Shown piece by piece: positions 1-64,000 of a DNA stretch of 64,000 nt. Under the pieces are notes generated by a model that saw only the letters and a program-made list of their open reading frames with translations, did no database searches and was not told the DNA's origin. This DNA comes from Liolophura sinensis (Eukaryota; Mollusca; Polyplacophora; Chitonida; Chitonidae). Each line of letters opens with the position of its first letter. The first letter of the stretch is position 1. The stretch is taken from positions 2,479,991 through 2,543,990 of the forward strand of contig NC_088297.1 in the NCBI RefSeq assembly GCF_032854445.1, given 5' to 3'. Both the position numbers and the translations under genes were made by a program.

Positions 1-329
1 AAAACAGACATGGCGTATTGTCGTGAAGCGCGCAAGCTAGGGGTAGAATCCAGATGGCTCACATGTAATGAGGATTTTTTGACTCACTCTGAGGTTGGAA
101 TTAGTGCTATGTGTAAAAATTGTAATCATAATAAAGATGATAATGGTAGAATTATGAATCTCACTGTTATATGGGTCACCAAGCAAAGCACAGATTTCAA
201 TCATTTGAATGCATTTTGGTGTCTATATCAATGTAAAAGTGTTATCCTTCTGATGAGCCTTACTTCAATGGTTTGCTTTCATTCCTTCAATGCTTTAACT
301 GCCCTACACAAAACCGTATGTTTCCACAG

Positions 330-653
330 TGCTATGTGTAAGTACCGCGGACGTCACGTGGGCTCAGAGGGTCATGGAGGGGTTTGAGGGAGGGACGGTG
401 GCCTTGCCCTGTATAGTCAGTATACAGGGGGATCTGCGGTGGAGAATAGGAAATATTGCCGTCCTAGTCAGAACCGGTGGTCAAGTCCTCATAGACCAGA
501 ACAACCCCTGGAAGGATGTGATCAGCCTTGTGGGGAGCAGCAATAACCTGAGCATCAGCTCCCTCGGTCATGAGAGAAATGACAGCAGGACGTTCACGTG
601 TGACGGTACAGGACCTGAAGCACGTCAGCAGGAGACAACTGTCAGAGTCTTAG
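330..653 (+). CDS. Copy 1 V-like Ig exon (exon 2)
   Basis: Acceptor tttccacag before 330, donor gtaact at 654, phase 1 to 1. It supplies the end of the signal peptide (VLCVSTADVTWAQ), then an Ig fold with Cys in ALPC, Trp in LRW and Cys in FTC. The usual DxGxYxC is DSRTFTC here. NLS is a possible N-glycosylation site. Reading past the donor gives a stop after one further codon. Confidence 0.85.
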
Positions 654-3600
654 GTAACTGAACATTGAAAATGTATCAACATTTTAGGGTTTATTATTTC
701 CGTTTTGCGATATTTTTTGTCCATCATGGTGGTAAAATCATTTTATCTGACTGAAAGCCAATGTCTTGCTCTAAACACTTCTTTTCTTTATAAATTTAAA
801 CTGTGTTCTGGTCGCTTAGGTGTAACTTTAAACGGAACTATACCGCAGATTTTTTGGCCAAAGAAAAAAAATCCATCAGGTCAAATCCAGTCGAATTTTT
901 GCTACTAATGTAGAGTAGTCCGTATAATTATCTTTTGTAAAATATTACCCATCACTGCGTGCGTGTTACCGTTCACAATTGATAAAAAGATTCATGAAAT
1001 TTATAAGACAGGTAGCTTTATAACTTTTTCAATCATTAGAGTCATCAACCGCTATATATAACATACGGACGAGTCTGATATTTACTGAACAGTAATAATT
1101 GCAGCTACTCCAAGTAAATACGGACAATTTTATTTATTGGCGGATATAGATTCTTTGCTAAACGTATCCTGTATAGCCTCATAAACATTTACTTTATTTT
1201 AATATTTGGTATTATGGTCCTAAAATGGGCATTTGAGATGTTTAAAATAACTAAAACAGTCAGAATCAGAGCGGTCATAGTCGAGCAAGCCAGTGAAGGA
1301 CAGGTAACTCTGACAGAGGGGACACCTAAAACATTAACCTGTGCGGTGACCGGGACCCCTAACCCTGCTCCCTCCTACAACTGGACCGTGTATAAAGGCA
1401 GTGGATATGGGCAGGGATCAAGCTACAGTCTGACAGTTGACAGATCCATGAGGAGTGTCAGTTGTACAGCCATAAACAAGTACAATGATGGGAGAGTATT
1501 GAGTACAGCGACGGCCACTGCCACACTCAATGTCCTGTGTAAGTTAGACCTGTGTCTAAATAGTTAAAAGCCAAGAACTGATTCAGTGATCAGATAGTAG
1601 ACACAATATTTTCTGTTTTAATATGGAAGTCGTAAGGAACCACATTTTTCCTCAGTTTGGATTGAACCCTCGAAGAAATTCCCTTGTGATATACGTGTTA
1701 CAAAGGTGTACATCTGTTAAGAATGGATCACGAGTTGGGTGTCTAGTGTTGGCTGTCTGAACCTACCCTTTACATGTATCTATGATTTTGTCTTTGTATT
1801 TACATGATTTCACAATTTCTCATGTACTCCAAGTGGAAATATCTGATGCGTTGTAAATATGTGGTTAGAGGTAATTTTCCGGGTTGATGTCCTTGTTCCT
1901 CCTGAATGTATAATATATACATGGCAGATACGTTATGTTTTCTTCACTCGACATACAAGCAGGAGCCCTGATGGGATTTCTATGCTGAGTTACATACTTG
2001 TATTTTCCAAAAATTAGACCAGCTGTTCTGTTACGTTGTATGAGATTCCGTTAGGTGTATTTTTATGAGATTTTCTCTTGTGTCGTAGATTTGGATTTAC
2101 CAAATACTGTCACTCCTGTTACGGTGATACAGAACGAAATAGCCACCTTACGGTGCTTTGCTCAGGGGAATCCCCTACCCACGTTTGAATGGAGAAAATT
2201 AGGGAGTGCAGAGGTCAAGAGTTCATCAGCTGTTTACAGGATAGAGAATGTACAGAGGGTACCTGCCGGCGAATACACGTGTGACGTGACTAACAGTGTC
2301 GGGACGTGACAAAATGCAGTTGAGCTCATTGTACAGTGTAAGTATGCACATTGAAGCCGACAGCCAGACTTCTTAATTGTTTCCGTTTACTTAAACAAAA
2401 TTCTATCGATATAAAACTGTCAATATTTCAGCTCCATCCGATGTAAAAGTAACGTATGACCAGCGCGCCCATACCATAACCTGTACAGCTGAGGGTACTC
2501 CTAATGTCCACACCTTCAGTCCGTGGGAACATCGCCTGGGAGCGACCCTCATACGGAGTCTGGGTACCCAGACAAACGGGATCTCCGTCACCTACACTCT
2601 GCCTGAGACACTCACGTACACAGACACGGGGGACTACGTGTGTACAGCAACAAACGGCATTAAATCTTCACAAACAGGGCAGATCTATATAGCTCCTCTA
2701 AGTATGTTTAGTATGATTTTAGGACAAAACCCCGTTTAATGGAAGTCGTCCATGCTCATAGTGTGCTTTATCTTATCTTCATTTCCTTTACGCTGGCAGC
2801 TCTCTAACATTAGCCGCCATAGAAGATCGGTCATATCTGAGACCTTTGGGCACGGCGTAAGGGGCTTCACACAGAAAACATTATGATGTCACACAAAGTA
2901 ACATAATGACATCTACATAACTAACATGTTGACGTCACTCAAATTAAAGACACAACGCCGTACAAAAAAACACGGCGGCAGTGCGTGGGAAGGTCTCTCG
3001 GCAACCTGCGAATGGTCGTGCGCTTTCCCTGGCTTTCTGCCCGGTTTCCTCCCACCATAATGCTGGTCGCCGTCGTATAAGTGAAATATTCTTGAGTACG
3101 GCGTAAAACACTAATCAAATAAATAAATCAATCAAACAAACAGAACAGAACTTGTCATCGTTTGTGATTTTGAGATTAATCAAAAGGGGAGGTTTGAGTT
3201 CGAACTCATTTATCATCGAAAGTAGAAAAAGTTCAACTGTATAATGCACCAGGTCAAAGATGACACGCGCCTATTTTTGATCTCATTCACCGTAAAATGG
3301 GCGTAAAGTGTAAAACGTTTTATATAAGGCTATTTACAGTAGACGAATGAAAGAGAAAATTGAGAGTATGAACGTTGTGTGAACTGGAGAAGTTCCTAGA
3401 GGTAAAAGTTGTCATTTGTGCCTCTTGAATAGAGAGAGACAGGTGATCAGTAAATCAGTCTCTACTCAGGTGCCTCAAATTTTTCACCATTCACACGGCA
3501 CCGTGGAACGATTTTACATTTGACGACAAAAATAGTTCTCGAAACTCCAAACTCATATATTTAAATGTTACATTTTGTACTTTATATAGTGGTTTTAAAC

Positions 3601-6454
3601 GTCGTTTTGTTTACTCACAGTTGGTTAATCACTTGTGCACCCCCATAAAGATTAGAATGCTGTTCAAGTTGTCTTCCAATGAAAGGCAATAAAAAGAAAA
3701 CGAATACAAATGTTGAACTATTAACTTCACGTTTGAAAGTTCCTGTATTGTTTCTTTTTGTTTTAAGCTTCAGCCGTGTTTCAGAATCATTCAGAGAAAA
3801 TGATGGTTGGATTGGAGAGATTCGAGAAAATATCCGTATCTTTTTACGCACGATCATCCTCCGGCACTATTCGGGTGAAGTGGGAGAAAGACGGAGAAAG
3901 CGACGCCCTACAGTCTCACCAGGAAGAGGAAGTTGTTGTCAGTCTGGTGCTGTATGGCCAGCTAGTCAGTCTACCAGGGACAGTCACCATACTGACACTG
4001 GCTGATGTCCGCCAGGCGGATGAGGGCAACTATACCGTGACCGTCATCTCTGACATCAACGGAGTTACCCAGAAGTCAAGTACCAGCGTTTACGTCGAAG
4101 TCATTGAAAAGCCATCGGCAATGAAAGGTTTGTACCTTATTGTTCAGTTAAATCAAGGTGTGAAGGTAGTAATTTTAAATCTGCAGAACCCTAGTGTCAA
4201 AACAGAAGTCGTTCTAGTAGTTAGATGCGGCAAGACTCATTTCCAGAACGGCCCAAAACCCCAGTCCCCATAGTAATATGTACGAAAATGTAAATACACA
4301 ATCAATAAAGCTGGTAACATGTTTTAATTGATTCCAGTGCGAATCCGTCAGGCGTGGACATTGTCAATTAAACAGTCTGTTTGTCGTTGCAGACATATGT
4401 GGAAATCAGACCGGAGCAAACACTGTGGCGATCGTTGGAGGGGTGTTAGGTGGTCTGCTCGTTGTTGTTACAACTATCTTAACAGTGATAGTTGTGATGT
4501 TCTGGAGGAGATCAAAAACAAAAGGCTGGTATTCCTGACTTCGGAGATTTCATGTAACGTCCAACTTACAACACAATGTCAGAAGAAAGGCAGTAATTTT
4601 GGGGATCCTGGGTTTGTAACTTGATAAACAAATTATGCCAATTCGTGGGATAAAAAAGGGCCGACTCGCTGTATATCTACGTTTATGATTTCAATATGCA
4701 ATATTATTCACACTCTACATGTACATGGTGATGACAACCAAAACACATCCTTGTCCTCCCAAAAAATTATAGGTGCGTTATTTTCTCTTTTACCCTTCAC
4801 TGAAAATAAGTGATTTCAATGTTAATTGGTCCGTCCGATTTAGTGTTATGGCGTATTAGAGATTATTTCACTTGTATAAGAATAACTATATCAAAGAAAG
4901 GAGAAAATCTGACACCATCCTGGGATATATCATTGTACAATGTAAAGAAAATCTGTAAGGGACCGTATACCTTAAACACTTTACAAGGCTGCGCGGTTAT
5001 AAAAGTTTATAGTGTGTTTGATTTTATTTCAGCTTTAGCACAGGGTACTGAAAACAGGTACTTACATTCCATTATTTCTGTACTGGTTATATTTACATGT
5101 AGTATCACAACACGATAACCCCTGAGTCTATCACCAATAGGGCAGAGACTGTCAGTGGGCACTTAACACAGAAATAGTTTCCCATCGTGACCTAAATGTT
5201 CGGAGACGGGACAAATCTTCCTACTTACACATTGGAGCTTTGATAGTTTGCTGTGATTAAACCATATACAAGAAAAATAAGGTCAGGTGTTCCTGTTCTC
5301 ACTTAGTATTTCACTGCGTCTGCCATAAGATAAAGTAAAAATAATATGTACCCTGTTTTCTGTTTTTTTCTTAATAAAACAGACAGAGCTCTGGTAACGT
5401 AAAACGTAAAAAAGGCTAGAGATAAAACCCCCTGCTAATTTCAGCCTACAGAGTTTGCTTTTTGTATCTTCTTCCGAATGACCGGCATTAAACATATATG
5501 GGGCACAATTTAAAAGACACGATGACAAAAAATTAAACGTTCGTAATTTGCTCAGTGATTTAGCTTCAGGATAAACTAAGCTTTAATAAAAAGGGAAAAG
5601 TGAAAGGGAAATAAAAAGGGAAAACTAATCTTACCAAACTGCTCTTCTAGGCAGATGTCACAATCAGGAGAGCTCAACGCAGAAATGCGGACGATACCGA
5701 GAGCGGCCGATACTCACCATGACCCTGTTGTCGACATGGGTAAATATACATAAAAACGAGATGGTATGTTTATTGGCTAATTCTCTGAAATAAAACAGAT
5801 ATGGTAAAGGCGTCAAGTGATACAAATGACGTTTAATAAATGTTACGCTTGCCAGAGTTTAGTCTGAAAAGCTAAAATCTGGAATTTAGATGACAAAAAT
5901 TGTATAAGGTATTCACTCATCTATTTAAGTGTTTATTACTTTTCGGAGACTGGAGAAGAATTGAAACCACTATAAGCTACGTACACTTCTTAACTGCTTC
6001 AAATAACGTATGCAGTGACTGTGAGTTCAAATCCAGTTCATGCTGGCTCCCTCTTCGGTCGTACACGGGATTGCACGGCGGTAACCTGTGGAACGTCGTG
6101 GGTTTTTTGCTGGGATGTCCCCGGTTTCCTCCAACCGCTGTCGTCATTAAGTCACATATTTTTGAGTACGAAGTATAACTTCAATCAAATAAACCAAACT
6201 CATATATTACATCAAATATCTACAAGCAGTTGGATTCTGTATATTAGCAGGTATATATCTGTGTAATTACAGATCACAATTACGAGTCTCTCGCTCACAA
6301 CATCGCCATAAACCCAGGATCACGTGGCGTGAACTATGAGTCCATGACGTCACCCACTAGGTCTGGTGACAACATGTACGAGAACACCGAGGGTACTAAG
6401 TCTAATGCGGAGGCGGCACGGAGTGAGGACCGGGCAAACTACCAGAACGTCTAA
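330..6454 (+). CDS. Copy 1: five-Ig-domain transmembrane receptor, 5' partial, with one nonsense codon
   Basis: Predicted type I surface receptor. Spliced exons: V 330-653, Ig2 1260-1538, Ig3 2089-2337, Ig4 2432-2701, Ig5 3768-4127, TM 4393-4524, microexon 5033-5057, cytoplasmic exon 5651-5739, tail 6273-6454 (TAA 6452-6454). Exon 1 lies left of the window. With a 40-nt exon 1 as in the other copies, the total would be 1950 nt (649 residues), exactly in frame. All ectodomain junctions are phase 1. The tail carries YESL, YESM, YENT and YQNV. Two oddities: a TGA at 2307-2309 in Ig3, where copies 2 and 4 have CGA, and a GC instead of GT donor after the TM exon. Either exon skipping or pseudogenisation is possible. 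That this is an IgSF receptor is firm; that it is functional is doubtful. Confidence 0.7.
654..1259 (+). other. Copy 1 intron, V to Ig2
   Basis: AT-rich intron. It is similar to the same intron of copy 4 (20073-20629) and to the sequence before the Ig2 relic of copy 2 (8521-8750). No mobile element is recognised in it. Confidence 0.7.
1260..1538 (+). CDS. Copy 1 Ig2 exon
   Basis: Acceptor aaaacag, donor gtaagt, 279 nt, phase 1 to 1. Open Ig domain with Cys in LTCAV, Trp in YNWTV and Cys in VSCTA. The first two cysteines and the tryptophan have I-set or C2-like spacing. This is the only intact Ig2 exon in the window. Confidence 0.85.
2089..2337 (+). CDS. Copy 1 Ig3 exon with premature stop
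   Basis: 249 nt, acceptor tgtcgtag, donor gtaagt, phase 1 to 1. Ig motifs: LRCFA, FEWRK and GEYTCDV. TGA at 2307-2309 replaces the CGA (Arg) of copies 2 and 4, a CpG-type transition near the end of the domain. If included, translation ends in Ig3 and no membrane anchor is made; if skipped, the frame is kept. Confidence 0.8.
2432..2701 (+). CDS. Copy 1 Ig4 exon
   Basis: 270 nt, acceptor atatttcag, donor gtatgt, phase 1 to 1. Open Ig domain with Cys in ITCTA, Trp in SPWEH and a classic DTGDYVC motif. This is the best conserved ectodomain exon of the family, present in every large copy. Confidence 0.88.
2972..3145 (+). mobile_element. SINE fragment in the Ig4-Ig5 intron of copy 1
   Basis: 3' part of a tRNA-headed SINE: 'tttcctcccaccataatg', then the 'gtgaaatattcttgagtacg' block and a tail of 'aaat' units. 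Copy 4 has the same element at the same place (22905-23075), so it was inserted before these two copies split. Confidence 0.75.
3768..4127 (+). CDS. Copy 1 Ig5 exon (membrane-proximal, cysteine-free)
   Basis: 360 nt, acceptor gttttaag, donor gtttgt, phase 1 to 1. Ig-like strand pattern with Trp in VKWEK and a DEGNYTV motif where DxGxYxC is expected. Neither canonical cysteine is present, so the fold would have no core disulphide. Confidence 0.85.
4393..4524 (+). CDS. Copy 1 transmembrane exon
   Basis: 132 nt, acceptor gttgcag. A glycine-rich entry (IVGGVLGG) leads into about 22 hydrophobic residues that stop at FWRRSKTKG, a basic stop-transfer signal. The donor reads gctggt where the other copies have gttgg, so it is a GC donor or a decayed one. 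Confidence 0.85.
5033..5057 (+). CDS. Copy 1 cytoplasmic microexon
   Basis: 25 nt between tttcag and gtactt; enters in phase 1 and leaves in phase 2, coding for about ALAQGTEN. The same microexon with the same borders is present in copies 2, 6 and 7. It is needed to place the following exon in the frame that reaches the tyrosine tail. Confidence 0.75.
5651..5739 (+). CDS. Copy 1 cytoplasmic exon 9
   Basis: 89 nt, acceptor cttctag, donor gtaaat, phase 2 to 1. Codes for a hydrophilic linker (RQMSQSGELNAEMRT...). The alternative acceptor 4 nt downstream (gcag) would leave the frame, so the upstream AG is chosen. Confidence 0.75.
6005..6195 (+). mobile_element. SINE in the tail intron of copy 1
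   Basis: Starts with a B-box-like 'gagttcaaatcc', followed by 'cggtttcctccaaccg', 'cacatatttttgagtacg' and 'tcaatcaaataaa'. It sits at the same place between exon 9 and the tail exon in copies 2, 4, 5, 6 and 7, so the insertion predates the expansion of the family. Confidence 0.75.
6273..6454 (+). CDS. Copy 1 tail exon with tyrosine motifs
   Basis: Acceptor aattacag, ends at TAA 6452-6454; 60 residues. NYESL, NYESM, MYENT and NYQNV are visible. YESL fits YxxL; YENT and YQNV fit the pYxN consensus known for the Grb2 SH2 domain. The L-to-Y gap of 14 is longer than in classical ITAMs. Confidence 0.82.
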
Positions 6455-8751
6455 GCTCATCTATATTTATTTATTTTTTTAACAGCAAATGCGTCTTATA
6501 CACCTAGGGTTCCGGATAGCTGAGAGCCTAGCGGTGTTAATTGGTTCTCTACCTGAACCAAAGTGAACTATATGTTTACTCTTCCTCTGTCCCCCAATCA
6601 TTCCATCTGTCCGTCACTAAACTCTTTTCCGGACTTTTTGTGAATCGTTTTGTAATGTGCATTATATTTCATGGAAACTTGGTAAATGTCTTCACCATGG
6701 GGAGTTACAGATTGGTCGCTTTTGTACATGTATATATGTGGTACACAAGTTTTTGATGTTCGTTTTGTTCGTTTCATCCTAGTTTTGCTTTACTTCTGTG
6801 AACTGCATACTTATGTATGACATTGGTTGCGTATCAAACGGTTTACTCAGATGTTAACAAGTTCCGCATTAAATTGTTTGTTGCTATTTTGGGAGCTTCT
6901 AACCAATATTGGACGTGTATTACGGAAAAAATCCTTCTAGAAATGATGGGGAAAAGCCTATTTTATATTTCCTTTGTTGTGACCTGTATGCACTGTTCAA
7001 TATTTTCTCGTGTGAATAAAATCACATTGGTATCTTGTTGGTCTCGATATGTATACAGTAGTAGGAGGAGTATAGGTTCTGGCGCACGCCCCCCCTTGGG
7101 GCCCTCCCCATAACAAATAGACCCCCCCCCCCCATTTCCATGCTTCCCCATACCCCTCCCCCCCACCCCACCCCCAACCCCCTTTAGGCGCCTCCCCAGC
7201 CAAGGCATACACGCTTATTTGCAAGCCTCGCCTACACACACGCATTGATATGAGGCGACCTAGTTGGCATTTAATACATAAGGATTATAGTCTATATATA
7301 GGCTGGCTGTATTGCACAACAGGGTGATTCAGCTGATTTTCTCCCCACTATAGGGCTTAAACCACGGATTTTTATAAAAAATAAACGTGACAGCCTTTTT
7401 CAGCGTGTCTTGTTTGATAAGATCCAGTATTTTTCGGAGGATTGGAAATATTTTGTTTATGCGGGATAGACTTTCCAATTTAGCCTATGTTTCGTGGGTC
7501 GTGAGATATAGCTCAGTCGGCTGACAGAGGTGGGAAAGGCGCTGTGTGTAAGGGGTGTATTCATATACTACATGTATAAGGGGATGTTTGCTAGCTCAAA
7601 TCCGGATGTGGTCTCCTGTATATGTAGTATATGAATGCGTTACCTGCATATGGCGCCGGGCTCTACGCACTTCTAAGGAATCTCTGCAACTTTCGACAGT
7701 TTCGGGGGCAGAGAGACCTTACCAAGGGGTTTGTGATATACTTTTGTGAAGTCCATACTTATATGGCAGGTTTTAGTGATAAGTTGCTTTTGTATAAAAG
7801 TGTTTACTCACGTGTTAAATTTAATGCGCATTAAATTGCTTGTTGCTCTTTAAGGAGCTTCTAACCTGTATTTGATATGTATTACGAAAACAACCACACG
7901 TGCCATTATATATTCATTTCGCCAGATGTTGTTTGTTTAAAAGTTGAATTGAAGTGAATTCTGCATAAAACTGTTTGTTGCACAACATCAGTCGTCAAGC
8001 TGTAAGTGGCCTATTTAAAGATCGTAAATAAAAAGTTGCAATTCCCTGACCGAGCACGCAGATTTGCGATCACGGAGAAGTAGAAGAATGCACTATTGAA
8101 AATATGAGTTGGATATCATGGGTAACTCGTACTTTACTTTCAGGCCCGTGTCGGGTTGAGTTTGTTCGTCGCATAATAGTTTAGCTCCAGTAAGGAACAG
8201 AACACAAACATTATTTAGTTTGAAATAAAAATGAAAGCATCCAAAATGTCTGTGCACAGCGCTGTTTTATCTTGAAAGCAGGGTATTGTAATAATTCGAC
8301 ACATCGGCAATATTTCAATCATATCGAGGCAAATCTTGTGTTAAAGATCACGTGTTTTCCACCAAAGTCATTAACAAGGGCGATAATTTGTTCGCCATAC
8401 GTGGGAAAGTTGGTCAGAAAGTTGCTCGTATTTGGTGGTTTTCGTCGGGTATTTCGGTTTCAACCACTTACTGAAATCGATGGATGAAAATACGAAAATA
8501 AAAAAAACTGAGAGCAAGTCCAGTCACATTGTTGCTATTATTGTAGAGTAGCCCATATAATTATCTATTGCAAAATATCAGTCATCTCTGCGTGTGTTCA
8601 CAATCGCTAAAAAAGTTTATCATTTTGATGAAGGAGATTGTTTTATGACTTTTTCAACCACTAGAATAATTTTAGCACTAGATATAGTATACGGACGATT
8701 TACAGAAAGGTAATAATTTAAGCTACTCTAAGTAAATACTGAAAATCGTCC
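6455..8751 (+). other. Intergenic region between copies 1 and 2
   Basis: The first 400 bases are 3' flanking sequence shared with all other copies ('ccggatagctgagagcctagcggtg'). A C-rich tract lies at 7087-7200. A 'ccgagcacgcagatttg' block at 8049 recurs downstream of the other copies. No convincing gene; the short open frames here lack splice context and homology. Confidence 0.6.
7087..7200 (+). repeat. C-rich low-complexity tract
   Basis: Almost pure C with short T/A interruptions, including a run of about 12 C at 7122-7133. The complementary strand has several runs of three or more G at close spacing and could fold as a G-quadruplex. It is not seen in the homologous flanks of copies 6 and 7. 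Confidence 0.7.
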
Positions 8752-9014
8752 GTATCACTGGGGCCATGATCGAGCAAGCCAGTGAGGGGCAGATAACTCT
8801 GACAGGGGGGACACCTTAAACAATAATCTATGTGGTGACCCTTCTCCATTCTACAGCTGGAAGGTGGATGATGGCGGTATAGCTAGACAGGGATCAATGT
8901 ACAGTCTGACAGCAAGCAGATCCGTGAGGAGCGTCAGTTTTACAGCCATAAACAAGTACAGTAATGGGAGAGTACTGAGTACAGCGACTGCCCCTGTCAC
9001 GCTAAATGTACTCT
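8752..9014 (+). pseudogene. Copy 2 Ig2 relic
   Basis: Begins like the Ig2 of copies 1 and 4 (IEQASEGQ). The frame then meets TAA just before the first Cys, that Cys codon is TAT, and about 19 nt around the C-strand are missing. The donor gtaagt at 9015 survives. Confidence 0.8.
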
Positions 9015-9564
9015 GTAAGTTAGACTTGTGTCTAAATAGTTAGAAGCCAAGAACTGATTCAGTGATAAGATATCCGGCACATTATTTAGTGTTTTAAAAC
9101 GAAAGTCGTAAGAACACACATTTTTCTTTAGGTTTTTTTTATAGATCCTCGAAAAAGTTTCTTTGTGGTGTATGTGTTACAAAGGTGTATATCTGTTAAG
9201 AATGGGTCACTAGTTGGTTGTCTGGTTTTGTCTGTTTGAATCCACCCTCTATATGTATCAATGATTTTGTCTTTGTATTTTCAGCATTTCACAAATTCTC
9301 ATGTAATCCTAGCGAAAATATCTGATGCGGTGTAAATTTGTGGGTAAAGTTTATTTTTCGAGTTGATGCCGTTATTCCTCCCGACAGTATAATATATACA
9401 TGGCAGATACGTTATACTTTGTTTCACTTGAAATAACGGCAGGTGTTCAGTACGGATTTTTATGCTGAGTTATGGTATTTTCTAACAACCAGACCAGCCA
9501 TCAAGTTGCATTGTATATGATTAAGTCAAATGTATTTTTTATGAGATTTTCTTTTGTGTTGTAG

Positions 9565-9813
9565 ACTTGGATTCACCGAATACTGCCACTCCTGTTACGG
9601 TAATACAGAACGAGATAGCTACCTTACGGTGCTCTGCTCAGGGGAATCCCCTACCCACGTTTGAGTGGAGAAAGTCAGGGAGTGCAGAGGTCAAGAGTTC
9701 ATTAGCTGAATACAGGATAGAGAATGTACAGAGGTCGGCTGCCGGTGAATTCATGTGTGACGTCACCAACAGTGTCGGGACTCGACAAACTGCAGTTGAG
9801 CTCATTGTACAGT
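9565..9813 (+). CDS. Copy 2 Ig3 exon (intact)
   Basis: 249 nt with good acceptor (gttgtag) and donor (gtaagt), phase 1 to 1. Cys in LRCSA, Trp in FEWRK and Cys in GEFMCDV, with Phe for the usual Tyr. It is the only sound Ig exon of this broken copy. Confidence 0.75.
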
Positions 9814-9944
9814 GTAAGTATGCATATTGTAGCCGACAGCAAAACACTTTTATCTCCTGCATATACTTAAAGAAATACCATTACACTGGAAATAAATGCT
9901 ACCTGTCTATAGAAGATTCTAATAGAAATCTGTCAATATTTCAG

Positions 9945-10189
9945 TTCCTTCCGATGTGAAGGTGGCGTATGACCAACGCACTCACACATTAACCTGCACA
10001 CCTTCAGTCCGTGGGAACATCGCCTGGGAGCCACAATCATACGGAGTTTGGGGACACAGACAAACGGGATTTCTGTCACTTACGCTCTGCCTGAGACACT
10101 GGCGTACACAGACACGGGAGATTACGTGTGTTCAGCGACAAATGGCGTTAAGTCTTCACAAACAGGGCAGATCTATATAGCTCGTCTAA
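9945..10189 (+). pseudogene. Copy 2 Ig4 relic
   Basis: 245 nt instead of 270: 25 nt are missing after the first Cys codon, so the frame shifts, and the donor gtaagt has become ataagt. Confidence 0.85.
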
Positions 10190-10892
10190 ATAAGTACAGT
10201 ATGATTTTATGACATAACCCCGTTTAAAAGAAGTACTTGCATGCTCATAGTGTGCTCTATCTTGCATCTGTCTTCATCTCTTTTACACTGGCAACTTCTA
10301 ACTTTATTCATCAAAGAGAATCCGTCATATCCGAAAGCTTTGGGCACAACGAATAACGGTATTACGCCATAGGCAAGTGTCGTCACACAGAAAACCTGAT
10401 GACGTCACACAAACTAAAGAATCGGCGATGTACAAACGAACCCGGCAAACAGAACTTGTCATCGCTTGTAATTTTAAGATGAATCAATAGCTGAGCCTGA
10501 ACGTTTTGTGAATGGAGTCGTTCATACAGGAAACGTGTCATTTTTGTTTGTGAATGAGGGTAAACGGGGTGATCAGGAAATCAGTTTCAACTAGGTTTTC
10601 TAACATTTTTCACCATTTAAATGGCACACTAAGACTGTTTTGACCTTTGACGACAAATGAGTTCTAACTCGAAACTCACCCATTTGAACGTTGCAGATTG
10701 AAGTATAGACAGTGGTTTCATTCGTCGTTTTCTTTACTGGCAGATCATTAAACAGTTGCTTAGACTCTTATAGATTAGAATGCTGTTAAGGTTGCGTTGC
10801 AATAAAAGCCAATAAAAACAAAACGAACAAAAATGTTGAACTATTAATGCTCAATCTTCATCTTTCAAAGTGTGTTTTTTGTTTGTTTTTAG

Positions 10893-11247
10893 CTCCAGCC
10901 TTGTTTATGAATCATGCAGAGAAAATGGTGGCTGGCTTGGAAAGATCTGAGACAATATCCGTGTCTTTTTACGCACGATCGTCCTCCGGTACTGTCCGGG
11001 TGATGTGGGAGAAAGCCGGAGAGAGTGATGTCCTACAGTCTCACCGGGAAGAGGCGGGTCTGGTCACTCTGGTGCTGTATGGTCAGCTGGTCAGTCTTCC
11101 GGGGACAGTCACCATACTGACACTGACTGATGTCCGCCAGGCGGATGAGGGCAACCATCACCGTCACTTCAGACATCAATGGAGTAACCCAGGCGTCAAG
11201 TATCAGCGTTTACGTTGACGTCATTGAAAAGCCATCGGCAAAGGGAG
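10893..11247 (+). pseudogene. Copy 2 Ig5 relic
   Basis: 355 nt instead of 360. The frame is open up to RQADEGN, then shifts by a net 5-nt loss; the rest (ITVTSDINGV...) reads in another frame. Confidence 0.85.
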
Positions 11248-11511
11248 GTTTGTGCGTTATTATTCAGTTAAATCAAGATGTGAAAATAGTATTTTATATC
11301 TGCAGAACCATAGAGTCAAAACAGACGTCTTTGTAGTAGTTAACTGCGACAAGACTAAATTCCAAAACAGCCTAAAACACCAGTTCCCATCATAGAATGT
11401 CAGAAAAAGTAAATCCATAGTCAAGAAAGTTTATAAAATGTTTTAAATGATTCCAGTGCGAATCCGTCGGACGTGGACATTGCTAGTCAAACAGTCTTTC
11501 TGTCGTTGCAG

Positions 11512-11643
11512 ACACATCTAGAAATCACGCTGGAGCAAACACTGCGGTGATTGTTAGAGGGATATTAGGCGGTCTGCTCGTTGTTGTTACAATTAACCTC
11601 AGAGTGAAAGTTGTGATGTTCTGGAGGAGATCAAAAACAAAAG
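11512..11643 (+). pseudogene. Copy 2 TM exon, decaying
   Basis: Full-length 132 nt and open, but the membrane segment now contains Arg and Lys (IVRGILGG, LRVKVVM), unlike copies 1, 4 and 6-8, so selection for membrane insertion seems lost. Confidence 0.75.
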
Positions 11644-12145
11644 GTTGGTATTCCTGACTTAGGAAACTTCATGTAACGTCCAACTTCCAAGCAAATGTCA
11701 GAAGAAAAATAGTAGTTTGGGGTATTCTGGGTTTGTAAGTTGAAAAACAAATCAGAGTAGGCCAATTCGCAGGATAAAAAAGGGCTACTTGCTGTATGTC
11801 CACGTGTACTATTTCACTATGCAATAACATTCAGACTCTACATGTACATTGTGATGGCAGCCAAAACACATCCTTGTCCTCCCAAACAACATTATACGTG
11901 CGGTAATTTCTCTTTACTGAAAATAAGTGATTTAATTGTTAATTAGTCCGTCCGATTTGGATTTCGAATAGAGATCATTTAACTTGTATTAGGACAATTA
12001 TATTAAAGAAAGGAGAAAACCTGACACGAGCCCGGGATGTAACATTCCACAACACAAAATACATGTGCAAAAGGGCCGTATACCTTTAACACCTCACAGA
12101 GCTGCGCAGTGATAAACGTTTATAGTTTGTTTTATTTTATTTCAG

Positions 12146-12170
12146 CTTTACCAGAGGGTACTGGAAACAG
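12146..12170 (+). pseudogene. Copy 2 microexon
   Basis: Same 25-nt length and same tttcag/gtactt borders as in the intact copies; intact itself but part of a dead gene. Confidence 0.7.
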
Positions 12171-12826
12171 GTACTTACATTCCATTATTTTTGTACTGGT
12201 TATTTCACATGAAGTATTACTACAGGAAAACCCCTGACTCTATTAGAGTGCAGAGACAGTCGGTGGGCACGTTACACAGAAATAGTTTGCCATCGTGACG
12301 TAAATGTTCGAGACGGTGCAAATCTTCCTACTTACATATTGGAGCTTTGATAGCTTGCCGTGATTAAACCGTACAAAAGGAAAATGAGGTCAGGTGTTTG
12401 TCAGGTGCATTCCACTGTGTCTGCCATATAAGATAAAATATAAGAAATACGTATGCTGTTTTCTGTTTTGTTTGTTTTAATCAGGTATATTGTAATATGC
12501 CACAAAGAAAAGAAATATTTCGTTTTTCGTCAGAGTCCTCTTTATCTGATACTAGATAATACACACTGGAGAGAAAGCCCCGTTAATTCGCACCCTTTCC
12601 ATTTGTCTTTTGGATCTTCTTCCAAATGGCCAGTATTAAATATATATAAGGCACAAAATTAAAAGGTATGATGACAAAAATTTAAAGGTTCGTAATTTGA
12701 ACAAGGAGTCAGCTTCAGGGCTAACCAAGCTTCAATGAAAATGGAGAACTGAGAACATTTGAGGAAGTAACCACATAATTACTAACAGTGATTAAACTGA
12801 TCTTACTAAACTGCTCTTCTGGACAG

Positions 12827-12902
12827 ATGTCACCAGCAGGAAACCTCAAAGGAGAGGATACCGAGTGCAGCCATATTCAACTTGACTCTGCTGTCAACAT
12901 GG
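12827..12902 (+). pseudogene. Copy 2 exon 9 relic
   Basis: The upstream acceptor tctag is changed to tctgg, leaving only acag. About 9 nt are missing inside. The frame no longer joins the tail exon in phase 1. Confidence 0.65.
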
Positions 12903-13159
12903 GTAAATATCCATCAAACCAGATGTTATGTTTATTATGTAATTACCTGAATTAAAACGGAACTGGTAAAGGCGTCAAGTGATTCAAATGACGTTTGACA
13001 AGTTTAATAAGTGTTAAGCTTGCAAGAGTTTAGTCTGAAAAGCCAAAATCTGGAATTTGCATTATCAAAATTGTATAATGTATTCACTTGAGTGTTTATT
13101 ACTTTTCGGAGTCTGGAAAAGAATTGGAACCACTATTAGCTACGTACACTTCTCAATTG

Positions 13160-13345
13160 CTTCAAATAACGTATCCAGTGACGGGGAGTTCAAATCCAGT
13201 TCATGCTGACTCACTCTTCGGTCGTACACAGGAATGCCTGCCAGTAACCTGCTGAAGGTCGCGGGTTTTCCCCGGACTCTCCCACCGTAATGCTTGCCGC
13301 TTTCGCCATTAAGTGACAAATTAAAGTAAAGTAATAAATCAAATT
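13160..13345 (+). mobile_element. SINE in the tail intron of copy 2
   Basis: B-box-like 'gagttcaaatcc' followed by the diverged body 'gcgggttttccccgg' and 'tcccaccgtaatgc'. Orthologous in position to the elements at 6005, 25770, 28350, 41140 and 53480. Confidence 0.7.
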
Positions 13346-13414
13346 CATTTATTAAATTAAATATCTACAAGCAATTGGCTTCCGTATATTCCGCATGTAT
13401 TTGCCTAATTACAG

Positions 13415-13644
13415 ATCACAATTACGAGTCACTCGCTCACAACATCGCCAGAAATCCAGGATCACGTGACATGCACTACGAATCCATGACGTCACCCACC
13501 ACGTCTGGTGACAACACAGTGGTGGCCAGAACGCCTAGTGTAGTTCGTACTCTTTACAAGTCGTTTGCAAACCCACACTTTTGTGCTCATCCACAGTCAT
13601 GTTTTTGTATTAAATGCGTCATATACACATGCTGTTCCGGATAA
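13415..13644 (+). pseudogene. Copy 2 tail exon, variant without YxN motifs
   Basis: Starts HNYESLAHN and keeps YESM, but a deletion removes YENT and YQNV and the old stop. Reading then continues into former 3' UTR to TGA 13642-13644 (ARTPSVVRTLYKSF...). Copy 5 has the same variant. Confidence 0.75.
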
Positions 13645-14068
13645 CTAAGAGCTTAGCGGTGTTAATTGGTTCTCTACCGGAACCAGAGGGAACTACTAGT
13701 ATAGGTTTAGACTCCTCTGTCCGCCCTTCAGTCCATCAGTCGGTCACTTAACTCTTTTGCGGACTTTTTGTGATCCGTTTTATAATGTGTATGTGTAAGG
13801 CATTTCACCAAGGTTCCTCTTATCAAATTTAGTCTTGCTCTTAATCTTTCTGGTTTGGACAGACATTTTTCTTAGACCATTTATAATACAGTTCATCATA
13901 CTTCAATGAAACTTGATAAATTGCTTCACAATGAGGAGTTACAGGTTAGGTTAAAGGTTCAGATCGTTTCGTCCATTTTTGACGAAAATTTTTATGAGAT
14001 GGATCTTGATGAATCTATTTGTCTGACGGGTCTCACCGATTAGGGACATGTGTTACGAAATAAATAGT

Positions 14069-14170
14069 TGTACCCCATATACTTGTACCATATATACTTG
14101 CATCACATATACTTGTACCACACACGCTTTTGCCACATACACTTGTGCCACATATTCTTGTACCACATAT
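14069..14170 (+). repeat. Short tandem repeat, units like 'acttgtaccacatat'
   Basis: About seven degenerate units of 14-16 bp. A shorter related array is at 26765-26853, in the same relative position downstream of copy 4. Confidence 0.7.
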
Positions 14171-15927
14171 TACGATAGGTTTATTGATATTTATAAATAT
14201 ATCTATACCGTTTGTTATGGCTTGTGCATTCGTTATACAGAGCTTTGTCATGTGGATATATTTACATATGTTATTTTCCGCGATTGTACATGTATGTATG
14301 TAGTACACAAACTTTTGACACTCGTGTCACACTGGTTTGTGATATACCTTTGTGGACTGCATACTTATGTGCAAAGTTTCCGTGATGAGTTGCTTTTCAA
14401 ATGAGTTGAATCAAATTGTTTACTGACTTATTAACAAGTGAAACGCGCGTTAAATTGTTTGCTGCTATTTTGGGGAGCTTTTAACCTGCATATGGCATGT
14501 TTTACGAAAATAACCTTACTGGAACAGTTGTCACACGTGCCATTATATATTTATTGGGTCTGATTATGTTTGTTCAAATGTTAACAAGTGAATTCTGCAT
14601 TAAACTGTTTCTTGCTCAATATTGGTCGTCATGTTGTATTTAAAGATTAAAAGTGTTAAAATTCCCTGCCCGAGCACGCGGGTTTGTGATCTCGGGCATC
14701 TCGAACAATGCACTATGGATTATATGAGTGGATAACATGAAGAACTCGTACTTTGCTTTCACGGCTGGGGGGTTGCTTTTGTCTGCAACATGATAGTTTA
14801 TTACCACTTGTGAATAGAACTCAATAATGCTTTACCTTTTTACTGGGTTCTCTTGATGATTATATTTTTCTGTCTTTCGAAAAGACCAAGTTATTATAAA
14901 TCTATACATGACAGCTCTCTTGGGTGTTGTTATCTAAATGATCCACGGATTTGACTCCCAAGACGGTGACTTGTCTTACCAGAAATGGTTAAATGAACTT
15001 AAGCGTATTTTATGATAGCCTGGAACAAAAATCGAAGCATCCAAAATATCTATACTCAGCGGTCCATTATGTTACCTGCAGTTAATCTTGATAAATGATT
15101 TTTCCGTAACGCCACATCAGCAATATTTTAGCAAATCGTGGCAAATCGTGTGCTGACGACCATTTGTCTTCCTCCAATGTCATAAACAAGGGGTGTTTAT
15201 TTCTTCATCACACCTGGGAAAGTGTGTCAGTACGTTGCTCATGATCGGTGGTTTACGTCGTTTACTCTTCTTTCATCCACGCATAAAATTTACAGCTGTT
15301 GTATTGTGAATGTTAGCCGGCCTTACACATAATCTGTTTTAATCTGGTCTTGCAGTGGAACTGTAGGCTTGGTGACCACCTACTGTTTTAATGCACCGCA
15401 ACGCTGTATATCAGGACCAGTCATGTACGTTATTGTTAGAATTGTATGTCTGTAAACCTTGTTAAAACTTGTTAGTTACTATGCTGTATGTTTTTGTATA
15501 AAAATGTACTGTCACTTGTCAAGTTAACCCAGAGCCCCGGAACCACCGACTCTGCCATACAATTGTGCCATAGCTGAAGTTACACCAGCTAGTGTGAATC
15601 TGTCTAATTTATATGTGCATGTTTTCCTATCGTTCATAAAGTGTTCAGTACATAAGTAAATCCTGCCTTGAGTGTTCCTGATTACAAATTGTGACCAGCA
15701 TCACAATACAGCTATGACACAAATGAAAAGTCCCTAAGAACGACGAACAGCCATGATCACATAAATGACTAAACGAATCTTCACAGAAATATAGAAATAA
15801 ACTTTCATTCCTCCAATCATTCCATTTGATTGAAATAACTGTTGGATTATCCAAAGGTCTGGAATAGTTTGTTTAGCTGAGACCTGGGGGGTAGAATTAA
15901 GATGATGTGAGCTTTGCCTGTTATACA

Positions 15928-16010
15928 TCTGCCAGGTAAAGGACTAGTCCCCCGCCCTGATATCAGTGGGGTGCCCGATTTACCATACCTATACTTTCGG
16001 GAATATTCGT
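15928..16010 (+). promoter_or_regulatory. Relic of the family's upstream region
   Basis: 'ggtaaaggactagtcccccg' and 'gatatcagtggggtgcc' match 18822-18870 upstream of copy 4. No first exon follows; it is probably the remnant of the promoter of copy 3. Confidence 0.45.
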
Positions 16011-16456
16011 CTATTTTTTTTCAGAGGAATTGTTCTTTACTAGATAGTGACGAAGCCATTTTTTTTCTATTCGATAGGGGACACGTGTTGTGAAAGCAAT
16101 ACAACCAGAAAGCTTGTCTCACATTCTTTGACAGGTTAACAGAAACCTTATACTCTGTCTGTTATGGCTTGTGTATTCGATATGCAAAGCTTCTTATGTG
16201 GATATATTTAAATATGTTTTTTTCCGCGATTGTAAATGTATGTATATGGTACACGAACTTTTGCTATTCATTTTACAGCGGTTTCTAATATACCTTTGTG
16301 AACTGCATATTTATGTTCAAAGTTTTAGTCATAAAGTGAAACTCGAATATGTAAGAAAAAGTAAATACATAGTTAATAAAGTTAGTAACATGTTTTAAAT
16401 GATCCCAGCGTCAATGCGTCGGGCTTGGACATTAAACAGTTTGTTTGTCTTTTCAG

Positions 16457-17132
16457 GCATATCAAGAAAACACACTGGAGCAAACACTCCGGCGACTGTT
16501 GTAAGGGTGTTAGGTGGTCTGCTCTTTGTTGTTACGTCTATTCTCACAAGAATAGTTGTACTGTTCTGGAGAACATCAAAAGCAAAAGGTTGGTGTTCCT
16601 GACTTCTGGCACTTCGTCCGAGCAAATGTCAGAAGAAAAGAAGTAAATTTGGGAATCCTGGGTTTGTAACTGGACAAACAAATTAAGTGGGCCAATTCGC
16701 AGGATAAAAACGGGCTTCTTGGTGTATGTCCACGTTTACTGTTTCAATATGCAATAACATTTACACTGTACATGTACATGTTGATGACAACCAAAACACA
16801 TCCTTGGCCTCCCCCCCCCCCCCCGGCCTCCCCGCCAAAAAAATTATACGTGCGTTATTTTCTCTTTTACACTTAACTGAAAACAGGTGAATATAATATC
16901 AATTAGTCCATCGGATTGGGAGTTATGGCGCACTTTTATATTTCACTTTTATAAGGCCAATTATATTAAAGAAAGGAGAAAACCTGGCACGAGCCTGGGA
17001 TGTACCATTCTACAATGGAAACTACATGTGCAATTGAGCGTATACCGTTAACTGTTTACAAAGCTGCGCAGTAATAAAACTTTATAGTTTGTTTAATTTT
17101 ATTTCAGCTTGACCAGACGGTACTGAAAACAG
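16457..17132 (+). pseudogene. Copy 3: TM exon and microexon relic
   Basis: Two exons remain. TM 16457-16588 is 132 nt and open, with acceptor tttcag and donor gttggt, but has Arg inside the membrane segment (LTRIVV). Microexon 17108-17132 is 25 nt but reads GCT TGA in frame. No Ig, exon 9 or tail exon is found nearby, so this is a fragment left by unequal exchange or deletion. Confidence 0.8.
16808..16824 (+). repeat. Poly-C run
   Basis: About 14-15 C interrupted only at the right end; slippage-prone. Confidence 0.6.
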
Positions 17133-18104
17133 GTACTTGCAATCCATCATTTCTGGTTATATTCACGTGTAGTAGCACTAAAGGATTAAACCCTGAGTCT
17201 ATGACCAAGAGGGCAAAGGGAGAGGTCATATTCAACTTGTGCGATAGCCGAGTTGAATATCACTTGTCGATATTGTTTTATTATACCGAAAAAACAGTAC
17301 ATTTTCGAGTAGTACATTATATCGCCGAATTTGGACGTTGATAAGGGAGCTATAACCACCGTCCAGTTCTTTACGAACAAGCAGGCACAAAAAGCTCTCA
17401 AAGGGAGATATCTGCTGAGGAATAACGCACGTGATCGTTTAATATTAGCAAGAGATCCTTGGATATTGCCTCAAAATTGGGGGATAATGGTATGTGAGTC
17501 TGACTTTGCATCCCTTGGGCTCGAGCTCTTTGTAGATCATATTTTGCAAAATATCATGTGACCATTTCTTGACCACTGGAATCGGAGCAAAACCCTATGG
17601 GGTGTAATAATTTGTGATATGTCATTTGGTGACAGGTCATTGATACCAATTTGTATTTGCTTATGCGCAGTTTCAGCGGCTTATGTACAATACTGTTTAT
17701 TTACATTTTAACAAGGGAATTCCACGTTGAGCATTTTGTTCCTCAGCATTGATCGTCAGGTTGTAATTAGGCTATTTGAAGATGTTTCTCAAAATGAACT
17801 GTTGCAAGGTACTGCCCGAGCACGCGGGTTGATCATCCCGGGTAGCTCGTACAATGCGCTCTGACAAGTGCCGGGATGATTTTATTCAGAACATCTTAGT
17901 TTAGTACGACTGGTGTAGAAAACACAAGCATGTTCTGGCTTACTTTATTCCATTTGTTAGCTGTAATTTTCCATTTTTCAAAACCAACTTCTTGTGTTAT
18001 GTGTGCATAACCGGTCTTTAGATGGCTATTAAATTGGCTGATCCGCTTTTTTAACTCACTCTCCACTCTTTCGGTTAGTCGACAAGAAGTGCGCACACAG
18101 GTGT
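17133..18104 (+). other. Intergenic region before the first-exon array
   Basis: Matches the regions downstream of copies 5, 6 and 7 ('gttgaatatcacttgtcgat', 'cgagcacgcgggttgatcat'), showing that copy 3 was once a full unit. No coding sequence recognised. Confidence 0.55.
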
Positions 18105-18800
18105 CTTCTGTTACCAGACTAGACAGAATTTGTTATCGTCAATATGGCTGCCTGGTGCCGGGGCTGGACACGTGTTTGTGAGTTCTAGTCTTGTCTTCTG
18201 CTGTGTACTAGACAGAATTTGTTATCGTCAATATGGCTGCCTGGTGCCGGGGCTGGACACGTGTTTGTGAGTTCTAGTCTTGTCTTCTACTGTGTACTAG
18301 ACAGAATTTGTTATCGTCAATATGGCTGCCTGGTGCCGGGGCTGGACACGTGTTTGTGAGTTCTAGTCTTGTCTTCTACTGTGTACTAGACAGAATTTGT
18401 TATCGTCGATATGGCTGCCTGGTGCCGGGGCTGGACACGTGTTTGTGAGTTCTAGTCTTGTCTTCTACTGTGTACTAGACAGAATTTGTTATCGTCAATA
18501 TGGCTGCCTGGTGCCGGGGCTGGACACGTGTTTGTGAGTTCTAGTCTTGTCTTCTGCTGTGTACTAGACAGAATTTGTTATCGTCAATATGGCTGCCTGG
18601 TGCCGGGGCTGGACACGTGTTTGTGAGTTCTAGTCTTGTCTTCTACTGTGTACTAGACAGGAGCTGTTTTCCTCGATATGGCTGCCTGGTGCCGGGGCTG
18701 GACACGTGTTTGTGAGTTCTAGTCTTGTCTTCTGCTGTGTACTAGACAGGAGCTGTTATCCTCGATATGGCTGCCTGGTGCCGAGACTGGATACGTTTCT
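18105..18800 (+). repeat. Array of eight 89-bp units, each holding a first exon
   Basis: ATG codons at 18144, 18233, 18322, 18411, 18500, 18589, 18678 and 18767, exactly 89 bp apart. Each unit has about 50 bp of leader, then MAAWCRGWTRV plus one base and a gtgagt donor (34 nt, phase 1). The last unit is diverged and has lost the donor (gatgag). Six of the units are almost identical. The unit is homologous to the first exons of copies 4 and 6-8. Whether any is transcribed cannot be told. Confidence 0.9.
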
Positions 18801-18864
18801 CTGTTGATGAGTTTTAGCATCCTGGGTAAAGGACTAATACCTCGCCTTGATATCGGTGAGGTGC

Positions 18865-19053
18865 CTAACATTCACCATACCTGTGCTTTTCATTGTGCAA
18901 GGTGACACACATTGTGATTTTGAAAGGATGTCTTAACCCTCGGATCGTCTTACTTCATGACCCACCTACAGTGTGTAAAACAGACTGTATATCTAGCTAT
19001 ATGTACACATTGTGAACAAGGAATTATACGTAGTCTCATGGGTAAAGCTAATC
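18865..19053 (+). promoter_or_regulatory. Conserved upstream block of copy 4
   Basis: About 190 bp before the ATG resembles the blocks before exon 1 of copies 6-8: 'gtgacacacattgtgattt', 'cacctacagtgtgtaaaac' and 'ggtaaagctaatcatggcg'. Probably proximal promoter and 5' UTR. No clear TATA box. Confidence 0.5.
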
Positions 19054-19093
19054 ATGGCGAGCTGGTTCTGGGACTGGACACGTGTCTGTGTTG
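19054..19093 (+). CDS. Copy 4 first exon (signal peptide start)
   Basis: ATG at 19054, 40 nt to donor gtgagt at 19094, phase 1. MASWFWDWTRVCV joins the V exon as V-LWLSTVDRTCAQ, giving a hydrophobic signal peptide core. Confidence 0.75.
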
Positions 19094-19751
19094 GTGAGTT
19101 CTGGCCTAGTCCTTGTATGTGGTATATGGGGGTGAGGGGTGGGGAGGGGTTATGTATACGTTCCTGTGCTTTGGATATATAAGTAATGGGCTTCCTGTGT
19201 CATACTGCTCCTGGGTGGGTCCTCTGACGTCCCATCTTATTGTCTTTATACTAGCCTAGGTCCAAATATTATCCTCACATTTGTGACATATAATTGTTAG
19301 AGCTATGTCGACAGTAAATGCTGTGTTTATGGTACGTAGAACAATTTGTGACGTGAAAGTATCCAAGGACTGGCTACAGTATTGTTGCTATTCGGAATAA
19401 CTCTGACTAAAATAGACATAGGGTATCGTCGTTACATGGCGAGTGTGCGAGCTCGGGTAGAGTCTAGACGGCTGACATGTATTGGGAATTTGGTGACTCA
19501 CCCTAAGATTGCTGGTTGGAAATAGTTCTATATGTAGAAATTGTAATCATAAGAAATATGATAAAGGTAAAATTACCAATCTGACTGCTCCATGGTTTAT
19601 AAGGCAAACCACAGAATTTGAACATTTCAATGCATTTATCGATCTACAGCAATGTAAAAGTGTTATCCTTCTGATGAGCCTTTATTCAATGGTTAGCTCT
19701 CATTTACTTTAAAAATTTAACTGTCCTACACAAAACAGTATGTTTCCACAG

Positions 19752-20072
19752 TACTGTGGTTAAGTACCGTGGACAGGACGTGTGCTCAGAATGTCGTGGA
19801 GGGGTTTGAGGGTGAAGCAGTGGTCCTACCTTGTACTGTCAGAATGCAGGAATACCTGCGTTGGGGATTTACTAATTATGTCCTCCTAAGCAGAACCGAT
19901 GGTCAAATCCTCAAAGAAAACACCCGCTGGAAGGATGTAATCAGCCTTGTGGGGAGCAGCAATAACCTGAGCATCAGCTCCCTCAGTCGTCAGAGAGATG
20001 ACGGCAGGACGTTCACGTGTTACGCTACAGGATCAGAAACGGGTAGACAGGAGACAACTGTCAGGGTGTTAG
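19752..20072 (+). CDS. Copy 4 V-like Ig exon
   Basis: 321 nt, acceptor tttccacag, donor gtgact, phase 1 to 1. Cys in VLPCTV, Trp in LRWGF, DDGRTFTC motif, NLS sequon. Reading through the donor gives a stop after one codon. Confidence 0.83.
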
Positions 20073-20629
20073 GTGACTGAAAATTAAAAATTTATCAACA
20101 ATCTTTATTCTAAAAATTTTTGGATGTTCTTGTGACAGTTCTTGCCCAGCATGTTGGTAAAATCATCTTATCTCATTGAAAACCAATGTGTTGCTCTAAA
20201 CACTCCCTGTCTGTATCAATTTAAACCTTTTTCTGATTACTCAAATGTAACTTTAAAGGGGCCAAAAAAAAATTCATCACAGCAAACCCGGTGAAATCGT
20301 TGCTACATTTGTAGAATAACCCATATAATTTTCTTTCATAAAATATCAGTCCTCTCTGTGTGCGTCTTACAGTTCACAATTGCTAAGGCCGTTTTCAGCC
20401 ATTAGAATCATTTTAGCACAATAAAGACTATAAGGACGAGTCTGATTTTTACAGAAAGGTAATAATTTCAACTACTTTGAGTAAATACAGACAATTTTAT
20501 TAATTAACACATATAGATTCTTTGCCAAAAAAATCTCCGGTATAGCGTCTTGAATACTTTCTATACTTCAATCTTTGGTATCTTGGTTATAAAATAGACA
20601 TTTGTCATGAATCAATCCACTAAAAACAG

Positions 20630-21365
20630 TCAGGATCACAGGGGCCATGATCGAGCAGGCCAGTGAGGGGCAGGTAACTCTGATAGAGGGGACACCTAAA
20701 ACATTAACATGTGCGGTGACTGGGAGGCCTAACCCTGCTGCATCCGGACACAGACCCCCATTACAACTTCCGTTTTTCAGTAGGGACGATTGTAGTTCTG
20801 TGTATTTTAGGGTGTAAAGTCTTTTTTTGCTGCCAGCCTGCCGTTTTTGGTGTACAGGTGCATGTTTGGTATCAAAATGATGAAAATTGTCTAAGCTTTG
20901 GGCAGGTATGAGTTTTAATGGTGAAAGTTTGAAATTCTGGGCGAGAGGACACAAGGAGACAGGTGGTGATGAGGCTGCGAGTGACGTCCCCTTGGCGTTG
21001 CTAGGCACCCCTCCCAGCTGCCGGCATGGAAAGGTCCAGATTTTGACGGTCAACCTATGTCAAGATTTTTACAGCTTCTTTCTCACAGGCTGGGCCAGGT
21101 ATGCACCAAAGCTTATTGGCCTCGGAATGTTTGGGACTGAGCTACAGCGCTAAACGTTAACATTGTCGCTTATGGAAAACTAATGGGGGTCTGAGGCCAT
21201 CCTACAGCTGGACGTTGGATAATGGCAGTGGATCTGAGCAGGGATCAAGCTACAATCTGACAGCAGACAGATCCATGAGGAGCGTCAGTTGTGCAGCCAT
21301 AAACAAGTACAGTAATGGGAGTGTCCTGAGCACATCGACGGCCACTGCCACACTAAATGTCTTCT
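20630..21365 (+). pseudogene. Copy 4 Ig2 exon split by a transposon
   Basis: The two exon parts, 20630-20745 and 21203-21365, sum to 279 nt, the exact length of the Ig2 exon in copy 1. The insert brings an in-frame TAA at 20815-20817. Outer splice sites (aaacag, gtaagt) are intact, so the whole interrupted exon could be skipped without a frame change. Confidence 0.88.
20746..21197 (+). mobile_element. Non-autonomous DNA transposon inside the Ig2 exon
   Basis: 452 bp. Inverted ends: CAGACCCCCATTA at 20751-20763 and its exact complement at 21181-21193. A 5-bp target duplication, CATCC, is at 20741-20745 and 21198-21202. No transposase motif is seen. Superfamily unclear. Confidence 0.85.
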
Positions 21366-21945
21366 GTAAGTTAGACTTGTGTCTAAATAGTTAAAAGCCA
21401 AGAATGAATTCAGTGATAAGATATTCGGCACATTATTTTATCTTTTAATATGTAAGTCGTATAAAAACACAGTTTTTCCTCAGTCTGCATTGAACTATCG
21501 AAGTTTCCATGTGGTGTTACGTGTTGCAAAGGTGTAATATCTGTTAAGATTGGATCATAGGTTGGTTGTCTCATGTTGTCAGTTTGAACCGACCCTTTAC
21601 ATGTATCAATGATTTTGTCTTTGTATTTACATTATTTTACAAATTCCCATGTACTCCAAGTGGAAATATCGGAGGCAGTGTAAATTTGTGGTTAGAGTAA
21701 AGTTTTCAGATTGCTGCCCGTGTTCCTCTCAAACTTGTAACATATACATGGCAGATACGTTATGTTTTTGTTCCACTTGCCATACAGACATATGTTTTCT
21801 TCTCTCGACATACAAGCAGGAGCCCTGACGGGATTTCTATGCTGAGTTACATTCATGTATTTTCTAAAAACCAGACCAACTCTCCTGTTATGTTTTATTT
21901 GACTCCGTTGAAAGTATTTATATGAGATTTTCTTTTGTGTCGTAG

Positions 21946-22194
21946 TCTTGGATTCACCAAATACTGCCACTCCTGTTGTGGTAATACAGAACGAAATAGC
22001 CACCTTACGGTGCTCTGCTCAAGGGAATCCCCTACCCACGTTTGAGTGGAGAAAGTCAGGGAGTGCAGAGGTCAAGAGTTCATCAGCTGATTACAGGATA
22101 GAGAATGTACAGAGGGCAGCCGTCGGCGAATACACGTGTAACGTCAATAACAGTGTCGGGACTCGACAAACGGCTGTACAGCTCATTGTACAGT
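21946..22194 (+). CDS. Copy 4 Ig3 exon
   Basis: 249 nt, acceptor tgtcgtag, donor gtaagt, phase 1 to 1. LRCSA, FEWRK and GEYTCNV are all present; no stop. Confidence 0.82.
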
Positions 22195-22354
22195 GTAAGT
22201 ATGCATATTGTAGTCGACAGCTAGACAGCTTCGACGTTTGTATTTACTTAAACAAATATAACAAATACCATTAAACGAGGAATAAATTCCAGCGTGTGTA
22301 CTTCCTTGTCTATACAAGAATTTATATGTCGATATAAAACTGTCAATACTTCAG

Positions 22355-22624
22355 ATCCATCCGATGTAAAAGTAGCGTATGACCAGCGCGCCCATACCAT
22401 AACCTGTACAGCCGAGGGTGTTCCTAATGTCCACACCTTCAGTACGTGGGAACATCGCCTGGGAGCGACCCACATACAGAGTCTGGGTACCCAGACAAAC
22501 GGGATCTCCGTCACCTACACTCTGCCTGAGATACTCACGTACACAGACACGGGAGATTACGTGTGTTCAGCGACAAACGGCGTCAAGTATTCCCAAACAG
22601 GGCAGCTCTATATAGCTCCTCTAA
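22355..22624 (+). CDS. Copy 4 Ig4 exon
   Basis: 270 nt, acceptor acttcag, donor gtaagt, phase 1 to 1. ITCTA, STWEH and DTGDYVC are present. Confidence 0.84.
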
Positions 22625-22904
22625 GTAAGTGTTGTATGATTTTATGACATAACCCCGTTTAATGGAAGTCTTCCATGCTCAAAGTGTGCTTTATCTTTCC
22701 TTTATCTTCATTTTTGTTACACTGGCAGCTCTCTAACATTAGCTGCCATAGAAGATCGGTCATATCTGAGACATTTCAGCACGAGGTAAGGGGTGTCACA
22801 CAGAAAACATTATGATGTCACACAAACTAACATAATGACGTCACACAAACTAACATGTTGACGTCACTCAAACTAAAGAAACGACGCCGTACAAACGAAC
22901 ACGG

Positions 22905-23075
22905 CAGCAGTACGTGGGAAGGTCTGCCGGCAACTTGCGAATGGTCGTGCGTTTCCCTCTGTTTTCTGCCTTGTTATCCTTCCACCATAATGCTGGCGGC
23001 CGTTGTATAAGAGAAATATTCTTGAGTAAGGCGTAAAACATCAATCAAATAAATAAATAAATCAAACAAACATGG
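22905..23075 (+). mobile_element. SINE fragment in the Ig4-Ig5 intron of copy 4
   Basis: Orthologous to 2972-3145 in copy 1: 'ttccaccataatgctgg', 'gagaaatattcttgagtaag' and 'aataaataaataaat'. Confidence 0.75.
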
Positions 23076-23703
23076 TATACAGAACTTGTCATCGCTTGTG
23101 ATTTTGAGATTAATCAAAAGGGGAGGTTCGAGTTCGAACTCTTTTATCATCGAAAGTAGAAAAAACAACAACTGCATAATGCAACAGGTTAAAGACGACA
23201 CACGCCTATTTTTGATCCCATTCACTGTAAAATGAGGGCCTGTAAAACGTGTCATGAAAAGCTATTTGCAGTAGATGAATGAAAGAGAACATTGAGAGTC
23301 TGAACATTGTGTGATCTGGAGAAATTCATAGAGGAAATAGTTGTCATATGTGCCTCTTAAATAGAAAGAGGTGATTAGTAAATTAGTCTGTACTCAGTAG
23401 CCTCACATTTTTCATCATTCACACGGCACAATAGAACTATTTTTACATTTGACGACAAAAATAGTTCTGGAAACTCGAAACTCATATTTCTGAATGTCAC
23501 ATTTTGTACTATATATAGTGGTTTTAAATGTCGTTTTGTTTACTGACAGTTCGCTAAACACTTGTGCACCCTCATAAAGATTAGAATGCTGTTCAAGTTG
23601 TCTTCCAATGGAAGGCAATAAAAACAAAACGAATAAAAATGTTGAACTATTAACTCTCAGTTTTCACGTTTGAACACTCGTGTTTTGATTGTTTTTGTTT
23701 TAG

Positions 23704-24063
23704 CTTCTGCAGTGTTTCAGAATCATTCAGAGAAAATGATGGTTGGATTGAAGAGATTCGAGAAAATATCCGTATCTTTCTACGCGCGATCGTCCTCCGG
23801 CACTATCCGGGTGAAGTGGGAGAAAGCCGGAGAGAGTGACGACCTACAGCCTCACCAGGAAGAGGCGGGTATGGTCAGTCTGGTGCTGTATGGTCAGATA
23901 GTCAGTCTACCAGGGACAGTCACCATACTGACACTGGCTGATGTCCGCCAGGCGGATGAGGGCAATTATACCGTGACCGTCATCTCTGACATCAACGTAG
24001 TTACCCAGACGTCAAGTACCAGCGTTTACGTCGACGTCTTTGAGAAGCCATCGGCAAAGAAAG
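23704..24063 (+). CDS. Copy 4 Ig5 exon (cysteine-free)
   Basis: 360 nt, acceptor gttttag, donor gtttgt. VKWEK and DEGNYTV as in copy 1. Open. Confidence 0.84.
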
Positions 24064-24328
24064 GTTTGTACCTTATTGTTCAGTTAAATCAAGGTGTGAA
24101 GATAGTAATTTTAAATCTGTAGAACCCTAGTGTCAAAACAGACGTCTTTGTAGTAGTTAAATGCGTCAAGACTCATTTCCAGAAGAGCCCAAAACCCCAG
24201 TCCCCATGGTAATATGTAAGAAAAAGTAAATACATAGTCAATAAAGCTGGTAACATGTTTTAAATGATTTCAGTGCGAATCCGTCGGGCGTGGACATTGT
24301 TAATTAAATAGTTTGTTTGTCATTGCAG

Positions 24329-24460
24329 AGATATGTGGCAATCACACTGGAGCAAACACTGTGGCGATTGTTGGAGGGGTGTTAGGCGGTCTGATCATTG
24401 TTGTTACATCTATTTTCACAGCGATAATTGTGATGTTATGGAGAAGATTGAAAACAAAAG
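24329..24460 (+). CDS. Copy 4 transmembrane exon
   Basis: 132 nt, acceptor attgcag, donor gttgga. IVGGVLGG, hydrophobic core, then LWRRLKTKG. Unlike the other copies, readthrough of the donor is open for about 16 codons before TAG. Confidence 0.82.
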
Positions 24461-24949
24461 GTTGGACTTCGGAGACTTCATTTAACATTCAACTTCCCAG
24501 AGACTGTTAGAAGAAAAACAGTAATTTTGGGGATCCTGGGTTTGTAGCTTGACAAACAAATTAAAGTAGGCCAATTCGCATCTTGCTGTATGTCCACGTT
24601 TACCTTTTTAATATGCAATAACATTCGCACTGCGCATGTCCATGGTAATGACAACCAAATCAAATCCTTGTTCTCCCGAAGCAAAATTACATGTGTATTA
24701 TTTTCTCTTTTACGCTTTACTGAAAATAAGTGACTTTAATGTTAATTAGTCCATCCGACTGAGTGTTATGGCGTATTGGGGATACTTTCATTTGTATAAG
24801 GGCAACGATATTAAAGAAAGAAGAAATCCTGACACGAGCCGGGAATATACCAATACATCTTTAAGGGACCGTATAGCTTTAACACTTTACAGAGCTGCGC
24901 ATTTATAAAAGTTTATAGTTTGTTTTATTTTATTTCCGCTTTACCACAG

Positions 24950-24974
24950 AGTACTGAAAACAGGTACTTACATT
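24950..24974 (+). pseudogene. Copy 4 microexon with lost acceptor
   Basis: The 25-nt body and its gtactt donor are kept, but the acceptor is tttccg, not tttcag. The next AG inside the exon would enter a TGA. Confidence 0.72.
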
Positions 24975-25435
24975 CCATTACTTATGTGCTGGTTATATTC
25001 ACATGTAGTATCAATACAGGATAACCTCTGAGTCACCAAGAGTTCAAAAACTGTCAGTCGGCACTTAACACAAAAATAGTTTCCCATCGTAGCGTAAATG
25101 TTCGCAGATGGTGCAAATCTTCCTCCTTACACATTGAAACTTTGATAGTTTGCTGTGACTAAACCATAGCCCCTCCCCCTAAAAAGAAGCCAGGTATTGC
25201 TGTTCTCACTTAATATTTCACTGCGTCTGTCATAAGATGAAATATAAGAAAGACGTATGCTGTTTTCTATTGTAGTTTTTTTTCTAAAACTTTAAACATT
25301 TGCAATTTGGACAACCATTCAGCTTCAACACAAACCAAGCTTCGATAAAGAAGGGGAACTGAGAACCTTTGAGGAAGTAACCACCTATTAACTAACAGTG
25401 ACTAAACTGATTTTACTAAACTGCTCTTCTAGGCA

Positions 25436-25524
25436 GATGTCACCAACAGGAGACCACAGTGGAGAAATGCGGACGATATTGAGAGCAGCCGATACTCAAC
25501 TTGTCCCTGCTGTCAACATGGGTA
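25436..25524 (+). CDS. Copy 4 cytoplasmic exon 9
   Basis: Acceptor cttctag, donor gtaaat, open in the same frame as in copies 1, 6 and 7 (RQMSPTGDHSGEMRT...). Intact, but both of its neighbours are broken. Confidence 0.65.
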
Positions 25525-25769
25525 AATATCCATCTAACTAGATGTATGTTTATTGGCTAATCACCTGAATTAAAACAGATGTGGTATAAGTGATGCAAAT
25601 GACTTTGAACAAGTTTAAGTTTCAGACTAAAAGGCCAAAATCTGGAATTTGCATGGTAAAAATTGTACAAAGTATTCACGTATGTGTTTGATTGCGTTTT
25701 TATTTTTGGAGCCTGGAGAAGAATTGGAACCACCATAAGCTACACACAATTCTTAATTGAATCAAATAA

Positions 25770-25970
25770 CGTATCTAATGACGGTAAGTTCAAATCCAGT
25801 TGACGGTGGCTCCCTCCTCGGTCGTACCAGCGAATGCCTGCCGGTAACCTGCGGAAGGTCGTGGGTTATGCCCGGGCTGTGCCCAGTTTCCTCCCACCGT
25901 AATGCCTGCCGATGTCTCCATGGCGTGAAATATTTTTGAGTACGACGTATACCTTCAATGAAATAGATAA
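25770..25970 (+). mobile_element. SINE in the tail intron of copy 4
   Basis: 'gagttcaaatcc'-type B box (here 'aagttcaaatcc'), 'tttcctcccaccgtaatgcc' and 'atttttgagtacgacg'. Same position as in the other copies. Confidence 0.75.
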
Positions 25971-25988
25971 AACTCATTATTAAATCAA

Positions 25989-26010
25989 ATATATATATAT
26001 ATATATATAT
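25989..26010 (+). repeat. AT dinucleotide microsatellite over the tail-exon start
   Basis: About 11 AT units stand where the other copies have the acceptor and the codons for HNYESLA. The expansion or an associated deletion removed the splice site. Confidence 0.85.
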
Positions 26011-26014
26011 ACAT

Positions 26015-26284
26015 CACAACATCGCCAGAAACCCAGGATTACGTGACATACAGTATGAGTCCATGACGTCACCCACTAAGCCTAGTAAGAACACGAACGA
26101 GAATATTGAAAGTGCTGAGTACAATGCGGTAATAAGACAGAGTGGTGACCTGGCAAACTACCAGAACGTCCAGAGTAGTCCGTACTCTTCAGAAATCTGT
26201 AAAAAAATCCACATTTTTATGCTTATCCATATTTATATTTTTGTATTAAAGGCGTCATATGCCCTGGGGTTTCCGGATAGTTGA
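26015..26284 (+). pseudogene. Copy 4 tail exon relic
   Basis: Opens at HNIARNPG, keeps YESM and NYQNV; MYENT is changed to TNENI. The YQNV stop is lost and the frame runs to TGA 26282-26284. Confidence 0.7.
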
Positions 26285-27991
26285 CAGCCAAGCGGTTTTC
26301 ATTGGGTCTTTACGGTAACCAGAGGAAACTATATGTTTACTCCTGGTCTGTGCCCCCGCCAGTCCATCAGTCCGTCACTAAACTCTTTTCCGGACTTTTC
26401 CTGAACCGTTTTGTAATGTGTATGTGTAAAGCATTTCATGACAGTTCTGTGTATCGACTTGATGCATGGTTTCACCATAGCAAGCTGCAAATGAACTTCG
26501 AGTTTCAAGATGTGTTTTCTCCATTCTCGACAAAATTATCGCTGTTTTCATTGTGGTTTGAACTTACATATTTTTTGGCCATTTATAACCCAGTTCATCA
26601 TACGTCATTAAAACTTGGTAAATGTCTTTACTATGAGGAGTTACAGATTAAGTTGAGGGTAGTTTTATCCACTTTTGACAAAAAAATTTTGAAGTGGATC
26701 TTCATGAAGCTGTTTATTTTTTGACGAATTTCACCAGTAGGGGAAATGTACTACAAAAGCAATATCTCTACCAGATATATTTCTATACCACATACTTGTA
26801 CCACCTACGCTTGCACCAAATATATTTGGATAACATATACTTGTACCACATATCACAATGGGTTAATTTATATTTTATTCCCCGTTTGAGATAGCATGTG
26901 CATATGTTATACAGAGCTTTGTCATGTGGATATATTTACATATGTTATTGTCTGCGATTGTGCCTGTTAGTATGTGACTTCTGATATTCCTTTCATCCCA
27001 GATTGTGCTATACATGTGTGAACTGCGTAGTGATGTGGAGCTTTTGTTTTGTAAGAAACTGTTTACTCAGATGTTAACAAGTTCCGCATTGAATTCCTTG
27101 TTGCTATTTTTGGGAGGTTATAACCAATATTGCACATGTATTACTCAAAAAACCCTTCAAGAAATGATGGGGAAAAGCGTGTTTTATATTCACTTTGATC
27201 TGACCTGTATGTACTGTCCATTGTTTTCTCATATGAATAAAATTACATTGTTACCTTGTTGGTGTCGACTGTATTTATGTCATATATCATTTTGTGATAT
27301 GTCATTAGACAGATAGTGCTTGCTCTGCGGTGGGACATCATGCATTGTCAGATGGAGAGAAGTGACCTTCAACATGGGCGAAAGACGATGTGAATGTCAC
27401 TTGGTGAGAGCAGACAATTCCTGATGTCCCACCCCATACCATGCACCAGCTACTTTATGATACCTAAAAAAAACAGTACCTTTTCGAGTTGTGCTTGAAA
27501 TCGCAAAATTTATATGTTGATGACGGAGCTTTAACCTCCGTTCCCTTGTTTAGGAACAAGCAGGCGCAAAAGAGCTTTAAAAAAGAGATAATTCCTGTGG
27601 AATAAAAATGCATGTGATGGTTTGATATTAGCACGAAATCGTTGGATATTTCATCGTAAACGTGGGATAATGCTTTGTAAGCGTGGCGTTGCATTCGTTG
27701 GGCGCGTAATCTTTGTACATCATGTTTGCAAAATATCATGTGACCGTTTCTCGCCACTGGAAACGGAGAAAAATTTTATAAGGCATTATAGTTTGTGATT
27801 TTTCATTTTGTGATAAATCTTTTGTGCTGATTTGTGCATGCTTATATGCGGTATTGGTTCCTTGTGTACAATACCATTTAGCTTCAAGACAGACCAAGTT
27901 TCGTTAAAAGAACCGAGAACATTTTGAGGAAGTTACCACATAATTACTAACAGTAACTAAATTGATCTTAATAAACTGCTCTTCTGGGCAG
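26285..27991 (+). other. Intergenic region between copies 4 and 5
   Basis: 3' flank shared with the other copies, a degenerate 'cttgtaccacatat' array at 26765-26853, and a 'gtaccttttcgagttgtact' block that recurs at 29600, 42600 and 54930. From 27880 the sequence follows the exon 8-9 intron of copy 2. No gene recognised. Confidence 0.55.
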
Positions 27992-28834
27992 ATGTCACCA
28001 GCTGGAGACCCCAAAGGAGAGATTCGGACGATACCGAGAGCAGCCATATTCAACTTGACTCTGCTGTCAACATGGGTAAATATCCATCAAACCAGATGTT
28101 ACGTTTATTATGTAATTATATGAATTAAAACGGAACTGGTAAAGGCGTCAAGTGATACAAATGACGTTTGACAAGTTTAATAAATGTTAAGCTTGTCAGA
28201 GTTCAGACTGGAAAGCCAAAGTCTGGAATTTGCATTATAAAAATTGCATAAAGTATTGACTCATCTATTTGAGTGTTTATTACTTTTCGGAGTGTGGAGA
28301 AGAATTGGGACCACTATTAGCTACGTACACTTCTCAATTGCTTTAAATAACGTATCCAGTGGCGGGGAGTTCAAATCCAGTTCATGCTGACTCACTCTTC
28401 AGTCGTGCACAGGAATGCCTGCCATTAACCTGCTGAAGGTCGCGGGTTTTCCCCGGACTGTGGCCGGTTTCCTCTCACCGTAATGCCTGCCTATGTTGCC
28501 ATTAAGTGACAAATTAAAGTAAATTAATCAATGAAAATCATCTGTTAAATGAAATATCTTCAAGCAATTGGCTTCAGTATATTTGCAATGTATTTGCCTG
28601 ATTACAGATCACAATTACGAGTCGCTCGCTCACAACATCGCCAGAAATCCAGGATCACGGGACGTGCACTACGACTCCATCACGTCACCCACTACGTCTG
28701 GTGACAACACAGTGGTGACCAGAACGCCTAGTGTAGTTCGCACTCTTTACAAGTCGTTTGAAAACCCACACTTTTGTGCTCATCCACAGTCATGTTTTTG
28801 TATTAAATGCGTCATATACTCATGGGGTTCCTGA
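27992..28834 (+). pseudogene. Copy 5: exon 9 and tail exon relic
   Basis: Exon 9-like 27992-28075 (acceptor gggcag; the upstream tctag is lost, one base is missing, so it cannot enter the tail in the right phase) and tail 28608-28834 (HNYESL, HYDSI, then the ARTPSV-like variant ending at TGA). Very like the 3' end of copy 2, so both come from one ancestor. It lies downstream of copy 4, whose own tail exon is damaged. No upstream exons. Confidence 0.75.
28350..28535 (+). mobile_element. SINE in the tail intron of copy 5
   Basis: 'gagttcaaatcc', 'ggtttcctctcaccgtaatg' and 'gtgacaaattaaagtaaatt'. Close to the element at 13160. Confidence 0.7.
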
Positions 28835-30836
28835 TAACTAAGAGCTTAGCGGTGTTTATTGGTTCTCTACCGGAACCAGAGGGAACTGTTTAGTCCTCTC
28901 TGTCCACCCATCAGTCCATCAGTCCGTCACTAAACTCTTTTGCAGAAGTTTTTGTGAGCCGTTTTGTAATGTGTATCTGAAAGGCATTTCACCACGGTCC
29001 CTCTTATCAAATTTAATCTTGATGCATCGTTTCACCATAGCAAATTACAAATTCAATTTTTAGTTTTAAACCGTGTTTTCTCCATTCTCGAGAAAGTTAT
29101 GGCTGTTTTCTTTCTGGTTTGGACTTACATATTTCTGGGATCATTTATAATACAGTTCATCATCCTTCAATGCTTCTTGGTAAATTGCTTCACCATGAGG
29201 AGTTACAGGTTAGGTTAAAGGTTCGTGAGCTTTGTCATGTATATATATTTACATATGCATGTTATTGGTTTCGATTGTATATATGTTGTTCACAAGTTTC
29301 TGATATTCCTTTTATCCCAGTTTGGGCTTTACGTGTGTCAACTGCATACTTATGTGCGACGCTGGTTGTGTATTAAACTGTTTAATCAGATATTATTCCG
29401 CATTAAATTGTTCGTTGCTATTTTTGGCATACTCGATTGTATTTATGTCATATGACATTTTGTGATATGCCATTTTACAGATAGCTAATGTTGTGGGGTG
29501 GTACATCAGGAATTGTCAACTCGAGAGAAGTGATATTCAACGTGAGCGATACCCATGTTGAATATCACTTGTCGATATTGTTTTATTATACCGAAAAAAA
29601 TGTACCTTTTCGAGTTGTACTTTTAATCGCCGAGTTTGGGAGATATCTGCTCAGGAATAGCGCACGTGATCGTTTATTATTAGCAGAATATCTTTGGATA
29701 TTGCCTCCTAATTGTGGGTTAGTAGTTTGTGAGTCTGACGTTGCATCCCTTAAGCGCGTGATCTTTGTGTATCATATTTTGCGGAATACCATGTGACTGT
29801 CTCTCGACCACTGGAAACGGAGAAAAACCTTGTGAGGTATATAAATCTGTGATATGTCATTTTGTGATATGTTATTTGTACCAATTTGTATTTGCTTATG
29901 CGCAGTTTCACCTCCTTATGTACAATACTGTTCATTTACATTTTAACAAGAGAATTCGGCGGTTATCATTTTGTTCCTCACCATTGGTCGTCATGTTGTA
30001 ATTAGGCTATTTGAAGACGTTTCTCAAAATTGATAGTTGTAAGATACTGTCCGAGCACACGGGTTGGTCATCATGGGGAACTCGTACATTGCGCTCTGAC
30101 AAGTGCCGGGATGATTTTATTCAGAACATCTAGTTTGGAACAACTCGTGTATAAAACTCGGATATGATTTGGCTTTTTACTTTATTCCATTGTTGGGTGT
30201 AATTTTCAGTCTTTCAAACACAACTTGTTGTGATATGTGTGCATAGCCGGTCCTTAGATGGCTGTTAAATTGTCTGATCCTCGGTTTTCACTCCCGACAA
30301 GAAAGGCTTGGATATCGTATGCTTGAGGTTCTTCATGTTTCTGTCAGTGTGCACACAGTGTGCACGCAGGTGTCTTCTGTTACCAGAAGTGGTTAAATAA
30401 AATTAAACCTGTTCCTTAAAATGAAAATGAAAGCATCCAAATGTCTGTGCATATCGATCTGTTATCTTACATTAAGTTTCCCCCTCTCTCGCCGCTTGAG
30501 GCACCTGCGTGACAATAACTGGTTGACAACGCTCGTGTTGCAGATGGCGGAGTCTACACATTTCTTGCAGCCCACTTTTCTTTCACCAATACGGTGTGCT
30601 TGTCTGTTCGTTGTTTGTAAAAATGTTCGTGAGTAAGTTACTAAATATCGGTGGTTTACACCAGGTACTCCGGTTTCATCATCCCACAAAATTACCACCC
30701 AAAACATAGGTGAAAACTTCTTACGAATAGGTAAAAAAATCTTACCAGAAATGGAGAAATAAACTAAGATTTGTGATTGCTCAAAATGAGAATAAAAGTA
30801 TCCAAATGTCTGTCTTGCCTTGTAAGGCTCTGCAGC
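28835..30836 (+). other. Intergenic region between copies 5 and 6
   Basis: 3' flank shared with the other copies. 29517-29580 ('tcgagagaagtgatattcaa') is an empty site for the element found at 42229 and 54583. The 'gagcacacgggttggtcatc' block is near 30053. No gene recognised. Confidence 0.55.
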
Positions 30837-31094
30837 ATATATTTATTTATTTATATATTTAATGGGTGTTTTACGCCGTGCTCAAAAATATTTCACTTAT
30901 ACGACGGCCGCCAGCATTATGGTGGGAGGAAACCGGGCAGAGTCCAGCGAAAACTAACTAACAGGCCTTCCCACGTACAGCCGGAGAGGAGGCCAGCAAG
31001 AGCTGGACTTGAAATCACAGCGACCTTATTGGTGAGAGACTCCTGGGTCATCACGCTGCGCTTGCGCGATGACCAACTTAGCCACGGAGGCTAC
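30837..31094 (-). mobile_element. Full-length tRNA-headed SINE upstream of copy 6
   Basis: On the minus strand from 31094: A-box-like 'tggctaagttgg', B-box-like 'gatttcaagtcc', body 'cggtttcctcccaccataat', 'gtgaaatatttttgag' and a tail of 'aaat' units. Flanked by ctgcagc at 30830-30836 and 31095-31101. Copies 7 and 8 have the uninterrupted site (near 43697 and 55924). Confidence 0.85.
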
Positions 31095-31199
31095 CTGCAG
31101 CTTATAAGTTATGAAGATATTGTTAGCTATAGCTGTTTTATTTCTAACAGGTGCAGGACTAATAACACGCCTTGCTGTAGATGTAGACATGTGCATTTT

Positions 31200-31412
31200 A
31201 ACACAGAGCAAAGCTGTCCCAGTTTTACCATGTACCTATTATACATATGGTGCGAAGTGACACACATCGTGATTTCCAAAGTATACATCAACGTAAAGAT
31301 CGTCTTACTCAACCACCTACCCACCGTGTGTAAACCAGACTGCAGGCCATATCTACGTACATGTATACAATGTGGACAGGGGAGTTGAGTTACCTCAGAG
31401 GTAAAGGTGATC
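31200..31412 (+). promoter_or_regulatory. Conserved upstream block of copy 6
   Basis: About 210 bp nearly identical in copies 7 and 8 and recognisable in copy 4: 'gctgtcccagttttaccatg', 'gacacacatc', 'gatttccaaa', 'acctacccac', 'ggtaaaggtgatcatggcg'. Probable proximal promoter plus 5' UTR. Confidence 0.5.
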
Positions 31413-31452
31413 ATGGCGGGGTGGTGTCGGGGATGGACAAGTCTCTGTGTAG
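31413..31452 (+). CDS. Copy 6 first exon, version 1
   Basis: MAGWCRGWTSLCV plus one base, donor gtgagt. It lies directly behind the conserved upstream block and matches the first exons of copies 7 and 8, so it is the most likely start. Confidence 0.75.
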
Positions 31453-34400
31453 GTGAGTTCTAGCCTTGCCTTCTACTGGATACTAAACAGAGTTGTAATC
31501 CTCGATATGGCTGCCTGGTGCCGGGGCTGGATACGTCTTCGTGTCGGTGAGTTCTAGCCTAGTCTTCTACTGTGTACTGAACAAGAGTTGTTATCCTCCA
31601 TATGGCTGCCTGGTGCCGGGGCTGGATACGTCTTCGTGTCGGTGAGTTCTAGCCTTGTCTTCTACTGTGTACTGAACAAGAGTTGTTATCCTCCATATGG
31701 CTGCCTGGTGCCGGGGCTGGATACGTCTTCGTGTCGGTGAGTTCTAGCCTTGTCTGCCTGTACGTGTTCCTACCCTCCATATGACAGGCTGTTAAGCATG
31801 GTTACAGGTGAAGGTGAAGTTCGGTTAGGGAGGGGAGGGTAGATGGTGATATTTTAGTTATGTGTTATGAATAGTGCTCGTGCTGGTGAGTGGTGGGGAT
31901 GCGGGGTGGATTCGCCTAAATTTACAGTTAAACATATTGACCAAAACGGACGTAATTACACCTGTTCATACCAGAAAGGTAAAAAATACCAATATGAGCT
32001 ATTTTGTTTAAGAGTGTTTTGCACTGGACCATGTCAAGTCTGTTATGAACAGAGTGACGTATAAAGCAGCTGGTCACAGACGAAAGTGCTCGGTTGTTCC
32101 AAAGTATATTAAAGGTTTAGTCAGACTTAAACCCTAATACTAGTCGTGGCCTAGTACAAAATCAGTGCCACTTTAGTCCAGACTAAATTTAATACCGGCC
32201 TTAACTGCTAAAAGACTTTTAAGCATCTGAGCCAAATTGGCAAAGTGGAGCTGAAGATTGAGTACCGTTGTTACACTCGGGCTCAATTAAAGGCTTTTAA
32301 CGCTTTATGTGGTTCAAAGTTTGTAATCTTGATAGTAAAGGACCTTATTACAACGTTGCAGAGGTTAACTGATATATATTCGTGTAAAACCCGTACACTA
32401 AGAAGTCAAAGGCTTGATTGGTATCAGACTAGAAGAAAGCTACCCCTCATCATTAAACGTTCTTTAAAAGGTTCTTCTGACGACAATAAAGCTTTCTTTT
32501 GAATTGATAAATATATATATATAATTTTAGTTAGGCTAAATTCTCTTTCCTTCACACTATGATTGTATTTTTTTTTTTAATTTTTACAAAATAAGATAAC
32601 ATAACACTGGAGTGCTGTAAATACGAGACGAACCCTATGGCTCTCCCAATCATCTCCACAATTATCGACTCAGCAAGAAAGTAGACGTGCATATATCCTT
32701 GGTCAATGTACATTTCTTTCTCAATCAGACTGAAACATCCTGAAAGGTGAATTCAATGAACAGCATTTCTAGGATATTTCATACCATTTAGGGGGAAGTT
32801 CAAACCTATCGGGACATAACCCATTCCTGCGCTCTAATCATTCTGATGTCATAAGCACATCAGTAGTAAGCTCGTATGGTTTGGGTGAAAACCTGTTGAT
32901 AACCTTGACTATTTCTGATCAATGGGCTCTGTGCAAGGCCTCATGGGTGCAAATGTGTAATGGGTAACAATCGTTGGTAAACACATATCCAACCCATTGA
33001 GCTTACAGTTTAGAAATGACGTAGATTTTTGGTACACGTACGAAGCTTGTCTGCGCTGTACACGGTAAAGCTGACGAGGCCAAAAATCGTTACGTTTAAA
33101 AAATTACACCTAATTTGTGAATGACATCTAACTGAGCTGGAGTAAAACTTTGTATTTATGTGTTTTTACTTCAACTTTTCTTTTTCTACAGATTTACATC
33201 ACTTACGTACGTATTATTGTTACTATTGTATTTGATGTTTTCTTTCAAGTAAAAACATTTTGTGAGGTGAGCGGACCTAAACGGTGGTTACATGTTTAGT
33301 ATTTCTCAACACAGCGCCCACACACTCACATACATTGAACTGTGTATGTTCAAAAGTTTAACAACCAATTCAAATACAAGTGTGTTTATGCATACCTCTG
33401 GCTTGTCCGAGTGAAGAAAATTGTCATATTTTGTAACTTTCCTTTAAAGATGATACAATTAACCTTCTGTTTAAACAGTACTGTGTTCAGTTACCGTGGA
33501 CATGGCGTTGGCTCAGAGTGTCGTGGTGGGATCCGAGGGAGGGACGGTGGTCCTGCCTTGTACTGTCAGTATACAGGGGATTCTGCGGTGGAGTATTATT
33601 AATATTCCCCTCCTAATCAGAACCGGTGGTCAAGTCCTCAAAGAAAACACCCGCTGGAAGGATGTAATTAGCCTTGTGGGGAGCAGTAATAACCTGAGCA
33701 TCAGCTCCCTCAGTCGTCAGAGAGATGACGGCAGGACGTTCACGTGTGAGGATGCAGTACTTGAAGCAGGTCAGCAGGGGACAACTGTCAGGGTGTTATG
33801 TAAGTACCTGTACATGTAGAACAGGAGACAACTGTCAGGGTGTTAAGTAAGTACCTGTACATGTAGAACAGCAGACAACTGTCAGGGTGTAAGGTAAGTA
33901 AGTGTACATGTAGAACAGCAGACAACTGTCAGGGTGTTAGGTAGGTACGTGTACATGTAGAACAGCAGACAGCTATGAGGATGTTAGGTAGGTACCTGTA
34001 CATGTAGAACAAAAGACAACTGCCAGTGTGTTAGGTAAGTACCTGTACATGTAGAACAGGAGACAACGGTCAGGGTGTTATGTAAGTACCCGTACATGTA
34101 GAACAGAAGACAACTGTCAGGGTGTTAGGTAAGTACCCGTACATGTAGAACAGGAGACAACTGTCAGGGTGTTAGGTAAGTACCTGTACATGTGGAACAG
34201 AAGACAACTGTCAGGGCGTTATGTAAGTACCTGTACATGTAGAACAGCAGACAACTGTCAGGGTGTAAGGTAAGTACCTGTACATGTAGAACAGAACTCA
34301 ACTGCCAGTGTGTTAGGTAGGTACCTGTACATGTGGAACAGAAGACAACTGTCAGGGTGTTAAGTAAGTACCTGTACATGTAGAACAGCAGACAACTGTC

Positions 34401-37400
34401 ATGGTGTCAAGTAAGTACCTGTACACGTAGAACAGAAGTCAACTGCCAGGGTGTTAGGTAAGTACCTGTACATGTAGAACAGAAAACAACGGTCAAGCAC
34501 ATGTGGTCCAATATATGTAGCAGTGTGACACGTGATTTACTGATTTATTCTTTGATTGGTGTAATACGCCGTACTCAAGGATATTTCACTTATTCGACAG
34601 CGGCTAGCATTATGGTGGGAAGAACCAGGCAGAGCCCGGAGGAAACCCTCAACTATCCGCGGGTTGCTGCCAGACCTCCCCACGTATGCCCTACACGTGA
34701 TTGAATATGGGTATACAATTTTTGTAGCCAACAGATTTGTATCGTTCAGGCCGCGTATGAAAGACCTATCCTATTTGCGGCAGCCGCGCAAAGCCCCCTG
34801 GAGTGGGTTCAAATTACTCCAGATTGCGTCACTAAATGTTGAATTTTAAATCCCCAGCTTTTGTTTTTCCCAAAAGATACCTTGGGATATGCTGATTATA
34901 AAACGCTAATTCTTAAGTTGCAACTCCACGTACAATTTCCAGTAAAAACGAGTCAAAAGTTAATATTTGTTCTAAATTTCCCCCAAACAATGGCATCGGT
35001 CACGGTTGAGTACATCATCGAATGCTATTTTAAAGGTTCTTACCGCCGAAAAACCGATTCTTATTTTCTTAGCTGATGTACTAAACCAAATGAGAAACGT
35101 CTGATTAACGCTAATTAGGACATCTGTCGGTGATGTAGCGTACAATGATGATTTTTTAAACAAATTATACCTAAAGCTAAACATGTGGGCGCACTGATAA
35201 AACAAACAGTAAATTCTTATCCCCCCAACTACATGTATAAATCTACTTAAGAACGGGTCAAATATTTACATCTCAAATGACATCAATACGAGTGGAAAGG
35301 TCAAGGTTGAGCACAAGGATGAAACTTTTTTCACAGGTTCTTCATAACAAACAAAAGCCCATTTTTGAACACATCAAGCCATCAAAAAAACGGCTTAATT
35401 AACGCTAATCCGGCTTTTTTTAACAAAAAACTAATTTGACAGATGCTGATAATGATATGCGAAGGTCACGAAATTCAGAGGTCAAGGTACATCAGCTCTT
35501 TACGGGATAAAGCTGTACAGAGGTCGGCTGCTGGCGAATACACGTGTGACAGCAACAGGTCAGAAATTGACAAAAATAAACGTCGTACCTTAACTGGGTT
35601 TGACAAAATACAAAATGAGAAGAAAATTATAACCTATATATCAACTGTCAATATTGTAGCTCCATCGGATGTGGAGGTGACTTTTGACCAACGCTCTCAT
35701 CAGTTAACCTGTACAGCTGAGGGTTATCCTAACATGCACACCTTCAGCCCGTGGGAACATCGCCTGGGCGGGATACTCATACGGAGACTGGGGAATGAGA
35801 CACTTGGCACTTTTGTAAACTACGTTCTGCCTGAGAACCTGACATACACAGAGACGGGAGATTACGTGTGTTCAGTGACAAACGGCATTAAGTCTTCACA
35901 ATCAGGGCTGATCTATGTGGCTCCTCTCAGTAAGTTTTAATATTATTTTGTAAGATAAAGCTGTGGGTTGAAATTTTTATGTAACCAACCTAAGCTTTAT
36001 CTGCTCTCTCCATTTGCTCTACACTGACAAGCTTCTAAGATCATTTGTCAGATAGGGTCTGTCATATCTGACAGAAAACCTGTTTGCACAATAAACAAAG
36101 GTGTTCCACATGCAACTAGCTACTGACGTCACACAGATGACGCGATGACGTCTCACAGAAGATATGTACATGTATCTTGATGGCCTTACACTGATAACAT
36201 GATGCCGTCATACAGCCTAACATAATGACATTACATAAACTAGTACGCCAAGCAGAGTGGACCATCACTTTCAATACCCAGTTTTATTAAGATTTGTAGC
36301 GCTGTCTGCTCAAGACACAATGTATACTGTCAGTATATTAAAGGATAGATAAAACGCTTTGCTTTCATTTGTCAATGTGCAGATTATCAGATGTAATAAC
36401 ATATAACAGCAAGAGTTTTCAACTTTCACTTTGGGGGAGTGGGGAGGTAAAAATGTTTTCAAAGCACAGTTTTCTTAATACCCCAGCTGTCAGTCCGGAA
36501 ATTAAGCAGCTTGCAGTGCTGAAGTTAACGATGATCCCTGTTTAAAAATAACTATGTGGATGACTGACCGAGCCGGAATCGGGGCAGGGCTAACGTTATC
36601 GACAGAAATCACCGGGGTCGGGGCACTTCGGGGGTGTACACCGAGTTCCAAGCAAGATGACATAATCTTTTTTGAAAAAATCCCACCGTTGGCATCACGA
36701 GCTGTCCATTGAAGTTTCCTAATGATTAAGTAACATTTGTAACGATTTGCTACTATTGTAGTAAAAATGCCAGTTCATCTACAAGCCGTGCAGCAACAAC
36801 AACAATGTGTTCGATACAATGTTCAGTTCTCATTTCTGTTATCATCATTTTAAACTGCCCAACTGTTTGGAGTTCATTTTAAGGTACATTTTAACGAAAC
36901 AATATACACTCAAGGCCAAAAGAAACTTTACCACTCATAAATTGAAGTTTAGCAAACGTTTTCAGTGAATTCGGTCAACTTAACCCAGTAAAAATCAAGT
37001 GCAAATATATTCCATTTGGGTAAAGCTGCATGTAAGCCAATACCAATCCGTTGGAACAGAAAAATAAAAGTTTAAACCACGTGACCCGTGGATGGGCCGA
37101 ATCCACAAGGTCAAGCGGTGTAAAAAACGTTAAAGCCAGTATGTCAGACATGCACAGTGTTTAAAAACCACCGTAGTGATGCCACGACTGTCTCCAGAAC
37201 AACGCGAGAGGGCCCTGGGCATGATGGCTGTGAGAGCCACTCATTCTAACATTGCAAGAACTTATGGCTGTTCTCGTGTAACCGTTTCAAATCTGATGCA
37301 GCGATACAGGCAGACAGGACGGACCTCAGACAGGCCAAGATCAGGCAGACCTAGGATAATCAGTGCCCGGTACTTGCGTGTCTTGCATCTGCGCAATCGC

Positions 37401-40400
37401 TTCCTGACTGTGACGTCATCATCACTGAATACGTTAGGTCATCGGCTCAGTCAGCAGACAGTGTCAAGGAGACTCCGGGATCACGGAATCCGAGTTTATT
37501 GACCAATCAGAGGGCAGTTATTGACGGCCCAACATCGTTGTCAGAGGTTGAGGTGGGCCCAAGTTGTACAACGTTAGCTGCGACGTGATTGGCAACGGGT
37601 CGTCTTCACAGATGAGCCGCCTCTGTATGTTCAGAGCTGATGGAAGACAGCGTGTAGGCCGTAGAGGAGGCGAAAGATCGGCATAAGCTTGCATTCAGGA
37701 AGTGGCACCTTATGGTGATGGTGGAGTGATGGTATGGGGAGGGATTTGTGGACAGGAACGGACATAACTGGTCATGGTTGACGGACACTTAACAGTTCGG
37801 CGTTACGTGGATGACATTTTACGTCCGATTATTCTGCCCTTCATTCGCCACCGTCTACGTGGTGTCCTTTAACAGCTCGAGTCGTGCAAAACTTTCTTGA
37901 CGCCAACGACGTCAACGTCTTACCATGGCCTGCGCGCTCCCCAGGCATCTCTCCCCTAGAGCACCTGTGGGACGCCCTGGATCGCTGCATATGACAAAGA
38001 ACTTTCAGCTAACCGGCAAGAACTGGTACAGGCTCTAGACGAAGAATGGCACCGTATCCCACGTGACCTAATCAGACGACTGATTTTCCCAACGCGTCGG
38101 AGAATGTTTGTATGCATTGAAGCAAGGGATGGCCACACAAGGTACTGATGAGGCGACTTTATCAAACTGAACAACTTTTTCCTTACTCACGCGATTGGTC
38201 ACCGAACTGAAATGTCGATTTTTTTTTTACCCCAACCCCACTTCGCCACAGGGGGTGGATATATAGTCTGTTGTTCTTTTAATTACTTTGGACGTGGATT
38301 ACCAAAACATGCTGTTGTTTTCAATATATTGCATGTCCAGCATCTGTTGTTTTGTGTTATTAAATTTGGGCAATTAAACATATGGTAAAGTGTCTTTTGG
38401 CCGTCCGTTTACGTAGGGTTATGCACAAGTGATATGACGATTCACTGTGCCTATGGATGACCGATCACGAGAAGTCCAAATATGGCGTCTAGTTCTATTA
38501 GCTTATGTACGTTGCCAGTGTCTAGTTATTTTACATAAGCACTGAGAGTAAAACCCTAGCTGTAGTGAATCGATCATAGGCCATATTTCACCGGTTTCAT
38601 GTGACGATCTCCTAAATTCCATACAATCGTCACTGCACTGTTTATACACTCATTGCTGTACAGAATAGATTATGTGGAGTGACCGGAAGGTTAACTGTAA
38701 TATTGTGGTCAACGGGTGGTTTCTTAAGAGTTTCTAGACTCTATGCACTACAATATACCAATGCTAAATCTTTCTAATCGTCAACCTTCGTATTTAAATG
38801 CTCATATTATTATCTGATTGTTTTTTTTCCTTGTATTTGTTTTTCCTTTTCAGCTCCCGCCGTGTTTCAGAATCACTCAAAGAAGGTGACGATTGGTTTG
38901 GGGACATCTGAGACAATATTCATGTCTTTTTACGAACGATCGTCCTCCGGTACTGTCCGGGTGATGTGGGAGAAAGCCGGAGAGAGTGACGCCCTACAGT
39001 CTCACCGGGAAGAGGCGGGTCTGGTCAGTCTGGTGCTGTATGGTCAGCTGGTCAGTCTTCTGGGGACAGTCACCATACTGACACTGACTGATGTCCGCCA
39101 GGAGGATAAGGGCAACTATACCTTGACCGTCTCCTCTGACATCAACGGAGTAGCCCACACATCAAGTACCAGATTTTATGTTGACGTCACTGAGAAGCCA
39201 TCAGCAAAGAAAGGTTTTGCGTTAAAGTTCGGTTAAATCAAGATGTCAAGATAGTAATTTTAAATCTGCAGAACCTTAGAGTCAATAAAGACGTCTTTAT
39301 AGTAGTTAAATGCGTCCAGACTAAATTCCAAAACAGCCTAAAACACAAGTTCCCATAGTAATATATAAGAAAAAGTAAATACATAGTCAATAAAGCTGGT
39401 AACATGTTCTAAATAATTCCAGCGCCAATACGTCGGAAGTGGACATTGTTAATTAAACAGTTTGTTTGTCGTTGCAGACACATCTGGAAATCACGCTGGA
39501 GCAAACAGTGGGGCGATTGTTGGAGGGGTGTTAGGCGGTTTCCTCGTTGTTGTTACATCCATCTTTACAGTGATAGTTGTGATCTTATGGAGAAGATCAA
39601 AAACAAAAGGTTGGTATTCCTGACTCCGGAGATTTCCAAGCGAATGTCAGAAGAACAACAGTAATTTTGGGGATCCTGGGTTTGTAACTTGACAAACAAA
39701 TTAGAGAAGGCGATTTTGCAGGATGAAAACGAGCTTCGTGCTCTATGACCACGTTTACCGTTTTAATACGGGATAACATTCATACTCTACATGTCCATGT
39801 TGATGGCACCCAAAACACATCCTTGTGTTGCCAAAAGAAAATTATACGTGTGTTATTTTCTCTTTCACGCTTTACTAAAAATAAGTGATTTGAATGTTAA
39901 TTAGTTCGTCCGATTGAGTGATATGGCATATTAGAGATTATTTCACTTATATAAGGGCAGTTATATTCAAGAAGGTAGAGAACTTGAAACGATTGTGTGA
40001 AGTACCATTCTACGATGCAAAATAAATGTGCAAGGGACCGTATACATTTAACACTTTGCAGAGCTGTGCAGTGATACAAGTTTATAGTTTGCTTTATTTT
40101 ATTTCAGCTTTACCAGAGGGTACTGAAAACAGGTACTTACATTCCACTATTTCTCTACTGGTTATTTCACATGTAGTATCACTACACGACAAACCCTGAG
40201 TCTATCTGCAAGAGTGCAGAGATTGTCAGTGAGCACTTAACACAGAAATAGTGTGCCATGGTAACGTAATTGTTCGGAGACGGTGCAAATCATCTTTTTA
40301 CATATCGGAGCTTTCAGAGTTTGAGGTTATTAAACCATGCGAATGAAAAATGAGGTCAGGTTTTCCTGTTCTCACTTAATATTTCACTGAGTCTTTTATA

Positions 40401-41590
40401 GATAAAATATGAAAAAGACGTATGCTGTTATCTGTTTTTTTCTTAATTAAATATTTTTAATGCAGCATAGAGAAACACAATTGTTTTGTTCCTGATCAGA
40501 GCTCTCTTTGTCTGATACAACGTAATAAACACTAAAGAAAAAAAACCCGCTAATTTCCGTCTACAAGATTTGCTTTTTGTATCTTCTTCCGGATGGCCGG
40601 TATTACAGAAATATAGAGTACAATTTAAAAGATACGATGGGAAAAATAAACGTTCATAATTTGCACAGTCATTTAGTTTCATGATAAACTAAGCTTTAAT
40701 AAAAAGGGAAATGTGAGAGCCTTTGAGGAAGTAACCACATAATTTCTAACAGTGACTAAACTTATCTTACTAAATTGCTATTCTAGGCAGATGTCACCGG
40801 CAGGAGATCTCATCGGAGAAATGCGGACGATATCGAGACCGGCCGATACTCACCATGACCCTGCTGTCAATATCAGTAAATATCGATAAAAATCAGATGT
40901 TATTTTTGTTGGCTAATTCTCTGAATTAAAACAGATATGGTAAAGGCGTCAAGTGATACAACTGACGTTTAATAAATGTTAAGCTTGCCACAGGTTGAGC
41001 TGACAAGTTCAAATCTGGAATTTGGATAACAAAAATTGTATATAGTATTCACTCAACTATTTAAGTGTTTATTTCTTTTCGGAGACTGGAGGAGAATTGA
41101 AACCACTATAAGCTACGTAAGCTTCTTAACTGCTTCCAATAACGTATGCAGTGACTGTGAGTTCAAATCCAGTTCATGCTGGCTCCCTCTTCGGTCGTAT
41201 ACGGCATTGTACGGCGGTAACCCGTGGAAGGTCGTGGGTTTTTTGCTGGGATGTCTTCGGTTTCCTCCAACCGATGTCGTCATTAAGTCACATATTTTTG
41301 AATACCAAGTATAACTTCAATCAAATCAACCAAACTCATATATTACATCAAATATCTACAAGCAGTTGGCTTCTGTATATTAGCAGGTATATATCTGTGT
41401 AATTACAGATCACAATTACGAGTCACTTGCTCACAACATCGCCAGAAACCCAGGATCACGGGACGTGAACTATGAGTCCATGACGTCACCCACTAGGTCT
41501 GGTGACAACATGTACGAGAACACTGAAGGTACTAAGTCTAATGCGGAGGCGGCACGGAGTGAGGACCGAGCAAACTACCAGAACGTCTAA
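31413..41590 (+). CDS. Copy 6: three-Ig transmembrane receptor, intact
   Basis: Exons: 31413-31452, V 33479-33799, Ig4 35660-35929, Ig5 38854-39213, TM 39478-39609, micro 40108-40132, exon 9 40787-40875, tail 41409-41590; 1419 nt, 472 residues, no stop, all GT-AG. Residues: signal peptide about 1-26, V to 120, Ig4 to 210, cysteine-free Ig5 to 330, TM 331-374, tyrosines 416, 434, 448 and 469 in YESL, YESM, YENT and YQNV. Three further first exons lie at 31507-31736. The V-Ig4 intron has 47-bp donor repeats, a SINE and an Ig3 relic; the Ig4-Ig5 intron holds a Tc1 relic. Probably a surface receptor signalling by tyrosine phosphorylation; ligand unknown. Best preserved copy. Confidence 0.82.
31507..31546 (+). 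CDS. Copy 6 alternative first exon 2
   Basis: MAAWCRGWIRLRV plus one base, donor gtgagt, same length and phase as version 1. No promoter of its own is recognised beyond the short spacer. Confidence 0.5.
31602..31641 (+). CDS. Copy 6 alternative first exon 3
   Basis: Same peptide and donor as version 2, 95 bp further on. Confidence 0.5.
31697..31736 (+). CDS. Copy 6 alternative first exon 4
   Basis: Same peptide and donor as versions 2 and 3, again 95 bp further on; the spacer then diverges. Confidence 0.5.
31898..31979 (+). pseudogene. Orphan half Ig exon in intron 1 of copy 6
   Basis: Reads SPKFTVKHIDQNGRNYTCSY, the F-strand end of an Ig domain (xDxNGxNYTC), then QKG with a possible donor gtaaaa in phase 1. 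No first half and no acceptor are seen. Copies 7 and 8 lack the surrounding 220 bp or so. Not similar to V, Ig2, Ig3 or Ig4 of this family. Confidence 0.5.
32040..33478 (+). other. Copy 6 intron 1, shared with copies 7 and 8
   Basis: Closely similar to 44340-45697 and 56570-57927. Contains the imperfect palindrome 'ttagtccagactaaat' and a short AT run near 32509. No exon or recognisable mobile element. Confidence 0.6.
33479..33799 (+). CDS. Copy 6 V-like Ig exon
   Basis: 321 nt, acceptor taaacag, donor gtaagt. Signal peptide end VLCSVTVDMALAQ, then VLPCTV, LRWSI, NLS sequon and DDGRTFTC. It joins Ig4 in phase. Confidence 0.86.
33785..34490 (+). repeat. 47-bp minisatellite carrying splice donors, copy 6
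   Basis: About 15 units of 'cagacaactgtcagggtgtt' plus 'aggtaagtacctgtacatgt' plus a short linker. The unit is the 3' end of the V exon with its donor and the first intron bases. Most units keep an intact gtaagt or gtaggt. 47 is not a multiple of 3, and the first unit has an in-frame TAG 6 codons past the exon. Confidence 0.92.
34540..34700 (-). mobile_element. SINE in the V-Ig4 intron of copy 6
   Basis: Minus-strand SINE body ('gtaatacgccgtactcaagg', 'cagcattatggtggg'-like 'tagcattatggtgggaagaa'). Shared with copies 7 and 8 at the same place. Confidence 0.75.
35463..35557 (+). pseudogene. Ig3 relic in the V-Ig4 intron of copy 6
   Basis: 'cagaggtcaag', 'tacatcagctctttacggga', 'gtacagaggtcggctgctgg' and 'gaatacacgtgtgac' match the second half of Ig3 of copies 1, 2 and 4, including the GEYTCD end. 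First half, acceptor and donor are gone and the frame is interrupted. Confidence 0.8.
35660..35929 (+). CDS. Copy 6 Ig4 exon
   Basis: 270 nt, acceptor attgtag, donor gtaagt. LTCTA, SPWEH and ETGDYVC are visible; open. Confidence 0.87.
36906..38405 (+). mobile_element. Tc1-like transposon, dead, in the Ig4-Ig5 intron of copy 6
   Basis: About 1.5 kb. Inverted ends: 'ggccaaaagaaactttacca' at 36914-36933 and its complement with one mismatch at 38383-38402. The transposase region has many stops. Shared with copies 7 and 8 at the same place, so it was duplicated as a passenger. Confidence 0.88.
37176..37502 (+). pseudogene. Tc1-like transposase relic (copy 6)
   Basis: The N-terminal 108 codons are open: helix-turn-helix with YGCSRVTVSNL and a GRPR linker, as in Tc1/mariner proteins. 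TGA follows at RVY. Further on, VVFTDE (first catalytic Asp), GGVMVWGGI and PLEHLWD (catalytic Glu) can be read in broken frames, and the segment with the second Asp is deleted. Confidence 0.88.
38854..39213 (+). CDS. Copy 6 Ig5 exon (cysteine-free)
   Basis: 360 nt, acceptor cttttcag, donor gttttg. VMWEK and DKGNYTL occupy the Trp and Tyr positions; no Cys. Confidence 0.86.
39478..39609 (+). CDS. Copy 6 transmembrane exon
   Basis: 132 nt. IVGGVLGGF, uncharged core, then LWRRSKTKG. Retaining the intron would add WYS and stop, leaving a tail-less receptor. Confidence 0.86.
40108..40132 (+). CDS. Copy 6 cytoplasmic microexon
   Basis: 25 nt (ALPEGTEN), tttcag/gtactt, phase 1 to 2. Confidence 0.75.
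40787..40875 (+). CDS. Copy 6 cytoplasmic exon 9
   Basis: 89 nt, acceptor ttctag, donor gtaaat, phase 2 to 1 (RQMSPAGDLIGEMRT...). Confidence 0.75.
41140..41330 (+). mobile_element. SINE in the tail intron of copy 6
   Basis: 'gagttcaaatcc', 'ggtttcctccaaccgatg' and 'cacatatttttgaatacc'. Orthologous to the elements in the other copies. Confidence 0.75.
41409..41590 (+). CDS. Copy 6 tail exon with four tyrosine motifs
   Basis: Acceptor aattacag, TAA 41588-41590. NYESL, NYESM, MYENT and NYQNV. The tail ends right after YQNV. Confidence 0.84.
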
Positions 41591-43799
41591 TCTCATCTAT
41601 ATTTATTTATTTTTTAACATCAAATGCGTCATATACACCTAGGGTCCCGGATAGCTGAGAGCCTAGCGGTGTTAATTGGTTCTCTACCAGAACCAAAGTG
41701 AACTATATGTTTACTCCTCCTCTGTCCCCCCATCAGTCCATCTGTCCGTCACTAAACTCTTTTCCGGACTTTTTGTGAATCGTTTTGTAATGTGCATTAT
41801 ATCTCATGGAAACTTGGTAAATGTCTTCACCATGGGGAGTTACAGATTAGTCGCTTTTGTACATGTATATATGTGGTACACAAGTTTTTGATGTTCGTTT
41901 TGTTTGTTTCATCCTAGTTTTGCTTTACTTCTGTGAACTGCATACTTATGTATGACATTGGTTGTGTATCAAACGGTTTACTCGGATGTTTACAAGTTCC
42001 GCATTAAATTGTTTGTTGCTATTTTGGGAGTTTCTAACCAATATTGGACGTGTATTACGGAAAAAATCCTTCTAGAAATGATGGGGAAAAGCCTTTGATG
42101 TGACCTGTATGCACTGTTCAATGTTTTCGTGTGAATAAAATTACACTGGTATATTGTTGGTCTCGATATATATACAGATAGTGCATTTTCTGGTGGGGGC
42201 ATCAGGAATTGTCACCTCGAGAGAAGTGAGTGAGTGAGTGAGTGAGTACTAGGGGTTTAACGTCGTATTTCACAATTTATAGTCATATGACGACGAGTAA
42301 TAAGAGTGTATATGTATATGTAATGTGCCTCCTTGTTGCAAGACGGGTTTCCATCGCTCTTTTATCTAGCGCTGCTTCACTGAGGCTCCTTACCGGAGAC
42401 AACTAAGCTACCCCGCCCGAATCATTATACTGATACGGGTCAGGCGCTAAACGCCAAGCGAGGAAGCTACAACCTCCGCTTTTTAAAGTCTTAGGTGTGA
42501 CTCGACCAAAAAATAGACCATGGATCTACAGCTCCCGAAGCGGACACTCTACCAACTCGAGAGCAGTGAAACCCGAGTTCAATATCACTTGTCGATATTT
42601 TCTTACCTTTTCGAGCTGTACTTTAAAACGTCGAATTCGGACATCGATAACGGAGCTATAGCCACCGTTTGATGGTTTACAAACTAGCAGACGCAAGAGA
42701 GCTCTCAAAGGGAGATAACTGCTGTGAAATAACGCACGTGGTCGTTTGATATTAGCACGAGATCCTTGGACATTTTCTCGTCAACGAGATCGTTGGATAT
42801 TGCCTACCAAAGTGGGATAATACTTTGCGAGCGTGACGCTGCATTCCTTGGGCGCGTGATCGCTGTACATTGTGTTTTGCGGAATACCATGTGACCGTCT
42901 CTGGACCACTGGAAACGGAGAATAACCCTAGGAGGTATAATGATAATAATTTTTTGATTTGTCATTTTGTGATAAGCCATTTGTACCGATTTGTACATGC
43001 TTAACTGCAGTTTCAGTTCCTTATGTGCAATACTGTTTGTTTACATTTTAACAAGGGAATTCCACACTTATCATTTTGTTCCTCAGCATTGGTCGTCAGG
43101 TTGTATTTTTGCTATTTAAACACGTTTCTCAAAATGGATAGTTGTAGGGTACTGCCCGAGCACGCGGATTGGTCATCACGGGGAACTCGTACATTGTGCT
43201 CTAACAATTGCCGGGGTGATTTTATTTAGTACATCTTAGTTTAGTAAGACTGGTGTAGAAAACACTAACATGTTCTGGCTTTTCATTTATTCCATTTGTT
43301 AGCTGTAATTTTCCATTTTTCAAAAACACCTTGATATGTGTGCATAGCCGATCTTTGGATCAGTGTTAAACTGGCTGATCCTCTTTTTTCACTCACTCTC
43401 CATTCTTTCTGTCAGTCGACAAGAAGAGTGCACACAGGTGTCTTCTGCTACCAGAAATGGTTAAATAAAATTAGACCCTAAAAATACGTGGGAAAGTTCG
43501 TCAGTAAATGACTGAAGATCGGTGGTTTACACCAGGTACTTCGATTTCATCCACCCATACAATTACCCGAGACAAAAATGAAAACATCTTGAGAATAGGT
43601 AAATTATCTTACCAGAAATGGAGAAATAAAGACTTGTGTTTGCTGAAAATGGAAATTTTACGTGTCCAGATGTCTGACATAGCTTGTAAGGCTCAGTCCT
43701 GCAGCTTATACGTTATGAAGATAATGTTAGCTATAGCGGTTTTATTTCTAACAAGTATAGGTCTAGTAAAAAAACTCTGATGCACATGTAAACATGTGC
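41591..43799 (+). other. Intergenic region between copies 6 and 7
   Basis: 3' flank, the element at 42229-42555, and the 'cgagcacgcggattggtcat' block near 43160. Nearly the same as 53929-56030. No gene recognised. Confidence 0.55.
42229..42555 (+). mobile_element. SINE-like element with target duplication, after copy 6
   Basis: Starts with GAGT repeats, then 'aggggtttaacgtcgtattt', 'atagtcatatgacgacgag' and 'tgcctccttgttgcaagacg'. Flanked by ctcgagagaagtg at 42216-42228 and ctcgagagcagtg at 42556-42568. The region after copy 5 (29520) has the empty site. Confidence 0.82.
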
Positions 43800-44012
43800 G
43801 TTTTAACACAGAGCTAAGCTGTCCCAGTTTTACCATGTACCTATTATACATATTGTGCAGAGCGACACACATCATGATTTCCAAATAATACATCAACGTA
43901 GAGATAGTCTCACCCAATGACCTACCCACTGTGTATAAACCAGACCGAAGGCTATGCTTACGTACATGTATACAAGCTGGGCAGGGAAGTTAGCTCAGAG
44001 GTAAAGCTGATC
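43800..44012 (+). promoter_or_regulatory. Conserved upstream block of copy 7
   Basis: Same block as upstream of copies 6 and 8: 'gctgtcccagttttaccatg', 'gacacacatcatgatttcc', 'ggtaaagctgatcatggcg'. Confidence 0.5.
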
Positions 44013-44052
44013 ATGGCGGGCTGGTGCCAGAGGTGGACACGTCTCTGTGTAG
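44013..44052 (+). CDS. Copy 7 first exon
   Basis: 40 nt, phase 1. Donor is gtgcgt, weaker than the gtgagt of copies 4 and 6. Confidence 0.72.
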
Positions 44053-47000
44053 GTGCGTTCTATCCTTGTCGTCTACTGTGTACCGCACGGTAGGTGTTAT
44101 CCTCGATAGGGCTGTCTGGTGCCGGGGCTGGATACGTCTCTGTGTCGTTGAGTTCTAGTCTTGTCCTCTACTGTGTGTTGGACAGGAGTTGTTATCCCCA
44201 ATACGACGGGCTAGTGCCGGGGATGGACACGTCTGAGTGTCGGTGGATTCTAGCCTTGTCTGCCTGCAGTTGAGGAGAGTCCCTACAATCGGTATGTCGG
44301 GCTGTTAAGCGTGGGATCATGCCAGGTCTGGGAAGAACAAAGAGACGTAACAAACAGCCGGTCGCAGACTAAAGTGCTCGGTTTTTCCAAAGTACATTAA
44401 ACGTTTGGCCAGACTTAAACTCTAGTATTGATCTTGTCCTAGTACACAATCAGCGGCACTTTAGTTCAGACTAAATTTAGTACCGGTCATAACTGCTAAT
44501 ACACTTTTAAGCAACTGAGCCAAATTGGCAAAATGGAGCAGGAGACTGGCTGCCGTTAAATTGGGTCTCATTTAAAGGCTTTCAACGCTCTTTGTGGTCC
44601 AAAGTTTATAATCTTGGTAGTAAAAGACCTGATTGCAAAGTCTCAGAAGTTAATTCATGTATATTCGTGGAAATGCTGTACACTAAAAAGTAATAGGTTT
44701 AGTTGGTGTAAGGTTAGAATAAGGCTAACTCTCGTCTTAAAACGTTGAAAAAAGTTCTTCTGATGATAAGAAAGTTTTCTTTTCACTTTATAAGAACATA
44801 TATAATTTTGGTTAGGCTAAATTCTCTTTCCTTCACCCAATTACTTTTTTTTTTTGTTTTTTTTACAAAATACGATAACATAACACTAGAGCGTTGTACC
44901 CGTATGGTTCTCTCTATTACGTCCACCGTTAAGAAAGTGGACATCTTCCATGTACAGTGGTCAGTGTACATTTCTTTCTCAATCGGACTAAATCATCTTA
45001 AAGTGAGAATTCCACGAATAGCACTTCTAGGCTATTTGATGCCATTTAGGGTGAAGTTCAGACCTATCGGGGAGTAGCCCATTTCTGACACTCTGAACAT
45101 TCATAAGTCATAAGCACATCAGTTGTAAGCTCGCATGGTTTGGGCAGAAGTATGTTGATAGCTTTGGCTTTTCCTGGTATATGGGCTTTGTGCAAGACCT
45201 CATGGGCGCAAATGGGCGATGTGTGGCAATAGTTGGTACCGGTAATTCCTATACCCAAAAATCAAATTTATAACAAAATCAAAATGTTCAAAATATCTTT
45301 GTTTTAAATACTACACCTGACTAATTTGTCAATGACATCTAACTGAGCTGGAGTAAAACTTTGTATTTATCTATTTTCATATCACCTTTCCTTTTTCTAC
45401 TGATCTACAGACTCACATCACTTACGTACTTATTACTTCTACTACGTCATTAGATGTTTTAAACATCTAAAAACTTTTTGTGAGGTGAGGGGACCTAACC
45501 ACTGATTTTACGGTCAGTATTTCCCAGCACAGAATCCACACACTGGCATACATTTAACTACATGCATATTCAACAGTCTAAAAAAATTTTAAGTACAACT
45601 GTTTTCACGCACACCTCTAGCTTGTCCAATTGAAGAAAGTTGTCATATTTTGTAACTTTCCTTTCCAGATGATACAATTAATCTTATGTTTAAACAGTAC
45701 TGTGTTCAGTTACCGTGGACATGGCGGTGGCTCAAAGGGTCGTGGAGGGGTTTGAGGGAGGGACAGTGGTCCTGCCCTGTACAGTCATTATACAGGGGAA
45801 TCTGCAGTGGAGTATTGGTAATACTCCCCTCCTAGTCAGAAGCGATGGTCAAGTCTTCAAAGCAAACACCAGCTGGAACGATGTGATCAGCCTTGTGGGG
45901 AGCAGCAAAAACCTGAGCATCAGCTCCCTCAGTCGTCAGAGAGATGACGGCAGGACGTTCACGTGTGCGGATGCAGGACCTGGAGGAGATCAGCAGGAGA
46001 CAACTGTCAGGGTGTTAGGTAAGTACCTGTACATGTAGAACAGCAGACAACTGTCAGGGTGTTATGTAAGTACGTGTACATGTAGAACGGAAGACAACTG
46101 TCAGGGTGTTAGGTAGGTACCTGTACATGTAGAACAGAAGACATCTGTCAGGGTGTTAGGTAAGTACCTGTACATGTAGAACAGAAGACAACTGCCAGGG
46201 TGTTAGGTAAGTACCAGTACATGTAGAACAGAAGACAACTGTCAGGGTGTTAGGTAAGTACCTGTACATGTAGAACAGAAGACAACTGTCAGGGTGTTAG
46301 GTAGGTACCTGTACATGTAGAACAGAAGACAACTGTCAGGGTGTTACGTAGGTACCTGTACATGTAGAACAGAAGACATCTGTCAGGGTGTTAGGTAAGT
46401 ACCAGTACATGTAGAACAGAAGACAACTGTCAGGGTGTTAGGTAAGTACCTGTACATGTAGAACAGAAGACAATTGTCAGGGTGTTAGGTAGGTACGTGT
46501 ACATGCAGAACAGGAGACAACTGTCAGGGTGTTAGGTAAGTACCTGTACATGTAGAACAGGAGACAACTGGCAAGGTGTAAGGTAAGTACCTGTACATGT
46601 AGAACATGTACGGGTATAGGAGACAACTGCCAGTGTGTTAGGTAGGTACCTGTACATGTGGAACAGAAGACAACTGTCAGGGTGTTAAGTAAGTACCTGT
46701 ACATGTAGAACAGAAGACAACTGTCAGGGTGTTAAGTAAGTACCTGTACATGTAGAACAGAACTCAACTGCCAGGGTGTTAGGTAAGTACCTGTACATGT
46801 AGAACAGGAAACAACGGTCAAGCACATGTGGTCCAATATATCTAGCAGTGTGACACGTGATTTACTGATTTATTCTTTGATTGGTGTAATACGCCGTACT
46901 CAAGGATATTTCACTTATTCTACGACGGCTAGCATTATGGTGGGAAGAACCAGGCAGAGCCCGGAGGAAACTCTCAACTATCCGCGGGTTGCTGCAAGAC

Positions 47001-50000
47001 CTTCTCATATATGCCCTACACGTGATTGAATATGGGTATACAATTTTTGTAGCCAACAGATTTGTATCGTTCACGCCGAGTATGAAAGGCCCATCCTATT
47101 TGCGGCAGCCGCGCAAAGCCCCCTGGAGTGGGTTCAAATTACTCCAGATTGCGTCACTAAATGTTGAATTTTAAATCCCCAGCTTTTGTTTTTCCCAAAA
47201 GATAACTTGGGATATGCTGATTATAAAATGCTAATTCTTAAGTTGCAACTCCACGTACAATTTCCAGTAAAAACGAGTCAAAAGTTCATAAATTTATTTG
47301 TTCTAAATTTCCCCAAAACAATGGTATCGGTCACGGTTGAGTACATTATCGAATGCTATTTTAAAGGTTCTGACCACCGAAAAACCGATTCTTATTTTCT
47401 TAGCTGATGTACTAAACCAAATGAGAAACGTCTGATTAACGCTAATTAGGACATCTGTCGGTGATGTAGCGTACAATGATGATTTTTTAAACAAATTATA
47501 CCTAAAGCTAAACATGTAGGCGCACTGATAAAACAAACAGTAAATTCTTATCCCCCCAACTACATGTATAAATCTACTTAAGAACGGGTCAAATATTTAC
47601 ATCTCAAATGACCTCAATACGAGTGGAAAGGTCAAGGTTGAGTACAAGGTTGAAACTTTTTTCATAGGTTCTTCATAACAAACAAAAGCCCATTCTTGAA
47701 CATATCAAGCCATTAAAAAAACGGCTTAATTAACGCGAATCCGGGTTTTTTTTTAACAAAAACTAATTTGACATATGCTGATAATGATATGCGAAGGTCA
47801 CGGAATGCAGAGGTCAAGGTACATCAGCTCTTTACGGGATAAAGCTGTACAGAGGTCAGCTGCTGGCAAATACACGTGTGACAGCAACGGGTCGGAAATT
47901 GACAAAATTAAACGTTTTACTGTTTGTCGTACCTTAACTGGGTTTGACAAAATACAAAATGAGAAGAAAATGCTAACCTATATATCAACTGTCAATATTG
48001 TAGCTCCATCGGATGTGGAGGTGACTTTTGACCAACGTTCTCATCAGTTAACCTGTACAGCTAAGGGTTATCCTAACATGCACACCTTCAGCCCGTGGGA
48101 ACATCGCCTGGGCGGGATACTCATACGGAGACTGGGGAATGAGACACTTGGCACTTCTGTAAACTACGTTCTGCCTGAGAACCGGACATACACAGAGACG
48201 GGAGATTACGTGTGCTCAGTGACAAACGGTATTAAGTCTTCACAATCAGGGCTGATCTATGTGGCTCCTCTCAGTAAGTTTTCATATTATTTTGTAAGAT
48301 AAAGCTGTGGATTGAAATTTTTATGTAACCAACCTAAGCTTTTATCTGCTCTCTCCATTTGCTCTACACTGACAAGCTCCTGAGATCATTTGTCAGATAG
48401 GGTCTGTCATATCTGACAGAAAACCTGTTTGCACAATAAACAAAGGTGTTCCACATGCAATTGGCTACTGACGTCACACAGATGACGTGATGACGTCACA
48501 CAGACGATATGTACATGTATCTTGATGGCCTTACACTGATAACATGATGCCATTACATAAACTAGTACGCCAAGCAGAGTGGACCATCACTTTCAATACC
48601 CAGTTTTATTAAGATTTGTAGCGCTGTCTGCTCAAGACACAATGTATACTGTCAGTATATTAAAGGATAGATAAAACGCTTTGCTTTCATTTCTCAATGT
48701 GCAGATTATCAAATGTAATAACATATAACAGCACAAGCTTTCATCTTTTACTTTGGGGGAGTGGGGAGGTAAAAATGTTTTCAAAGCACAGTTTTCTTAA
48801 TGCCCCAGCTGTCAGTCCGGAAATTAAGCAGCTTGCAGTGCTGACGTTAACGATGATCCCTGTTTAAAAATAACTATGTGGATGACAGACCGAGCCGGAA
48901 TCGGGGCAGGGCTAACGTTATCGACAGAATTCACCGGGGTCGGGGCACTTCGGGGGTGTACACCGAGTTCCAAGCAAGATGACATAATCTTTTTTGAAAA
49001 AATCCCACCGTTGACATCACGAGCTGGCCATTGAAGTTTCCTAATGATTAAGTAACATCTGTAACGATTTGCTACTATTGTAGTAAAAATGCCAGTTCAT
49101 CTACAAGCCGTGTAGCAACAACAACAATGTGTTCGATACAATGTTCAGTTCTCAATTCTGTTATTATCATTTAAAACTGCCCAACTGTTTGGAGTTCATT
49201 TTAAGGTACATTTTAACGAAACAATATAAACTCAATACCAAAAGAAACTTTACCACTCATAAAGTGAAGTTTAACAAACGTTTTCAGTGAATTCGGTCAA
49301 CTTAACCCAGTAAAAATCAAATGCAAATATATTCCCATTTGGGTAAAGCTACATGTAAGCCAATACCAATCCGTTGCAACAGAAAAATAAAAGTTTAAAC
49401 CACGTGACCCGTGGACGGGCCGAATCCACAAGGTCAAGCTGTGTAAAAAACGTTAAAGCCAGTATGTCAGACATGCACAATTATTAAAAACCACCGTAGT
49501 GATGCCACGACTGTCTCCAGAACAACGCGAGAGGGCCCTGGGCATGATGGCTGTGAGAGCCACTCATTCTAACATTGCAAGAACTTATGGCTGTTCTCGT
49601 GTAACCGTTTTAAATCTGATGCAGCGATACAGGCAGACAGGACGGACCTCAGACAGGCCAAGATCAGGCAGACCTAGGATAACCAGTGCCCGGTACTTGC
49701 GTGTCTTGCATCTGAGCAATCGCTTCCTCAGTGTGACGTCATCATCCCTGAATGCGTTAGGTCATCGGCTCAGTCGGCAGACAGTGTCAAGGAGACTCCG
49801 GGATCACGGAATTCGGGTTTATTGACCAATCAGAGGGCAGTTATTGACGGCCCAACATGGTTGTCAGAGGTTGAGGTGGGCCCAAGTTGTACAACGTTAG
49901 CTGCGACGTGATTGGCAACGGGTCGTCTTCACAGATGAGCCGCCTCTGTATGTTCAGAGCTGATGGAAGACAGCGTGTAGGCCGTAGAGGAGGCGAAAGA

Positions 50001-53000
50001 TCGGCATAAGCTTGCATTCAGGAAGTGGCACCGTATGGTGATGGTGGAGTGATGGTATGGGGAGGGATTTGTGGACAGGAACGGACACCACTGGTCATGA
50101 TTGACGGACACTTAACAGCTCGGCGTTACGTGGATGACATTTTACGTCCGATTATTCTGCCCTTCATTCGCCAGCGTCTACGTGGTGTCCTTTAACAGCT
50201 CGAGTCGTGCAGAACTTTCTTGACGCCAACGACGTCAACGTCTTACCATGGCCTGCACGCTCCCCAGGCATCTCTCCCATAGCGCACCTGTGGGACGCCC
50301 TGGATCGCTGCATATGACAAAGAACTTTCAGCTAACCGGCAAGAACTGTCACAGGCTCTAGACGAAGAATGGCACCGTACCCCACGTGACCTAATCAGAC
50401 GACTGATTTTCCCAACGCGTCGGAGAATGTTTGCATGCATTGAAGCAAGGAATGGCCACACAAGGTACTGATGAGGCGACTTTATCAAACTGAACAACTT
50501 TTTCCTTACTCACGCGATTGGTCACCGAACTGAAATGCCGATTTTTTTTACCCCAACCCCACTTCGCCACAGGGGGTGGATATATAGCCTGCTGTTCTTT
50601 TCCTTACTTTGGACGTGGATAACCAAAACATGCTGTTGTTTTCAATATATTGCTTGTCCAGCATCTGTTGTTTTGTGTTATTATAAATTTGGGCAATTAA
50701 ACGTATGGTAAAGTTTCTTTTGGCCGTCCGTTTATGTAGAGTTATGCACAAGTGATATGACGATTCACTGTGCCTATGGATGACCGATCACGAGAAGTCC
50801 AAATATGGCGTCTAGTTCTATGGGCTTATGCACGTTGCCAGTGTCTAGTTATTTTACATAAGCACTGAGAGTAAAACCGTAGCTGTAGTGAATAGACCAT
50901 AGGCCCTATTTCACCGGTTTCATGTGACGATCTCCTAAGTTTCATACAATCGTCACTGCACTGTTTATACACTCATTGCTGTACAGAATAGATTATGTGG
51001 AGTGACCGGAAGGTTAACTGTAATATTGTGGTCAACGGGTGGTTTCTTAAGAGTTTCTAGACTCTATGCACTACAATATACCAATGCTAAATCTCTCTAA
51101 TCGTCAACCTTCGTATTTAAATGCTCATATTATTCTCTGCGTGTTTTTTTTTTTCCTTGTATTTGTTTTTTTCTTTTCAGCTCCCGCCGTGTTTCAGAAT
51201 CACTCAAAGAAGGTGACGATTGGTTTGGGGACATCTGAGACAATATTCGTGTCATTTTACGCACGATCGTCCTCCGGTACTGTCCGGGTGATGTGGAAGA
51301 AAGCCGGAGAGAGTGACGCCCTACAGTCTCACCGGGAAGAGGCGGGTCTGGTCAGTCTGGTGCTGTATGGTCAGCTGGTCAGTCTTCCGGGGACAGTCAC
51401 CATACTGACACTGACTGATGTCCGCCAGGAGGATAAGGGCAACTTGACCGTCTCCTCTGACATCAACGGAGTAGCCCACACATCAAGTACCAGATTTTAT
51501 GTTGACGTCACTGAGAAGCCATCGGCAAAGAAAGGTTTTGCATTAAAGTTCGGTTAAATCAAGATGTCAAGATAGTAATTTTAAATCTGCAGAACCTTAG
51601 AGTCAACAAAGACGTCTTTGTAGTAGTTAAATGCGTCCAGACTAAATTCCAAAACAGCCTAAAACACAAGTTCCCATAGTAACATATAAAAAAAAGTAAA
51701 CACATAGTCAATAAAGCTGGTAACATGTTCTAAATAATTCCAGCGCCAATACGTCGGAAGTGGACATTGTTAATTAAACAGTTTGTTTGTCGTTGCAGAC
51801 ACATCTGGGAATCACGCTGGAGCAAACAGTGGGGCGATTGTTGGAGGGGTGTTAGGCGGTTTCCTCGTTGTTGTTACATCTATCTTTACAGTGATAGTTG
51901 TGATCTTATGGAGAAGATCAAAAACAAAAGGTTGGTATTCCTGACTCCGGAGACTTCATGTAACGTCCAACTTCCAAGCGAATGTCAGAAGAACAACAGT
52001 AATTTTGGGGATCCTGGGTTTGTAACTTGACAAACAAATTAGAGTAGGCGGTTTTGCAGGATGAAAACGAGCTTCGTGCTCTGTGACCACGTTTACCGTT
52101 TTAATACGGAATAACATTCATACTCTACATGTCCATGTTGATGGCACCCAAAACACATCCTTGTGTTGCCAAAAGAAAATTATACGTGTGTTATTTTCTC
52201 TTTTACGCTTTACTAAAAATAAGTGATTTGAATGTTATTTAGTTCTTCCGATTGAGTGATATGGCATATTAGAGATTATTTCACTTATATAAGGGCAGTT
52301 ATATTAAACAAGGTAGAGAACTTGAAACGAGTGTGTGATGTACCATTCTACGATGCAAAATGAATGTGCAAGGGACCGTATACATTTAACACTTTGCAGA
52401 GCTGTGCAGTGATACAAGTTTATAGTTTGTTTTATTTTATTTCAGCTTTACCAGAGGGTACTGAAAACAGGTACTTACATTCCACTATTTCTCTATTGGT
52501 CATTTTACATGTAGTATCACTACACGACAAACCCTGAGTCTATCTGCAAGAGTGCAGAGATTGTCAGTGAGCACTTAACACAGAAATAGTGTGCCATGGT
52601 AACGTAATTGTTCGGAGACGGTGCAAATCATCTTTTTACATATAGGAGCTTTCAGAGTTTGAGGTTATTAAACCATGCGAATGAAAAATGAGGTCAGGTT
52701 TCCCTGTTCTCACTTAATATTTCACTGAGTCTTTCATAAGATAAAATATGAAAAAGACGTATGCTGTTATCTGTTTTTTTCTTAATTAAATATTTTTAAT
52801 GCAGCATAGAGAAACACAATTGTTTTCTTCCTGATCAGAGCTCTCTTTATCTGATACGACGTAATAAACACTAAAGAAAAAAAGCCCGCTAATTTCCGCC
52901 CATAGGATTTGATTTTGTATCTTCTTCCGAATGGCCGGTATTACAGAAATATAGAGTACAATTTAAAAGATACGATGAGAAAAATAAACGTTCGTAATTT

Positions 53001-53928
53001 GCACAGTCACTTAGCTTCAGGATAAACTAAGCTTTAATAAAAAGGGAAAAGTGAGAGCCTTTGAGGAAGTAACCACATAATTACTAACAGTGACTAAACT
53101 TATCTTACTAAATTGCTATTCTAGGCAGATGTCACCGGCAGGAGACCTCATCGGAGAAATGCGGACGATACCGAGACCAGCCGATACTCACCATGACCCT
53201 GCTGTCAATATCGGTAAATATCCATAAAAACCAGATGTTATTTTTATTGGCTAATTCTCTGAAATAAAACAGATATGGTAAAGGCGTCAAGTGATACAAT
53301 TGACGTTTAAAAAATGTTAAGCTTGCCACAGGTTAAGCTGACAAGTTCAAATCTGGAATTTGGATAACAAAAATTGTATATAGTATTCACTCACCTATTT
53401 GAGTGTTTATTTCTTTTCGGAGACTGGAGAAGAATTGAAACCACTATAAGCTACGTAAGCTTCTTAACTGCTTCCAATAACGTATGCAATGACTGTGAGT
53501 TCAAATCCAGTTCATGCTGGCTCCCTCTTCGGTCGTATACGGGATTGCACGGCGGTAACCCGTGGAAGGTCGTGGGTTTTTTGCTGGGATGTCTTCGGTT
53601 TCCTCCAACCGATGTCGTCATTAAGTCACATATTTTTGAATACCAAGTATAACTTCAATCAAATAAACCAAACTCATATATTAATTCAAATATCTACAAG
53701 CAGTTGGCTTCTGTATATTAGCAGGTATATATCTGTGTAATTACAGATCACAATTACGAATCACTTGCTCACAACATTGCGAGAAACCCAGGATCACGGG
53801 ACGTGAATTATGAGCCCATGACATCACCCACTAGGTGTGGTAACAACACGTACGAGAACACTGAAGGTGCTAAGTCTAATGCGGAAGCGGCACGGAGTGA
53901 GGACCGGGCAAACTACCAGAACGTCTAA
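44013..53928 (+). CDS. Copy 7: three-Ig transmembrane receptor, intact
   Basis: Exons: 44013-44052, V 45698-46018, Ig4 48004-48273, Ig5 51181-51534, TM 51799-51930, micro 52446-52470, exon 9 53125-53213, tail 53747-53928; 1413 nt, 470 residues, no stop. First exon MAGWCQRWTRLCV uses donor gtgcgt. Ig5 lacks 6 nt (NLTV instead of NYTLTV), removing the conserved Tyr without a frameshift. The tail has YESL, YEPM (Ser to Pro), YENT and YQNV. Two extra first-exon copies behind exon 1 are dead. Same intron insertions as copy 6. Likely functional surface receptor, paralogue of copies 6 and 8. Confidence 0.8.
44100..44245 (+). pseudogene. Two dead first-exon repeats after exon 1 of copy 7
   Basis: Homologous to the extra first exons of copy 6, but the starts read ATAGGG and ACG, and the donors are gttgag and gtggat. 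Copy 8 has the same pair. Confidence 0.7.
45698..46018 (+). CDS. Copy 7 V-like Ig exon
   Basis: 321 nt, acceptor taaacag, donor gtaagt. VLPCTV, LQWSI, NLS sequon and DDGRTFTC. Confidence 0.86.
46005..46800 (+). repeat. 47-bp minisatellite carrying splice donors, copy 7
   Basis: About 16 units of the same repeat as at 33785. Many read gtaagtacc, several gtaggtacc. One unit is disturbed by a short palindromic duplication near 46606. Confidence 0.92.
46865..47025 (-). mobile_element. SINE in the V-Ig4 intron of copy 7
   Basis: Same element as at 34540; left end 'gtaatacgccgtactcaagg'. Confidence 0.75.
47798..47892 (+). pseudogene. Ig3 relic in the V-Ig4 intron of copy 7
   Basis: Same remnant as in copy 6, with AAA for GAA in the former GEYTC motif (GKYTC). 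Confidence 0.78.
48004..48273 (+). CDS. Copy 7 Ig4 exon
   Basis: 270 nt, open, LTCTA, SPWEH, ETGDYVC; donor gtaagt. Confidence 0.87.
49229..50727 (+). mobile_element. Tc1-like transposon, dead, copy 7
   Basis: Inverted ends 'ccaaaagaaactttacca' at the left and its exact complement at 50706-50723. Shares the stops and deletion of the element in copy 6. Confidence 0.87.
49499..49825 (+). pseudogene. Tc1-like transposase relic (copy 7)
   Basis: 108 open codons ending at the same TGA as in copies 6 and 8; HTH and GRPR are present. Confidence 0.87.
51181..51534 (+). CDS. Copy 7 Ig5 exon with 6-nt deletion
   Basis: 354 nt: 6 nt missing relative to copies 6 and 8, so GNYTLTV becomes GNLTV. NLT is a new N-glycosylation sequon. 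Frame kept. Confidence 0.84.
51799..51930 (+). CDS. Copy 7 transmembrane exon
   Basis: 132 nt. Residues as in copy 6 apart from one change (TSGNHAG kept as TSGNHAG-like TSGNH at the entry); LWRRSKTKG stop-transfer. Confidence 0.84.
52446..52470 (+). CDS. Copy 7 cytoplasmic microexon
   Basis: 25 nt, identical in length and borders to copy 6. Confidence 0.75.
53125..53213 (+). CDS. Copy 7 cytoplasmic exon 9
   Basis: 89 nt, acceptor ttctag, donor gtaaat, phase 2 to 1. Confidence 0.75.
53480..53668 (+). mobile_element. SINE in the tail intron of copy 7
   Basis: Same element and position as at 41140. Confidence 0.75.
53747..53928 (+). CDS. Copy 7 tail exon
   Basis: TAA 53926-53928. NYESL, NYEPM, TYENT and NYQNV. 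Confidence 0.83.
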
Positions 53929-56029
53929 GCTCATCTATATTTATTTATTTTTTTTAGCATCAAATGCATCATATACACCTAGGGTTCCGGATAGCTGAGA
54001 GCCTAGCGGTGTTAATTGGTTCTCTACCGGAACCAAAGTGAACTATATGTTTACTCCTCCTCTGTCCCCAATCAGTCCATCTGTCCGTCACTAAACTCTT
54101 TTCCGGACTTTTTGTGAATCGTTTTGTAATGTGCATTATGTTTCATGGAAACTTGGTAAATGTCTTCACCATGGGGAGTTACAGATTGGTCGCTTTTGTA
54201 CATGTATATATGTGGTACACAAGTTTCTTATGTTCGTTTTGTTCGTTTCATCCTAGTTTTGCTTTACTTCTGTGAACTGCATACTTATGAATGACATTGG
54301 TTGTGTATCAAACGGTTTACTCAGATGTTTACAAGTTCCGCATTAAATTGTTTCTTGCTATTTTGGGAGCTTCTAACCAATATTGGACGTGTATTATGGA
54401 AAAAAATCCTTATAGAAATGATGGAGAAAAGCCTATTTTATATTTCCTTTGATGTGACCTGTATGCACTGTTCAATGTTTTCGTGTGAATAAAATTACAC
54501 TGGTATCTTGTTGGTCTCGATATGTATACAGATAGCGCACTTTCTGGTGGGGGCATCAGGAATTGTCACCTCGAGAGAAATGAGTGAGTGAGTAAGTGAG
54601 TATTAGGGGTTTAACGTCGTATTTCACAATTTATAGTCATATGACGACGAGTCATAAGAGTGCATATTATGTGCCTCCTTGTTACAAGACGGGTTTCCAT
54701 CGCTCTTTTATCTAGTGCTGCTTCACTGAGGCGCCTTACCGGAGACAAGTAAGCCACCCCGCCCGAACCATTATATTGATACGGGTAAAGCAGTCGTTGC
54801 ACTATCTCCTTAATGCTAAACGCCAAGCGAGGAAGCTACAACCTCCACGAAGCGGACGTTCTACCAACTCGAGAGAAGTGAAACCCGAGTTCAATATCAC
54901 TTGTCGATATTTTCTTATACCGAAAAAACAGTACCTTTTCGAGTTGTACTTTAAATCGTCAAATTCGGACGGAGATAACGGAGTTATAACCACCGTTTGC
55001 TGGTTTACAAACTAGCAGACGCAAGAGGCCTCTCAAAAGGAGATAACTGCTGTGAAATAACGCACGTGGTCGTTTGATATTAGCACGAGAGCGTTGGACA
55101 TTGTCTCGTCAACGAGATCGTTGGATATTGCCTACCAAAGTGGGATAATACTTTGCAAGCGTGACGCTGCATTCCTTGGGCGCGTGATCGCTGTACATCG
55201 TGTTTTGCGGAATACCATGTGACCGTCTCTGGACCACTGGAAACGGAGAATAACCCTAGGAGGTATAATAATAATAATTTGTGATTTGTCATTTTGTGAT
55301 AAGTCATTTGTACCGATTTGTATATGCTTAAGTGCAGTTTCAGTTCTTTATGTACAATGGACAGTGGTAGGGTACTGCCCGAGCACGCGGATTAATCATC
55401 ACGGGAAACTCGTACATTGCTCTCTAACAATTGCCGGGTGATTTTATTCAGAACATCTTAGTTTAGTAAGACTGGTGTAGAAAACACTGACATGTTCTGG
55501 CTTTTCATTTATTCCATTTGTTACCTGTAATTTCCGTTTTTCAAAAACACCTTGATATGCGTGCATAACCGGTCTTTGGATCAGGGTTAAACTGGCTGGT
55601 CCTCTTTTTTCACTCACTCTCCATTCTTTCTGTCAGTCGACAAGAAGAGTGCACACAGGTGTCTTCTGCTACCAGAAATGGTTAAATAAAATTAGACCTT
55701 AAAAATACGTGGGAAAGCTCGTCAGTAAGTTCCTGGAGATCGGTGGTTTACACCAAGTACTCCAATTTCATCCACCCATAGAATTACCCAACAAGACAAA
55801 AATGAAAACATCCCGAGAATAAGTAAATACATTTTACCAGAAATGGAGAAATAAAGATTTGTGTTTGCTGAAAATGGAAATTTTACGTGTCCAGATGTCT
55901 GACATACTTTGTAAGGCTCAGTCCTGCAGCTTATAAGTTATGAAGACAATGTTAGCTTTAGCTGTTTTATTTCTAAGGGGTGTAGGTCTAATAACACACT
56001 TTGATGTACATGTACATATGTGTACACAG
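53929..56029 (+). other. Intergenic region between copies 7 and 8
   Basis: Counterpart of 41591-43799. The stretch holding 'gtttgtttacattttaacaa' in the former (about 43037) is deleted here. No gene recognised. Confidence 0.55.
54583..54867 (+). mobile_element. SINE-like element after copy 7
   Basis: Counterpart of 42229-42555 with flanking duplicates at 54570-54582 and 54868-54880. Confidence 0.8.
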
Positions 56030-56243
56030 AGCTTTAACACAGAGCTAAGATGTCCCAGTTTTACCATGTACCTATTACATATATTGTGCAGTGCGACACA
56101 CATCATGATTTCCAAAGAATACATCAACGCAGAGATAGTCTCACCCAATGACCTACCCACTGTGTATAAACCAGACCGAAGGCTATGCTTACGTACATGT
56201 ATACAACCTGGGCAGGGAAGTTAGCTCAGAGGTAAAGCTGATC
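56030..56243 (+). promoter_or_regulatory. Conserved upstream block of copy 8
   Basis: Same block as in copies 6 and 7, ending 'ggtaaagctgatcatggcg'. Confidence 0.5.
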
Positions 56244-56283
56244 ATGGCGGGCTGGTGCCAGTGCTGGACACGTCTCTGTGTAG
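56244..56283 (+). CDS. Copy 8 first exon
   Basis: 40 nt, phase 1, donor gtgcgt as in copy 7. Two dead first-exon repeats follow (56332-56480). Confidence 0.72.
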
Positions 56284-59200
56284 GTGCGTTCTATCCTTGT
56301 CGTCTACTGTGTGCCGTACGGTAGGTGTTATCCTCGATAGCGCTGTCTGGTGCCGGGGCTGGATACGTCTCTGTGTCGTTGAGTTCTAGCCTTGTCCTCT
56401 ACTGTGTGTTGGACAGGAGTTGTTATCCCCAGTACAACGGGCTGGTGCCGGGGATGGACACGTCTGAGTGTCGGTGGATTCTAGCCTTGTCTGCCTGCAC
56501 TTGAGAAGAGTTCCTACCCTCGGTATGTAGGACTGTTAAGAATGTCGGACTGTTGGACCATGCCAAGTCTGGGAAGAACAAAGAGACGTAACAAACAGCT
56601 GGTCGCAGACTAAAGTGCTCGGTTTTTCCAAAGTACATTAAACGTTTGGCCCGACTTAAACTCTAGTATTGATCTTGGCCTAGTACACAATCAGCGGCAC
56701 TTTAGTTCAGACTAAATTTAGTACCGGTCTTAACTGCTAATACACTTTTAAGCAACTGAGCCAAATTGGCAAAATGGAGCAGGAGACTGACTGCCGTTAA
56801 ATTGGGTCTCATTTAAAGGCTTTCAACGCTCTTTGTGGTCCAAAGTTTATAATCTTGGTAGTAAAAGACCTGAGTGCAAAGTCTCAGAAGTTAATTCATG
56901 TATATTCGTGGAAATGCTGTACACTAAAAAGTAATAGGTTTAGTTGGTGTAAGGTTAGAATAAGGCTAACTCTCGTCTTAAAACGTTGAAAAATGTTCTT
57001 TTGATGATAAGAAAGTTTTCTTTTCACTTTATAAGAATATATATAATTTTGGTTAGGCTAAATTCTCTTTCCTTCACCCCATGACTATTATTTTTTTTTT
57101 TTACAAAATACGATAACATAACACTAGAGCGTTGTAACCGTATGGTTCTCCCTATTACGTCCACCGTTAAGAAAGTGGACATCTTCCATGTACAGAGGTC
57201 AATGTACATTTCTTTCTCAATCGGACTAAATCATCTTAAAGTGAGAATTCCATGAATAGCACTTCTAGGCTATTTGATGCCATTTAGGGTGAAGTTCAGA
57301 CCTATCGGGAAGTAGCTCATTTCTGACACTCTAAACATTCATAAGTCATAAGCACATCAGTAGTAAGCTCGCATGGTTTGGGCAGAAGTATGTTGATAGC
57401 TTTGGCTTTTTCTTGGTATATGGGCTTTGTGCAAGACCTCATGGGCGCAAATGGGCGATGGGTAGCAATAGTTGGTAATACATATCCAAAAATCAAATTA
57501 ATAACAAAATCAAGGTGTTCAAAAAATCTTTGTTTTAAATATTAAACCTGACTAATTTGTCAATGACATCTAACTGAACTGGAGTAAAACTGTGTATTTA
57601 TCTATTTTCATATCACCTTTTCTTTTTCTACTGATCTACAGACTCACATCACTTACGTACTTATTACTTCTATTACGACATTAGATGTCTTTAACATCTA
57701 ACAACTTTTTGTGAGGTGAGGGGCCTAACCACTGATTTTACGGTCAGTATTTACCAGCACAGAATCCACACATTCGCATACATTTAACTACATGCATATT
57801 CAACAGTCTAAAAAAATTTTCAGTACAACTGTTTTCATGCACACCTCTAGCTTGTCCAATTGAAGAACGTTGTCATATTTTGTAACTTTCCTTTAAAGAT
57901 GATACAATTAACCTTATGTTTAAACAGTACTGTGTTCAGTTATCGTGGACATGGCGTTGGCTGAGAGGGTCGTGGAGGGGTTTGAGGGAGGGACAGTGGT
58001 CCTGCCCTGTACTGTCAGTATACAGGGTGATCTGCGGTGGATAATTGGTGGAACTAGCATTTTCCAAATCAGAACCGGTGGTCAAGTCCTCAAAGAAAAC
58101 ACCCCCTGGAAGGATGTAATTAGCCTTGTGGGGAGCAGTAATAACCTGAGCATCAGCCCACTCTGTCGTCAGAGAGATGACGGCAGAACGTTTAGGTGTG
58201 ACGATACAGGACCTGGAATAGATCAGCAGGAGACAATTGTCTGTGTGTTAGGTAAGTACCTGTACATGTAGAACAGCAGACAACTGTCAGGGTGTTAAGT
58301 AAGTACCTGTACATGTAGAACGGAAGACAACTGTCAGGGTGTTAGATAAGTACCTGTACATGTAGAACAGAACTCAACTGCCAGGGTGTTAGGTAAGAAC
58401 CTGTACATGTAGAACAGGAAACAACGGTCAAGCACATGTGGTCCAATATATGTGGCAGTGTTACATGTGATTTACTGATTTATTCTTTGATTGGTGTATT
58501 TCACTTATTCGACGGCGGCTAGCATTATGGTGGGAAGAACCAGGCAGAACCCGGAGGAAACCCTCAACTATCCGCGGGTTGCTGCCAGACCTTCCCACAT
58601 ATGCCCTACACGTAATTGAATATGGGTATACAATTTTTGTAGCCAACAGATTTGTATCGTTCACGCCGAGTATGAAAGGCCCATCCTGTTTGCGGCAGCC
58701 GCGCAAAGCCCCCTGGAGTGGGTTCAAATTACTCCAGATTGCGTCACTAAATGTTGAATTTTAAATCCCCAGCTTTTGTTTTTCCCAAAAGATACCTTGG
58801 GATATGCTGATTATAAAATGCTAATTCTTAAGTTGCAACTCCACGTACAATTTCCAGTAAAAGCAAGTCAAAAGTTAATGATCGTTCTAAATTTCCCCAA
58901 AACAATGGTATCGGTCACGGTTGAGTACATCATCGAATGCTATTTTAAAGGTTCTTACCGCCGAAAAACCGATTCTTATTTTCTTAGCTGATGTACTAAA
59001 CCAAATGAGAAACGTCTGATTAACGCTAATTAGGACATCTGTCAGTGATGTAGCGTACAATGATGATTTTTTAAACAAATTATACCTAAAGCTAAACATG
59101 TAGGCGCACTGATAAAACAAACAGTAAATTCTTATCCCCCCAACTACATGTATAAATCTACTTAAGAACGGATCAAATATTTACATCTCAAATGACCTCA

Positions 59201-62200
59201 ATACGAGTGGAAAGGTCAAGGTTGAGTACAAGGATAAAACTTTTTTCACAGGTTCTTCATAACAAACAAAAGCCCCTTCTTGAACACATCAAGCCATTAA
59301 AAAACGCCTTAATTAACGCTAATCCGGCATTTTTTTTAACAAAAAACTAATTTGACATATGCTGATAATGATATGCGAAGGTCACGGAATGCAGAGGTCA
59401 AGGTACATCAGCTCTTTACGGGATAAAGCTGTACAGAGGTCAGCTGCTGGCAAATACACGTGTGACAGCAACGGGTCGGAAATTGACAAAATTAAACGTT
59501 TTACTGTTTGTCGTACCTTAACTGGGTTTGACAAAATACAAAATAAGAAGAAAATGCTAACCTATATATCAACTGTCAATATTGTAGCTCCATCGGATGT
59601 GGAGGTGACTTTTGACCAACGTTCTCATCAGTTAACCTGTACAGCTGAGGGTTATCCTAACATGCACACCTTCAGCCCGTGGGAACATCGCCTGGGCGGG
59701 ATACTCATACGGAGACTGGGGAATGAGACACTTGGCACTTCTGTAAACTACGTTCTGCCTGAGAACCTGACATACACAGACACAGGAGATTACGTGTGTT
59801 CAGCGACAAACGGCATTAAGTCTTCACAATCAGGGCTGATCTATGTGGCTCCTCTCAGTAAGTTTTAATATTATTTTGTAAGATAAAGCTGTGGGTTGAA
59901 ATTTTTATGTAACCAACCTAAGCTTTATCTGCTCTCAACCCGTGCAAAAACCTGTTTGCACAATAAACAAAGGTGTTCCACATGCAATTGGCTACTGACG
60001 TCACACAGATGACGTGATGACGTCACACAGACGATATGTACATGTATTTTGATGGCCTTACACTGATAACATGATGCCGTCATACAGCCTAACATAATGA
60101 CATTACATAAACTAGTACGCCAAGCAGAGTGGACCATCACGTTCAATACCCAGTTTTATTAAGATTTGTAGCGCTGTCTGCTCAAGACACAATGTATACC
60201 ATCAGTATATTAAAGGATAGATAAAACTCTTTGGTTTCATTTCTCAATGTGCAGATTATCAGATGTAATAACATATAACAGCAAGAGTTTTCAACTTTCA
60301 CTCTGGGGGAGTGGAGAGGTAAAAATGTTTTCAAAGCACAGTTTTCTTAATGCCCCAGCTGTCAGTCCGGAAATTAAGCAGCTTGCAGTGCTGAAGTTAA
60401 CGATGATCCCTGTTTAAAAATAACTATGTGGATGACAGACCGAGTCGGAATCGGGGCAGGGCTAACGTTATCGACAGAATTTACCGGGGTCGGGGCACTT
60501 CGGGGGTGTACACCGAGTTCCAAGCAAGATGACATAATCTTTTTTGAAAAAATCCGACCGTTGACATCGCGAGCTGGCCATTGAAGTTTCCTAATGATTA
60601 AGTAACATCTGTCACGATTTGCTACTGTTGTAGTAAAAATGCCAGTTCATCTACAAGCCGTGCAGCAACAACAACAATGTGTTCGATACAAGGTTCAGTT
60701 CTCATTTCTGTTATCATCATTTTAAACTGCCCAACTGTTTGGAGTTCATTTTAAGGTACATTTTAACGAAACAATATAAACTCAAGACCAAAAGAAACTT
60801 TACCACTCATAAATTGAAGTTTAGCAAACGTTTTCAGTGAATTCGGTCAACTTAACCCAGTAAAAATCAAGTGCAAATATATTCCCATTTGGGTAAAGCT
60901 ACATGTAAGCCAATACCAATCCGTTGCAACAGAAAAATAAAAGTTTAAACCACGTGACCCGTGGACGGGCCGAATACACAAGGTCAAGCGGTGTAAAAAA
61001 CGTTAAAGCCAGTATGTCAGACATGCACAATGTTTAAAAACCACCGTAGTGATGCCACGACTGTCTCCAGAACAACGCGAGAGGGCCCTGGGCATGATGG
61101 CTGTGAGAGCCACTCATACTAACATTGCAAGAACTTATGGCTGTTCTCGTGTAACCGTTTCAAATCTGATGCAGCGATACAGGCAGACAGGACGGACCTC
61201 AGACAGGCCAAGATCAGGCAGACCTTGGATAATCATGCTCAGTGCCCGGTACTTGCGTGTCTTGCATCTGCGCAATCGCTTCCTGACTGTGACGTCATCA
61301 TCACTGAATGCGTTAGGTCATCGGCTCAGTCGGCAGACAGTGTCAAGGAGACTCCGGGATCAAGGAATCCGGGTTTATTGACCAATCAGAGGGCAGTTAT
61401 TGACGGCCCAACATCGTTGTCAGAGGTTGAGGTGGGCCCAAGTTGTACAACGTTAGCTGCGACGTGATTGGCAACGGGTCGTCTTCACAGATGAGCCGCC
61501 TCTGTATGTTCAGAGCTGATGGAAGACAGCGTGTAGGCCGTAGAGGAGGCGAAAGATCGGCATAAGCTTGCATTCAGGAAGTGGCACCGTATGGTGATGG
61601 TGGAGTGATGGTATGGGGAGGGATTTGTGGACAGGAACGGACACCACTGGTCATGATTGACGGACACTTAACAGCTCGGCGCTACGTGGATGACATTTTA
61701 CGTCAGATTATTCTGCCCTGCCTTTGCCAGCGTCCACGTGGTGTCCTTTAACAGCTCGAGTCGTGCAGAACTTTCTTGACGCCAACGACGTCAACGTCTT
61801 ACCATGGCCTGCTCGTTCCCCAGGCATCTCTCCCATAGCGCACCTGTGGGACGCCCTGGATCGCTGCATATGACAAAGAACTTTCAGCTAACCGGCAAGA
61901 AATGGTACAGGCTCTAGACGAAGAATGGCACCGTATCCCACGTGACCTAATCAGACGACTGATTTTCCCAACGCGTCGGAGAATGTTTCCATGCATTCAT
62001 GCAAGGGATGGCCACAAAAGGTACTGATGAGGCGATTTTATCAAACTGAACAACTTTTTCCTTACTCACGCGATTGGTCACCGAACTGAAATGCCGATTT
62101 TTTTTACCCCAACCCCACTTCGCCACAGGGGGTGGATATATTTTCTGCTGTTCTTTTCCTTACTTTGGACGTGGATTACCAAAACATGGTGATGTTTTCA

Positions 62201-63489
62201 ATATATTGCATGTCCAGCATCTGTTGTTTTGTGTTATTATAAATTTGGGCAATTAAACGTATGGTAAAGTTTCTTTTGGCCGTCCGTTTATGTAGAGTTA
62301 TGCACAAGTGATATGACGATTCACTGTGCCTATGGATGACCGATCACGAGAAGTCCAAATATGGCGTCTAGTTCTATGGGCTTATGTACGTTGCCAGTGT
62401 CTAGTTATTTTACATAAGCACTGAGAGTAAAACCGTAGCTGTAGTGAATCGACCATAGACCATATTTCACCGGTTTCATGTGACGATCTCCCAAGTTTCA
62501 TACAATCGTCACTGCACTGTTTATACACTCACTGCTGTACAGAATAGATTATTTGGAGTGACCGGAAGGTTAACTGTAATATTGTGGTCAACGCGTGGTT
62601 TCTTAAGAGTTTCTAGACTCTATGCACTACAATATACCAATGCTAAATCTCTCTAATCGTCAACCTTCGTATTTAAATGCTCATATTATTCTCTGCTTGT
62701 TTTTTTTTCCTTGTATTTGTTTTTTCTTTTCAGCTCCCGCCGTGTTTCAGAATCACTCAAAGAAGGTGACGATTGGTTTGGGGATATCTGAGACAATATT
62801 CGTGTCATTTTACGCACGATCATCCTCCGGTACTGTCCGGGTGATGTGGGAGAAAGCCGGAAAGAGTGACGCCCTACAGTCTCACCGGGAAGAGGCGGGT
62901 CTGGTCAGTCTGGCGGTGTATGGTCAGCTGGTCAGTCTTCTGGGGACAGTCACCATACTGACACTGACTGATGTCCGCCAGGAGGATAAGGGCAACTATA
63001 CCTTGACCGTCTCCTCTGACATCAACGGAGTAGCCCGCACATCAAGTACCAGATATTATGTTGACGTCACTGAGAAGCCATCGGCAAAGAAAGGTTTTGC
63101 GTTAAAGTTCGGTTAAATCAAGATGTCAAGATAGTAATTTTAAATCTGCAGAACCTTAGAGTCAACAAAGACGTCTTTGTAGTAGTTAAATGCGTCCAGA
63201 CTAAATTCCAAAACAGCCTAAAACACAAGTTCCCATAGTAATATATAAGAAAAAGTAAATACATAGTCAATAAAGCTGGTAACATGATCTAAATAATTCC
63301 AGCGCCAATACGTCGGAAGTGGACATTGTTAATTAAACAGTTTGTTTGTCGTTGCAGACACATCTGGAAATCACGCTGGAGCAAACAGTGGGGCGATTGT
63401 TGGAGGGGTGTTAGGCGGTTTCCTCGTTGTTGTTACATCTATCTTTACAGTGATAGTTGTGATCTTATGGAGAAGATCAAAAACAAAAG
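56244..63489 (+). CDS. Copy 8: three-Ig transmembrane receptor, cut by the window end
   Basis: Exons seen: 56244-56283 (MAGWCQCWTRLCV, donor gtgcgt), V 57928-58251, Ig4 59588-59857, Ig5 62734-63093, TM 63358-63489. All open, all in phase 1. The window ends at 64000, just before the expected microexon acceptor, so microexon, exon 9 and tail lie outside. V has unusual changes: SPLCRQ brings an extra Cys, and FRC and VCVLG another, so unpaired cysteines are possible. Same intron insertions as copies 6 and 7, but only four 47-bp units. Confidence 0.78.
57928..58251 (+). CDS. Copy 8 V-like Ig exon
   Basis: 324 nt, acceptor taaacag, donor gtaagt. VLPCTV, LRWII and DDGRTFRC, with extra cysteines at PLC and VCV. 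Confidence 0.84.
58238..58430 (+). repeat. 47-bp minisatellite carrying splice donors, copy 8
   Basis: Four units (donors at 58252, 58299 and 58346, and gtaaga near 58392); same unit as in copies 6 and 7. Confidence 0.9.
58485..58620 (-). mobile_element. SINE in the V-Ig4 intron of copy 8
   Basis: Same element as at 34540, with about 20 bp ('aatacgccgtactcaaggat') deleted. Confidence 0.7.
59384..59478 (+). pseudogene. Ig3 relic in the V-Ig4 intron of copy 8
   Basis: Same remnant as in copies 6 and 7 (GKYTC variant as in copy 7). Confidence 0.78.
59588..59857 (+). CDS. Copy 8 Ig4 exon
   Basis: 270 nt, open; LTCTA, SPWEH, DTGDYVC. Confidence 0.87.
60779..62283 (+). mobile_element. Tc1-like transposon, dead, copy 8
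   Basis: Inverted ends 'ccaaaagaaactttacca' and exact complement at 62262-62279. Same lesions as in copies 6 and 7. Confidence 0.87.
61049..61381 (+). pseudogene. Tc1-like transposase relic (copy 8)
   Basis: 110 open codons; 6 nt longer than in copies 6 and 7 (IIMLSARY instead of IISARY). Ends at the same TGA. Confidence 0.87.
62734..63093 (+). CDS. Copy 8 Ig5 exon (cysteine-free)
   Basis: 360 nt, acceptor cttttcag; VMWEK and DKGNYTL; open. Confidence 0.86.
63358..63489 (+). CDS. Copy 8 transmembrane exon
   Basis: 132 nt, IVGGVLGGF, LWRRSKTKG, donor gttggt. Confidence 0.86.
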
Positions 63490-64000
63490 GTTGGTATTCC
63501 TGACTCCGGAGACTTCATGTAACGTCCAACTTCCGAGCGAATGTCAGAAGAACAACAGTTATTTTGAGGATACTGGGTTTGTAACTTGACAAACAAATTA
63601 GAGTAGGCGGTTTTGCAGGATAAAAACGAGCTTCGTGCTCTGTGACCACGTTTACCGTTTTAATACGGAATAACATTCATACTCTACATGTCCATGTTGA
63701 TGGCACCCAAAACACATCCTTGTGTTGCCAAAAGAAAATTATACGTGTGTTATTTTCTCTTTCACGCTTTACTAAAAATAAGTGATTTGAATGTTAATTA
63801 GTTCATCCGATTGAGTGATATGGCATATTAGAGATTATTTCACTTATATAAGGGCAGTTATATTCAAGGAGGTAGAGAACTTGAAACAAGTGTGTGATGT
63901 ACCATTCTACGATGCAAAATGAATGTGCAAGGGACCGTATACATTTAACACTTTGCAGAGCTGTGCAGTGATACAAGTTTATAGTTTGTTTTATTTTATT
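63490..64000 (+). other. Copy 8 intron after the TM exon, cut by the window
   Basis: Follows the same intron of copies 6 and 7 to within about 3 bases of the expected tttcag acceptor. The missing exons lie outside. Confidence 0.7.

Follow-up and report, generated by a model that had tools for sequence, protein, structure and literature searches.

A chiton cluster of tyrosine-tailed immunoglobulin-superfamily receptor genes with a divergent, apparently exchanged V exon

A cluster of immunoglobulin-superfamily (IgSF) receptor genes in the chiton Liolophura sinensis contains an exon-sized island of divergence at the V exon, with signs of inter-copy exchange, and the family probably represents a recognition receptor that is diversified in the germline and recruits SH2 proteins through its tail, most plausibly of immune function. 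The new elements are the V-exon divergence island, the signs of exchange between V exons and the gathering of replacement changes on one face of the V domain. The window analysed, i.e. the whole stretch of 64,000 nucleotides, corresponds to positions 2479991-2543990 of scaffold_11 (C3) and contains eight copies or fragments of one receptor gene, all on the + strand. The initial annotation, which had proposed a probable mollusc as the source and had counted eight copies or fragments on one strand, was correct on both points, and coordinates have now been set for copies A-F and for the TM and T1/T2 fragments. Two architectures are present in the family, one with five Ig domains and a derived one with three, and both are predicted to be type I membrane receptors with a signal peptide, a V-set domain farthest from the membrane, one transmembrane helix and, between these two, two or four more Ig-like domains. 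Copies D, E and F all fit a single exon model, with phases in agreement and GT/AG at the junctions, which bears out the previously proposed layout of V, Ig, TM and tyrosine tail.

Copy A (330-6454, + strand, as are all features below) is of the five-Ig form, with exons V (330-653), Ig2 (1260-1538), I-set (2089-2337, with an in-frame stop), Ig4 (2432-2701), Ig5 (3768-4127), TM (4393-4528), T1 (5651-5739) and T2 (6273-6454). Position 330 is the first base 3' of its V-exon acceptor, and its signal exon, which contains a stop, lies upstream of the window at C3:2478456. Copy B (8748-13515) is broken: no V exon was found for it, Ig2 carries a stop and a frameshift, Ig4 and Ig5 are frameshifted and T2 is cut short; the I-set exon is open, and TM and T1 are present. 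A TM-exon fragment at 16462-16590 (DNA similarity over 16346-17218) is followed by copy C (19751-26170), also of the five-Ig form, with V (19752-20072), Ig2 in two pieces around an insert (20629-20745 and 21197-21361), I-set (21945-22193), Ig4 (22339-22626), Ig5 (23703-24065), TM (24328-24462, usual donor altered), T1 (25434-25523) and T2 (26000-26170), the last of which lacks tyrosines 1 and 3 and the usual stop. A T1/T2 fragment lies at 27989-28708.

The remaining copies in the window are of the three-Ig form. Copy D (31111-41590) has GT/AG junctions and an uninterrupted reading frame that starts with the signal peptide, runs to the stop and encodes 465 aa, not the 472 residues previously given for a spliced product. 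It consists of a signal-peptide exon (31111-31150, MKILLAIAVLFLT plus 1 nt), a V exon (33479-33799) that finishes the signal peptide and encodes the V-set domain, Ig4 (35660-35929), Ig5 (38854-39213, Ig-like without cysteine), a transmembrane exon (39478-39613) and tail exons T1 (40787-40875) and T2 (41409-41590, ending in the stop). A decayed I-set exon remnant (..AVQRSAAGEYTCDSN.., approximate limits 35440-35560) precedes Ig4, and homologues of this remnant are present in stretches L005, L006 and L011. Copy E (43715-53928; 463 aa) has an equally uninterrupted frame over its whole length, again with GT/AG junctions; its exons lie at 43715-43754, 45698-46018, 48004-48273, 51181-51534, 51799-51934, 53125-53213 and 53747-53928. 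Copy F begins at 55940 and runs to the window end at 64000 (exons 55940-55979, 57928-58251, 59588-59857, 62734-63093 and 63358-63493); its T1 and T2 lie beyond, at C3:2544675-2545478 (stretch L001), and its T2 has an in-frame stop 3' of the second tyrosine motif. The signal exon was missed by a 1.6-hydrophobicity scan and was recovered by a looser scan and tblastn.

The family extends past both sides of the window on scaffold_11, and more copies are present on scaffold_1. Among the 19 units or fragments examined on scaffold_11, the frame is uninterrupted between signal peptide and stop in 2, another 2 are candidates, and the other 15 are either broken or incomplete, in support of the earlier description of a tandem birth-and-death family with many pseudogenes. 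Outside the window, the five-Ig copy P1 is open from V to stop, and no signal exon was found between C3:2455001 and its V exon. The exons of copy H are open, but this copy was not counted as intact because its usual Ig5 donor lacks GT. A paralogue at C1:70.49-70.52 Mb carries stops. The copies are unlikely to be interleaved haplotypes, because the window and the adjoining stretches (L001-L004) contain zero N and because the flanks of the copies differ by 2-5%, which exceeds the reported heterozygosity of the animal's genome (1.24%). The mean sequencing read (8,347 bases) is shorter than the 12.2-kb repeat unit of the gene array, and the order of the units is therefore less certain than the joins between V exons and their flanks, which are short enough to be covered by one read.

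A profile search with Ig HMMs, which had been proposed in the initial annotation, placed the spliced D protein above the Pfam cut-offs for V-set (28.2 bits; cut-off 26), Ig_3 (36.3; 30) and I-set (26.5; 23.7), whereas the V exon searched alone fell under the V-set cut-off. A V-set match at E <= 0.01 was obtained for 9 of 13 V domains. The structure model of the V domain (mean pLDDT 67.0) matched in Foldseek the IgV domains of 2B4, CD48, CD58, CD80, PD-L1 and TIGIT (best E 1.3e-6), and VIA-align superimposed it on CD4 D1 with a Z of 13.2 and an rmsd of 1.8 over 89 aligned residues, so that both profile and fold place the domain in the IgSF V-set. The model of Ig5 had a pLDDT of 42.9 and was set aside. 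In D and P1, Pfam detected Ig families only and no fibrinogen, sushi, FN3, TMEM154 or C-type lectin domain; FREP-type (fibrinogen), FcoR-type (sushi) and PTC-type (FN3/TMEM154) architectures are thus absent from these two copies by Pfam.

When recent three-Ig copies are compared with one another, divergence is low (the 2-5% noted above) in the flanks and over most of the constant part but reaches 13-15% in the V exon. In seven pairs (EF, FG, FJ, EI, FI, GI and IJ), the V exon is 13.1-14.6% different, compared with 2.4-4.6% on its 5' side and 2.9-3.3% on its 3' side (Fisher p 1e-8 or lower for V versus flanks, in tests that assume independent sites and use pairs with sequences in common). One V exon is common to E, G and J and is more alike than its flanks; compared with the constant part, the difference is significant for GJ and not for EG (p 0.13) or EJ (p 0.077). 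In the PHI test on the V exon of 12 copies, 0 and 1 of 1000 permutations (windows of 50 and 100, respectively) reached the observed value, in contrast to 577 and 880 of 1000 for the constant part. A tree-like history is rejected for the V exon by this recombination test, and is not rejected for the constant part. In 7 of 10 pairs, T2 likewise exceeds its flanks in divergence, and exchange therefore extends beyond V.

Replacement changes appear to cluster on that side of the V domain which is formed by C-C'-C'' and FG. The pN/pS ratio of the GFCC'C''-like face, which was delimited after the alignment had been viewed and on a model of middling confidence, was 4.56 versus 0.46 for the rest of the domain in copies D, E, F, G and I (G and I are broken outside the regions used), and 1.37 versus 0.44 in all 13 copies. 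The excess in all 13 copies is not firm (pN <= pS in 89 of 2000 bootstraps), 5 of 94 circular shifts did as well as the face in this set, and a significant excess was found in three of seven single pairs (D-I, D-E and E-I); these tests, too, assume independent sites and use pairs with sequences in common. Pooled pN/pS values were 0.78 for V, 0.33 for Ig2, 0.44 for I-set, 0.47 for Ig4, 0.55 for Ig5 and 0.61 for T2. The ectodomains had been called variable at first sight; this holds for the V domain, and the rest of the ectodomain is without marked variability.

The tail of ~90 residues carries four tyrosine motifs, YESL, YESM, YENT and YQNV, and the four tyrosines are all kept in 11 of 11 full T2 copies compared. 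A distant scaffold_1 exon, 31-36% identical, contains the order YxxL-Yxx[L]-YENT-Yxx[VL] twice. The ITAM pattern (Y..[LI].{6,12}Y..[LI]) had no match in the tails of D, P1 and H and one match, with a 12-residue spacer, in the scaffold_1 tail; the ITIM pattern of vertebrate leukocyte receptors ([SIVL]xYxx[ILV]) had no match in the tails of D and P1, and single weak matches in H (SNYQNV) and the scaffold_1 tail (SSYENV). The YxxL-type and YxN motifs noted in the initial annotation are thus real, but a canonical ITAM or ITIM is rejected by pattern match for the scaffold_11 copies.

In the favoured interpretation, the V domains would bind many different or fast-changing ligands through the variable face, and gene conversion among V exons together with selection would keep generating new faces on a stalk and tail that remain similar between copies. 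Ligand clustering would lead to phosphorylation of the tail, whose two YxN motifs may recruit Grb2-type adaptors (Ras/ERK), its YxxM a PI3-kinase-type SH2 domain and its YxxL another SH2 protein. Recognition of microbes, parasites or damaged cells by haemocytes would be the likeliest setting, and the likeness to immune receptor families that had been suggested from architecture is strengthened by the V-exon exchange and the diversifying change on one V-domain face. Chitons are solitary, free-spawning animals whose bodies do not fuse, which makes it unlikely that the V domains detect cells or gametes of other individuals (allorecognition or gamete compatibility, as in Hydractinia Alr, whose role is allorecognition, or the Botryllus fuhc complex). 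The closest published likeness in pattern is nevertheless of the Alr type, with hypervariable V-set-like domains, positive selection and tandem donors, according to passages of PMC3276163 and PMC11067881.

A role in adhesion or neuronal identity (Dscam-, Dpr/DIP- or nectin-like), in which diversity would serve cell sorting, would fit the best PDB sequence matches of the five-Ig ectodomain (Robo, Dscam and contactin) and a V model that is as similar to the adhesion IgV domains of CD166, nectins and CAR as to immune IgV domains. These PDB matches, however, centre on a generic I-set domain, and stable wiring receptors do not resemble this family in its many broken copies, its V-exon exchange or its replacement changes directed at one face, so that we regard such a role as very unlikely. 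Least probable of all is a decaying tandem array of little function, whose copies amplify with repeats and then drift: although most of the scaffold_11 units or fragments examined are damaged or incomplete and units carry tandem repeats and transposon remnants, constraint acts on Ig2, I-set, Ig4 and Ig5 (pooled pN/pS 0.33-0.55) and on V outside the face (0.44-0.46), the tail tyrosines are kept, and pN > pS on one face is not produced by drift. If the recognition-receptor interpretation is right, a solitary mollusc has a germline system that preserves the signalling tail and, through exon exchange and selection, keeps renewing the surface used for recognition; the paired receptors of vertebrates, cnidarian Alr and tunicate FcoR share this design. 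The cluster would then also provide a concrete receptor family for the immunology of chitons, a class with, to our knowledge, little immunology on record, and would allow the question of germline versus somatic V-exon conversion to be addressed in molluscs.

Alr proteins are described in passages of PMC3276163 and PMC11067881 as single-pass IgSF proteins with a hypervariable V-set-like distal domain, positively selected sites and tail signalling motifs, encoded by a gene cluster that includes many apparent pseudogenes and whose loci donate sequence to one another. The chiton family likewise consists of clustered IgSF genes with many pseudogenes, and its V-set domain is hypervariable with a selection signal, but this is seen between paralogues rather than alleles and with mixed pairwise support; the phylum differs, the likeness is drawn from published descriptions, and the chiton tail motifs are YxxL, YxxM and YxN. 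Botryllus FcoR (53 loci), as described in parts of PMC12065747, combine a V-type Ig domain with additional Ig domains in a type I membrane protein whose tail has tyrosine motifs, Yxx[I/L/V] among them; the chiton family resembles them as a multigene family of this layout with a tyrosine-motif tail, but FcoR have a sushi domain between Ig domains and a canonical ITIM or hemITAM. In molluscs, oyster CgIgIT2 has five extracellular Ig domains, one TM, tyrosine signalling and ERK activation, and a classic ITAM, in the account of a review (PMC11999971) that also cites a paper calling it inhibitory. P1 similarly combines five Ig domains with a single TM (the Ig domains number three in D, E and F), but the scaffold_11 copies are without ITAM; this comparison is with the review's description, not with sequence, and the passages of PMC11999971 on CgIgIT2 do not mention a tandem cluster or V-exon exchange. 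The diversity of Biomphalaria FREPs is ascribed to gene conversion and point mutation in passages of PMC12074976, but these mollusc IgSF proteins are soluble with a fibrinogen domain, whereas the chiton receptors are predicted to be membrane-bound and Ig only. Biomphalaria PTC1/PTC2, according to parts of PMC10875847, are clustered single-pass membrane genes with very diverse ectodomains, linked to parasite resistance, and differ in domains that include FN3, TMEM154 and C-type lectin.

A 47-bp tandem repeat is located at the V donor of copies D (33780-34495, ~15 copies), E (45994-46820, ~17 copies) and F (58227-58430, ~4 copies), and its unit includes the splice donor together with the final 20 bases of the V exon. 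Alternative splicing through the repeated donors would shorten rather than vary the protein, because of the 47-base unit and a stop soon after the first donor. It is conceivable, if quite unlikely, that the V exon is an exchange cassette with the three-Ig 47-bp donor repeat as a recombination site, through which V would be swapped faster than its surroundings, perhaps also in blood cells; such a cassette would give molluscs an equivalent of V-gene conversion, acting on a signalling receptor.

The copies were compared at the DNA and protein levels, homologous exons were found in all of them, and the exon borders were then read off. In the three-Ig copies D (window 31111-41590), E (43715-53928) and F (from 55940), the exons are arranged as signal, V, Ig4, Ig5, TM, and the cytoplasmic tail exons T1 and T2, with GT/AG at every internal border and phase 1 junctions throughout, save TM-T1 (phase 2). 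The predicted products of D and E are 465 and 463 aa, respectively. P1, a five-Ig copy directly upstream of the window (C3:2463274-2469259; C3 is scaffold_11), contains Ig2 and I-set exons in addition and is open from V to the stop, with no signal exon found. A cysteine is absent from Ig5 of D, E and P1. A decayed I-set exon is retained in the three-Ig copies (in D at window positions of about 35440-35560), indicating that exon loss gave rise to the three-Ig form; similar remnants are present in three further stretches (L005, L006 and L011; E 0.005-0.009). The family is real and well-formed.

The window also carries other elements. A SINE-like repeat, as judged by eye, lies between V and Ig4 in every three-Ig unit (window 34565-34849, 46890-47174 and 58471-58764), and an ORF with a helix-turn-helix resembling the start of a Tc1-type transposase lies within the intron separating Ig4 from Ig5 in D, E and F (37134-37502, 49457-49825 and 61007-61381), the first copy scoring over the Pfam HTH_29 cut-off. 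An 89-bp tandem repeat (18118-18796; 7.6 copies, 97% alike) has 95-bp relatives at 31422, 44017 and 56248.

Searches of the genome assembly (609,464,459 bases, 632 contigs) yielded 26 matches to V (from 27 candidates), 25 to Ig5 (from 30), 20 to T2 (from 23) and 31 to Ig4 (from 46, some distant), some of the matches being pieces of one exon. Family sites are located on scaffold_11 at 2.21-2.29, 2.41-2.56 and 17.81-18.07 Mb and on scaffold_1 (C1) at 92.48-92.54 and 95.26-95.32 Mb, and a divergent copy with stops is present at C1:70.49-70.52 Mb. Decay was scored in 19 scaffold_11 units or fragments, i.e. eight in the window and 11 in stretches L001-L011, L016 and L021, a census made without the minus-strand group at 2.27-2.29 Mb and most of the 17.8-18.1 Mb group. 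Two (D and E) are open throughout, two (P1 and H, the latter missing GT at the usual Ig5 donor) are candidates, and 15 are broken or partial. The initial annotation had taken the source to be a probable mollusc, which is right: contig C8 carries eight consecutive mollusc-type haemocyanin domains (PF14830). These C-terminal domains (C8:37880506-37891931) fit one mollusc haemocyanin gene.

An alignment of units D, E, F, G, I and J spans about 11 kb. In seven pairs (EF, FG, FJ, EI, FI, GI and IJ), 13.1-14.6% of V exon sites differ, vs 2.4-4.6% in the 1.48 kb upstream of V and 2.9-3.3% in the 3.1-3.2 kb past a 47-bp repeat at the V donor (Fisher p at most 1e-8, on the assumption that sites are independent). 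One V exon (1.0-1.6% different) is common to E, G and J, J being 300 kb away, whereas their flanks differ by 3.8-4.1% on the upstream side (p 0.008-0.03) and by 3.1-3.6% on the downstream side (p 0.13, 0.077 and 0.008). D differs from the other units by 19-28% before V, by 10-14% within it and by about 3% beyond it (J pairs 6.7%), which places its change of partner at the V exon and 47-bp repeat. Ig4 forms no such island (0.7-3.7% different among the aligned units). In a permutation-based PHI test of our own implementation (1,000 permutations), recombination was indicated for 12 V exons (0/1000 with window 50; 1/1000 with window 100) and, in the six units, for V and the upstream part (0/1000 each), and two stretches of the constant part gave 577/1000 and 880/1000. 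The island and the PHI results are as expected if V segments had been exchanged between copies.

The 47-bp unit contains the V exon's final 20 bases together with the splice donor. Copies D, E and F have 15, 17 and 4 such units, and G, J, H, I and p2 have 19, 17, 28, 5 and 6, respectively; scaffold_1 copies have single cores, and the five-Ig copies P1, A, C, K9, L7 and L8 yielded no array. The repeat is a marker of the three-Ig class and lies at the point of D's change of partner; a role in promoting recombination is conjecture.

Pooled pN/pS over 13 V domains was 0.78. The V model resembles, by structure comparison, IgV receptors such as CD2, CD48, CD80, PD-L1 and TIGIT, which bind through the GFCC'C''-like face. 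When V was split by the strands of the predicted model into this face (residues 23-46 and 77-88; C, C', C'' and the FG loop) and the remainder, with face limits chosen after the alignment had been seen and several copies broken elsewhere, pN/pS was 1.37 and 0.44, respectively, in all 13 domains and 4.56 and 0.46 in D, E, F, G and I. In these five copies, the face was matched by 1 of 94 circular shifts (the observed one) and 0 of 2,000 random label sets, and face pN did not exceed pS in 0 of 2,000 bootstraps; the result for all 13 was weaker (5/94, 1/2000 and 89/2000, respectively). Single-pair face tests fell below 0.05 for D-I (p 0.003), D-E (0.011) and E-I (0.040) and above it for D-F (0.058), E-F (0.093), C1a-C1b (0.147) and F-I (0.393). 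The scaffold_1 pair C1a-C1b (V, dN 0.143 and dS 0.031; Ig5, dN 0.024 and dS 0.047) is a further, separate instance of this pattern, although the first V cysteine is missing from C1a.

T2 is also an island: in 7 of the 10 pairs formed by D, E, F, G and I it is more diverged than the sequence on either side (p below 0.05). In D, it ends in ..NYESL..NYESM..MYENT..NYQNV-stop, and none of the 11 full T2 copies compared lacks any of the four tyrosines; two tail tyrosines have been lost from copy C. Tail ends are common to both architectural classes (window 41409-41590 and homologues), the tyrosines nevertheless being kept. YxN and YxxM are consensus sites for Grb2 and PI3K, respectively. Motif patterns for a canonical ITAM or ITIM gave no match in the tails of D or P1. 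A scaffold_1 exon, located 4.6 kb beyond a TM match and in the same orientation, carries the tyrosine cassette twice (NYEFL, TYDQL, TYENT, DYETL, TYDQL, MYENT and SYENV), including one YxxL pair with a 12-residue spacer; it is the sole such match in the genome and a candidate tail exon by position.

From its sequence features, the family is likely to comprise recognition receptors, and an immune role is probable but unproven. The Alr, FcoR, CgIgIT2, FREP and PTC systems were compared at the level of published descriptions, not of sequence kinship, and membership in any of them cannot be claimed; the sushi (FcoR), fibrinogen (FREPs) and ITAM (CgIgIT2) features are absent. Among the papers listed, judged by title or abstract and with subscription literature thinly covered, no report of this family in a chiton was found. 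Elsewhere in the genome, dense runs of Ig_3 matches at C4:19.00-19.36, C13:17.51-17.57 and C9:34.39-34.44 Mb are perhaps further IgSF clusters. At C10:10.9-20.8 Mb and also on C1 and C2, many apparently intronless ORFs of roughly 1,240-1,330 aa contain Ig_3 matches; they are, at a guess, LRR-Ig genes.
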